The position numbers and the translations under genes were made by a program. Shown piece after piece: positions 1-64,000 of a stretch of DNA of 64,000 nt. A model generated the notes under the pieces. It was given only the letters and a program-made list of their open reading frames with translations, was not told where the DNA came from and did no database searches. The stretch is taken from NCBI GenBank assembly GCA_036245805.1, contig BTRK01000005.1:26014469-26078468 (forward strand), written 5' to 3'. The DNA is from Pristionchus mayeri. Taxonomy: Eukaryota; Nematoda; Chromadorea; Rhabditida; Neodiplogasteridae. Each line of letters starts with the position of its first letter. The stretch's first letter is position 1.

Positions 1-241
1 TTTGAAATTTTGCACAATTGACTCATTGAACTGATATGACCCAGCGAACCACTGGAGAGCTTGCACGACACCACGGTGGGCGGAGTTTAGAAAGTGTTGT
101 ATCCGTGTCCCTTATTGTGTCGTAGTAGACGGGAGAGGACGGGTAAACGCAAGGTTTATCCACAATAAATAAATACAGAGAGCAGAGTGAGTCACAGCTC
201 ACGAGAGATACAAAAGCTAGACTGACGCGGGAGCGAGCACG

Positions 242-340
242 GCCCCCGGAGAAAATACATAAGGAAAACGAAAACGTCCGCAGGCATCAATAAAAAGGCG
301 CGCGCGTTCAAAAAAGTACAGTCAGATTCCCTGATTATCA
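242..340 (+). repeat. Dispersed repeat fragment, copy of 18889-18986
   Basis: The sequence from GGCCCCCGGAGAA through the block containing GGCGCGCGCGTTC to GTACAGTCAGATT is nearly the same as the inner left part of the element at 18842-19357, in the same orientation. It looks like a decayed fragment of that family. No coding sense is visible. Confidence 0.7.
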
Positions 341-392
341 CTTCAAAATGCCTGATTGTCACTTCGAATTGCCTGATTATCACTTCACGCGC
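330..392 (+). repeat. Three copies of a 21-bp tandem repeat
   Basis: Three adjacent 21-bp units each begin CCTGATT(A/G)TCACTTC and differ by a few bases. They sit at the end of the dispersed repeat fragment. A single related unit start (GCCTGATTGTGCG) occurs near 18977 in the longer copy, so the triplication appears local to this copy. Confidence 0.75.
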
Positions 393-1069
393 GGTGCAAA
401 ATTTGGTTTTTTCACTGGGATTTTTTAAAGTTTGTCATTGTGAATTTCGATGCTTTTAGTTTTATTTTGATTGTTCTATATTGTTTTAATAGGTTTGTTT
501 AGTTTATCCCTACCAATTATCAATATTTATGTGATAGCGCGAGTTCAGAATAATATTTGATAGCTACTGATATGATATTACTTACACGGGTTAACATGTG
601 CGCGGATTTGATTTGTTAACGATTCTGCTTTCCCCATTATTCGATACTAGTTGAAACCCCGTTCTTGCAGTCTAACTTCTTCTTCTCCGTTTGATGGAAG
701 ACGACAACGTTAAGCCGAAGAAGAAGACCTCAAATGCTGTCCTCCCATCGAGCATTTTTAACGCTCTGTGTTTAAGTGTCGGTTTGTGTTTTTTAATTAT
801 CTCCACTTCTTCCTTATACTGCCTCCGCAAATGTGTTCGCATGTGTGTTTACGCATCTGGGTCCCACCGTCTCTGTCAGGGTTACGTTTATCGTTCACTC
901 GGCGGAGGGTGGCAACCGACTCATGTGCTTCACGCACCGCTTCGGGCTCAATTAATATCAATCCCATATAACCTCCCGTGTATAAATGCCCTCCTGCACC
1001 TCTCCCCGTTTCACCAGCTAAGAAAGCTAATATGCACATTTCAGGTATCAACGAGTCGTTTGGAAGTTT

Positions 1070-1187
1070 CTCCGGTTTTCCAACGCAGGATGCGCGAAGC
1101 TGTGTGGTATACTTTCGCGAGGTGGCGTTGTAAGGTGTCCGCACCGCTTCGCAAAAGTGGCGCGCATCCTGCGTTAGGAAGCCGGAG
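1070..1187. mobile_element. Short inverted-repeat element (MITE), about 118 bp
   Basis: The left end reads CTCCGGTTTTCCAACGCAGG and the right end is its imperfect inverse (GCGTTAGGAAGCCGGAG). The inside carries CGCGAGGTGGCGTTGTAAGG and GCAAAAGTGGCGCGCATCC. The termini match those of the 516-bp element at 18842-19357, so this is a shorter or internally deleted member of the same family. No transposase is present. Confidence 0.75.
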
Positions 1188-1558
1188 TTATTGTTTGCTA
1201 ACCAAATTTCAGCGCATAAAGAATTGTATTCCCCTGTTGCGTTTCACATTGTATTCGAAATAGTATCGATTGGATGGATGAATATTAGCCATGGAAATAT
1301 CACAACAGTTCAATAGTGCAGGTGTCGAATTCAGGAAGAAATATTATCATAAAAGAGAAGAAAAAATACTGCACATTTGAAAAAAATAAGGGAATTCCAG
1401 TGAGAAAGGAGGCTACAAACTACAGAACATTGAAAAGTTAATTTCTAATTCATAGCCGGGAACTAACTAGAAAAAACTGGAATCGTCCTCGGCAGAAACC
1501 GCTGGAAAATCATCGCTACTGCGTTTAGCGAGTAAATTCTGCAGCATAAGTTGTACAG

Positions 1559-1609
1559 CGCACGGACGTTTTCCAAAGCCCTATGTCGATGCTCCGGGGG
1601 CCGTGAGCG
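1559..1609 (+). repeat. Fragment of the same inverted-repeat family
   Basis: About 50 bp starting GCGCACGGACGTTTTCC match 19117-19169 in the full-length copy with one or two differences. It is an isolated fragment, without termini. Confidence 0.65.
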
Positions 1610-2370
1610 AGCGAGAGAGGAGAGAGATTAGAGAAATAGAGAAAAAGTGTATGGAGCAAAATGTGTGGGGAAAATCACGTAGCAATAGTCGAAGGATGAC
1701 TATACAGGTTGAGACGATATGACTTACAGTAATACTCACATTAAGTAATCGAGAACTGAGTAAATTGTGTATAGGAATATTTAAATTAGGGAATTTAGCT
1801 ATTATTGGGTTCCTATACAACAGAAAGATAGCCTGATACTCGTTAAAAATGAAATATAATACAATTCTAGTGACGCTATCCTCTTTCCGCATCGTCGATA
1901 TCCCCATCGTACACAAATTCAGAATTTTAGAAAAATTTTGAAATTTTGAGTGGAGGACCCTAAACAACAATTATTTCAGTTTGCGATAGGTAGGAGTAAA
2001 GGAGTGACTTGAGATGTGCTCCACTTGGACTGAAAGCGTCGGCATTTTGACTTATGTTTATTATTGTTTTTCTCTTGATTTGATCATTATTTTTTAAAAA
2101 CTAAAGTGAAAAGTCGAAATGGGGTACCCATAGCTTTCAATTGCATACCAATTTGTGAATTGTTTTGCTCGTTCGTTAACACCGTTGCAGTCCCTAAATA
2201 ATTTTAACATTTTAATTTTTTAATTAGGGAGCGCAGGCGGGTTTCTTCAAAATGCTTCTAAAATAAAATGCGCATAGAATCCGATGATTTATGAGCTGCC
2301 GATACGATTTCGACAACAAAAATTTAAAAATTTTGCGAAATAACTTAATTAAGCGAATTTACAAAATTAA

Positions 2371-3553
2371 AGTTACCCTACAAGGACGAAACCCTGATCT
2401 CACCCTGATGCCGTCGCGTGTACGAGAGAGTATGCAAAAGTGAGAGAGCGCGGGATTACGCTGATCATTTCCGGCTTTCCCTTGAGGTTATTATTGCCTT
2501 TTAGCATTTCTGTATATTCATTTAGGGAGCGCAGGCGTGTTTCTTCAAAATGCTTCTAAAATAAAATGCGCATAGAATCCAATGGTTCATGAGCTGCCGA
2601 TACGATTTCGGCAAAAAAAATTTAAAATGTTGCGAAATAACTTAATTATGCGAATTAACAAAATTAACGCCGAGGCTAATATACCGTACCCCTTCGAATC
2701 GGCCTTATCGAAATCAGCGACTGACTTTTTTTCTCAATATTTTTATTAATTATTTATTCTTCATTTTTTGTATAAAAAATATGTTTTCGAACTGATCTAA
2801 ATGTCATTCTGGGAAATAGAGACTGATAAAATATTTTTTCACTGATATTTAATGAAGATTTGGGAAGAGCAGGGTCGCAGGTTGTCAGCTTTCCGATCGA
2901 TACAACGCAATTGCGCCAAGTGCCAGATGGATGGGAAAGGTGCGATTATGTGCTCTAGTGTCATTAGAATGGACTCACGAACTTAAATAGCATCTGGCTG
3001 TTGGCGCAAAGCAAATATCGATCGAGAAAAATGAACATCTAAAAAAATCGCGGTTTTCCAGGCTAAAACTCGACGTAACTTCAATGCTCTCTCTGCCAGA
3101 TTAACGCGCAAAAAATGGCCGTGACGTGTACGCTATAGTCTCTAAATTGTATACATAACGAAATATAAGGTCTGGCAATGGGAGCAAATCAATTATCGGT
3201 CGAAAGAGTGCAAACTGGAAACATACTTTTCTAAATTGACTATGAAACGCAATATACGGGCCTCAAAGTGATCAAGATGATGTGGAAAGATAATTGGCAC
3301 AGGTAGAATTCATTTGGCTAGGAAAAAAATATTCTTTATTAAAAATAAGGTAATGAAAACAACCGAAAAACATTGGAAAAAAACTTAGGGCTGGCGTTGT
3401 GTGCATGTGTCGAGATATTTGGTATACAGTACCCTTGAAACCTAAAATAACCGCACTCTGCTGTCCCTATATTCATTCTATACTAATTCAACTATCGGCT
3501 ATACGATGGAGGACAAAAAATAATAGGTCAATTTCGTCCTTGTTGGGTAACTT
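2371..3553. mobile_element. TTAA-flanked MITE, itself split by another element
   Basis: The insertion is flanked by TTAA at 2367-2370 and 3554-3557. The ends are inverted (AGTTACCCTACAAGG at left; CCTTGTTGGGTAACT at right). The empty site is visible in the paralogous element at 2660-2670, where a single TTAA joins the same flanks. Removing the nested 945-bp element and its 10-bp duplication leaves 228 bp, the same length as the intact relative at 10117-10344. A TTAA target is typical of piggyBac-type movement, which is an inference here. Confidence 0.85.
2523..3467. mobile_element. Inner Mutator-like non-autonomous element, 945 bp
   Basis: This is a second copy of the outer element and begins TAGGGAGCGCAGGCG. 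It is bounded by a perfect 10-bp direct duplication TATATTCATT (2513-2522 and 3468-3477), which in the intact MITE at 10117-10344 corresponds to a single related site. The first 145 bp and the following block starting CGCCGAGGCTAA match the two halves of the outer copy. It carries no recognisable protein. Confidence 0.85.
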
Positions 3554-4189
3554 TAACGCCGAGGCTAAGGTACCGTACCCCTCCGACCTCAAACATGACC
3601 GAATTAGCAACTGACTTTTCCTCTATATTTTTTCATTATTTATTTTTCTTCGTTTTTTTGACGTAAGATTATATGAAAATATGTTTCTCGAATTGATCTA
3701 AATGTAGTTTTGGGAAATATATAACGGGAAATTAGTTTATCTTTGAGATTTAATGGAAACTCGGGTAGAACAACGGTCGAAACAAGTCGGTTTATTTCAG
3801 CTCCGAACGGACGCGGCTACCCGCCGCTAACATTACTTGGTTCTAGAAGGTCTGCAGAATTCATGTCTGACGAGCGCTAACGTGTGCTTCTCAAGAAAAT
3901 CGAAATATCGATCGCGAAACAGGGCCGAATGTAAACAATTTTCAAACAAGTCAATATGTGGAATATCTGCGCCTTCATAGCAACATTCTACAAGGGGAAT
4001 ATTGGAGGACCTATGTCAAACTCAGAAAACCAAAAAATACAAGGTTTATTTAAGCAAAAACACTAGAAAATCGAGGGATGACAAGGGTAAATCGAAAACT
4101 GATGCGAGTTGTGGTGTGCCCACAACTGTCGCTGGGTACTGTCATCTTGAAATGTGAAAGTGACATAGTCTGCTCTCCCTATTTTTAAT

Positions 4190-4965
4190 TTACTTTTTAT
4201 TTTTCGTACTAGCCGGAATCACTTCTTTACGTATTCACGGCCCTCTACTCGTTCCCTTCCAGGGCACTTTTCCGGAAACTAAATACGGCTCTCGATTCCG
4301 TGTGAGACTCAGATCACTGAGGGTAGTATGTAGTTTGTAGTCGTTTTCAAGCGTCGCGACGCGTGACCGCCTCGCTTCTCTCACGAAATTCGAGAGCAAA
4401 TTTAGCCGCTTTAGTTTAATAATTTCGCTATTTTAATTAAATTTTAATATTAATATTTATCTCCGGGAGAAACACTCCCCGGAAGTCCCGGAAGAATAGG
4501 TTTGGCACCACCCCAGATGAAGATGTAATGATATACTTAGCACTGAATTATTTATTTTTAAAGGGAATAAAAAATAGATCAATAAATGAAAATTATCGAT
4601 GTAAAAATAATAGAAACGAAATATTTCGAAGTGCTCCGCCCATTTTTTAAATCCCCGCGAAAACAGCGCTCGCATTTTTGGGAAAAGTCGCACAAGTGCA
4701 CGCCCGAAGAAAAGCGAGGTGAGAATTTCTCCACTGTGAATGGCCGTGCGTATTCAATGTTAAGTTAGATGTGAAAAAATCTTTTTACATTCTTCAAGAA
4801 GAAGAATACTAGTATACTACGCACAAATATATACTTGCGCCTATTTAATTGACTTTGTGTTACCGTATCACTTAGTATCAGAAAAGACACAAGATGAAAC
4901 AAGTAGTAATAAAGAAGTGTTTATCAAGGGGAGGAACTCGACGGTTCACTTCGACCCTCGTCCGT
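4190..4965. other. No gene seen; 3' flank of the minus-strand gene
   Basis: I see no gene, RNA gene or clear repeat in this AT-rich stretch. Its right end (roughly 4850-4965) would be 3' untranslated sequence of the minus-strand gene that ends at 4966. Confidence 0.4.
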
Positions 4966-7900
4966 TCACTCATGGAAGTTTCCGATGGAAGGGACGGCTG
5001 CGGCTGCCTTGCAATCGGAGAGTGGAGTCTGAGTGAGAGCCGAGGGGTGCACTTGAGACATGCTGCTGTCTCTGCAATGCTCCCATCCCTCCCATCACCC
5101 ACAACCACTCACCTGTCAGCCGCAGTTCTCATCTCCTCGTCCCCGTCATTGAGTGCAGTCACTTCAGAGATGAGAGATGAGAGCAGCTTGTCCATTTCCT
5201 GTCCCGACTTGGACGCCGCCGCAATGTTCACACCACTGCCATATTCCATTAGGATGCTTCTACTCATTCGGAGACACCTCAGATCCTTGGCAGTCCTCTC
5301 TGCACTGGATGTGGGATTCGCACGAGATCTCATGTCTCCTCCCACTGGTCCCAACTCATTCCCGTAGACAGCCGTGCTTGTCGACGACCTCAAAGATTAA
5401 TCTATTAATGTATATCAAATGTAGACTGACGTCTTCGAAGTAGCAGTTCTTTCGCAGGAGGAAGCAGGCTGAGCCCTTGATCTCATGTCTCCTCCCACTG
5501 GTCCCAACTCATTCCCGAATATTGCAGTATTAGTCGAGGATCTAAATGATAATTGACAATCATCATTTCTCTTCTGGCTCACGTCTTTGTCTCGGCAGTT
5601 CTCTCGTAAGAGGAGGAGGGGAAGGCGCGAGATCGCATGTCAACTCCCACTGCTTCATTCACCAGAGCAGTCTTAGTGCATGACCTGCTTTTTACTCTTA
5701 ACAAGAGTCAATAATTGCTGCTTACGTCTTCAGATCGGCAGTTCTCTCGCATGAAGAGGCAGGCTGTGCTCTTGATCTCATATCTCCTCCCACTGGTCCG
5801 AATTCGTTGCCGTAGACAGCTGTGTTGGTGGAGGAACTGCAGAGACATCCTTTCCAATAGTCATATCCCACAACCATACGTCTTCTCACGAGCAGTGTTC
5901 TCATACGAAGAGGCAGGCTGAGCTCTCGATCGCATGTCTCCTCCCACTGGCCCCTGCTTGTTCCCGAAGATAGCCGTCGTGGTGGAGGAACTGTTGACAC
6001 ATCTCTCTTCTCGATTCAGGCCACATAACATACGTCATCTCGTGGGCAGTATTCTCGCAGGATGATGTAGGCTGAGCTCTCGATCGCATATCTCCTCCCA
6101 CTGGTCCGAACTGATTACCGTAGACAGCTGTGTTAGTGGACGAACTAAATGACAACAATTTTAAGGGATCATGAGAAGACTAGGTGCGCTAACGTCTTAG
6201 CCTGAGCAGTTCTCTCGTAGGAAGAAGAGGGGAAGGCGCGAGATCTCATGTCAACGCCAACTGCGTCGTTCACCAGAGCCGTGTTGGTAGACGATCTTCC
6301 GAAGATTACGGTAGAAATGATGAAATTTCAATAATCTTACGTCTTAGCCTGAGCAGTTCTCTCGTAGGAAGAAGAGGGGAAGGCGCGAGATCTCATGTCA
6401 ACGCCAACTGCGTCGTTCACCAGAGCCGTGTTGGTAGACGATCTTCGAAGATTACGGTAGAAATGATGAAATTTCAATAATCTTACGTCTTAGCCTGAGC
6501 AGTTCTCTCGTAGGAAGAAGAGGGGAAGGCGCGAGATCTCATGTCACCGCCAACTGAGTCGTTCACCAGAGCCGTGTTGGTAGACGATCTTCGAAGATTA
6601 CTGTAGAAATTATGAAATTTCAATAATCTGACGTCTTAGCCTGGGCAGTTCTCTCGTACGAAGAAGAGGGAAAGGCGCGAGATCTCATGTCGTTTCCAAC
6701 AGGAGAATACTTATCCCCAAACAATGCAGTTCTCGTTGTTGACCTACAATTTAGTCGGCTCTCACACTTAATCGAAATATTTTCTTCTCACGTCTTCAGA
6801 TCGGAAGTTCTCTCACAGGAAGACACTGGCTGCGCTCTCGATCTCATGTCTCCTCCCACTGGACCAAACTTGTCCCCATAGGCAGCAGTATTGGTAGACG
6901 ATCTGCATCGAATATATCTCTCTCCCCCTCTCTCCTCTCTCCATACCTCACGGAAAGAGCAGTCTTCTGACACGAGGAAGGGAAGGCCCTCGATCGCATG
7001 TCTCCTGTGGCCTTGTAGGGAGATCCGATGCCACAGGCGGTAGAAGTGTCGTCCCTGAGAGAATTCATCCAGTCCCAGAAGGGAGGAGTACGACACTCAC
7101 GAAAGGGGATTGTACGAACGAGAAGAGGAGAGACTACGGGAACGAGACTTCCCATCCAGAGAAGAGAACGAGTCGCTGCAAGTACTCCCTCCCCCCCTCT
7201 CCTCCTCTCCTCTCGCTCACCTCCTAGCTGTGGCAGCTCCATCCCGATGGGAGAATGCAGTCGACTGGTCGGATCTGCAACCATCCCCTCCCCTCTCCCT
7301 CCCCCTCTCTCTCTCACACTGCAGTCTTCACTTGAGTGGTGAGGGAGGTGGCAGGGGAAGCTCTCGATCGCATGTCCACCAGGGGAGTTCCACTTCTTCC
7401 AGAGTGCCATCTCGATCCACCCGACCTGCTACTCTTCCTCCTCCCCTCCCCTCTCCTTCATTCTCTTACTCTACGAAGTTATCGACGGTGAGTTCGAATC
7501 CGTCTCTGTCCAGTGCAGTGGCCACTCCCGATCTCAATCCATCCATATCCCCTTCTCCTCCTCCCTTCCCTTGCCTCTCTGAGTGGAGGGACTTCAATCC
7601 TCTCATTCCTTCGCTTCTCGCAGTGTGCACTGCTTCATCATCTATTTCTTGAGCAGTGAGCACACTTAAACGGAATATTGATTGGAGAGGACGAAGATAC
7701 AGTACCCTTCCTCAGGCGTCGCCATCAGCGAATCAATCGATTGGGCAGTGAAGACATCCTTCTCGCAACTATCAGAAGTGGATGGGGAGACGCAAGTTAC
7801 GGTGGATGTCAACGAGCGGTGTCTCGAGCGATTGCGAGCTCTCTTCATGAAGGCTGATGGATTCTCCTTCAAGTATAGATGGTCGAGTGTTCCTCTCTAG

Positions 7901-8685
7901 GATGAACCTTGAACTTCTTGAGTACGGCTTGTACAGCCTCCAGACCAAGAATCTCCTGCAGTTTCACCAAACTGAGCGAGTAATTGGCCAGTGAGCCCTC
8001 GTGTGCAGTTGTCACATTCTCCTGAATGGGAGAGAGGGGGAGGGGAGGGGGGATTCTTACGAGGGAGGACGTTTTGGAGGAGGCGAGACGAGCTGTTCGA
8101 GTGCAAGAGGAATCACGACCACGAGCAGTCCGAGTATCGTCATTCAAAGAGACGAAGTACAACTGTCCATTCATCACTGTCGGCACGTACACCTACAGTA
8201 GCCCACTTACAGTAATCCCTCTCCTCTCTCACTCACCGCATCATCCAGATTGGAGACCTGCGCACGCAGTTTGCGTGCAGTGATGGCCTGAGCCTTGTTG
8301 TCCTTTCGACTCTTTTCCTGGATTCATCCATTCATTACAGTATCCTCCGTTCTCTATCAACCTTAGTCTCGTCAATGGCCTTGTTCACGAGTTCCCTCAA
8401 CTCGGCACTCGCATATTCCTCCTTCTTATCTCCATTATGCTTCTGAGGCAGAGTTGGAAAGGCGTATTCACTAGTTTTCGCCTGTGCAGCTACAATGAGT
8501 GCTGTAGGAGAGAGGAGAAAGGGAAACTCACGAAGTCTAATCGACGAATTAGGAACATTCATAGCATAGTCACTAGTAACGGTGTTCGCTGGTTGGAAGT
8601 CATTCTCAAGGGGGAGGGTGTTACAAGGTGGAGGAGAGGACATTACCTCTTCATCTTCGTGAACGGCAGAATTTTGGTATTGCAT
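4966..8685 (-). CDS. Unrecognised protein with 13 tandem GDMRSRA exon repeats
   Basis: This is a spliced gene of about 24 exons and 895 codons. Exons 1-6 run 8647-8685, 8532-8604, 8362-8501, 8237-8317, 8061-8192 and 7908-8021. Exon 7 is about 7706-7866 and exon 8 about 7470-7616; the junction between them is uncertain. Exons 9-24 are 7318-7425, 7221-7274, 7101-7175, 6947-7054, 6792-6902, 6633-6743, 6487-6588, 6341-6442, 6194-6295, 6034-6144, 5880-5990, 5726-5836, 5583-5684, 5431-5541, 5113-5388 and 4966-5071. The start is the first ATG after an acceptor-like TTCCCAG near 8726-8732. The N-terminal third is charged, with a helical stretch (ELRELVNKAIDETK) and a segment NGQLYFVSLNDDTRT. From about residue 296 the protein is repeats of the form SSTNTA..GN..GPVGGD then MRSRA.P.SS.ERTA. 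Serine/arginine-rich linker exons 10-11 sit inside. I see no signal peptide or membrane segment. I do not recognise the family and assign no function. Confidence 0.75.
6194..6588 (-). repeat. Three near-identical tandem exon-plus-intron units (146-147 bp)
   Basis: Exons 15, 16 and 17 of the minus-strand gene (6487-6588, 6341-6442, 6194-6295) are each 102 bp and almost the same. The intron between them is also nearly identical, giving a 146-147 bp period. This is the youngest part of the exon expansion. Protein differences are minor, for example NDSVGGD in one copy against NDAVGVD in the others. Confidence 0.85.
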
Positions 8686-8980
8686 AGTGGGAGGATAACT
8701 CGACCACCTCACACCAATGAAACAACTGGGAATAGATGGAGAAGGAGGATGGAGGGGTTGGAATGGAAATGACGAGAGAGTGAGGAGAAGACGTGAGTCT
8801 GCATATACATTATCCCAATCACTCTCTCACTTCCAATCATCTCTCCCTACTCATACATTCAAATCAAATAAGGTGGAAGTAATTTTCTATCTGTACAATG
8901 GTTGTTCTTCTAACCAATTTCCATTTCATTCTCTTCATTTCCCTCTTCCCCTCCTCTCCTCTCCCTCTCTTCCCCTCGAT
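8686..8980. promoter_or_regulatory. Divergent intergenic spacer shared by two genes
   Basis: About 295 bp separate the start of the minus-strand repeat-exon gene from the provisional start of the plus-strand gene. The right half is strongly pyrimidine-rich. A shared or bidirectional promoter is an inference from the arrangement. I see no specific transcription-factor site that I would defend. Confidence 0.35.
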
Positions 8981-9835
8981 ATGAATAATCCGTAAGTGCT
9001 CTCACTCCTTCTGCCCCTCAATCCTTTTCAGACCTCCTTGCAATGCAACCCCTCGTGCTGTTCCCAGCACTTACTTCTTCGAGCACGGTACAGTTACTGT
9101 CCTCCCCCATCCCTGTCTCCCCCTCTCAGACACGACTGATCTCGAGGCGAAGTACAGTCAGTATGCACTGATGAGCAACGAGGAAGAGGAGCTCGTCCCT
9201 ACTCGGGTATCCCCCCCTCCCCCCCCCCCCCCCCGCAGTCTTCTCTGATTCAGAAGTTGAGTGCCTACGTGGCGGATGGTCTTCGATCGTGGTTGCCAGC
9301 CACTCAATGCCCTCAATACGACGTGAGATGTCATGGTTTTCTAGAGGGAAGTATGGATAGCAGCTGGCGCACATCCAGGATGTCACTCCCCTTCCTCCTC
9401 TCTCTCTCCATCTTTCTGCCTCTCGAGCATCCCCCATCTCCGCCCAGTCGCTCAAGGCTCATATCAACTCTCTCCCCGAAGGAGTACTTTCTTCCTACCC
9501 TCCTCTCTTCACAACCTCCATTCAGAAATACGAACCATTGATTACGGAAGGGAGGATCTTTTTCGTACCTCTCGAATCAGATACGAAAACTGGAAGAGAG
9601 AATGAAAATGGCGCGCCTAATGATGCCTTCCCAATTGTACGATATTCTCTCGTATACCGTATTCTAACTGAATAAATTAAGGCGAGGGTGGGGCAGGAGA
9701 AAGGCTTATACACTGCCGAGGACATCGTCAGTGGCCAAATGTAAGTAAGTGAATAGAGACAAGAAGCTCCCTAACTCACTCCAATTCAGAAACCTGAGCA
9801 TGACAGATCTACAGCGACAATTTGCCACTCTATGA
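8981..9835 (+). CDS. Unrecognised small protein, about 187 codons, six exons
   Basis: Proposed exons are 8981-8991, 9032-9206, 9239-9322, 9448-9636, 9682-9740 and 9790-9835, ending in TGA at 9833-9835. All junctions are GT..AG and keep one frame. Coding character is clearest in exons 3-6 (LIQKLSAYVADGLRSWLP; INSLPEGVLSSYPPLF; GRIFFVPLESDTKTG; GLYTAEDIVSGQ). The protein is soluble-looking, with an acidic run NEEEELVP near residue 55. The 32-nt intron at 9207-9238 is mostly a C homopolymer, so its length may be a sequencing artefact. The start is weak: no acceptor precedes the ATG at 8981, and TTTTCAG at 9025-9031 could instead be a trans-splice site, with translation from a later in-frame ATG (MSNEEEE). 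The family is not recognised. Confidence 0.6.
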
Positions 9836-10112
9836 AAGAAAGCTAATGAGTAGAAGTGAGAGTAGAAGAATATATGATAAACGAATCTACTCGATAATGT
9901 GATATATAGAGAACAGAGAAAAACGAAGAAAAAATGAGTTGGCATACTCACATAGGATATAAGCATGTTGACGAACTCTGAGTAGAACTGTCAATACTGA
10001 GCAATACTTCTGAAAAGGGGCCAACGTTGGATATCCGAGAAGTCCTAGATATTCCCGCCTTCTTTTCCTATCTACCAATTGCATCTCCCCATGTGTGTTA
10101 CATGAATTATCA
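9836..10112. other. 3' flank, no gene seen
   Basis: This AT-rich stretch follows the stop codon of the plus-strand gene and probably includes its 3' untranslated region. I see nothing else in it. Confidence 0.4.
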
Positions 10113-10116
10113 TTAA

Positions 10117-10344
10117 AGTTACCGGACGAGGACGAAACCCTGATCTGACCCTGATCTCGCCGCGTGTACGAGAGAGTATAGAAAAGCGAGAGAGCGCGGG
10201 ATTACGCTGATCATTTCCGGCTTTCCCTTGAGGCTATTATTGATTTTTAGCATTTTTGTATAGTCATGCTCAACTAATTCAGCCATCGGCTATTCGATGG
10301 AGAACAAAAAATAGCGGGGTCAATTTCGTCCTCGTCCGATAACT
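10117..10344. mobile_element. Intact TTAA-flanked MITE, 228 bp
   Basis: The element is flanked by TTAA at 10113-10116 and 10345-10348. The inverted ends share the core GGACGAGGACGAAA. It matches the split copy at 2371-3553 along its length, including the inner GAGAGAGCGCGGGATTACGC and the CATCGGCTATTCGATGGAG palindrome. It has no coding capacity, so it is non-autonomous. The TTAA target suggests piggyBac-type mobilisation (inference). Confidence 0.9.
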
Positions 10345-10367
10345 TTAACATGAGCTCATGAGGATGA

Positions 10368-10666
10368 TATAAGGGGGGGCTGATCCAACGTTCGGCGATC
10401 GCCAAGGCTTTGAGCGCGCTAAGCAAAGATTCAAGGACTTTGAATACTTACAAAGCACTAAAAGTACCCGATGTTGGTTAAATCTTATTTTTTTGAAAAG
10501 TTTTACCAATTTAGGGTTACACAGCGCTGAAAGTATTCTAAATTGCTAAAACTTTACGAATATCGGCTATTTTCAGCATGTTGTAAGTACTCAAAGTCCT
10601 TGAATCTTTGCTTACGCGCTCAAAGCCTTGGCGATCGCCGAACGTTGGATCAGCCCCCCCCTTATA
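10368..10666. mobile_element. Foldback MITE, about 299 bp, TATAAGGGG ends
   Basis: Long inverted arms of about 85 bp start TATAAGGGGGGGC and include GATCCAACGTTCGGCGATCG, with a spacer of roughly 125 bp. The element at 17972-18265 has the same TATAAGGGG terminus but unrelated inner sequence. The TA at each edge fits a Tc1/mariner-type target, which is an inference from the ends alone. Confidence 0.85.
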
Positions 10667-10811
10667 TTATCTAGCATACTTCTCTAAGATCGGTAAATAT
10701 TTTACAGTTGATAGGTTGACCGTGGCGAAACATCTGCCTCTTAAGTTTAGCGTGTTGGATAAAAAAAAGATCTATCAATGATCATTCAAATAGAACCACC
10801 TTCCACTCGGA

Positions 10812-11449
10812 CAGGTCTTTGTCGATTACTGCAAGGCCTTCGAGAGCGTGGAGGTGCCGGCAATGCTCAATGCCCTCACACGATCGGGAGTCCATTCCTC
10901 CAACGTATAGTGCTCAGAGTCGCTGAATTGCGGATGCTACACCGAGATGAAGCCATTCGATCGGTCGGCACTAGGTCGGATGAGAACCAAAAAAGTAGCC
11001 TTCTCCAGCATGTTCACAGTAGGTTCCTGAGTGTCAAAAATGCTTCTGTGAAAGTCCTACAGAAGGGTCCATTTTTTGGTTCTCATCCGGCATAGTGCCG
11101 ACCGGTCAGTTCGCATTCCCATCGGCAACGGAGAACGATAAGGATATAGCACCTCTCCCAAGCACTTCACGGCTGCCCTGCACGATTGCATGAGAGAACT
11201 GGAGCGAAGTCGAAGTCACCATCGACGGGAAGAAACTCTCGCATCTTCGCTTCGTCGACGACATCGTACTGCTAGGGACGGGTCAATAAACTCTGGAGAG
11301 GAGACTGAATGAGCTGGCCGAGACAGGAGAGAACATCGGTCTCACCATCAACCGAAAGAAGATCCAGCTGATGAAGAACGAGTGGTGCCCCGGCCCCGCC
11401 ATCCCCCTCCACGGCGACCCACTCGACGAGACTGACACCTACGTGTACC
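10812..11449 (+). pseudogene. Decayed reverse-transcriptase fragment (non-LTR retrotransposon)
   Basis: Pieces of a LINE reverse transcriptase are readable: FVDYCKAFESVEVPAMLNAL near 10815-10875, then VDGKKLSHLRFVDDIVLLG near 11205-11277, with FVDD as the catalytic palm motif, and GENIGLTINRKKIQLM after it. The frame is broken by stops (a TAA follows GTGQ near 11286) and by a 143-bp inverted-repeat element at 10962-11104. Both ends of the parent element are missing. It resembles RTE-like elements but differs in sequence from the LINE at 11574-13236. Confidence 0.85.
10962..11104. mobile_element. 143-bp MITE inserted in the RT relic
   Basis: Inverted ends of about 33 bp begin CGGTCGGCACTA and include GGATGAGAACCAAAAAA, with two mismatches between arms. 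The insertion lies inside reverse-transcriptase sequence, so it is younger than that copy. I could not identify a clear target-site duplication. Confidence 0.8.
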
Positions 11450-11573
11450 AATTGTCAAAGAGTCATTGAGGTTGGGGGTCCAATAAACGCTTCAATAATA
11501 TCACAATTTACCTGATATTCACAATGCAATGTCCACCTTCTGCACTGTTCCCGAAAAATAATATTAGAATTAA

Positions 11574-11599
11574 ATACAATACAATACAATACAATATTT
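11574..11599 (-). repeat. (ACAAT)n tail of the LINE
   Basis: About five ACAAT units on the plus strand lie directly beyond the C-terminal end of the minus-strand LINE frame. Short tandem tails rather than poly(A) are typical of RTE-clade LINEs, so this marks the 3' end of the element. Confidence 0.8.
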
Positions 11600-13236
11600 A
11601 TTCAAGCTTCAGGTGGTATGCCTGTTGAACGATGCAAGTTTTCCATAAATCAGGGTGTCTTCTGCACTTAGATTCCCAGTTCGGTCCAATCGCCTTGACA
11701 AACTCATCTCTCCATCGTATCTTCGGTCTACCGGGCGGTCTCGTTCTATCTAGAGGCGACCAATTTGTTATTTTTCTTGCCCACCGATCATCTCCTATAG
11801 TGGCAATTCGCTTGGCCCAATTCCATTTTCTGCACATTGCTCGCACACGGATATCTGGTAGGGGAACTTTCAAGCTGAGCCACTCATTTGTTTTCCTGTC
11901 CAGTCTCGTGACTCCAGCCATTTTTCTCATCATTGCACGCTGCGTTACGATTAGCCGTTTTCTCTCCTTCTTAGTTGAATTCCATAGTTCAGATCCGTAC
12001 AGAAAATTCGGTTCAATACACATTCTGAATACTTTGGTCTTAAGTGACATTCCGACTCCTCGGCTCGTCATGAAATCATAGAATTTGTTAAACGATTTCC
12101 AAGCACCGCCAATTCTCCTGTTCAACTCAAGCATTAAGTTCTGGTCGAATGATAGTCGCACTCCGAGGTATATAAAGGAATTCACGTATTTTAGGTGATT
12201 TCCGTCAACAGATGGGGGACAGGTACATCGTTCGTCATCATTACAGTCTTGCTTTGATTTATCTCTAATCCAACTTTATTACTTGATGCAAATAGCTCCT
12301 CCAACATTCTTTCAATCTCCTTGGGACAGTGCGATATTAATACAACATCGTCGGCGTATCGTAGGTGGTTTAATCGCTCTCCGTCTATTTTGATACCGTA
12401 TTGCTCCCAGCTCAGCTTTCGGAAAATCTCTTCAATGATCGCATTAAAAAGATGTGGGCTTAGAGGATCGCCTTGCCGCACTCCACGTCTGATATCTATT
12501 GGAACTTTGTCTCTCCCTATTCGAACGGATACACAACTTCTGCTATATATGAACCGTAGAGTATTGATTATTTTTGGATGAATGCCGTGGTTGAATAGTG
12601 CCTCCCAAACCTTGTGGAACTCGACTGAGTCAAAGGCCTTCTTGTAGTCAATGAATGAGAGATACACCGGGAAACGATATTCTTCTGAGAGACTGATGAG
12701 TTCTGAGATTGCGTATACATGATCAATGGTAGAAAAATTTCTCCGGAATCCTGCTTGCTCTCTACTTTGATTTGCAGATAATTGGTTTTCTATTCGTGAA
12801 TCGAGTATGGTGGCAAATAATTTGTAGATGATGTTCAGTAATGAAATCGGACGGTAATTAGCGATATCCAAGGCATTTCCTTTCTTGAATATTAATGAAA
12901 TAATCGCTTCCGGTAGATCATCAGGGACACATTCGTCGTTTATCCACTTGTTGAATAAAACTCTCAATGGACGAGTTAGAACCTCAATTCCGCATTTCAG
13001 ATATTCAGATTTGATCCGGTCCCGCTGCCTTGTCATTTTTCAGCTTCTCGATTCCTCGTTTAACTTCACTATCCATTATGGGCAAAAAGCGATCATTGCA
13101 TCGGAAAGTACACCGTCGTGGCCGCATCGATTGGGAAAATAGCTTATTGTAGAAAGCTTGAACGATACTGTTGATTTCATCCTTGGAACTCGCGACAGTT
13201 CCGTCATTTTTCTCCAATTGGTTTATTTGAGTTAAA
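11598..13236 (-). pseudogene. 5'-truncated, frameshifted RTE-like LINE reverse transcriptase
   Basis: Three frames join into one broken protein. About 13005-13217 carries LKNDKAAGPDQI; 12191-13036 carries the RT core with NYRPISLLNIIYKL, AGFRRNFSTIDH, FIDYKKAFDSV, GVRQGDPLSPHLFNA and the catalytic LRYADDVVL; 11598-12185 carries the thumb and tail with PGRPKIRWRDEF. Frameshifts lie near 13010-13036 and near 12190-12225. The endonuclease domain expected upstream is absent and similarity stops near 13236, so the copy is 5'-truncated on insertion. The palm residues are intact, but the element cannot make a full protein. Assignment to the RTE clade rests on the C-terminal RPGRPKIRW type motif and the pentanucleotide tail. 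Confidence 0.9.
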
Positions 13237-14636
13237 TTAAATATATCCTTTGATATCTAAACGTCACGTTATGAACAAAAATACAAGATCAAATTTCAGA
13301 ATTGACAAATGTTTGCAAACTTTATAAAGCTTTATAAAAAAGAGCTCCAGAAGTTATTTTTGAAAATTTAGTCAATATGGAACATATATCGTAACTTCAT
13401 GTAAAACCGTATTGTATAAATCTTGATAGATTACGGTTCTACAACCAACAATCGAATTGATTGCAATCTTTGTAATATTTTTTTAAATAAAAAGTAAGAT
13501 CACATTTTAAAATAAGTCTTTTAAAAGAAGAGCTTTTACTTTCAAGAACATATTTCGAATTATCCTAATCTCCCTCGATGTGCAGGCAGACCGTGTACTC
13601 TCTCACTTTCTCTGACCGACGAAAGAGCACTCGTTTTAGAGAGACGATTTACTACGGTAACCCGCCTCCTACCGTGCCCCATTTTTCATTTGAAAAATGA
13701 GGCCCGACTTTTTGTGCACTACCTGAACCCTCGTGAAGGAATGGAATGGATGTTTGATAAATGACTATAGTCGACTAAATTGCCCAAGTGAGGAGCACCA
13801 TTTTTTGGCTGATCGTACTCTGTTGTCCGGAACCTCTCAATTTAGATCTCTTTGCTATGAAATTTCTCGATCTATCATGAGCGCGCACAGTTGTTTGTCG
13901 TGTGCTCTATTTTCTGTGATTATTCTCGCTCTTACAACCATATGAAAAAAATCGATTAACTAAACATGTGAATATAAGGACCCTCACCTAGCCAGATTCC
14001 GTGCAGATTTTGACTGAGATGAAATCTATATGGCATGATGTGTACACTTTGTTCCTCTTAGCAACTCGGAGAGACTCCCCTTTCTCTCTTCGCCACTTCT
14101 CTATTCTCTCAAACTGATAAAGAGAACGAGTGACTTCCCTCGCTCCTTTCTCTTGTCTGCTCTATGTCTTCCCTCTTTCATTTCCTTATCCTCAGTTCAG
14201 TTGCTTCATGTTCATCTCATTTTCTTAATATATTTTAATTTATTTCAATGCCAGAAATGATATATTAAAGTTAATCGTAGTATATAGTAATTGGATCTCC
14301 TGAAAATATTTTCTAATGTCTTCAAAGAGTAGAATTAAAGCTAGTCTTCAATAGAGTGAGTGCCTCACAGTAAATTGTTGCGCGTCTCTACAAGGCAGAG
14401 TGAACCTTCTGCTTTTTATCCCTTCAAAGTCTAAAATACAGCTTCGAAGAGAACTATGAATATTCTATGCCTGTGAAGTTATCTCCTCACAATCTATTTT
14501 GATCTTTGATCTATCTCCAGATTAGTCATATACTATCACACTGCTCATTTTCTTGATGAAACTCATTCAATTACTTTCAACTAACCTCTCAACTAACCTT
14601 CAACTAACTAACCTCTGCACCGAGTGGAAGAGTCCA
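13237..14636. other. Intergenic region upstream of the hydroxylase
   Basis: I see no gene. The left part is AT-rich. The region 13560-14250 is rich in pyrimidine runs and CTCTCT blocks. It should contain the promoter of the fatty acid 2-hydroxylase gene. Confidence 0.45.
14113..14120 (+). promoter_or_regulatory. GATA-type site (ACTGATAA)
   Basis: ACTGATAA matches the extended GATA site used by intestinal GATA factors (ELT-2 type) in C. elegans. It lies about 530 bp upstream of the hydroxylase start. An 8-bp match can occur by chance, so this is only a candidate. Confidence 0.3.
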
Positions 14637-14642
14637 TTTCAG
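14637..14642 (+). promoter_or_regulatory. Probable spliced-leader acceptor (TTTCAG)
   Basis: TTTCAG ends 9 nt before the ATG at 14652, the usual arrangement for nematode trans-splicing, and supports that start over the in-frame upstream ATGs. A 5' untranslated intron would look the same. Confidence 0.6.
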
Positions 14643-14651
14643 AGCAGGAGG

Positions 14652-17600
14652 ATGGGTGCAGAGTCTAATGAAGACAAGAATGGGAAACCCTTACTCGTTC
14701 ATCTAGATGGAGTCTTATACGATATTGCTCGATTCGCATCGAAACATCCAGGAGGAACGAAGGTTCACTCACTTCCCCTCCTCTCCTTCCCTCACTCATT
14801 CATTCCAGGTACTGCAGAAGGTGTCAGGGATGGAGATTGGCAAGTACATGAGAGGGGAAGAGAGACTCATCGGAGTCAGACACGAACACTCTACTGCTGC
14901 TTTCGAGATGATACGCAAGTATGACGTATCGAAGGAGCACGAGGTGAATCACCCCCCCCCATCCCCCTCGATGTGTCACCCCTCGCAGTTGGACCCTATT
15001 CTCTCCTCCAATCGCGGGATTTTGGGACAAGTCGGGTCTTTAGGCAAAGACTATTGGAGATGGATCCATCAGCCTTATGAGGGCACTTTGAGGTTGATAT
15101 CTCACGTGAACGTATGAATGAGTGCATTCAGACTCTTTGACTCTGACGTCTTAGAGAGATGCACTAGAACAGCATGGTGGATCATTCCTTCAGTGTGGCT
15201 TCCTGTCGTCTCTCTATTCACTCTCATCGCCCTTTCCCAACTCTACGAGAGCATCGGTCAGTTGTCTGCATATGAGGCCATTTGCATAAGAATCGAGACG
15301 ATCTGATTGATTCCGGCAAAGGCCAAAAATCGTAATTCTCTCTCACTTCGTGTTTTGGGGTAATCGAAGGTGCTGAAAACAATAGGCATACTCATTTAGC
15401 TCCTGGAGCCTTTTTTTGGCTCCCGACGGCGTCACGTTGAAATCACGTTTTTACAAATATCTGACCTCTCGACGGTGCTAATTTCATGCAAAACGCTTGC
15501 TCGATTCTTACAATTAGGCAAACGGTCTAATATGAACATTGTCTATAAATTACACGATATCGACCTTCGTCGGAATGATTGCCATATCAGTGCGTTCGTC
15601 TAAGAATCGCAACCCTGAGGGAGCAGGTAAAAGAGGCACTTTGGGTTTTTCCCAGAATCTGATACCCCTTAGGGTCCAGCTTCAATTCCACTACTGCATT
15701 TGTCCATCAAAAATTGATTTGCATAATTACGCATGTGATAAGTTTGACCACTTCATTCGTTTTTCGATCATATTTCGGGTAAATGGAGCCCAAATCAAAC
15801 GAAAACATGGAATTAGACTAATCTCGATGTCCTGAATCCGCCTATGTATGCGTAGTATGCAAATTCAAAATTTGAATTTTTCATCGAATTTTCAACGATT
15901 TTTTTAAAAAATACAAAAAAAAATATATTTTCAATTTTTTAGTATGTTGTTGCACTTGATGATAGGTACCTCACAAAGAAATTTCGGCTCAAATTTCGGG
16001 GACCCTGATAGGCTAAGACCGTAAAAATTGGAAATTTCCTTTAGAGGGAAACCCTTCATTCCGACCTGCTCGGCCGGCCCGTGCGGTCAGAAATGAAGAG
16101 GTAAATTTGATTGTCGTTGTTGCCCTTCTTGTCCCTTGCTAAATATTCCTCTACATCATCGTTCTTGGTATATCGGATAAAGCATATGTCAATCCTTTTG
16201 AAAGTAGCGAGTTGAATTTCGTTTTTTGCCTGCTATGTGTTGCTCCCTTCCCTTTCGTTATTGAAAATACCAGTCAATGTTAAAAGCGAAATAAATGGAA
16301 AGTTAAGTGTCTAATAATGTACGTGAATGCAAGCTTTTATTTTTTACGCATAGAAATATTTAGGGACAGCATCATACTATGAATAGACAGAGTACACAAG
16401 CATTTATTTTGTCGTATCACCCTCCCCCGATTGTTTCAAAGATCGACTGTAGTATGACAGCCATAACGCTCTGCATTGCAGCCTTTTCAATCAGAAAAGG
16501 GAGGGGAGCAAAACAAAGCTGGCAAAATGCGACATTGAACTCGCTACTTTCAAAAGGATTGACATATGCTTTATCCGATATACCAAGAACGATGATGTAG
16601 AGGAATATTTAGCAAGGGACAAGAAGGGGTTGTATTTTTTAAAAAAATCGTTCAAAATTCGATGAAAAATTCAAATTTTGAATTTGCATACTACACATAC
16701 ATAGGCGGATTCAGGACATCGAGATTACTCCAAATCCAGGTTTTCGTTTGATTGGGGCTCCATTTACCCGAGATATGATCGAAAAACGAATGAAGTGGTC
16801 AAACTTATCACATGCGTAATTATGCAAATCAATTTTTGATGGTCAAATGCAGTAGTGGAATCGAAGCTGGACCTTTAGGGGTATCAGATTCTGGGAAAAA
16901 CCCAAAGTGCCTATTTTACCTGCTCCCTTTTTTCAGAGGATTCTGCGGTTCTTAGGCGAACGCACTGATATATTATCTCAACTTTCTCTGTCTCGATAAA
17001 AAAAAATTTAAAATTCAATTTTGTTAATTTGAGGACTTGTTTCTGGGGGAGTCGTTTGGGCGTCATTCTTCATTTTGGGAGTTCTAATGTGGACTCTAAC
17101 GGAATATCTTCTCCATCGATTTGTATTTCACTGGGTTCCATCTCCTGATAGTCCATCTCAACTCGTTCTTCACTTCCTTCTTCACGGTATCGTCCGTTGT
17201 CGTGTGTTAGTAGCATTGAGTCTCATCTAGGAATCCACCACAAAACTCCGATGGACGGGGATCGATTGGTGTTTCCTCCCGTACCTGCTGTACCCATCGT
17301 CGCATTCTTCGCCCTAATCTACTCCAATATTCTACCCTGGTATGTTCTTCTCAATTTCTTTGCTACAGTAACTTCCCGACTGAACTTTTAATTATGAAGA
17401 AGAAAGTGATGTTGTATGATGTGTTGCATATATTGCTATAGCATCTCTTTCGTGTACCCAAAGTTTCGGTTGAGGAAGTTGCAAACCATGCCCAGTTATG
17501 ATAATTTACATTCATTCCTCTTTTCCTATTCGTTCTCTTATTCTGCAGGCCAGTCTTTTGTGCATTCGGAAGTGGGAAGTTGTTTGGATACGTGATGTAT

Positions 17601-17815
17601 GACTGTATTCACTATTATCTGCATCATGGCACTCCCCGTCCCACCACTCATCTACACTTCCAGAAGGTATACCATCACAATCATCACTTCAAGGACTACG
17701 ATGTGGGTAAGTGTCAATCCCAATTCCATTCAAATCCACTATCCCTTCAGCTTTCGGAATCTCTACAACTCTATGGGATCATTTCTTCTCCACTGTTGGC
17801 ATGGGTCCACTGTGA
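14652..17815 (+). CDS. fath-1: Fatty acid 2-hydroxylase (cytochrome b5 + FA hydroxylase)
   Basis: Eight exons (14652-14762, 14809-14943, 14989-15092, 15132-15256, 17034-17186, 17231-17339, 17549-17706, 17751-17815) join in frame to 319 codons, close to FA2H-family size. Residues 1-80 are a cytochrome b5 domain with HPGG at 32-35 and a second haem-ligand histidine in RHEHS (61-65). The di-iron hydroxylase part carries the histidine boxes HRFVFH (186-191), HFLLHGIHH (205-213), HYYLHH (267-272) and HHNHH (288-292). Membrane segments flank the first box (SFFILGVLMW) and precede it (VWLPVVSLFTLIAL); another is VPIVAFFALIY. The family is an ER-membrane oxygenase that adds a 2-hydroxyl to fatty acids used in sphingolipids; b5 feeds electrons. 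Every key residue is present, so the gene looks functional. Intron 4 is 1,777 bp because a palindromic element sits in it; the other introns are 39-209 bp. The symbol follows the C. elegans homologue. Confidence 0.93.
15584..16971. mobile_element. Imperfect palindromic element in intron 4 of the hydroxylase
   Basis: The left arm (from ATATCAGTGCGTTCG at 15584) and right arm (to CGAACGCACTGATAT at 16971) are inverse copies over several hundred bases, for example CCTATGTATGCGTAGTATGC at left against its inverse near 16690. A second matched pair is 16135-16213 against 16537-16620. The left arm has about 200 bp (roughly 15915-16130) with no partner. No transposase is visible. It is sense-neutral within the intron and leaves the splice sites intact. 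Confidence 0.85.
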
Positions 17816-17971
17816 AACTTCCCTCCTTTCTCTCTGCTATTTACATATGTATGCATCGTTAAAAAATTACATTTACCTATATAAACTGTTGGCAGCATTT
17901 GATCTAGAGCTCCTAAATTAACATTCTTCATGTCTACTTATTTGTTGTGTTGAAAATAGGAAGAAAAAATA
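17816..17971. other. 3' flank of the hydroxylase gene
   Basis: This is probable 3' untranslated and downstream sequence. I see no second gene. Confidence 0.4.
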
Positions 17972-18265
17972 TATAAGGGGGGTTAAAAGGTCGTTCGGGA
18001 TTATACCAACTAGTTTGTGGGGTTCTAACAATTTTACTAAGTTCAATTGTTACATGGTAAAAATTGAACTATAGTTTCTTACATTTTTTTTTGATATCTT
18101 TAAAAATGCTTTAATATGATTTTAAAGCATTTTTAAAGGTATAAAAAATTGTAAGAATTGAACTTTTGTTCAATTCTTACCGTGTAACCATTGAACTTAG
18201 TAAAATTGTTACAACCCCACAAACTAGTTGGTATAATCCCGAACGACCTTTTAACCCCCCTTATA
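17972..18265. mobile_element. MITE with TATAAGGGG ends, 294 bp
   Basis: Long inverted arms begin TATAAGGGGGGTTAAAAGG and include ATTATACCAACTAGTTTGTG; the right arm is the inverse. The termini agree with the foldback element at 10368-10666, which suggests the same mobilising transposase despite different interiors. No coding capacity. Confidence 0.88.
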
Positions 18266-18841
18266 TCTAGAATCTCCTGAGTTTATTCGTAGCTCGATAT
18301 TATGGAACTATACTTGTCCTTTCCCCAATGCAGTCATTCATAGTTGAAGTTGTGATCCGCAGCGTTCTAGTTCCTCCCACTTTATCTTTCCCATCCTGTT
18401 GTGAACATCTTCAAACATTTACCTTACTGTGACGATGTATTTTAATAATGGAGATCTATTTCCTCGAAATAGTTTCAACGCATCGTTAAGATGCAAATAA
18501 AATTATTTGCAAATATAAAATTCTGAAAGCTTGAATGCTATTTCACGATATGAAAAAAGGTTTCGAATTCGAAAAGAAGGCAGCACATATCTGCATATCA
18601 TACACATATCATATATGCTTGAGTTGAAGACATTTTTGCACGTAACACGGCGTTCTAGAGGGGTTGCGAGAGAAAGAGAGAGAATGAAAGAACTACGGTA
18701 ATAAAATTAGTGTTGGCAGTTTACCAGTTCGGTTCAACACTTGGCAAGTTGCCAAAATTCAGGAAACAGACCTGGTTCCCGACGATAATGTTCAAATGAA
18801 TTTTGGCGGTGAAACGCCGTGCGTGACTTTAATGTCCTAAC
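18266..18841. other. No feature seen
   Basis: This is AT-rich sequence with no gene, RNA gene or repeat structure that I can support. Confidence 0.4.
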
Positions 18842-19357
18842 CTCCGGTTTTCCGACGCAGGATGCGCGCCACTTTTGCGAAGCGGTACGGCCCCGGAGAA
18901 TATACATAAGGAAAATGAAAACGTCCGCAGGCATCAAGAAAAAGGCGCGCGCGTTCAAAAAAAGTACAGTCAGATTGCCTGATTGTGCGTGCAAAATCCT
19001 GAAAATCACTGAATTTGCAGGGAGAATCACGATCACTCTGCGATTCCGCATACCTAAAACCCGGAAAGGTCGGCAAAAAAACTACTGAAAAAGCTCCACT
19101 ACTGTGGTTAGTGAGCACAGCGCACGGACGTTTTCCAAAGCCCTATGTCGATGCTGCGGGGGCCGTGAAGCGGTGCAGACCTTACAACGCCACCTCGCAA
19201 AAGTATTCCGCGCGACTTTCGCGAAGCTGCGGCGTTACTTACATGAAGCGGCGCCGCAATTTTCACGAAGCTGCGCGGAATACTTTTGCGAGGTGGCGTT
19301 GCAAGTTGTAAGTTCGTTTCGTAAAAGTGGCGCGCATCCTGCGTTGAAAAACCGGAG
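18842..19357. mobile_element. Compound inverted-repeat element, about 516 bp
   Basis: The outer inverted ends are CTCCGGTTTTCCGACGCAGG at left and GCGTTGAAAAACCGGAG at right, extending through GCGCGCCACTTTTGCGAA. A second, inner palindrome runs from CAACGCCACCTCGCAAAAG near 19187 to its inverse near 19280. This is the longest member of the family also seen at 242-340, 1070-1187 and 1559-1609. Short open frames across it are GC-rich noise. Confidence 0.85.
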
Positions 19358-20281
19358 ACAAAACTTACTGTGCGATTAGAGCATATCTCTGATAATGATT
19401 ACTGTGCGATTAGAGCATATCTCCGCTAATGCCTGAGGGGGCCAGCACACTAACGTTGGTCGTTTTCGAAATACTGTATGAAAACGAATTTAGTGAAAGT
19501 CAGTGGAAGATGAGCGGACTTGTTACACTGTAAATCTGGTCGAAGCTTTTCACGACAGATCTCCAATTGACTTTCCCCGTTCAGGTGGCGCCTAGTCGCC
19601 TGAAATCAATTACCTATCAGAACAAAAATGTGAAAAATCAATAATTGTCACTCCGGGTGACCTGGAAGCATCACGATATCAGGCCCTAGTACCTTCTTAG
19701 AAGCCTACCAAGACCGGCCCCTTTCCCATAGCGCGCGCTCTCGGTCCCTCCTCGCGCCCCACCCTCATCTTATCGCACGCTCTCTCGCTCCGCGCCGGTC
19801 CGTCCGTCTGATTCCGCCCACTTTTCCAAGTCTAGCGATAATTGGATTATCTATTTTCGGTATCATATATAGATAATTGCACATTTAACCACCAGCGCTG
19901 CAGCAAATCGATAATTAGGTTAGAAAAGGCAAAAACAGACGCGGTTATTTTTCGCGAAAATTTTTTTACTGGTAGTTTTCGTTGTGGCACGGCCCCCGGA
20001 AGATCGACATTGGCCTCATGAAACTGTGTCGCGCTGTAAAATCGCTTAGCACTAAACATAGAAATGATATTTTCACATCCAGCGACCATCCATGAAAAAG
20101 GCGACTAAGCTCTTCCTTGCACTAACATATCAATAAGTACGATGAAACGAGACTGAATTAATTAATTTAAAAATATTTTTTTTTTAAATCCATACCTATA
20201 TATAAAGCGCAGTGTCCGTCTGTCAGTTTGACCGGATTGCGAAATAGGGAGGGGAGGGATGGATGACCTTAGAAGGGATCG
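19358..20281. other. No gene seen between the MITE and the tandem arrays
   Basis: I see no gene or RNA gene. A 34-bp near-duplicate (ACTGTGCGATTAGAGCATAT, at about 19367 and 19401) is present at the left edge. The rest is unremarkable apart from a GC-rich block near 19700-19830. Confidence 0.4.
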
Positions 20282-21074
20282 GTCCACTACCGTATATCAA
20301 TCGATAATTATCATTGGGTCAACTACCGTATACCAATCGATAATTAGCCATGGGTCACCTCTTATTCCGCGGGTCAGATTTATGATTTTGACCTTTGATC
20401 TTTGAATTACGGTATACCAATCAATAATTAGCATTGGGTCAACTACCGTATACCAATCGATAATTAGCCATGGGTCACCTCTTATTCCGTGGGTCAGATT
20501 TATGATTTTGACCTTTGATATTTGAATTACCGTATGCCAATCAATAATTAGCATTGGGTCAACTACCGTATACCAATCGATAATTAGCCATGGGTCACCT
20601 CTTATTCCGTGGGTCAGATTTATGATTGTGACCTTTGATATTTGAATTACCGTATGCTAATCAATAATTAGCATTGGGTCAACTACCGTATACCAATCGA
20701 TAATTAGCCATGGGTCACCTCTTATTCCGTGGGTCAGATTTATGATTTTGACCTTTGATCTTTGAATTACCGTATGCCAATCAATAATTAGCATTGGGTC
20801 AACTACCGTATACTAATCGATAATTAGCCATGGGTCACATCTTATTCCGTTGGTCAGATTTATGATTTTGACCTTTGATATTTGAATTACCGTATGCCAA
20901 TGAATAATTAGCATTGGGTCAACTACCGTACACCAATCGATAATTAGCCATGGGTCACCTCTTATTCCGTGGGTCAGATTTATGATTTTGACCTTTGATC
21001 TTTGAATTACCGTATACCAATCAATAATTAGCATTGGGTCAACTACCGTATACCAATCGATAATTAGCCATGGG
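20282..21074 (+). repeat. 120-bp tandem repeat, about 6.6 copies
   Basis: The period is exactly 120 bp, with related blocks at 20341, 20461, 20581, 20701, 20821, 20941 and 21061. Each unit contains two similar half-elements, CCAATCGATAATTAGCCATG and CCAATCAATAATTAGCATTG, separated by a TTATTCCGTGGGTCAGA stretch. Copies differ by a few bases. The last copy is cut within GCCATGGGTCA, where the 39-bp satellite begins. Because 120 is a multiple of 3, one frame stays open through it; this is not evidence of coding. Confidence 0.95.
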
Positions 21075-21120
21075 TCAAAGCATCTCGAATGTTCCAGAAA
21101 GTTCGAAAATGTTCCAAAGC

Positions 21121-21143
21121 TTCTAGAATGTTCCAGAAAGTTC
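21121..21143 (+). promoter_or_regulatory. Representative heat-shock element (five pentamers)
   Basis: This is the first full-consensus copy in the array: TTC, GAA, TTC, GAA, TTC with 2-bp spacers, starting with TTCTAGAA. The HSF trimer is known to bind three or more contiguous inverted nGAAn units, so each satellite unit contains a sufficient site. The same configuration recurs about every 39 bp to the end of the window. Confidence 0.8.
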
Positions 21144-24100
21144 GAAAATGTTCCAAAGCTTCTAGAATGTTCCCGAAAGTTCGAAAATGTTCCAAAGCTT
21201 CTAGAATGTTCCAGAAAGTTCGAAAATGTTCCAAAGCTTCTAGAATGTTCCCGAAAGTTCGAAAATGTTCCAAAGCTTCTAGAATGTTCCAGAAAGTTCG
21301 AAAATGTTCCAAAGCTTCTAGAATGTTCCCGAAAGTTCGAAAATGTTCCAAAGCTTCTAGAATGTTCCAGAAAGTTCGAAAATGTTCCAAAGCTTCTAGA
21401 ATGTTCCAGAAATTTCGAAAATGTTCCAAAGCTTCTAGAATGTTCCAGAAAGTTCGAAAAAGTTCCAAAGCTTCTAGAATGTTCCAGAAAGTTCGAAAAT
21501 GTTCCAAAGCTTCTAGAATGTTCCCGAAAGTTCGAAAAAGTTCCAAAGCTTCTAGAATGTTCCAGAAAGTTCGAAAATGTTCCAAAGCTTCTAGAATGTT
21601 CCAGAAAGTTCGAAAATGTTCCAAAGCTTCTAGAATGTTCCAGAAAGTTCGAAAAAGTTCCAAAGCTTCTAGAATGTTCCAGAAAGTTCGAAAATGTTCC
21701 AAAGCTTCTAGAATGTTCCCGAAAGTTCGAAAAAGTTCCAAAGCTTCTAGAATGTTCCAGAAAGTTCGAAAATGTTCCAAAGCTTCTAGAATGTTCCCGA
21801 AAGTTCGAAAATGTTCCAAAGCTTCTAGAATGTTCCAGAAAGTTCGAAAATGTTCCAAAGCTTCTAGAATGTTCCAGAAATTTCGAAAATGTTCCAAAGC
21901 TTCTAGAATGTTCCAGAAAGTTCGAAAATGTTCCAAAGCTTCTAGAATGTTCCCGAAAGTTCGAAAAAGTTCCAAAGCTTCTAGAATGTTCCAGAAAGTT
22001 CGAAAATGTTCCAAAGCTTCTAGAATGTTCCAGAAAGTTCGAAAATGTTCCAAAGCTTCTAGAATGTTCCAGAAAGTTCGAAAATGTTCCAAAGCTTCTA
22101 GAATGTTCCAGAAAGTTCGAAAATGTTCCAAAGCTTCTAGAATGTTCCAGAAAGTTCGAAAATGTTCCAAAGCTTCTAGAATGTTCCCGAAAGTTCGAAA
22201 ATGTTCCAAAGCTTCTAGAATGTTCCAGAAAGTTCGAAAATGTTCCAAAGCTTCTAGAATGTTCCAGAAATTTCGAAAATGTTCCAAAGCTTCTAGAATG
22301 TTCCAGAAATTTCGAAAATGTTCCAAAGCTTCTAGAATGTTCCAGAAAGTTCGAAAAAGTTCCAAAGCTTCTAGAATGTTCCAGAAAGTTCGAAAATGTT
22401 CCAAAGCTTCTAGAATGTTCCCGAAAGTTCGAAAAAGTTCCAAAGCTTCTAGAATGTTCCAGAAAGTTCGAAAATGTTCCAAAGCTTCTAGAATGTTCCA
22501 GAAAGTTCGAAAATGTTCCAAAGCTTCTAGAATGTTCCAGAAAGTTCGAAAATGTTCCAAAGCTTCTAGAATGTTCCAGAAAGTTCGAAAATGTTCCAAA
22601 GCTTCTAGAATGTTCCAGAAAGTTCGAAAATGTTCCAAAGCTTCTAGAATGTTCCAGAAAGTTCGAAAATGTTCCAAAGCTTCTAGAATGTTCCCGAAAG
22701 TTCGAAAATGTTCCAAAGCTTCTAGAATGTTCCAGAAAGTTCGAAAATGTTCCAAAGCTTCTAGAATGTTCCAGAAATTTCGAAAATGTTCCAAAGCTTC
22801 TAGAATGTTCCAGAAAGTTCGAAAATGTTCCAAAGCTTCTAGAATGTTCCAGAAAGTTCGAAAATGTTCCAAAGCTTCTAGAATGTTCCAGAAAGTTCGA
22901 AAATGTTCGAAAACTTCTAGAATGTTCCCGAAAGTTCCAAAAAGTTCCAAAGCTTCTCGAATGTTCCAGAAAGTTCGAAAATGTTCCAAAGCTTCTAGAA
23001 TGTTCCAGAAAGTTCGAAAATGTTCCAAAGCTTCTAGAATGTTCCAGAAAGTTCGAAAATGTTCCAAAGCTTCTAGAATGTTCCAGAAAGTTCGAAAATG
23101 TTCCAAAGCTTCTAGAATGTTCCCGAAAGTTCGAAAAAGTTCCAAAGCTTCTAGAATGTTCCAGAAAGTTCGAAAATGTTCCAAAGCTTCTAGAATGTTC
23201 CAGAAAGTTCGAAAATGTTCCAAAGCTTCTAGAATGTTCCAGAAAGTTCGAAAATGTTCCAAAGCTTCTAGAATGTTCCAGAAAGTTCGAAAATGTTCCA
23301 AAGCTTCTAGAATGTTCCCGAAAGTTCGAAAATGTTCCAAAGCTTCTAGAATGTTCCAGAAAGTTCGAAAATGTTCCAAAGCTTCTAGAATGTTCCAGAA
23401 ATTTCGAAAATGTTCCAAAGCTTCTAGAATGTTCCAGAAAGTTCGAAAAAGTTCCAAAGCTTCTAGAATGTTCCAGAAAGTTCGAAAATGTTCCAAAGCT
23501 TCTAGAATGTTCCCGAAAGTTCGAAAAAGTTCCAAAGCTTCTAGAATGTTCCAGAAAGTTCGAAAATGTTCCAAAGCTTCTAGAATGTTCCCGAAAGTTC
23601 GAAAATGTTCCAAAGCTTCTAGAATGTTCCAGAAAGTTCGAAAATGTTCCAAAGCTTCTAGAATGTTCCAGAAATTTCGAAAATGTTCCAAAGCTTCTAG
23701 AATGTTCCAGAAAGTTCGAAAATGTTCCAAAGCTTCTAGAATGTTCCCGAAAGTTCGAAAAAGTTCCAAAGCTTCTAGAATGTTCCAGAAAGTTCGAAAA
23801 TGTTCCAAAGCTTCTAGAATGTTCCAGAAAGTTCGAAAATGTTCCAAAGCTTCTAGAATGTTCCAGAAAGTTCGAAAATGTTCCAAAGCTTCTAGAATGT
23901 TCCAGAAAGTTCGAAAATGTTCCAAAGCTTCTAGAATGTTCCAGAAAGTTCGAAAATGTTCCAAAGCTTCTAGAATGTTCCCGAAAGTTCGAAAATGTTC
24001 CAAAGCTTCTAGAATGTTCCAGAAAGTTCGAAAATGTTCCAAAGCTTCTAGAATGTTCCAGAAATTTCGAAAATGTTCCAAAGCTTCTAGAATGTTCCAG

Positions 24101-27100
24101 AAATTTCGAAAATGTTCCAAAGCTTCTAGAATGTTCCAGAAAGTTCGAAAAAGTTCCAAAGCTTCTAGAATGTTCCAGAAAGTTCGAAAATGTTCCAAAG
24201 CTTCTAGAATGTTCCCGAAAGTTCGAAAAAGTTCCAAAGCTTCTAGAATGTTCCAGAAAGTTCGAAAATGTTCCAAAGCTTCTAGAATGTTCCAGAAAGT
24301 TCGAAAATGTTCCAAAGCTTCTAGAATGTTCCAGAAAGTTCGAAAATGTTCCAAAGCTTCTAGAATGTTCCAGAAAGTTCGAAAATGTTCCAAAGCTTCT
24401 AGAATGTTCCAGAAAGTTCGAAAATGTTCCAAAGCTTCTAGAATGTTCCAGAAAGTTCGAAAATGTTCCAAAGCTTCTAGAATGTTCCCGAAAGTTCGAA
24501 AATGTTCCAAAGCTTCTAGAATGTTCCAGAAAGTTCGAAAATGTTCCAAAGCTTCTAGAATGTTCCAGAAATTTCGAAAATGTTCCAAAGCTTCTAGAAT
24601 GTTCCAGAAAGTTCGAAAATGTTCCAAAGCTTCTAGAATGTTCCAGAAAGTTCGAAAATGTTCCAAAGCTTCTAGAATGTTCCAGAAAGTTCGAAAATGT
24701 TCGAAAACTTCTAGAATGTTCCCGAAAGTTCCAAAAAGTTCCAAAGCTTCTCGAATGTTCCAGAAAGTTCGAAAATGTTCCAAAGCTTCTAGAATGTTCC
24801 AGAAAGTTCGAAAATGTTCCAAAGCTTCTAGAATGTTCCAGAAAGTTCGAAAATGTTCCAAAGCTTCTAGAATGTTCCAGAAAGTTCGAAAATGTTCCAA
24901 AGCTTCTAGAATGTTCCCGAAAGTTCGAAAAAGTTCCAAAGCTTCTAGAATGTTCCAGAAAGTTCGAAAATGTTCCAAAGCTTCTAGAATGTTCCAGAAA
25001 GTTCGAAAATGTTCCAAAGCTTCTAGAATGTTCCAGAAAGTTCGAAAATGTTCCAAAGCTTCTAGAATGTTCCAGAAAGTTCGAAAATGTTCCAAAGCTT
25101 CTAGAATGTTCCCGAAAGTTCGAAAATGTTCCAAAGCTTCTAGAATGTTCCAGAAAGTTCGAAAATGTTCCAAAGCTTCTAGAATGTTCCCGAAAGTTCG
25201 AAAAAGTTCCAAAGCTTCTCGAATGTTCCAGAAAGTTCGAAAATGTTCCAAAGCTTCTAGAATGTTCCCGAAAGTTCGAAAATGTTCCAAAGCTTCTAGA
25301 ATGTTCCCGAAAGTTCGAAAATGTTCCAAAGCTTCTAGAATGTTCCAGAAAGTTCGAAAATGTTCCAAAGCTTCTAGAATGTTCCAGAAAGTTCGAAAAT
25401 GTTCGAAAACTTCTAGAATGTTCCCGAAAGTTCGAAAAAGTTCCAAAGCTTCTCGAATGTTCCAGAAAGTTCGAAAATGTTCGAAAACTTCTAGAATGTT
25501 CCCGAAAGTTCGAAAAAGTTCCAAAGCTTCTCGAATGTTCCAGAAAGTTCGAAAATGTTCCAAAGCTTCTAGAATGTTCCAGAAAGTTCGAAAATGTTCC
25601 AAAGCTTCTAGAATGTTCCAGAAAGTTCGAAAATGTTCCAAAGCTTCTAGAATGTTCCAGAAAGTTCGAAAATGTTCCAAAGCTTCTAGAATGTTCCCGA
25701 AAGTTCGAAAAAGTTCCAAAGCTTCTAGAATGTTCCAGAAAGTTCGAAAATGTTCCAAAGCTTCTAGAATGTTCCAGAAAGTTCGAAAATGTTCCAAAGC
25801 TTCTAGAATGTTCCCGAAAGTTCGAAAAAGTTCCAAAGCTTCTAGAATGTTCCAGAAAGTTCGAAAATGTTCCAAAGCTTCTAGAATGTTCCAGAAAGTT
25901 CGAAAATGTTCCAAAGCTTCTAGAATGTTCCAGAAAGTTCGAAAATGTTCCAAAGCTTCTAGAATGTTCCAGAAAGTTCGAAAATGTTCCAAAGCTTCTA
26001 GAATGTTCCCGAAAGTTCGAAAATGTTCCAAAGCTTCTAGAATGTTCCAGAAAGTTCGAAAATGTTCCAAAGCTTCTAGAATGTTCCCGAAAGTTCGAAA
26101 AAGTTCCAAAGCTTCTCGAATGTTCCAGAAAGTTCGAAAATGTTCCAAAGCTTCTAGAATGTTCCCGAAAGTTCGAAAATGTTCCAAAGCTTCTAGAATG
26201 TTCCCGAAAGTTCGAAAATGTTCCAAAGCTTCTAGAATGTTCCAGAAAGTTCGAAAATGTTCCAAAGCTTCTAGAATGTTCCAGAAAGTTCGAAAATGTT
26301 CCAAAGCTTCTAGAATGTTCCAGAAATTTCGAAAATGTTCCAAAGCTTCTAGAATGTTCCAGAAAGTTCGAAAATGTTCGAAAACTTCTAGAATGTTCCC
26401 GAAAGTTCGAAAAAGTTCCAAAGCTTCTCGAATGTTCCAGAAAGTTCGAAAATGTTCCAAAGCTTCTAGAATGTTCCAGAAAGTTCGAAAATGTTCCAAA
26501 GCTTCTAGAATGTTCCAGAAAGTTCGAAAATGTTCCAAAGCTTCTAGAATGTTCCAGAAAGTTCGAAAATGTTCCAAAGCTTCTAGAATGTTCCCGAAAG
26601 TTCGAAAATGTTCCAAAGCTTCTAGAATGTTCCAGAAAGTTCGAAAATGTTCCAAAGCTTCTAGAATGTTCCCGAAAGTTCGAAAATGTTCCAAAGCTTC
26701 TAGAATGTTCCCGAAAGTTCGAAAATGTTCCAAAGCTTCTAGAATGTTCCAGAAAGTTCGAAAATGTTCCAAAGCTTCTAGAATGTTCCAGAAAGTTCGA
26801 AAATGTTCCAAAGCTTCTAGAATGTTCCAGAAATTTCGAAAATGTTCCAAAGCTTCTAGAATGTTCCAGAAAGTTCGAAAATGTTCGAAAACTTCTAGAA
26901 TGTTCCCGAAAGTTCGAAAAAGTTCCAAAGCTTCTCGAATGTTCCAGAAAGTTCGAAAATGTTCCAAAGCTTCTAGAATGTTCCAGAAAGTTCGAAAATG
27001 TTCCAAAGCTTCTAGAATGTTCCAGAAAGTTCGAAAATGTTCCAAAGCTTCTAGAATGTTCCAGAAAGTTCGAAAATGTTCCAAAGCTTCTAGAATGTTC

Positions 27101-30100
27101 CCGAAAGTTCGAAAATGTTCCAAAGCTTCTAGAATGTTCCAGAAAGTTCGAAAATGTTCCAAAGCTTCTAGAATGTTCCAGAAAGTTCGAAAATGTTCCA
27201 AAGCTTCTAGAATGTTCCAGAAAGTTCGAAAATGTTCCAAAGCTTCTAGAATGTTCCAGAAAGTTCGAAAATGTTCCAAAGCTTCTAGAATGTTCCCGAA
27301 AGTTCGAAAATGTTCCAAAGCTTCTAGAATGTTCCAGAAAGTTCGAAAATGTTCCAAAGCTTCTAGAATGTTCCCGAAAGTTCGAAAATGTTCCAAAGCT
27401 TCTAGAATGTTCCCGAAAGTTCGAAAATGTTCCAAAGCTTCTAGAATGTTCCAGAAAGTTCGAAAATGTTCCAAAGCTTCTAGAATGTTCCAGAAAGTTC
27501 GAAAATGTTCCAAAGCTTCTAGAATGTTCCAGAAATTTCGAAAATGTTCCAAAGCTTCTAGAATGTTCCAGAAAGTTCGAAAATGTTCGAAAACTTCTAG
27601 AATGTTCCCGAAAGTTCGAAAAAGTTCCAAAGCTTCTCGAATGTTCCAGAAAGTTCGAAAATGTTCCAAAGCTTCTAGAATGTTCCAGAAAGTTCGAAAA
27701 TGTTCCAAAGCTTCTAGAATGTTCCAGAAAGTTCGAAAATGTTCCAAAGCTTCTAGAATGTTCCAGAAAGTTCGAAAATGTTCCAAAGCTTCTAGAATGT
27801 TCCCGAAAGTTCGAAAATGTTCCAAAGCTTCTAGAATGTTCCAGAAAGTTCGAAAATGTTCCAAAGCTTCTAGAATGTTCCCGAAAGTTCGAAAAAGTTC
27901 CAAAGCTTCTCGAATGTTCCAGAAAGTTCGAAAATGTTCCAAAGCTTCTAGAATGTTCCCGAAAGTTCGAAAATGTTCCAAAGCTTCTAGAATGTTCCCG
28001 AAAGTTCGAAAATGTTCCAAAGCTTCTAGAATGTTCCAGAAAGTTCGAAAATGTTCCAAAGCTTCTAGAATGTTCCAGAAAGTTCGAAAATGTTCCAAAG
28101 CTTCTAGAAAGTTCCAGAAATTTCGAAAATGTTCCAAAGCTTCTAGAATGTTCCCGAAAGTTCGAAAATGTTCCAAAGCTTCTAGAATGTTCCAGAAAGT
28201 TCGAAAATGTTCCAAAGCTTCTAGAATGTTCCCGAAAGTTCGAAAAAGTTCCAAAGCTTCTCGAATGTTCCAGAAAGTTCGAAAATGTTCCAAAGCTTTT
28301 AGAATGTTCCCGAAAGTTCGAAAATGTTCCAAAGCTTCTAGAATGTTCCCGAAAGTTCGAAAATGTTCCAAAGCTTCTATAATGTTCCAGAAAGTTCGAA
28401 AATGTTCCAAAGCTTCTAGAATGTTCCAGAAAGTTCGAAAATGTTCGAAAACTTCTAGAATGTTCCCGAAAGTTCGAAAAAGTTCCAAAGCTTCTCGAAT
28501 GTTCCAGAAAGTTCGAAAATGTTCGAAAACTTCTAGAATGTTCCCGAAAGTTCGAAAAAGTTCCAAAGCTTCTCGAATGTTCCAGAAAGTTCGAAAATGT
28601 TCCAAAGCTTCTAGAATGTTCCAGAAAGTTCGAAAATGTTCCAAAGCTTCTAGAATGTTCCAGAAAGTTCGAAAATGTTCCAAAGCTTCTAGAATGTTCC
28701 AGAAAGTTCGAAAATGTTCCAAAGCTTCTAGAATGTTCCCGAAAGTTCGAAAAAGTTCCAAAGCTTCTAGAATGTTCCAGAAAGTTCGAAAATGTTCCAA
28801 AGCTTCTAGAATGTTCCAGAAAGTTCGAAAATGTTCCAAAGCTTCTAGAATGTTCCCGAAAGTTCGAAAAAGTTCCAAAGCTTCTAGAATGTTCCAGAAA
28901 GTTCGACAATGTTCCAAAGCTTCTAGAATGTTCCAGAAAGTTCGAAAATGTTCCAAAGCTTCTAGAATGTTCCAGAAAGTTCGAAAATGTTCCAAAGCTT
29001 CTAGAATGTTCCAGAAAATTCGAAAATGTTCCAAAGCTTCTAGAATGTTCCCGAAAGTTCGAAAATGTTCCAAAGCTTCTAGAATGTTCCAGAAAGTTCG
29101 AAAATGTTCCAAAGCTTCTAGAATGTTCCCGAAAGTTCGAAAAAGTTCCAAAGCTTCTCGAATGTTCCAGAAAGTTCGAAAATGTTCCAAAGCTTCTAGA
29201 ATGTTCCCGAAAGTTCGAAAATGTTCCAAAGCTTCTAGAATGTTCCCGAAAGTTCGAAAATGTTCCAAAGCTTCTAGAATGTTCCAGAAAGTTCGAAAAT
29301 GTTCCAAAGCTTCTAGAATGTTCCAGAAAGTTCGAAAATGTTCCAAAGCTTCTAGAATGTTCCAGAAATTTCGAAAATGTTCCAAAGCTTCTAGAATGTT
29401 CCAGAAAGTTCGAAAATGTTCGAAAACTTCTAGAATGTTCCCGAAAGTTCGAAAAAGTTCCAAAGCTTCTCGAATGTTCCAGAAAGTTCGAAAATGTTCC
29501 AAAGCTTCTAGAATGTTCCAGAAAGTTCGAAAATGTTCCAAAGCTTCTAGAATGTTCCAGAAAGTTCGAAAATGTTCCAAAGCTTCTAGAATGTTCCAGA
29601 AAGTTCGAAAATGTTCCAAAGCTTCTAGAATGTTCCCGAAAGTTCGAAAATGTTCCAAAGCTTCTAGAATGTTCCAGAAAGTTCGAAAATGTTCCAAAGC
29701 TTCTAGAATGTTCCCGAAAGTTCGAAAAAGTTCCAAAGCTTCTCGAATGTTCCAGAAAGTGCGAAAATGTTCCAAAGCTTCTAGAATGTTCCCGAAAGTT
29801 CGAAAATGTTCCAAAGCTTCTAGAATGTTCCCGAAAGTTCGAAAATGTTCCAAAGCTTCTAGAATGTTCCAGAAAGTTCGAAAATGTTCCAAAGCTTCTA
29901 GAATGTTCCAGAAAGTTCGAAAATGTTCCAAAGCTTCTAGAAAGTTCCAGAAATTTCGAAAATGTTCCAAAGCTTCTAGAATGTTCCAGAAAGTTCGAAA
30001 AAGTTCCAAAGCTTCTAGAATGTTCCAGAAAGTTCGAAAATGTTCCAAAGCTTCTAGAATGTTCCAGAAAGTTCGAAAATGTTCCAAAGCTTCTAGAATG

Positions 30101-33100
30101 TTCCCGAAAGTTCGAAAAAGTTCCAAAGCTTCTAGAATGTTCCCGAAAGTTCGAAAAAGTTCCAAAGCTTCTAGAATGTTCCAGAAAGTTCGAAAATGTT
30201 CCAAAGCTTCTAGAATGTTCCAGAAAGTTCGAAAATGTTCCAAAGCTTCTAGAATGTTCCCGAAAGTTCGAAAATGTTCCAAAGCTTCTAGAATGTTCCA
30301 GAAAGTTCGAAAATGTTAAAAAGCTTCTAGAATGTTCCCGAAAGTTCGAAAAAGTTCCAAAGCTTCTCGAATGTTCCAGAAAGTTCGAAAATGTTCCAAA
30401 GCTTCTAGAATGTTCCCGAAAGTTCGAAAATGTTCCAAAGCTTCTAGAATGTTCCAGAAAGTTCGAAAATGTTCCAAAGCTTCTAGAATGTTCCAGAAAG
30501 TTCGAAAATGTTCCAAAGCTTCTAGAATGTTCCAGAAATTTCGAAAATGTTCCAAAGCTTCTAGAATGTTCCAGAAAGTTCGAAAATGTTCGAAAACTTC
30601 TAGAATGTTCCCGAAAGTTCGAAAAAGTTCCAAAGCTTCTCGAATGTTCCAGAAAGTTCGAAAATGTTCCAAAGCTTCTAGAATGTTCCAGAAAGTTCGA
30701 AAATGTTCCAAAGCTTCTAGAATGTTCCAGAAAGTTCGAAAATGTTCCAAAGCTTCTAGAATGTTCCAGAAAGTTCGAAAATGTTCCAAAGCTTCTAGAA
30801 TGTTCCCGAAAGTTCGAAAATGTTCCAAAGCTTCTAGAATGTTCCAGAAAGTTCGAAAATGTTCCAAAGCTTCTAGAATGTTCCCGAAAGTTCGAAAAAG
30901 TTCCAAAGCTTCTCGAATGTTCCAGAAAGTTCGAAAATGTTCCAAAGCTTCTAGAATGTTCCCGAAAGTTCGAAAATGTTCCAAAGCTTCTAGAATGTTC
31001 CCGAAAGTTCGAAAATGTTCCAAAGCTTCTAGAATGTTCCAGAAAGTTCGAAAATGTTCCAAAGCTTCTAGAATGTTCCAGAAAGTTCGAAAATGTTCCA
31101 AAGCTTCTAGAATGTTCCAGAAAGTTCGAAAATGTTCCAAAGCTTCTAGAATGTTCCCGAAAGTTCGAAAAAGTTCCAAAGCTTCTAGAATGTTCCAGAA
31201 AGTTCGAAAATGTTCCAAAGCTTCTAGAATGTTCCAGAAAGTTCGAAAATGTTCCAAAGCTTCTAGAATGTTCCCGAAAGTTCGAAAAAGTTCCAAAGCT
31301 TCTAGAATGTTCCAGAAAGTTCGAAAATGTTCCAAAGCTTCTAGAATGTTCCAGAAAGTTCGAAAATGTTCCAAAGCTTCTAGAATGTTCGAGAAAGTTC
31401 GAAAATGTTAAAAAGCTTCTAGAATGTTCCCGAAAGTTCGAAAAAGTTCCAAAGCTTCTCGAATGTTCCAGAAAGTTCGAAAATGTTCCAAAGCTTCTAG
31501 AATGTTCCCGAAAGTTCGAAAATGTTCCAAAGCTTCTAGAATGTTCCCGAAAGTTCGAAAATGTTCCAAAGCTTCTAGAATGTTCCAGAAAGTTCGAAAA
31601 TGTTCCAAAGCTTCTAGAATGTTCCAGAAAGTTCGAAAATGTTCCAAAGCTTCTAGAATGTTCCAGAAATTTCGAAAATGTTCCAAAGCTTCTAGAATGT
31701 TCCAGAAAGTTCGAAAATGTTCGAAAACTTCTAGAATGTTCCCGAAAGTTCGAAAAAGTTCCAAAGCTTCTCGAATGTTCCAGAAAGTTCGAAAAAGTTC
31801 CAAAGCTTCTAGAATGTTCCAGAAAGTTCGAAAATGTTCCAAAGCTTCTAGAATGTTCCCGAAAGCTCGAAAAAGTTCCAAAGCTTCTCGAATGTTCCAG
31901 AAAGTTCGAAAATGTTCCAAAGCTTCTAGAATGTTCCCGAAAGTTCGAAAATGTTCCAAAGCTTCTAGAATGTTCCCGAAAGTTCGAAAATGTTCCAAAG
32001 CTTCTAGAATGTTCCAGAAAGTTCGAAAATGTTCCAAAGCTTCTAGAATGTTCCAGAAAGTTCGAAAATGTTCCAAAGCTTCTAGAATGTTCCAGAAAGT
32101 TCGAAAATGTTCCAAAGCTTCTAGAATGTTCCAGAAAGTTCGAAAATGTTCCAAAGCTTCTAGAATGTTCCCGAAAGTTCGAAAAAGTTCCAAAGCTTCT
32201 AGAATGTTCCAGAAAGTTCGAAAATGTTCCAAAGCTTCTAGAATGTTCCAGAAAGTTCGAAAATGTTCCAAAGCTTCTAGAATGTTCCCGAAAGTTCGAA
32301 AAAGTTCCAAAGCTTCTAGAATGTTCCAGAAAGTTCGAAAATGTTCCAAAGCTTCTAGAATGTTCCAGAAAGTTCGAAAATGTTCCAAAGCTTCTAGAAT
32401 GTTCCAGAAAGTTCGAAAATGTTCCAAAGCTTCTAGAATGTTCCAGAAAGTTCGAAAATGTTCCAAAGCTTCTAGAATGTTCCCGAAAGTTCGAAAAAGT
32501 TCCAAAGCTTCTCGAATGTTCCAGAAAGTTCGAAAATGTTCCAAAGCTTCTAGAATGTTCCCGAAAGTTCGAAAATGTTCCAAAGCTTCTAGAATGTTCC
32601 CGAAAGTTCGAAAAAGTTCCAAAGCTTCTCGAATGTTCCAGAAAGTTCGAAAATGTTCCAAAGCTTCTAGAATGTTCCAGAAAGTTCGAAAATGTTCCAA
32701 AGCTTCTAGAATGTTCCAGAAAGTTCGAAAATGTTCCAAAGCTTCTAGAATGTTCCAGAAAGTTCGAAAATGTTCCAAAGCTTCTAGAATGTTCCCGAAA
32801 GTTCGAAAATGTTCCAAAGCTTCTAGAATGTTCCAGAAAGTTCGAAAATGTTCCAAAGCTTCTAGAATGTTCCCGAAAGTTCGAAAACGTTCCAAAGCTT
32901 CTCGAATGTTCCAGAAAGTTCGAAAATGTTCCAAAGCTTCTAGAATGTTCCCGAAAGTTCGAAAATGTTCCAAAGCTTCTAGAATGTTCCAGAAAGTTCG
33001 AAAATGTTCCAAAGCTTCTAGAATGTTCCCGAAAGTTCGAAAATGTTCCAAAGCTTCTAGAATGTTCCAGAAAGTTCGAAAATGTTCCAAAGCTTCTAGA

Positions 33101-36100
33101 ATGTTCCCGAAAGTTCGAAAAAGTTCCAAAGCTTCTCGAATGTTCCAGAAAGTTCGAAAATGTTCCAAAGCTTCTAGAATGTTCCCGAAAGTTCGAAAAT
33201 GTTCCAAAGCTTCTAGAATGTTCCAGAAAGTTCGAAAATGTTCCAAAGCTTCTAGAATGTTCCCGAAAGTTCGAAAAAGTTCCAAAGCTTCTAGAATGTT
33301 CCAGAAAGTTCGAAAATGTTCCAAAGCTTCTAGAATGTTCCAGAAAGTTCGAAAATGTTCCAAAGCTTCTAGAATGTTCCAGAAAGTTCGAAAATGTTCC
33401 AAAGCTTCTAGAATGTTCCAGAAAGTTCGAAAATGTTCCAAAGCTTCTAGAATGTTCCCGAAAGTTCGAAAATGTTCCAAAGCTTCTAGAATGTTCCAGA
33501 AAGTTCGAAAATGTTCCAAAGCTTCTAGAATGTTCCCGAAAGTTCGAAAAAGTTCCAAAGCTTCTCGAATGTTCCAGAAAGTTCGAAAATGTTCCAAAGC
33601 TTCTAGAATGTTCCCGAAAGTTCGAAAATGTTCCAAAGCTTCTAGAATGTTCCCGAAAGTTCGAAAATGTTCCAAAGCTTCTAGAATGTTCCAGAAAGTT
33701 CGAAAATGTTCCAAAGCTTCTAGAATGTTCCAGAAAGTTCGAAAATGTTCCAAAGCTTCTAGAATGTTCCAGAAAGTTCGAAAATGTTCCAAAGCTTCTA
33801 GAATGTTCCCGAAAGTTCGAAAAAGTTCCAAAGCTTCTCGAATGTTCCAGAAAGTTCGAAAATGTTCCAAAGCTTCTAGAATGTTCCCGAAAGTTCGAAA
33901 ATGTTCCAAAGCTTCTAGAATGTTCCAGAAAGTTCGAAAATGTTCCAAAGCTTCTAGAATGTTCCCGAAAGTTCGAAAAAGTTCCAAAGCTTCTAGAATG
34001 TTCCAGAAAGTTCGAAAATGTTCCAAAGCTTCTAGAATGTTCCAGAAAGTTCGAAAATGTTCCAAAGCTTCTAGAATGTTCCAGAAAGTTCGAAAATGTT
34101 CCAAAGCTTCTAGAATGTTCCAGAAAGTTCGAAAATGTTCCAAAGCTTCTAGAATGTTCCCGAAAGTTCGAAAATGTTCCAAAGCTTCTAGAATGTTCCC
34201 GAAAGTTCGAAAATGTTCCAAAGCTTCTAGAATGTTCCCGAAAGTTCGAAAATGTTCCAAAGCTTCTAGAATGTTCCCGAAAGTTCGAAAATGTTCCAAA
34301 GCTTCTAGAATGTTCCAGAAAGTTCGAAAATGTTCCAAAGCTTCTAGAATGTTCCAGAAAGTTCGAAAATGTTCCAAAGCTTCTAGAATGTTCCAGAAAT
34401 TTCGAAAATGTTCCAAAGCTTCTAGAATGTTCCAGAAAGTTCGAAAATGTTCGAAAACTTCTAGAATGTTCCCGAAAGTTCGAAAAAGTTCCAAAGCTTC
34501 TCGAATGTTCCAGAAAGTTCGAAAATGTTCCAAAGCTTCTAGAATGTTCCAGAAAGTTCGAAAATGTTCCAAAGCTTCTAGAATGTTCCAGAAAGTTCGA
34601 AAATGTTCCAAAGCTTCTAGAATGTTCCAGAAAGTTCGAAAATGTTCCAAAGCTTCTAGAATGTTCCCGAAAGTTCGAAAATGTTCCAAAGCTTCTAGAA
34701 TGTTCCAGAAAGTTCGAAAATGTTCCAAAGCTTCTAGAATGTTCCCGAAAGTTCGAAAAAGTTCCAAAGCTTCTCGAATGTTCCAGAAAGTTCGAAAATG
34801 TTCCAAAGCTTCTAGAATATTCCCGAAAGTTCGAAAATGTTCCAAAGCTTCTAGAATGTTCCCGAAAGTTCGAAAATGTTCCAAAGCTTCTAGAATGTTC
34901 CCGAAAGTTCGAAAATGTTCCAAAGCTTCTAGAATGTTCCCGAAAGTTCGAAAATGTTCCAAAGCTTCTAGAATGTTCCAGAAAGTTCGAAAATGTTCCA
35001 AAGCTTCTAGAATGTTCCAGAAAGTTCGAAAATGTTCCAAAGCTTCTAGAATGTTCCAGAAATTTCGAAAATGTTCCAAAGCTTCTAGAATGTTCCAGAA
35101 AGTTCGAAAATGTTCGAAAACTTCTAGAATGTTCCCGAAAGTTCGAAAAAGTTCCAAAGCTTCTCGAATGTTCCAGAAAGTTCGAAAATGTTCCAAAGCT
35201 TCTAGAATGTTCCAGAAAGTTCGAAAATGTTCCAAAGCTTCTAGAATGTTCCAGAAAGTTCGAAAATGTTCCAAAGCTTCTAGAATGTTCCAGAAAGTTC
35301 GAAAATGTTCCAAAGCTTCTAGAATGTTCCAGAAAGTTCGAAAATGTTCCAAAGCTTCTAGAATGTTCCAGAAAGTTCGAAAATGTTCCAAAGCTTCTAG
35401 AATGTTCCAGAAAGTTCGAAAATGTTCCAAAGCTTCTAGAATGTTCCCGAAAGTTCGAAAAAGTTCCAAAGCTTCTAGAATGTTCCAGAAAGTTCGAAAA
35501 TGTTCCAAAGCTTCTAGAATGTTCCAGAAAGTTCGAAAATGTTCCAAAGCTTCTAGAATGTTCCCGAAAGTTCGAAAAAGTTCCAAAGCTTCTAGAATGT
35601 TCCAGAAAGTTCGAAAATGTTCCAAAGCTTCTAGAATGTTCCAGAAAGTTCGAAAATGTTCCAAAGCTTCTAGAATGTTCCAGAAAGTTCGAAAATGTTC
35701 CAAAGCTTCTAGAATGTTCCAGAAAGTTCGAAAATGTTCCAAAGCTTCTAGAATGTTCCAGAAAGTTCGAAAATGTTCCAAAGCTTCTAGAATGTTCCAG
35801 AAAGTTCGAAAATGTTCCAAAGCTTCTAGAATGTTCCAGAAAGTTCGAAAATGTTCCAAAGCTTCTAGAATGTTCCAGAAAGTTCGAAAATGTTCCAAAG
35901 CTTCTCGAATGTTCCAGAAAGTTCGAAAATGTTCCAAAGCTTCTAGAATGTTCCAGAAAGTTCGAAAATGTTCCAAAGCTTCTAGAATGTTCCAGAAAGT
36001 TCGAAAATGTTCCAAAGCTTCTAGAATGTTCCAGAAAGTTCGAAAATGTTCCAAAGCTTCTAGAATGTTCCCGAAAGTTCGAAAATGTTCCAAAGCTTCT

Positions 36101-39100
36101 AGAATGTTCCAGAAAGTTCGAAAATGTTCCAAAGCTTCTAGAATGTTCCCGAAAGTTCGAAAACGTTCCAAAGCTTCTCGAATGTTCCAGAAAGTTCGAA
36201 AATGTTCCAAAGCTTCTAGAATGTTCCCGAAAGTTCGAAAATGTTCCAAAGCTTCTAGAATGTTCCAGAAAGTTCGAAAATGTTCCAAAGCTTCTAGAAT
36301 GTTCCCGAAAGTTCGAAAATGTTCCAAAGCTTCTAGAATGTTCCAGAAAGTTCGAAAATGTTCCAAAGCTTCTAGAATGTTCCCGAAAGTTCGAAAAAGT
36401 TCCAAAGCTTCTCGAATGTTCCAGAAAGTTCGAAAATGTTCCAAAGCTTCTAGAATGTTCCCGAAAGTTCGAAAATGTTCCAAAGCTTCTAGAATGTTCC
36501 AGAAAGTTCGAAAATGTTCCAAAGCTTCTAGAATGTTCCCGAAAGTTCGAAAAAGTTTCAAAGCTTCTAGAATGTTCCAGAAAGTTCGAAAATGTTCCAA
36601 AGCTTCTAGAATGTTCCAGAAAGTTCGAAAATGTTCCAAAGCTTCTAGAATGTTCCAGAAAGTTCGAAAATGTTCCAAAGCTTCTAGAATGTTCCAGAAA
36701 GTTCGAAAATGTTCCAAAGCTTCTAGAATGTTCCCGAAAGTTCGAAAATGTTCCAAAGCTTCTAGAATGTTCCAGAAAGTTCGAAAATGTTCCAAAGCTT
36801 CTAGAATGTTCCCGAAAGTTCGAAAAAGTTCCAAAGCTTCTCGAATGTTCCAGAAAGTTCGAAAATGTTCCAAAGCTTCTAGAATGTTCCCGAAAGTTCG
36901 AAAATGTTCCAAAGCTTCTAGAATGTTCCCGAAAGTTCGAAAAAGTTCCAAAGCTTCTCGAATGTTCCAGAAAGTTCGAAAATGTTCCAAAGCTTCTAGA
37001 ATGTTCCAGAAAGTTCGAAAATGTTCCAAAGCTTCTAGAATGTTCCAGAAAGTTCGAAAATGTTCCAAAGCTTCTAGAATGTTCCAGAAAGTTCGAAAAT
37101 GTTCCAAAGCTTCTAGAATGTTCCCGAAAGTTCGAAAATGTTCCAAAGCTTCTAGAATGTTCCAGAAAGTTCGAAAATGTTCCAAAGCTTCTAGAATGTT
37201 CCCGAAAGTTCGAAAACGTTCCAAAGCTTCTCGAATGTTCCAGAAAGTTCGAAAATGTTCCAAAGCTTCTAGAATGTTCCCGAAAGTTCGAAAATGTTCC
37301 AAAGCTTCTAGAATGTTCCAGAAAGTTCGAAAATGTTCCAAAGCTTCTAGAATGTTCCCGAAAGTTCGAAAATGTTCCAAAGCTTCTAGAATGTTCCAGA
37401 AAGTTCGAAAATGTTCCAAAGCTTCTAGAATGTTCCCGAAAGTTCGAAAATGTTCCAAAGCTTCTAGAATGTTCCCGAAAGTTCGAAAATGTTCCAAAGC
37501 TTCTAGAATGTTCCCGAAAGTTCGAAAATGTTCCAAAGCTTCTAGAATGTTCCAGAAAGTTCGAAAATGTTCCAAAGCTTCTAGAATGTTCCCGAAAGTT
37601 CGAAAAAGTTCCAAAGCTTCTAGAATGTTCCAGAAAGTTCGAAAATGTTCCAAAGCTTCTAGAATGTTCCAGAAAGTTCGAAAATGTTCCAAAGCTTCTA
37701 GAATGTTCCAGAAAGTTCGAAAATGTTCCAAAGCTTCTAGAATGTTCCAGAAAGTTCGAAAATGTTCCAAAGCTTCTAGAATGTTCCCGAAAGTTCGAAA
37801 ATGTTCCAAAGCTTCTAGAATGTTCCAGAAAGTTCGAAAATGTTCCAAAGCTTCTAGAATGTTCCCGAAAGTTCGAAAAAGTTCCAAAGCTTCTCGAATG
37901 TTCCAGAAAGTTCGAAAATGTTCCAAAGCTTCTAGAATGTTCCCGAAAGTTCGAAAATGTTCCAAAGCTTCTAGAATGTTCCCGAAAGTTCGAAAATGTT
38001 CCAAAGCTTCTAGAATGTTCCAGAAAGTTCGAAAATGTTCCAAAGCTTCTAGAATGTTCCAGAAAGTTCGAAAATGTTCCAAAGCTTCTAGAATGTTCCA
38101 GAAAGTTCGAAAATGTTCCAAAGCTTCTAGAATGTTCCCGAAAGTTCGAAAAAGTTCCAAAGCTTCTCGAATGTTCCAGAAAGTTCGAAAATGTTCCAAA
38201 GCTTCTAGAATGTTCCCGAAAGTTCGAAAATGTTCCAAAGCTTCTAGAATGTTCCAGAAAGTTCGAAAATGTTCCAAAGCTTCTAGAATGTTCCCGAAAG
38301 TTCGAAAAAGTTCCAAAGCTTCTAGAATGTTCCAGAAAGTTCGAAAATGTTCCAAAGCTTCTAGAATGTTCCAGAAAGTTCGAAAATGTTCCAAAGCTTC
38401 TAGAATGTTCCCGAAAGTTCGAAAATGTTCCAAAGCTTCTAGAATGTTCCAGAAAGTTCGAAAATGTTCCAAAGCTTCTAGAATGTTCCAGAAAGTTCGA
38501 AAATGTTCCAAAGCTTCTAGAATGTTCCAGAAATTTCGAAAATGTTCCAAAGCTTCTAGAATGTTCCAGAAAGTTCGAAAATGTTCGAAAACTTCTAGAA
38601 TGTTCCCGAAAGTTCGAAAAAGTTCCAAAGCTTCTCGAATGTTCCAGAAAGTTCGAAAATGTTCCAAAGCTTCTAGAATGTTCCAGAAAGTTCGAAAATG
38701 TTCCAAAGCTTCTAGAATGTTCCAGAAAGTTCGAAAATGTTCCAAAGCTTCTAGAATGTTCCAGAAAGTTCGAAAATGTTCCAAAGCTTCTAGAATGTTC
38801 CCGAAAGTTCGAAAAAGTTCCAAAGCTTCTAGAATGTTCCAGAAAGTTCGAAAATGTTCCAAAGCTTCTAGAATGTTCCAGAAAGTTCGAAAATGTTCCA
38901 AAGCTTCTAGAATGTTCCCGAAAGTTCGAAAAAGTTCCAAAGCTTCTAGAATGTTCCAGAAAGTTCGAAAATGTTCCAAAGCTTCTAGAATGTTCCAGAA
39001 AGTTCGAAAATGTTCCAAAGCTTCTAGAATGTTCCAGAAAGTTCGAAAATGTTCCAAAGCTTCTAGAATGTTCCAGAAAGTTCGAAAATGTTCCAAAGCT

Positions 39101-42100
39101 TCTAGAATGTTCCCGAAAGTTCGAAAATGTTCCAAAGCTTCTAGAATGTTCCAGAAAGTTCGAAAATGTTCCAAAGCTTCTAGAATGTTCCCGAAAGTTC
39201 GAAAAAGTTCCAAAGCTTCTAGAATGTTCCAGAAAGTTCGAAAATGTTCCAAAGCTTCTAGAATGTTCCAGAAAGTTCGAAAATGTTCCAAAGCTTCTAG
39301 AATGTTCCAGAAAGTTCGAAAATGTTCCAAAGCTTCTAGAATGTTCCAGAAAGTTCGAAAATGTTCCAAAGCTTCTAGAATGTTCCAGAAAGTTCGAAAA
39401 TGTTCCAAAGCTTCTAGAATGTTCCAGAAAGTTCGAAAATGTTCCAAAGCTTCTAGAATGTTCCCGAAAGTTCGAAAAAGTTCCAAAGCTTCTCGAATGT
39501 TCCAGAAAGTTCGAAAATGTTCCAAAGCTTCTAGAATGTTCCAGAAAGTTCGAAAATGTTCCAAAGCTTCTAGAATGTTCCAGAAAGTTCGAAAATGTTC
39601 CAAAGCTTCTAGAATGTTCCAGAAAGTTCGAAAATGTTCCAAAGCTTCTAGAATGTTCCAGAAAGTTCGAAAATGTTCCAAAGCTTCTAGAATGTTCCAG
39701 AAAGTTCGAAAATGTTCCAAAGCTTCTAGAATGTTCCAGAAAGTTCGAAAATGTTCCAAAGCTTCTAGAATGTTCCCGAAAGTTCGAAAAAGTTCCAAAG
39801 CTTCTAGAATGTTCCAGAAAGTTCGAAAATGTTCCAAAGCTTCTAGAATGTTCCAGAAAGTTCGAAAATGTTCCAAAGCTTCTAGAATGTTCCCGAAAGT
39901 TCGAAAAAGTTCCAAAGCTTCTAGAATGTTCCAGAAAGTTCGAAAATGTTCCAAAGCTTCTAGAATGTTCCAGAAAGTTCGAAAATGTTCCAAAGCTTCT
40001 AGAATGTTCCAGAAAGTTCGAAAATGTTCCAAAGCTTCTAGAATGTTCCAGAAAGTTCGAAAATGTTCCAAAGCTTCTAGAATGTTCCCGAAAGTTCGAA
40101 AAAGTTCCAAAGCTTCTCGAATGTTCCAGAAAGTTCGAAAATGTTCCAAAGCTTCTAGAATGTTCCCGAAAGTTCGAAAATGTTCCAAAGCTTCTAGAAT
40201 GTTCCCGAAAGTTCGAAAAAGTTCCAAAGCTTCTCGAATGTTCCAGAAAGTTCGAAAATGTTCCAAAGCTTCTAGAATGTTCCAGAAAGTTCGAAAATGT
40301 TCCAAAGCTTCTAGAATGTTCCAGAAAGTTCGAAAATGTTCCAAAGCTTCTAGAATGTTCCAGAAAGTTCGAAAATGTTCCAAAGCTTCTAGAATGTTCC
40401 CGAAAGTTCGAAAATGTTCCAAAGCTTCTAGAATGTTCCAGAAAGTTCGAAAATGTTCCAAAGCTTCTAGAATGTTCCCGAAAGTTCGAAAACGTTCCAA
40501 AGCTTCTCGAATGTTCCAGAAAGTTCGAAAATGTTCCAAAGCTTCTAGAATGTTCCCGAAAGTTCGAAAATGTTCCAAAGCTTCTAGAATGTTCCAGAAA
40601 GTTCGAAAATGTTCCAAAGCTTCTAGAATGTTCCCGAAAGTTCGAAAATGTTCCAAAGCTTCTAGAATGTTCCAGAAAGTTCGAAAATGTTCCAAAGCTT
40701 CTAGAATGTTCCCGAAAGTTCGAAAAAGTTCCAAAGCTTCTCGAATGTTCCAGAAAGTTCGAAAATGTTCCAAAGCTTCTAGAATGTTCCCGAAAGTTCG
40801 AAAATGTTCCAAAGCTTCTAGAATGTTCCAGAAAGTTCGAAAATGTTCCAAAGCTTCTAGAATGTTCCCGAAAGTTCGAAAAAGTTTCAAAGCTTCTAGA
40901 ATGTTCCAGAAAGTTCGAAAATGTTCCAAAGCTTCTAGAATGTTCCAGAAAGTTCGAAAATGTTCCAAAGCTTCTAGAATGTTCCAGAAAGTTCGAAAAT
41001 GTTCCAAAGCTTCTAGAATGTTCCAGAAAGTTCGAAAATGTTCCAAAGCTTCTAGAATGTTCCCGAAAGTTCGAAAATGTTCCAAAGCTTCTAGAATGTT
41101 CCAGAAAGTTCGAAAATGTTCCAAAGCTTCTAGAATGTTCCCGAAAGTTCGAAAAAGTTCCAAAGCTTCTCGAATGTTCCAGAAAGTTCGAAAATGTTCC
41201 AAAGCTTCTAGAATGTTCCCGAAAGTTCGAAAATGTTCCAAAGCTTCTAGAATGTTCCCGAAAGTTCGAAAATGTTCCAAAGCTTCTAGAATGTTCCAGA
41301 AAGTTCGAAAATGTTCCAAAGCTTCTAGAATGTTCCAGAAAGTTCGAAAATGTTCCAAAGCTTCTAGAATGTTCCAGAAAGTTCGAAAATGTTCCAAAGC
41401 TTCTAGAATGTTCCCGAAAGTTCGAAAAAGTTCCAAAGCTTCTCGAATGTTCCAGAAAGTTCGAAAATGTTCCAAAGCTTCTAGAATGTTCCCGAAAGTT
41501 CGAAAATGTTCCAAAGCTTCTAGAATGTTCCAGAAAGTTCGAAAATGTTCCAAAGCTTCTAGAATGTTCCCGAAAGTTCGAAAAAGTTCCAAAGCTTCTA
41601 GAATGTTCCAGAAAGTTCGAAAATGTTCCAAAGCTTCTAGAATGTTCCAGAAAGTTCGAAAATGTTCCAAAGCTTCTAGAATGTTCCAGAAAGTTCGAAA
41701 ATGTTCCAAAGCTTCTAGAATGTTCCAGAAAGTTCGAAAATGTTCCAAAGCTTCTAGAATGTTCCCGAAAGTTCGAAAATGTTCCAAAGCTTCTAGAATG
41801 TTCCCGAAAGTTCGAAAATGTTCCAAAGCTTCTAGAATGTTCCCGAAAGTTCGAAAATGTTCCAAAGCTTCTAGAATGTTCCCGAAAGTTCGAAAATGTT
41901 CCAAAGCTTCTAGAATGTTCCAGAAAGTTCGAAAATGTTCCAAAGCTTCTAGAATGTTCCCGAAAGTTCGAAAAAGTTCCAAAGCTTCTCGAATGTTCCA
42001 GAAAGTTCGAAAATGTTCCAAAGCTTCTAGAATATTCCCGAAAGTTCGAAAATGTTCCAAAGCTTCTAGAATGTTCCCGAAAGTTCGAAAATGTTCCAAA

Positions 42101-42109
42101 GCTTCTAGA

Positions 42110-45100
42110 ATGTTCCGAAAGTTCGAAAATGTTCCAAAGCTTCTAGAATGTTCCCGAAAGTTCGAAAATGTTCCAAAGCTTCTAGAATGTTCCAGAAAGT
42201 TCGAAAATGTTCCAAAGCTTCTAGAATGTTCCAGAAAGTTCGAAAATGTTCCAAAGCTTCTAGAATGTTCCAGAAATTTCGAAAATGTTCCAAAGCTTCT
42301 AGAATGTTCCAGAAAGTTCGAAAATGTTCGAAAACTTCTAGAATGTTCCCGAAAGTTCGAAAAAGTTCCAAAGCTTCTCGAATGTTCCAGAAAGTTCGAA
42401 AATGTTCCAAAGCTTCTAGAATGTTCCAGAAAGTTCGAAAATGTTCCAAAGCTTCTAGAATGTTCCAGAAAGTTCGAAAATGTTCCAAAGCTTCTAGAAT
42501 GTTCCAGAAAGTTCGAAAATGTTCCAAAGCTTCTAGAATGTTCCCGAAAGTTCGAAAATGTTCCAAAGCTTCTAGAATGTTCCAGAAAGTTCGAAAATGT
42601 TCCAAAGCTTCTAGAATGTTCCCGAAAGTTCGAAAAAGTTCCAAAGCTTCTCGAATGTTCCAGAAAGTTCGAAAATGTTCCAAAGCTTCTAGAATATTCC
42701 CGAAAGTTCGAAAATGTTCCAAAGCTTCTAGAATGTTCCCGAAAGTTCGAAAATGTTCCAAAGCTTCTAGAATGTTCCAGAAAGTTCGAAAATGTTCCAA
42801 AGCTTCTAGAATGTTCCAGAAAGTTCGAAAATGTTCCAAAGCTTCTAGAATGTTCCAGAAATTTCGAAAATGTTCCAAAGCTTCTAGAATGTTCCAGAAA
42901 GTTCGAAAATGTTCGAAAACTTCTAGAATGTTCCCGAAAGTTCGAAAAAGTTCCAAAGCTTCTCGAATGTTCCAGAAAGTTCGAAAATGTTCCAAAGCTT
43001 CTAGAATGTTCCAGAAAGTTCGAAAATGTTCCAAAGCTTCTAGAATGTTCCAGAAAGTTCGAAAATGTTCCAAAGCTTCTAGAATGTTCCAGAAAGTTCG
43101 AAAATGTTCCAAAGCTTCTAGAATGTTCCCGAAAGTTCGAAAAAGTTCCAAAGCTTCTAGAATGTTCCAGAAAGTTCGAAAATGTTCCAAAGCTTCTAGA
43201 ATGTTCCAGAAAGTTCGAAAATGTTCCAAAGCTTCTAGAATGTTCCCGAAAGTTCGAAAAAGTTCCAAAGCTTCTAGAATGTTCCAGAAAGTTCGAAAAT
43301 GTTCCAAAGCTTCTAGAATGTTCCAGAAAGTTCGAAAATGTTCCAAAGCTTCTAGAATGTTCCAGAAAGTTCGAAAATGTTCCAAAGCTTCTAGAATGTT
43401 CCAGAAAGTTCGAAAATGTTCCAAAGCTTCTAGAATGTTCCCGAAAGTTCGAAAATGTTCCAAAGCTTCTAGAATGTTCCAGAAAGTTCGAAAATGTTCC
43501 AAAGCTTCTAGAATGTTCCCGAAAGTTCGAAAAAGTTCCAAAGCTTCTAGAATGTTCCAGAAAGTTCGAAAATGTTCCAAAGCTTCTAGAATGTTCCAGA
43601 AAGTTCGAAAATGTTCCAAAGCTTCTAGAATGTTCCAGAAAGTTCGAAAATGTTCCAAAGCTTCTAGAATGTTCCAGAAAGTTCGAAAATGTTCCAAAGC
43701 TTCTAGAATGTTCCAGAAAGTTCGAAAATGTTCCAAAGCTTCTAGAATGTTCCAGAAAGTTCGAAAATGTTCCAAAGCTTCTAGAATGTTCCCGAAAGTT
43801 CGAAAAAGTTCCAAAGCTTCTCGAATGTTCCAGAAAGTTCGAAAATGTTCCAAAGCTTCTAGAATGTTCCCGAAAGTTCGAAAATGTTCCAAAGCTTCTA
43901 GAATGTTCCCGAAAGTTCGAAAATGTTCCAAAGCTTCTAGAATGTTCCAGAAAGTTCGAAAATGTTCCAAAGCTTCTAGAATGTTCCAGAAAGTTCGGAA
44001 ATGTTCCAAAGCTTCTAGAATGTTCCAGAAATTTCGAAAATGTTCCAAAGCTTCTAGAATGTTCCAGAAAGTTCGAAAATGTTCGAAACTTCTAGAATGT
44101 TCCCGAAAGTTCGAAAAAGTTCCAAAGCTTCTCGAATGTTCCAGAAAGTTCGAAAATGTTCCAAAGCTTCTAGAATGTTCCAGAAAGTTCGAAAATGTTC
44201 CAAAGCTTCTAGAATGTTCCAGAAAGTTCGAAAATGTTCCAAAGCTTCTAGAATGTTCCGAAAGTTCGAAAAAGTTCCAAAGCTTCTCGAATGTTCCAGA
44301 AAGTTCGAAAATGTTCCAAAGCTTCTAGAATGTTCCCGAAAGTTCGAAAATGTTCCAAGCTTCTAGAATGTTCCCGAAAGTTCGAAAATGTTCCAAAGCT
44401 TCTAGAATGTTCCAGAAAGTTCGAAAATGTTCCAAAGCTTCTAGAATGTTCCAGAAAGTTCGAAATGTTCCAAAGCTTCTAGAATGTTCCAGAAATTTCG
44501 AAAATGTTCCAAAGCTTCTAGAATGTTCCAGAAAGTTCGAAAATGTTCGAAAACTTCTAGAATGTTCCCGAAAGTTCGAAAAAGTTCCAAAGCTTCTCGA
44601 ATGTTCCAGAAAGTTCGAAAATGTTCCAAAGCTTCTAGAATGTTCCAGAAAGTTCGAAAATGTTCCAAAGCTTCTAGAATGTTCCAGAAAGTTCGAAAAT
44701 GTTCCAAAGCTTCTAGAATGTTCCAGAAAGTTCGAAAATGTTCCAAAGCTTCTAGAATGTTCCCGAAAGTTCGAAAAAGTTCCAAAGCTTCTAGAATGTT
44801 CCAGAAAGTTCGAAAATGTTCCAAAGCTTCTAGAATGTTCCAGAAAGTTCGAAAATGTTCCAAAGCTTCTAGAATGTTCCCGAAAGTTCGAAAAAGTTCC
44901 AAAGCTTCTAGAATGTTCCAGAAAGTTCGAAAATGTTCCAAAGCTTCTAGAATGTTCCAGAAAGTTCGAAAATGTTCCAAAGCTTCTAGAATGTTCCAGA
45001 AAGTTCGAAAATGTTCCAAAGCTTCTAGAATGTTCCAGAAAGTTCGAAAATGTTCCAAAGCTTCTAGAATGTTCCAGAAAGTTCGAAAATGTTCCAAAGC

Positions 45101-48100
45101 TTCTAGAATGTTCCCGAAAGTTCGAAAAAGTTCCAAAGCTTCTCGAATGTTCCAGAAAGTTCGAAAATGTTCCAAAGCTTCTAGAATGTTCCCGAAAGTT
45201 CGAAAATGTTCCAAAGCTTCTAGAATGTTCCCGAAAGTTCGAAAATGTTCCAAAGCTTCTAGAATGTTCCAGAAAGTTCGAAAATGTTCCAAAGCTTCTA
45301 GAATGTTCCAGAAAGTTCGAAAATGTTCCAAAGCTTCTAGAATGTTCCAGAAATTTCGAAAATGTTCCAAAGCTTCTAGAATGTTCCAGAAAGTTCGAAA
45401 ATGTTCGAAAACTTCTAGAATGTTCCCGAAAGTTCGAAAAAGTTCCAAAGCTTCTCGAATGTTCCAGAAAGTTCGAAAATGTTCCAAAGCTTCTAGAATG
45501 TTCCAGAAAGTTCGAAAATGTTCCAAAGCTTCTAGAATGTTCCAGAAAGTTCGAAAATGTTCCAAAGCTTCTAGAATGTTCCAGAAAGTTCGAAAATGTT
45601 CCAAAGCTTCTAGAATGTTCCCGAAAGTTCGAAAAAGTTCCAAAGCTTCTAGAATGTTCCAGAAAGTTCGAAAATGTTCCAAAGCTTCTAGAATGTTCCA
45701 GAAAGTTCGAAAATGTTCCAAAGCTTCTAGAATGTTCCCGAAAGTTCGAAAAAGTTCCAAAGCTTCTAGAATGTTCCAGAAAGTTCGAAAATGTTCCAAA
45801 GCTTCTAGAATGTTCCAGAAAGTTCGAAAATGTTCCAAAGCTTCTAGAATGTTCCAGAAAGTTCGAAAATGTTCCAAAGCTTCTAGAATGTTCCAGAAAG
45901 TTCGAAAATGTTCCAAAGCTTCTAGAATGTTCCCGAAAGTTCGAAAATGTTCCAAAGCTTCTAGAATGTTCCAGAAAGTTCGAAAATGTTCCAAAGCTTC
46001 TAGAATGTTCCCGAAAGTTCGAAAAAGTTCCAAAGCTTCTAGAATGTTCCAGAAAGTTCGAAAATGTTCCAAAGCTTCTAGAATGTTTCCAGAAAGTTCG
46101 AAAATGTTCCAAAGCTTCTAGAATGTTCCCGAAAGTTCGAAAAAGTTCCAAAGCTTCTAGAATGTTCCAGAAAGTTCGAAAATGTTCCAAAGCTTCTAGA
46201 ATGTTCCAGAAAGTTCGAAAATGTTCCAAAGCTTCTAGAATGTTCCAGAAAGTTCGAAAATGTTCCAAAGCTTCTAGAATGTTCCCGAAAGTTCGAAAAT
46301 GTTCCAAAGCTTCTAGAATGTTCCAGAAAGTTCGAAAAAGTTCCAAAGCTTCTAGAATGTTCCAGAAAGTTCGAAAATGTTCCAAAGCTTCTAGAATGTT
46401 CCCGAAAGTTCGAAAATGTTCCAAAGCTTCTAGAATGTTCCAGAAAGTTCGAAAATGTTCCAAAGCTTCTAGAATGTTCCCGAAAGTTCGAAAAAGTTCC
46501 AAAGCTTCTAGAATGTTCCCGAAAGTTCGAAAATGTTCCAAAGCTTCTAGAATGTTCCCGAAAGTTCGAAAATGTTCCAAAGCTTCTAGAATGTTCCAGA
46601 AAGTTCGAAAATGTTCCAAAGTTTTGTAGAATGTTCCAGAAAGTTCGAAAATGTTCCAAAGCTTCTAGAATGTTCCAGAAAGTTCGAAAATGTTCCAAGC
46701 TTCTAGAATGTTCCCGAAAGTTCGAAAATGTTCCAAAGCTTCTAGAATGTTCCAGAAAGTTCGAAAATGTTCCAAAGCTTCTCGAATGTTCCAGAAAGTT
46801 CGAAAATGTTCCAAAGCTTCTAGAATGTTCCAGAAAGTTCGAAAATGTTCCAAAGCTTCTAGAATGTTCCAGAAAGTTCGAAAATGTTCCAAAGCTTCTA
46901 GAATGTTCCAGAAAGTTCGAAAATGTTCCAAAGCTTCTAGAATGTTCCAGAAAGTTCGAAAATGTTCCAAAGCTTCTAGAATGTTCCCGAAAGTTCGAAA
47001 ATGTTCCAAAGCTTCTAGAATGTTCCAGAAAGTTCGAAAATGTTCCAAAGCTTCTAGAATGTTCCCGAAAGTTCGAAAAAGTTCCAAAGCTTCTAGAATG
47101 TTCCAGAAAGTTCGAAAATGTTCCAAAGCTTCTAGAATGTTCCAGAAAGTTCGAAAATGTTCCAAAGCTTCTAGAATGTTCCCGAAAGTTCGAAAAAGTT
47201 CCAAAGCTTCTAGAATGTTCCAGAAAGTTCGAAAATGTTCCAAAGCTTCTAGAATGTTCCAGAAAGTTCGAAAATGTTCCAAAGCTTCTAGAATGTTCCA
47301 GAAAGTTCGAAAATGTTCCAAAGCTTCTAGAATGTTCCAGAAAGTTCGAAAATGTTCCAAAGCTTCTAGAATGTTCCCGAAAGTTCGAAAATGTTCCAAA
47401 GCTTCTAGAATGTTCCAGAAAGTTCGAAAATGTTCGAAAACTTCTAGAATGTTCCCGAAAGTTCGAAAATGTTCCAAAGCTTCTAGAATGTTCCCGAAAG
47501 TTCGAAAATGTTCCAAAGCTTCTAGAATGTTCCAGAAAGTTCGAAAATGTTCCAAAGTTTTGTAGAATGTTCCAGAAATTTCGAAAATGTTCCAAAGCTT
47601 CTAGAATGTTCCAGAAAGTTCGAAAATGTTCGAAAACTTCTAGAATGTTCCCGAAAGTTCGAAAAAGTTCCAAAGCTTCTCGAATGTTCCAGAAAGTTCG
47701 AAAATGTTCCAAAGCTTCTAGAATGTTCCAGAAAGTTCGAAAATGTTCCAAAGCTTCTCGAATGTTCCAGAAAGTTCGAAATGTTCCAAAGCTTCTAGAA
47801 TGTTCCAGAAAGTTCGAAAATGTTCCAAAGCTTCTAGAATGTTCCCGAAAGTTCGAAAAAGTTCCAAAGCTTCTCGAATGTTCCAGAAAGTTCGAAAATG
47901 TTCCAAAGCTTCTAGAATGTTCCAGAAAGTTCGAAAATGTTCCAAAGCTTCTAGAATGTTCCAGAAAGTTCGAAAATGTTCCAAAGCTTCTAGAATGTTC
48001 CCGAAAGTTCGAAAATGTTCCAAAGCTTCTAGAATGTTCCAGAAAGTTCGAAAATGTTCCAAAGCTTCTAGAATGTTCCCGAAAGTTCGAAAAAGTTCCA

Positions 48101-51100
48101 AAGCTTCTCGAATGTTCCAGAAAGTTCGAAAATGTTCCAAAGCTTCTAGAATGTTCCCGAAAGTTCGAAAATGTTCCAAAGCTTCTAGAATGTTCCAGAA
48201 AGTTCGAAAATGTTCGAAAACTTCTAGAATGTTCCCGAAAGTTCGAAAAAGTTCCAAAGCTTCTCGAATGTTCCAGAAAGTTCGAAAATGTTCCAAAGCT
48301 TCTAGAATGTTCCAGAAAGTTCGAAAATGTTCCAAAGCTTCTCGAATGTTCCAGAAAGTTCGAAAATGTTCCAAAGCTTCTAGAATGTTCCAGAAAGTTC
48401 GAAAATGTTCCAAAGCTTCTAGAATGTTCCCGAAAGTTCGAAAAAGTTCCAAAGCTTCTCGAATGTTCCAGAAAGTTCGAAAATGTTCCAAAGCTTCTAG
48501 AATGTTCCAGAAAGTTCGAAAATGTTCCAAAGCTTCTAGAATGTTCCAGAAAGTTCGAAAATGTTCCAAAGCTTCTAGAATGTTCCCGAAAGTTCGAAAA
48601 TGTTCCAAAGCTTCTAGAATGTTCCAGAAAGTTCGAAAATGTTCCAAAGCTTCTAGAATGTTCCCGAAAGTTCGAAAAAGTTCCAAAGCTTCTCGAATGT
48701 TCCAGAAAGTTCGAAAATGTTCCAAAGCTTCTAGAATGTTCCCGAAAGTTCGAAAATGTTCCAAAGCTTCTAGAATGTTCCCGAAAGTTCGAAAATGTTC
48801 CAAAGCTTCTAGAATGTTCCAGAAAGTTCGAAAATGTTCCAAAGCTTCTAGAATGTTCCAGAAAGTTCGAAAATGTTCCAAAGCTTCTAGAATGTTCCAG
48901 AAATTTCGAAAATGTTCCAAAGCTTCTAGAATGTTCCAGAAAGTTCGAAAATGTTCGAAAACTTCTAGAATGTTCCCGAAAGTTCGAAAAAGTTCCAAAG
49001 CTTCTCGAATGTTCCAGAAAGTTCGAAAATGTTCCAAAGCTTCTAGAATGTTCCAGAAAGTTCGAAAATGTTCCAAAGCTTCTAGAATGTTCCCGAAAGT
49101 TCGAAAATGTTCCAAAGCTTCTAGAATGTTCCAGAAAGTTCGAAAATGTTCCAAAGCTTCTAGAATGTTCCAGAAAGTTCGAAAATGTTCCAAAGCTTCT
49201 AGAATGTTCCCGAAAGTTCGAAAATGTTCCAAAGCTTCTAGAATGTTCCAGAAAGTTCGAAAATGTTCCAAAGCTTCTAGAATGTTCCCGAAAGTTCGAA
49301 AAAGTTCCAAAGCTTCTCGAATGTTCCAGAAAGTTCGAAAATGTTCCAAAGCTTCTAGAATGTTCCCGAAAGTTCGAAAATGTTCCAAAGCTTCTAGAAT
49401 GTTCCCTAAAGTTCGAAAATGTTCCAAAGCTTCTAGAATGTTCCAGAAAGTTCGAAAATGTTCCAAAGCTTCTAGAATGTTCCAGAAAGTTCGAAAATGT
49501 TCCAAAGCTTCTAGAATGTTCCAGAAATTTCGAAAATGTTCCAAAGCTTCTAGAATGTTCCAGAAAGTTCGAAAATGTTCGAAAACTTCTAGAATGTTCC
49601 CGAAAGTTCGAAAAAGTTCCAAAGCTTCTCGAATGTTCCAGAAAGTTCGAAAATGTTCCAAAGCTTCTAGAATGTTCCAGAAAGTTCGAAAATGTTCCAA
49701 AGCTTCTAGAATGTTCCAGAAAGTTCGAAAATGTTCCAAAGCTTCTAGAATGTTCCAGAAAGTTCGAAAATGTTCCAAAGCTTCTAGAATGTTCCCGAAA
49801 GTTCGAAAATGTTCCAAAGCTTCTAGAATGTTCCAGAAAGTTCGAAAATGTTCCAAAGCTTCTAGAATGTTCCCGAAAGTTCGAAAAAGTTCCAAAGCTT
49901 CTCGAATGTTCCAGAAAGTTCGAAAATGTTCCAAAGCTTCTAGAATGTTCCCGAAAGTTCGAAAATGTTCCAAAGCTTCTAGAATGTTCCCGAAAGTTCG
50001 AAAATGTTCCAAAGCTTCTAGAATGTTCCAGAAAGTTCGAAAATGTTCCAAAGCTTCTAGAATGTTCCAGAAAGTTCGAAAATGTTCCAAAGCTTCTAGA
50101 ATGTTCCAGAAATTTCGAAAATGTTCCAAAGCTTCTAGAATGTTCCAGAAAGTTCGAAAATGTTCGAAAACTTCTAGAATGTTCCCGAAAGTTCGAAAAA
50201 GTTCCAAAGCTTCTCGAATGTTCCAGAAAGTTCGAAAATGTTCCAAAGCTTCTAGAATGTTCCAGAAAGTTCGAAAATGTTCCAAAGCTTCTAGAATGTT
50301 CCAGAAAGTTCGAAAATGTTCCAAAGCTTCTAGAATGTTCCAGAAAGTTCGAAAATGTTCCAAAGCTTCTAGAATGTTCCAGAAAGTTCGAAAATGTTCC
50401 AAAGCTTCTAGAATGTTCCCGAAAGTTCGAAAAGTTCCAAAGCTTCTAGAATGTTCCAGAAAGTTCGAAAATGTTCCAAAGCTTCTAGAATGTTCCAGAA
50501 AGTTCGAAAATGTTCCAAAGCTTCTAGAATGTTCCAGAAAGTTCGAAAATGTTCCAAAGCTTCTAGAATGTTCCCGAAAGTTCGAAAATGTTCCAAAGCT
50601 TCTAGAATGTTCCAGAAAGTTCGAAAATGTTCCAAAGCTTCTAGAATGTTCCCGAAAGTTCGAAAAAGTTCCAAAGCTTCTCGAATGTTCCAGAAAGTTC
50701 GAAAATGTTCCAAAGCTTCTAGAATGTTCCCGAAAGTTCGAAAATGTTCCAAAGCTTCTAGAATGTTCCCGAAAGTTCGAAAATGTTCCAAAGCTTCTAG
50801 AATGTTCCAGAAAGTTCGAAAATGTTCCAAAGCTTCTAGAATGTTCCAGAAAGTTCGAAAATGTTCCAAAGCTTCTAGAATGTTCCAGAAATTTCGAAAA
50901 TGTTCCAAAGCTTCTAGAATGTTCCAGAAAGTTCGAAAATGTTCGAAAACTTCTAGAATGTTCCCGAAAGTTCGAAAAAGTTCCAAAGCTTCTCGAATGT
51001 TCCAGAAAGTTCGAAAATGTTCCAAAGCTTCTAGAATGTTCCAGAAAGTTCGAAAATGTTCCAAAGCTTCTAGAATGTTCCAGAAAGTTCGAAAATGTTC

Positions 51101-54100
51101 CAAAGCTTCTAGAATGTTCCAGAAAGTTCGAAAATGTTCCAAAGCTTCTAGAATGTTCCCGAAAGTTCGAAAATGTTCCAAAGCTTCTAGAATGTTCCAG
51201 AAAGTTCGAAAATGTTCCAAAGCTTCTAGAATGTTCCAGAAATTTCGAAAATGTTCCAAAGCTTCTAGAATGTTCCAGAAAGTTCGAAAATGTTCGAAAA
51301 CTTCTAGAATGTTCCCGAAAGTTCGAAAAAGTTCCAAAGCTTCTCGAATGTTCCAGAAAGTTCGAAAATGTTCCAAAGCTTCTAGAATGTTCCAGAAAGT
51401 TCGAAAATGTTCCAAAGCTTCTAGAATGTTCCAGAAAGTTCGAAAATGTTCCAAAGCTTCTAGAATGTTCCAGAAAGTTCGAAAATGTTCCAAAGCTTCT
51501 AGAATGTTCCAGAAAGTTCGAAAATGTTCGAAAACTTCTAGAATGTTCCCGAAAGTTCGAAAAAGTTCCAAAGCTTCTCGAATGTTCCAGAAAGTTCGAA
51601 AATGTTCCAAAGCTTCTAGAATGTTCCAGAAAGTTCGAAAATGTTCCAAAGCTTCTAGAATGTTGCAGAAAGTTCGAAAATGTTCCAAAGCTTCTAGAAT
51701 GTTCCAGAAAGTTCGAAAATGTTCCAAAGCTTCTAGAATGTTCCCGAAAGTTCGAAAAAGTTCCAAAGCTTCTAGAATGTTCCAGAAAGTTCGAAAATGT
51801 TCCAAAGCTTCTAGAATGTTCCAGAAAGTTCGAAAATGTTCCAAAGCTTCTAGAATGTTCCCGAAAGTTCGAAAAAGTTCCAAAGCTTCTAGAATGTTCC
51901 AGAAAGTTCGAAAATGTTCCAAAGCTTCTAGAATGTTCCAGAAAGTTCGAAAATGTTCCAAAGCTTCTAGAATGTTCCAGAAAGTTCGAAAATGTTCCAA
52001 AGCTTCTAGAATGTTCCAGAAAGTTCGAAAATGTTCCAAAGCTTCTAGAATGTTCCAGAAATTTCGAAAATGTTCCAAAGCTTCTAGAATGTTCCAGAAA
52101 GTTCGAAAATGTTCCAAAGCTTCTAGAATGTTCCCGAAAGTTCGAAAAAGTTCCAAAGCTTCTAGAATGTTCCAGAAAGTTCGAAAATGTTCCAAAGCTT
52201 CTAGAATGTTCCAGAAAGTTCGAAAATGTTCCAAAGCTTCTAGAATGTTCCAGAAAGTTCGAAAATGTTCCAAAGCTTCTAGAATGTTCCAGAAAGTTCG
52301 AAAATGTTCCAAAGCTTCTAGAATGTTCCAGAAATTTCGAAAATGTTCCAAAGCTTCTAGAATGTTCCAGAAAGTTCGAAAATGTTCGAAAACTTCTAGA
52401 ATGTTCCCGAAAGTTCGAAAATGTTCCAAAGCTTCTAGAATGTTCCAGAAAGTTCGAAAATGTTCCAAAGCTTCTAGAATGTTCCAGAAAGTTCGAAAAT
52501 GTTCCAAAGCTTCTAGAATGTTCCAGAAAGTTCGAAAATGTTCCAAAGCTTCTAGAATGTTCCAGAAAGTTCGAAAATGTTCGAAAACTTCTAGAATGTT
52601 CCCGAAAGTTCGAAAAAGTTCCAAAGCTTCTCGAATGTTCCAGAAAGTTCGAAAATGTTCCAAAGCTTCTAGAATGTTCCCGAAAGTTCGAAAAAGTTCC
52701 AAAGCTTCTAGAATGTTCCCGAAAGTTCGAAAAAGTTCCAAAGCTTCTAGAATGTTCCAGAAAGTTCGAAAATGTTCCAAAGCTTCTAGAATGTTCCAGA
52801 AAGTTCGAAAATGTTCCAAAGCTTCTAGAATGTTCCAGAAAGTTCGAAAATGTTCCAAAGCTTCTAGAATGTTCCAGAAAGTTCGAAAATGTTCCAAAGC
52901 TTCTAGAATGTTCCCGAAAGTTCGAAAATGTTCCAAAGCTTCTAGAATGTTCCAGAAAGTTCGAAAATGTTCCAAAGCTTCTAGAATGTTCCCGAAAGTT
53001 CGAAAAAGTTCCAAAGCTTCTAGAATGTTCCCGAAAGTTCGAAAATGTTCCAAAGCTTCTAGAATGTTCCCGAAAGTTCGAAAATGTTCCAAAGCTTCTA
53101 GAATGTTCCAGAAAGTTCGAAAATGTTCCAAAGCTTCTAGAATGTTCCAGAAAGTTCGAAAATGTTCCAAAGCTTCTAGAATGTTCCAGAAATTTCGAAA
53201 ATGTTCCAAAGCTTCTAGAATGTTCCAGAAAGTTCGAAAATGTTCGAAAACTTCTAGAATGTTCCCGAAAGTTCGAAAAAGTTCCAAAGCTTCTCGAATG
53301 TTCCAGAAAGTTCGAAAATGTTCCAAAGCTTCTAGAATGTTCCAGAAAGTTCGAAAATGTTCCAAAGCTTCTAGAATGTTCCAGAAAGTTCGAAAATGTT
53401 CCAAAGCTTCTAGAATGTTCCCGAAAGTTCGAAAATGTTCCAAAGCTTCTCGAATGTTCCAGAAAGTTCGAAAATGTTCCAAAGCTTCTAGAATGTTCCA
53501 GAAAGTTCGAAAATGTTCCAAAGCTTCTAGAATGTTCCCGAAAGTTCGAAAAAGTTCCAAAGCTTCTAGAATGTTCCCGAAAGTTCGAAAATGTTCCAAA
53601 GCTTCTAGAATGTTCCAGAAAGTTCGAAAATGTTCCAAAGCTTCTAGAATGTTCCAGAAAGTTCGAAAATGTTCCAAAGCTTCTAGAATGTTCCAGAAAT
53701 TTCGAAAATGTTCCAAAGCTTCTAGAATGTTCCAGAAAGTTCGAAAATGTTCGAAAACTTCTAGAATGTTCCCGAAAGTTCGAAAAAGTTCCAAAGCTTC
53801 TCGAATGTTCCAGAAAGTTCGAAAATGTTCCAAAGCTTCTAGAATGTTCCAGAAAGTTCGAAAATGTTCCAAAGCTTCTAGAATGTTCCAGAAAGTTCGA
53901 AAATGTTCCAAAGCTTCTAGAATGTTCCCGAAAGTTCGAAAATGTTCCAAAGCTTCTCGAATGTTCCAGAAAGTTCGAAAATGTTCCAAAGCTTCTAGAA
54001 TGTTCCAGAAAGTTCGAAAATGTACCAAAGCTTCTAGAATGTTCCCGAAAGTTCGAAAAAGTTCCAAAGCTTCTAGAATGTTCCAGAAAGTTCGAAAATG

Positions 54101-54650
54101 TTCCAAAGCTTCTAGAATGTTCCAGAAAGTTCGAAAATGTTCCAAAGCTTCTAGAATGTTCCCGAAAGTTCGAAAATGTTCCAAAGCTTCTAGAATGTTC
54201 CCGAAAGTTCGAAAATGTTCCAAAGCTTCTAGAATGTTCCAGAAAGTTCGAAAATGTTCCAAAGCTTCTAGAATGTTCCCGAAAGTTCGAAAAAGTTCCA
54301 AAGCTTCTCGAATGTTCCAGAAAGTTCGAAAATATTCCAAAGCTTCTAGAATGTTCCCGAAAGTTCGAAAATGTTCCAAAGCTTCTAGAATGTTCCCGAA
54401 AGTAATCGAAAATGTTCCAAAGCTTCTAGAATGTTCCAGAAAGTTCGAAAATGTTCCAAAGCTTCTAGAATGTTCCAGAAAGTTCGAAAATGTTCCAAAG
54501 CTTCTAGAATGTTCCAGAAAGTTCGAAAATGTTCCAAAGCTTCTAGAATGTTCCCGAAAGTTCGAAAAAGTTCCAAAGCTTCTAGAATGTTCCAGAAAGT
54601 TCGAAAATGTTCCAAAGCTTCTAGAATGTTCCAGAAAGTTCGAAATGTTC
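42110..54650 (+). repeat. Indel-bearing part of the satellite
   Basis: About thirteen small length changes occur only here: 1-nt losses near 42115, 44087, 44258, 44357, 44465, 46697, 47781, 50430 and 54642; 1-nt gains near 46085, 46620 and 47556; and a 2-nt gain near 54403. Most losses shorten a run of A or C. None was seen in 21075-42100 or 54660-64000, where the 39-bp register is unbroken. Confidence 0.75.
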
Positions 54651-56999
54651 CAAAGCTTCTAGAATGTTCCAGAAAGTTCGAAAATGTTCCAAAGCTTCTA
54701 GAATGTTCCAGAAAGTTCGAAAATGTTCCAAAGCTTCTAGAATGTTCCAGAAATTTCGAAAATGTTCCAAAGCTTCTAGAATGTTCCAGAAAGTTCGAAA
54801 ATGTTCCAAAGCTTCTAGAATGTTCCAGAAAGTTCGAAAATGTTCCAAAGCTTCTAGAATGTTCCAGAAAGTTCGAAAATGTTCGAAAACTTCTAGAATG
54901 TTCCCGAAAGTTCGAAAAAGTTCCAAAGCTTCTCGAATGTTCCAGAAAGTTCGAAAATGTTCCAAAGCTTCTAGAATGTTCCAGAAAGTTCGAAATTGTT
55001 CCAAAGCTTCTAGAATGTTCCAGAAAGTTCGAAAATGTTCCAAAGCTTCTAGAATGTTCCAGAAAGTTCGAAAATGTTCCAAAGCTTCTAGAATGTTCCA
55101 GAAAGTTCGAAAATGTTCCAAAGCTTCTAGAATGTTCCCGAAAGTTCGAAAATGTTCCAAAGCTTCTAGAATGTTCCAGAAAGTTCGAAAATGTTCCAAA
55201 GCTTCTAGAATGTTCCAGAAATTTCGAAAATGTTCCAAAGCTTCTAGAATGTTCCAGAAAGTTCGAAAATGTTCCAAAGCTTCTAGAATGTTCCAGAAAG
55301 TTCGAAAATGTTCCAAAGCTTCTAGAATGTTCCAGAAAGTTCGAAAATGTTCGAAAACTTCTAGAATGTTCCCGAAAGTTCGAAAAAGTTCCAAAGCTTC
55401 TCGAATGTTCCAGAAAGTTCGAAAATGTTCCAAAGCTTCTAGAATGTTCCAGAAAGTTCGAAAATGTTCCAAAGCTTCTAGAATGTTCCAGAAAGTTCGA
55501 AAATGTTCCAAAGCTTCTAGAATGTTCCAGAAAGTTCGAAAATGTTCCAAAGCTTCTAGAATGTTCCCGAAAGTTCGAAAAAGTTCCAAAGCTTCTAGAA
55601 TGTTCCAGAAAGTTCGAAAATGTTCCAAAGCTTCTAGAATGTTCCAGAAAGTTCGAAAATGTTCCAAAGCTTCTAGAATGTTCCCGAAAGTTCGAAAATG
55701 TTCCAAAGCTTCTAGAATGTTCCAGAAAGTTCGAAAATGTTCCAAAGCTTCTAGAATGTTCCCGAAAGTTCGAAAAAGTTCCAAAGCTTCTCGAATGTTC
55801 CAGAAAGTTCGAAAATGTTCCAAAGCTTCTAGAATGTTCCCGAAAGTTCGAAAATGTTCCAAAGCTTCTAGAATGTTCCCGAAAGTTCGAAAATGTTCCA
55901 AAGCTTCTAGAATGTTCCAGAAAGTTCGAAAATGTTCCAAAGCTTCTAGAATGTTCCAGAAAGTTCGAAAATGTTCCAAAGCTTCTAGAATGTTCCAGAA
56001 ATTTCGAAAATGTTCCAAAGCTTCTAGAATGTTCCAGAAAGTTCGAAAATGTTCGAAAACTTCTAGAATGTTCCAGAAAGTTCGAAAATGTTCCAAAGCT
56101 TCTAGAATGTTCCAGAAAGTTCGAAAATGTTCCAAAGCTTCTAGAATGTTCCAGAAAGTTCGAAAATGTTCCAAAGCTTCTAGAATGTTCCCGAAAGTTC
56201 GAAAAAGTTCCAAAGCTTCTCGAATGTTCCAGAAAGTTCGAAAATATTCCAAAGCTTCTAGAATGTTCCCGAAAGTTCGAAAATGTTCCAAAGCTTCTAG
56301 AATGTTCCCGAAAGTTCGAAAATGTTCCAAAGCTTCTAGAATGTTCAAGAAAGTTCGAAAATGTTCCAAAGCTTCTAGAATGTTCCAGAAAGTTCGAAAA
56401 TGTTCCAAAGCTTCTAGAATGTTCCAGAAAGTTCGAAAATGTTCCAAAGCTTCTAGAATGTTCCAGAAAGTTCGAAAATGTTCCAAAGCTTCTAGAATGT
56501 TCCAGAAAGTTCGAAAATGTTCCAAAGCTTCTAGAATGTTCCAGAAAGTTCGAAAATGTTCCAAAGCTTCTAGAATGTTCCCGAAAGTTCGAAAAAGTTC
56601 CAAAGCTTCTCGAATGTTCCAGAAAGTTCGAAAATGTTCCAAAGCTTCTAGAATGTTCCCGAAAGTTCGAAAATGTTCCAAAGCTTCTAGAATGTTCCAG
56701 AAAGTTCGAAAATGTTCCAAAGCTTCTAGAATGTTCCAGAAAGTTCGAAAATGTTCCAAAGCTTCTAGAATGTTCCCGAAAGTTCGAAAAAGTTCCAAAG
56801 CTTCTAGAATGTTCCAGAAAGTTCGAAAATGTTCCAAAGCTTCTAGAATGTTTCAGAAAGTTCGAAAATGTTCCAAAGCTTCTAGAATGTTCCAGAAAGT
56901 TCGAAAATGTTCCAAAGCTTCTAGAATGTTCCAGAAAGTTCGAAAATGTTCCAAAGCTTCTAGAATGTTCCAGAAAGTTCGAAAATGTTCCAAAGCTTC

Positions 57000-59900
57000 T
57001 AGAATGTTCCCGAAAGTTCGAAAATGTTCCAAAGCTTCTAGAATGTTCCAGAAAGTTCGAAAATGTTCCAAAGCTTCTAGAATGTTCCCGAAAGTTCGAA
57101 AATGTTCCAAAGCTTCTAGAATGTTCCAGAAATTTCGAAAATGTTCCAAAGCTTCTAGAATGTTCCAGAAAGTTCGAAAATGTTCCAAAGCTTCTAGAAT
57201 GTTCCAGAAAGTTCGAAAATGTTCGAAAACTTCTAGAATGTTCCCGAAAGTTCGAAAAAGTTCCAAAGCTTCTCGAATGTTCCAGAAAGTTCGAAAATGT
57301 TCCAAAGCTTCTAGAATGTTCCAGAAAGTTCGAAAATGTTCCAAAGCTTCTAGAATGTTCCAGAAAGTTCGAAAATGTTCCAAAGCTTCTAGAATGTTCC
57401 AGAAAGTTCGAAAATGTTCCAAAGCTTCTAGAATGTTCCAGAAAGTTCGAAAATGTTCCAAAGCTTCTAGAATGTTCCAGAAAGTTCGAAAATGTTCGAA
57501 AACTTCTAGAATGTTCCAGAAAGTTCGAAAATGTTCCAAAGCTTCTAGAATGTTCCAGAAAGTTCGAAAATGTTCCAAAGCTTCTAGAATGTTCCAGAAA
57601 GTTCGAAAATGTTCCAAAGCTTCTAGAATGTTCCCGAAAGTTCGAAAAAGTTCCAAAGCTTCTAGAATGTTCCAGAAAGTTCGAAAATGTTCGAAAACTT
57701 CTAGAATGTTCCAGAAAGTTCGAAAACGTTCGAAAACTTCTAGAATGTTCCAGAAAGTTCGAAAATGTTCCAAAGCTTCTAGAATGTTCCAGAAAGTTCG
57801 AAAAAGTTCCAAAGCTTCTAGAATGTTCCAGAAAGTTCGAAAATGTTCCAAAGCTTCTAGAATGTTCCAGAAAGTTCGAAAATGTTCCAAAGCTTCTAGA
57901 ATGTTCCAGAAAGTTCGAAAATGTTCCAAAGCTTCTAGAATGTTCCAGAAAGTTCGAAAATGTTCCAAAGCTTCTAGAATGTTCCAGAAAGTTCGAAAAT
58001 GTTCCAAAGCTTCTAGAATGTTCCAGAAAGTTCGAAAATGTTCGAAAACTTCTAGAATGTTCCCGAAAGTTCGAAAAAGTTCCAAAGCTTCTAGAATGTT
58101 CCAGAAAGTTCGAAAATGTTCCAAAGCTTCTAGAATGTTCCAGAAAGTTCGAAAATGTTCGAAAACTTCTAGAATGTTCCAGAAAGTTCGAAAATGTTCG
58201 AAAACTTCTAGAATGTTCCAGAAAGTTCGAAAATGTTCCAAAGCTTCTAGAATGTTCCAGAAAGTTCGAAAATGTTCCAAAGCTTCTAGAATGTTCCAGA
58301 AAGTTCGAAAATGTTCCAAAGCTTCTAGAATGTTCCCGAAAGTTCGAAAAAGTTCCAAAGCTTCTAGAATGTTCCAGAAAGTTCGAAAATGTTCGAAAAC
58401 TTCTAGAATGTTCCAGAAAGTTCGAAAATGTTCGAAAACTTCTAGAATGTTCCAGAAAGTTCGAAAATGTTCCAAAGCTTCTAGAATGTTCCAGAAAGTT
58501 CGAAAAAGTTCCAAAGCTTCTAGAATGTTCCAGAAAGTTCGAAAATGTTCCAAAGCTTCTAGAATGTTCCAGAAAGTTCGAAAATGTTCCAAAGCTTCTA
58601 GAATGTTCCAGAAAGTTCGAAAATGTTCCAAAGCTTCTAGAATGTTCCAGAAAGTTCGAAAATGTTCCAAAGCTTCTAGAATGTTCCAGAAAGTTCGAAA
58701 ATGTTCCAAAGCTTCTAGAATGTTCCAGAAAGTTCGAAAATGTTCGAAAACTTCTAGAATGTTCCCGAAAGTTCGAAAAAGTTCCAAAGCTTCTAGAATG
58801 TTCCAGAAAGTTCGAAAATGTTCCAAAGCTTCTAGAATGTTCCAGAAAGTTCGAAAATGTTCGAAAACTTCTAGAATGTTCCAGAAAGTTCGAAAATGTT
58901 CCAAAGCTTCTAGAATGTTCCAGAAAGTGCGAAAATGTTCCAAAGCTTCTAGAATGTTCCAGAAAGTTCGAAAATGTTCCAAAGCTTCTAGAATGTTCCA
59001 GAAAGTTCGAAAATGTTCCAAAGCTTCTAGAATGTTCCAGAAAGTTCGAAAATGTTCCAAAGCTTCTAGAATGTTCCAGAAAGTTCGAAAATGTTCGAAA
59101 ACTTCTAGAATGTTCCAGAAAGTTCGAAAATGTTCCAAAGCTTCTAGAATGTTCCAGAAAGTGCGAAAATGTTCCAAAGCTTCTAGAATGTTCCAGAAAG
59201 TTCGAAAATGTTCCAAAGCTTCTATAATGTTCCAGAAAGTTCGAAAATGTTCCAAAGCTTCTAGAATGTTCCAGAAAGTTCGAAAATGTTCCAAAGCTTC
59301 TAGAATGTTCCCGAAAGTTCGAAAATGTTCCAAAGCTTCTAGAATGTTCCAGAAAGTTCGAAAATGTTCCAAAGCTTCTAAAATGTTCCAGAAAGTTCGA
59401 AAATGTTCCAAAGCTTCTAGAATGTTCCAGAAAGTTCGAAAATGTTCCAAAGCTTCTAGAATGTTCCCGAAAGTTCGAAAATGTTCCAAAGCTTCTAGAA
59501 TGTTCCAGAAAGTTCGAAAATGTTCCAAAGCTTCTAGAATGTTCCCGAAAGTTCGGAAATGTTCCAAAGCTTCTAGAATGTTCCAGAAAGTTCGAAAATG
59601 TTCCAAAGCTTCTAGAATGTTCCCGAAAGTTCGAAAATGTTCCAAAGCTTCTAGAATGTTCCCGAAAGTTCGAAAAAGTTCCAAAGCTTCTCGAATGTTC
59701 CAGAAAGTTCGAAAATGTTCCAAAGCTTCTAGAATGTTCCAGAAAGTTCGAAAATGTTCCAAAGCTTCTAGAATGTTCCAGAAAGTTCGAAAATGTTCCA
59801 AAGCTTCTAGAATGTTCCAGAAAGTTCGAAAATGTTCCAAAGCTTCTAGAATGTTCCAGAAAGTTCGAAAATGTTCCAAAGCTTCTAGAATGTTCCAGAA

Positions 59901-62900
59901 AGTTCGAAAATGTTCGAAAACTTCTAGAATGTTCCAGAAAGTTCGAAAATGTTCCAAAGCTTCTAGAATGTTCCAGAAAGTTCGAAAATGTTCGAAAACT
60001 TCTAGAATGTTCCAGAAAGTTCGAAAATGTTCCAAAGCTTCTAGAATGTTCCAGAAAGTGCGAAAATGTTCCAAAGCTTCTAGAATGTTCCCGAAAGTTC
60101 GAAAAAGTTCCAAAGCTTCTAGAATGTTCCAGAAAGTTCGAAAATGTTCCAAAGCTTCTAGAATGTTCCAGAAAGTTCGAAAATGTTCGAAAACTTCTAG
60201 AATGTTCCAGAAAGTTCGAAAATGTTCCAAAGCTTCTAGAATGTTCCAGAAAGTTCGAAAATGTTCCAAAGCTTCTAGAATGTTCCGGAAAGTTCGAAAA
60301 TGTTCCAAAGCTTCTAGAATGTTCCAGAAAGTTCGAAAATGTTCCAAAGCTTCTAGAATGTTCCAGAAAGTTCGAAAATGTTCCAAAGCTTCTAGAATGT
60401 TCCCGAAAGTTCGAAAATGTTCCAAAGCTTCTAGAATGTTCCAGAAAGTTCGAAAAAGTTCCAAAGCTTCTAGAATGTTCCCGAAAGTTCGAAAAAGTTC
60501 CAAAGCTTCTAGAATGTTCCAGAAAGTTCGAAAATGTTCGAAAACTTCTAGAATGTTCCAGAAAGTTCGAAAATGTTCCAAAGCTTCTAGAATGTTCCAG
60601 AAAGTTCGAAAATGTTCCAAAGCTTCTAGAATGTTCCAGAAAGTTCGAAAATGTTCCAAAGCTTCTAGAATGTTCCAGAAAGTTCGAAAATGTTCGAAAA
60701 CTTCTAGAATGTTCCCGAAAGTTCGAAAAAGTTCCAAAGCTTCTAGAATGTTCCAGAAAGTTCGAAAATGTTCCAAAGCTTCTAGAATGTTCCAGAAAGT
60801 TCGAAAATGTTCCAAAGCTTCTAGAATGTTCCAGAAAGTTCGAAAATGTTCCAAAGCTTCTAGAATGTTCCAGAAAGTTCGAAAATGTTCCAAAGCTTCT
60901 AGAATGTTCCAGAAAGTTCGAAAATGTTCGAAAACTTCTAGAATGTTCCCGAAAGTTCGAAAAAGTTCCAAAGCTTCTAGAATGTTCCAGAAAGTTCGAA
61001 AATGTTCCAAAGCTTCTAGAATGTTCCAGAAAGTTCGAAAATGTTCGAAAACTTCTAGAATGTTCCAGAAAGTTCGAAAATGTTCCAAAGCTTCTAGAAT
61101 GTTCCAGAAAGTTCGAAAATGTTCCAAAGCTTCTAGAATGTTCCAGAAAGTTCGAAAATGTTCCAAAGCTTCTAGAATGTTCCAGAAAGTTCGAAAATGT
61201 TCCAAAGCTTCTAGAATGTTCCAGAAAGTTCGAAAATGTTCCAAAGCTTCTAGAATGTTCCCGAAAGTTCGAAAATGTTCCAAAGCTTCTAGAATGTTCC
61301 AGAAAGTTCGAAAAAGTTCCAAAGCTTCTAGAATGTTCCCGAAAGTTCGAAAAAGTTCCAAAGCTTCTAGAATGTTCCAGAAAGTGCGAAAATGTTCCAA
61401 AGCTTCTAGAATGTTCCCGAAAGTTCGAAAAAGTTCCAAAGCTTCTAGAATGTTCCAGAAAGTTCGAAAATGTTCCAAAGCTTCTAGAATGTTCCAGAAA
61501 GTTCGAAAATGTTCGAAAACTTCTAGAATGTTCCAGAAAGTTCGAAAATGTTCCAAAGCTTCTAGAATGTTCCAGAAAGTTCGAAAATGTTCCAAAGCTT
61601 CTAGAATGTTCCGGAAAGTTCGAAAATGTTCCAAAGCTTCTAGAATGTTCCAGAAAGTTCGAAAATGTTCCAAAGCTTCTAGAATGTTCCAGAAAGTTCG
61701 AAAATGTTCCAAAGCTTCTAGAATGTTCCAGAAAGTTCGAAAATGTTCGAAAACTTCTAGAATGTTCCAGAAAGTTCGAAAATGTTCCAAAGCTTCTAGA
61801 ATGTTCCAGAAAGTTCGAAAATGTTCGAAAACTTCTAGAATGTTCCAGAAAGTTCGAAAATGTTCCAAAGCTTCTAGAATGTTCCAGAAAGTGCGAAAAT
61901 GTTCCAAAGCTTCTAGAATGTTCCCGAAAGTTCGAAAAAGTTCCAAAGCTTCTAGAATGTTCCAGAAAGTTCGAAAATGTTCCAAAGCTTCTAGAATGTT
62001 CCAGAAAGTTCGAAAATGTTCGAAAACTTCTAGAATGTTCCAGAAAGTTCGAAAATGTTCCAAAGCTTCTAGAATGTTCCAGAAAGTTCGAAAATGTTCC
62101 AAAGCTTCTAGAATGTTCCGGAAAGTTCGAAAATGTTCCAAAGCTTCTAGAATGTTCCAGAAAGTTCGAAAATGTTCCAAAGCTTCTAGAATGTTCCAGA
62201 AAGTTCGAAAATGTTCGAAAACTTCTAGAATGTTCCAGAAAGTTCGAAAATGTTCCAAAGCTTCTAGAATGTTCCAGAAAGTTCGAAAATGTTCCAAAGC
62301 TTCTAGAATGTTCCAGAAAGTTCGAAAATGTTCCAAAGCTTCTAGAATGTTCCAGAAAGTTCGAAAATGTTCCAAAGCTTCTAGAATGTTCCAGAAAGTT
62401 CGAAAATGTTCCAAAGCTTCTAGAATGTTCCCGAAAGTTCGAAAATGTTCCAAAGCTTCTAGAATGTTCCAGAAAGTTCGAAAAAGTTCCAAAGCTTCTA
62501 GAATGTTCCCGAAAGTTCGAAAAAGTTCCAAAGCTTCTAGAATGTTCCAGAAAGTGCGAAAATGTTCCAAAGCTTCTAGAATGTTCCCGAAAGTTCGAAA
62601 AAGTTCCAAAGCTTCTAGAATGTTCCAGAAAGTTCGAAAATGTTCCAAAGCTTCTAGAATGTTCCAGAAAGTTCGAAAATGTTCGAAAACTTCTAGAATG
62701 TTCCAGAAAGTTCGAAAATGTTCCAAAGCTTCTAGAATGTTCCAGAAAGTTCGAAAATGTTCCAAAGCTTCTAGAATGTTCCGGAAAGTTCGAAAATGTT
62801 CCAAAGCTTCTAGAATGTTCCAGAAAGTTCGAAAATGTTCCAAAGCTTCTAGAATGTTCCAGAAAGTTCGAAAATGTTCCAAAGCTTCTAGAATGTTCCA

Positions 62901-64000
62901 GAAAGTTCGAAAATGTTCGAAAACTTCTAGAATGTTCCAGAAAGTTCGAAAATGTTCCAAAGCTTCTAGAATGTTCCAGAAAGTTCGAAAATGTTCGAAA
63001 ACTTCTAGAATGTTCCAGAAAGTTCGAAAATGTTCCAAAGCTTCTAGAATGTTCCAGAAAGTGCGAAAATGTTCCAAAGCTTCTAGAATGTTCCCGAAAG
63101 TTCGAAAAAGTTCCAAAGCTTCTAGAATGTTCCAGAAAGTTCGAAAATGTTCCAAAGCTTCTAGAATGTTCCAGAAAGTTCGAAAATGTTCGAAAACTTC
63201 TAGAATGTTCCAGAAAGTTCGAAAATGTTCCAAAGCTTCTAGAATGTTCCAGAAAGTTCGAAAATGTTCCAAAGCTTCTAGAATGTTCCGGAAAGTTCGA
63301 AAATGTTCCAAAGCTTCTAGAATGTTCCAGAAAGTTCGAAAATGTTCCAAAGCTTCTAGAATGTTCCAGAAAGTTCGAAAATGTTCGAAAACTTCTAGAA
63401 TGTTCCAGAAAGTTCGAAAATGTTCCAAAGCTTCTAGAATGTTCCAGAAAGTTCGAAAATGTTCCAAAGCTTCTAGAATGTTCCGGAAAGTTCGAAAATG
63501 TTCCAAAGCTTCTAGAATGTTCCAGAAAGTTCGAAAATGTTCCAAAGCTTCTAGAATGTTCCAGAAAGTTCGAAAATGTTCGAAAACTTCTAGAATGTTC
63601 CAGAAAGTTCGAAAATGTTCCAAAGCTTCTAGAATGTTCCAGAAAGTTCGAAAATGTTCCAAAGCTTCTAGAATGTTCCAGAAAGTTCGAAAATGTTCCA
63701 AAGCTTCTAGAATGTTCCAGAAAGTTCGAAAATGTTCCAAAGCTTCTAGAATGTTCCAGAAAGTTCGAAAATGTTCCAAAGCTTCTAGAATGTTCCCGAA
63801 AGTTCGAAAATGTTCCAAAGCTTCTAGAATGTTCCAGAAAGTTCGAAAAAGTTCCAAAGCTTCTAGAATGTTCCCGAAAGTTCGAAAAAGTTCCAAAGCT
63901 TCTAGAATGTTCCAGAAAGTGCGAAAATGTTCCAAAGCTTCTAGAATGTTCCCGAAAGTTCGAAAAAGTTCCAAAGCTTCTAGAATGTTCCAGAAAGTTC
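57000..64000 (+). repeat. Distal satellite subdomain with a 1,170-bp higher-order repeat
   Basis: Unit composition shifts here. The CTCGAA variant, common elsewhere, nearly disappears, while TTCGAAAAC units, a TTCCGGAA variant and an AAAGTGCGAAAAT variant (not seen before about 29757) accumulate. Rare variants recur 1,170 bp (30 units) apart: GTGCG at 61384 and 62554, and at 61891 and 63061; CCGG at 61611 and 62781. This marks a recent tandem duplication of a 30-unit block. Confidence 0.8.

Follow-up and report, generated by a model that had tools for sequence, protein, structure and literature searches.

A giant heat-shock-element array in the nematode Pristionchus mayeri as the likely overgrown promoter module of a Helitron

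The genome of the nematode Pristionchus mayeri contains a tandem repeat built from heat-shock elements (HSEs), which raises the question of whether such a block is a satellite in its own right or part of a larger element. The array occupies positions 21076..64000 (+ strand) of the window, by which we mean the whole 64,000-nucleotide stretch of contig BTRK01000005.1 that was analyzed. Tandem Repeats Finder assigns to it a period of 39 bp, 1100.7 copies and 96% matches, and segmentation yields 1,100 units, spaced exactly 39 bp apart in 1,086 of 1,099 cases and identical to the consensus in 585; a sequence-only reading, which had proposed about 1,100 units from 21,075 on, correctly placed the start of the array. 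If a run is taken as a series of GAA and TTC cores that alternate every 5 bp, and an HSE as three or more adjoining pentamers of the alternating forms nGAAn and nTTCn, the array contains 1,077 runs of five or more (1,076 with five pentamers exactly, one with six), and an in-phase extra TTC follows one degenerate pentamer 1,067 times, in agreement with the five pentamers plus a sixth TTC per unit described in that reading. Its figure of more than 5,000 contiguous half-sites is accurate as a number, since runs of at least three comprise 5,467 half-sites, at a density of 25.6 runs per kb, but contiguity holds within runs only, a short gap in each unit parting neighbouring runs. The array breaks off precisely at the window end, where an assembly gap of 5,000 N begins, so that its length of 43 kb is a lower limit, as had been anticipated. 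The six frequent variant columns all fall outside the cores. A simple higher-order repeat was rejected, there being no dominant lag in the unit-type autocorrelation (best lag 111, 0.371 versus 0.319 by chance); local blocks recur in the unit-type string. Long open frames that run through the array result from 39 being 3 x 13 and were not read as genes.

Chance or low complexity as the source of the HSE pattern is ruled out by shuffled sequences and by the flanks. None of 300,000 shuffled units (200,000 mononucleotide and 100,000 dinucleotide shuffles) reaches five pentamers, and four are reached by one mononucleotide and 20 dinucleotide shuffles, which places the HSEs far beyond random expectation. 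The 20,190 bp to the left of the array contain no HSE run of three or more, and the 195,000 bp to its right contain five, each of three only. Equal pentamer density in unrelated satellites would have spoken against the sequence-only reading, but in the flanks this was not seen: none of 13 other tandem arrays (period 8 or more, length 60 bp or more) and no part of the neighbouring 120-bp satellite holds a run of three or more. Rfam and tRNA scans of window positions 1-21100 gave no match. The genome as a whole has 13,068 five-pentamer sites; among the first 100 listed, 96 lie in 39-bp arrays, two at the Rep-promoter sequences described below and two (one place) elsewhere, a sorting that reflects the analyst's reading, in which 10 of 17 arrays were read as sequence and the others judged by repeat spacing.

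What precedes the array indicates the kind of element to which it belongs. Canonical Helitrons have a 5' TC inserted after A and a 3' hairpin with CTRR before T, and autonomous ones encode Rep plus a Pif1-type helicase. A Helitron 5' end, A|TCCATACCTATATATAAAGCGCAGTGT..., lies at 20189..20287 (+), the left junction at 20189 reading AAA|TCCATACC, with the TC after A of the canonical form. It is followed by a 120-bp tandem repeat module of 6.6 copies at 20288..21075 (+; 20288-21077 in Tandem Repeats Finder) and then by the 39-bp array. The 5' pattern has 286 genome matches with at most one mismatch and its reversed control none, and A followed by TC is found at the 5' end of all 12 loci fetched with the pattern. 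Past the gap, the next 195 kb contain no match to exact 3'-end patterns, and the right end of the window copy lies outside the assembled sequence. Judged by this arrangement, the array is not the free-standing satellite it had been taken for but a repeat module internal to a family of Helitrons; HSE-bearing Helitrons of Caenorhabditis, also named as a parallel in the sequence-only reading, proved to be the right lead.

The same arrangement recurs in dispersed relatives. The window and nine of ten dispersed loci have the 120-bp repeats ahead of the 39-bp array; L003 is the one without them. The left end is recognizable in the window, in L001 (altered), L004, L029 and L034, while L008 begins inside it and in L030-L033 it was not found. 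Six of the seven right ends seen (L003, L004, L008, L031, L033 and L047) have a GC-rich hairpin ending CTGG|T, and that of L034 is not CTGG, so that the canonical 3' structure is represented in relatives only. The hairpin overlaps the CTGG rather than sitting about 10 bp before it. Three other long arrays are followed by a Helitron right end on the same strand, at 1.1 kb past the array at C1:37356525-37365763(-), 4.8 kb past the last unit match at C5:13324081 and 28 kb past the last listed junction at C5:41354810.

A complete copy (L047) reveals where the HSEs lie with respect to the transposition gene. This element, at C1:4561214-4567740, is 6,527 bp long, has the flanks A|TC and CTGG|T, and encodes both Rep and a Pif1-type helicase (Helitron_like_N, 1.4e-9; PIF1, 4.5e-23; Pif1_2B, 9.7e-19); Pfam gave no match on the first Rep exons, the domains lying further 3'. 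Among 120 listed of 553 Rep relatives the top match is at 68%, the nearest with a name are Ostertagia (52%) and Haemonchus (49%), and Caenorhabditis is absent from the names shown, many of these relatives carrying no name. Five-pentamer HSEs occur at offsets 530, 569, 647 and 686 and a three-pentamer HSE at 766, the four intact 39-bp HSEs lying about 440-620 bp upstream of the first ATG. A lone five-pentamer HSE at offset 1052 adjoins a TATA-like box, with GATATAAGG at 1091 and the ATG at 1148 (the TATA-like box and first exon were read by eye). The 29-bp sequence of this lone HSE, allowing up to 3 mismatches, is found at 35 places in the genome, compared with none for a reversed control, and the four cores that fall within this pattern are kept at 33 of them. 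An exact-match right end lies downstream on the same strand within 15 kb at 25 of these places, in 16 cases at 5,424-5,455 bp, and at the other 10 there is none within that distance. Since a complete relative carries the same HSEs in front of its transposition gene, it appears that the host's heat-stress signal has been spread and amplified by a jumping gene.

These data bear on the possibility that the array is a neutral satellite overgrowth, its HSE-like pentamers arising fortuitously from a short palindromic decamer repeat that closed chromatin would keep from binding HSF in vivo. Each unit approximates four (n)GAANNTTC(n) decamers, 39 bp being about four decamers minus one base, and for L029 Tandem Repeats Finder also gives a 10-bp period, so that the entire pattern could go back to a single decamer. 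Compatible with neutrality, too, is a constraint on core versus spacer positions that is suggestive but not significant. In 13 dispersed arrays, excluding L034, which holds a different repeat, 47 of 1,455 HSE-core cells and 103 of 1,696 cells elsewhere differ from the consensus, which speaks for the promoter reading, but the core counts are biased because nine of the arrays were found via an exact 18-mer inside the unit (the other four via the 5' end); scored as locus-level events, 39 differences fall on the 18 core positions and 72 on the 21 others, which is not significant (permutation p 0.079). We nevertheless regard neutral overgrowth as improbable, given the non-tandem promoter HSE with its conserved cores and, in 16 places, constant distance from the right end, the retention of a four-pentamer HSE in the second 39-bp repeat of L034, whose sequence is different, and the gain of HSF-1 and Pol II at C. 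elegans Helitron HSEs on heat shock (PMC6927752).

Whether the HSEs originated with the Helitron is a separate issue. Only five of the 12 copies fetched by their 5' end have a 39-bp array within 1.5 kb of it, four having only the 120-bp repeats and three neither; with seven copies lacking a nearby array, the module is not universal. Helitrons often capture sequence, and a pre-existing HSE satellite could have been acquired in this manner instead of arising as the promoter module. There is little to recommend such a capture, however, as 14 of 20 promoter-HSE places on C1-C4 have an exact junction between the 120-bp and 39-bp repeats 210-542 bp upstream, and a non-exhaustive look recognized no array outside a Helitron.

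The most likely account of the window block, then, is that the promoter module of a Helitron, a rolling-circle transposon, has overgrown. Ahead of its Rep/helicase gene the complete copy has a few 39-bp HSE units in tandem and, after them, the lone HSE beside the TATA-like box; host HSF would most likely bind this module and switch on transposition under heat or proteotoxic stress. The module travels in shortened Helitron copies and, being a tandem repeat, may grow through unequal exchange or replication slippage; in the window it reaches 43 kb or more. Such promoter anatomy agrees with the idea, proposed earlier, that Helitrons have co-opted the heat-shock response of their host so as to mobilize under stress.

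As for the 43-kb block, it is probably not an organelle of the host but a by-product that retains the capacity to bind HSF. It resembles human satellite III in being a large satellite with many HSF half-sites. Satellite III, however, has its pentamers head to tail, is not a transposon module, and is documented to be transcribed on heat shock and to form nuclear stress bodies, whereas the P. mayeri array, known from sequence alone, is a Helitron module with alternating pentamers. The sequence-only reading had suggested a stress-body scaffold, an HSF-1 sink or a source of heat-induced satellite RNA, all of them functions at the level of the host. Adoption by the host as a comparable stress-body scaffold or sink, which would gather HSF-1 on heat shock, be transcribed and buffer free factor, could draw on the half-sites concentrated in this one block, on the abundance of five-pentamer sites genome-wide and on the nuclear HSF-1 granules of C. 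elegans, whose binding sites are unknown (PMC6453478). Yet the length of the tandem part differs widely between copies (769-6,218 bp from the 5' end to the promoter HSE in 21 copies), array placement follows Helitron insertions, and hsf-1(sy441) leaves heat-induced dsRNA foci of C. elegans unchanged (PMC6453478), albeit in another species, for another structure and with a partial mutant; such an adoption therefore seems very doubtful. As a natural candidate for an HSF sink, the array has a known minimum size. We also consider it unlikely that the Helitron holds the strong-HSE supply of P. mayeri, with a few giant arrays serving as HSF-1 reservoirs that form HSF-1/RNA foci on heat shock and set the factor available for chaperone genes; if true, transposon copy number would tune the heat-shock response.

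Tandem HSEs in Helitrons are already known from Caenorhabditis, where HelitronY4_CE, Y1_CE and Helitron1_CE bear them (Garrigues et al. 2019, PMC6927752; Schreiner et al. 2019, PMC6765114). Helitrons account for 61.4% of the HSEs that the authors' scan detected in C. elegans, eight HelitronY4_CE copies having more than 100 HSEs, and the possibility was raised that the association is confined to Caenorhabditis (PMC6927752). HSE-loaded Helitrons are now found outside that genus, in Pristionchus, for which our literature search returned no such report. Helitron-borne tandem HSE clusters are common to both; the P. mayeri family differs in belonging to another genus (Diplogasteroidea), in its 39-bp unit and in a single array of more than 1,000 five-pentamer sites, and is described here from genomic DNA only. 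The Helitron satellite Cele_Fam_7_40 is built of rough multiples of a decamer, AGAANNTTCT (Subirana et al. 2015, PMC4595182), and complete C. elegans Helitrons are flanked by satellites (PMC9918286). The P. mayeri array is like these in having a roughly 40-bp unit made up of the GAANNTTC palindromic decamer and residing in Helitrons, a likeness of unit length, decamer and setting; the words 'heat shock' are absent from the main text of both papers. Non-autonomous Helentrons of the Pacific oyster similarly carry satellite-like arrays, rolling-circle elements there dispersing tandem repeats, for which the start of the abstract names no HSE content (PMC7492417). As to the factor itself, a genome search identified an exon at C5:22637761-22637880 that matches part of the HSF DNA-binding domain (36.8 bits, positions 19-58 of 100).

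The 39-bp array at positions 21076-64000 of the window comprises 1100.7 copies with 96% matches, and 585 of its 1,100 segmented units are exactly CAAAGCTTCTAGAATGTTCCAGAAAGTTCGAAAATGTTC. Read as pentamers of the heat shock element (HSE; alternating nGAAn and nTTCn), the unit is cTTCt aGAAt gTTCc aGAAa gTTCg, followed by a degenerate aAAAt and by gTTCc. The sequence-only reading of about 1,100 tandem units, each with five alternating pentamers and a further TTC, is thereby borne out: there are 1,077 runs of at least five alternating cores, namely 1,076 of five and one of six. Its estimate of more than 5,000 half-sites also stands, with 5,467 in runs of three or more, but they are contiguous only inside a run, a short gap in each unit setting neighbouring runs apart. 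In the comparison with shuffled 39-mers that had been proposed, none attained a five-core run (0 of 200,000 and 0 of 100,000), and in 215 kb of flanking sequence the background is five HSE runs, all limited to three cores. None of the array's six frequent variant columns falls on an HSE core (chance 0.017, or 0.035 with two linked columns taken as one). The array ends at the window edge because the assembly stops there, the next 5,000 bases being N. Open frames of 2,698-3,076 codons cross it on both strands (21089-30319, plus; 20813-30282, minus) because 39 is divisible by three, and gene finders could predict genes there.

The array lies within a Helitron. An exact 18-mer of the unit, TTCTAGAATGTTCCAGAA, has 11,618 genome matches (reversed control, 0), and in nine of the ten dispersed loci that were read, all except L003, the 39-bp array is preceded by 120-bp repeats, as it is in the window. 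The window-type left end is recognisable in L001 (altered), L004, L029 and L034, and L008 starts within it; it was not seen in the sequences of L030-L033, copies that seem to be shortened. In several loci the array is followed by a GA-rich tract. Six of the ten (L003, L004, L008, L031, L033, L034) have a GC-rich hairpin, as does L047, which covers the L029 copy's far end. Canonical Helitron termini read A/TC...CTRR/T, the slash marking the element border. The left end consists of A/TC, two variable bases and TACCTATATATAAAGCGCAGTGT (TG replacing TA in one copy), with A and then TC in all 12 loci fetched by the 5' pattern and in the window at 20189; the right end is hairpin-CTGG/T in six of the seven ends seen. 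Judged by their sequence against this definition, the two ends are Helitron termini. The exact-match lists place a same-strand right end within 15 kb of 26 of 79 left ends, compared with one on the wrong strand and one upstream. Genome-wide pattern matches number 286 for left ends and 387 for right ends, which are not element counts, the latter including the hairpin's other arm. The right end of the window copy falls outside the assembled sequence. L036, L038 and L046 share the Helitron 5' end, but the 1.5 kb next to it is free of both 120-bp and HSE repeats; these copies are possibly a sister subfamily without HSEs.

A complete copy of 6,527 bp (contig C1, 4561214-4567740) has open frames matching Helitron_like_N (1.4e-9), PIF1 (4.5e-23) and Pif1_2B (9.7e-19). 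The top database relative of its Rep stands at 68%, the best named ones among the matches listed being from nematodes (Ostertagia, 52%; Haemonchus, 49%). From the 5' end, 120-bp repeats extend to offset ~525; the 39-bp array then supplies five-pentamer HSEs at 530, 569, 647 and 686. Further on come an HSE of three pentamers at 766, a lone one of five at 1052-1074, a TATA-like box GATATAAGG at 1091 and the first-exon ATG at 1148; exon, box and start were assigned by us by eye rather than taken from annotation. In this copy, the HSEs lie upstream of Rep and the helicase. Allowing up to three mismatches, a 29-bp pattern taken from the lone HSE has 35 genome matches (reversed control, 0), 33 of which keep its four cores; the fifth core, outside the pattern, was seen at two places. 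An exact-match right end lies within 15 kb downstream at 25 of the 35 places and at none of the other ten, the distance being 5,424-5,455 bp in 16 and 2,784-11,524 bp in nine. The lone HSE lies 769-6,218 bp from the 5' end in the 21 measurable copies, so the coding side is constant in the 16 and the tandem side variable. The list of exact-match junctions is complete for C1-C4, and there 14 of 20 places have an array junction 210-542 bp upstream of the lone HSE.

We suggest that host HSF would bind the Helitron HSEs and drive Rep under stress, that the tandem array may grow by unequal exchange or slippage, and that the giant array would be a by-product. The genome has a partial HSF DNA-binding-domain match at C5:22637761-22637880 (36.8 bits). 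Core cells vary less than others (47/1,455 vs 103/1,696; p 0.079 at locus-level events), which is weakly suggestive of HSF binding, and the all-non-core variant columns of the window hint at the same. In C. elegans, HSF-1 and Pol II are reported to increase at Helitron HSEs upon heat shock (PMC6927752), and Helitron1_CE RNA to increase HSF-1-dependently (PMC6765114), which by analogy supports HSF-driven Rep in P. mayeri. Against this mechanism, of the 12 copies retrieved through their 5' end, seven have no 39-bp array within 1.5 kb of it; three of the seven also lack the 120-bp repeats over that distance, and two have an array junction ~3 kb onward.

Helitron-borne tandem HSEs are already known from Caenorhabditis, where eight HelitronY4_CE copies are described as carrying more than 100 HSEs; the other metazoan genomes from UCSC that were scanned reportedly lack such enrichment, and the authors suggest restriction to Caenorhabditis (PMC6927752). 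The parallel drawn by the sequence-only reading holds for P. mayeri, classified in Diplogasteroidea, Rhabditina (NCBI), where the window has the Helitron 5' end and modules and the complete copy has HSEs upstream of Rep. A Caenorhabditis Helitron satellite family of 40 bp is reportedly built of AGAANNTTCT decamers (PMC4595182). The P. mayeri unit amounts to roughly four such decamers less one base; in L029, Tandem Repeats Finder also gives a 10-bp period. In P. pacificus, Helitrons are described as a small fraction, some overlapping expressed single-exon genes (PMC9297572). A search mostly of titles and abstract openings, with most subscription journals outside its coverage, found no report of HSE-Helitron arrays in Pristionchus. 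In our judgement, genus, unit, promoter anatomy and satellite-scale growth set the P. mayeri case apart from the known Caenorhabditis ones.

Across the genome, the five-pentamer site TTCNNGAANNTTCNNGAANNTTC has 13,068 matches (reversed control, 0). Among the first 100 listed (C1:1.27-13.57 Mb), 96 were assigned to 17 39-bp arrays, ten read as sequence and the others judged from repeat spacing; two more were placed with the lone HSEs of Rep promoters (C1:4566666 and 12558167), and the last two, a single palindromic place (C1:5940684), with neither. Two other arrays share a variant of the window array: one, of at least 9 kb, lies at C1:37356525-37365763 (minus strand) and is followed 1.1 kb later by a Helitron right end, and one begins at C2:16167762. 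Of the five exact matches to a rarer variant, the window array holds three; the others lie at C5:13322758 and 13324081, between a 120-bp/39-bp junction (13317867) and a right end (13328883). A composite array of more than 50 kb (C5:41304554-41354810), in which that junction recurs at least 30 times, is a satellite of satellites; on the same strand, the list gives the next right end 28 kb further, at 41382908. Because of these distances, the apparent link between long array and Helitron right end is firm for the C1 array and looser for the composite one. Inside the same kind of Helitron, L034 (2636-3979; C1:11.226 Mb) holds another 39-bp repeat, distinct in sequence, in which a four-pentamer HSE is kept; it has 29 exact-pattern matches in five places.

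The window (G000:C5:26014469-26078468; assembly of 291 Mb in 73 contigs) also contains, at ~14600-17900 on the plus strand, a fatty-acid 2-hydroxylase gene with a cytochrome b5 domain (exons joined by eye), whose predicted product is 92% identical to a P. mayeri protein, with a second paralogue at 59%. A LINE-like reverse transcriptase fragment lies at 12191-13036 on the minus strand (RVT_1, 1.5e-36), accompanied by a further open frame at 11598-12185, and two adjoining tandem repeats of 154 and 146 bp at 5738-6146 and 6192-6691.
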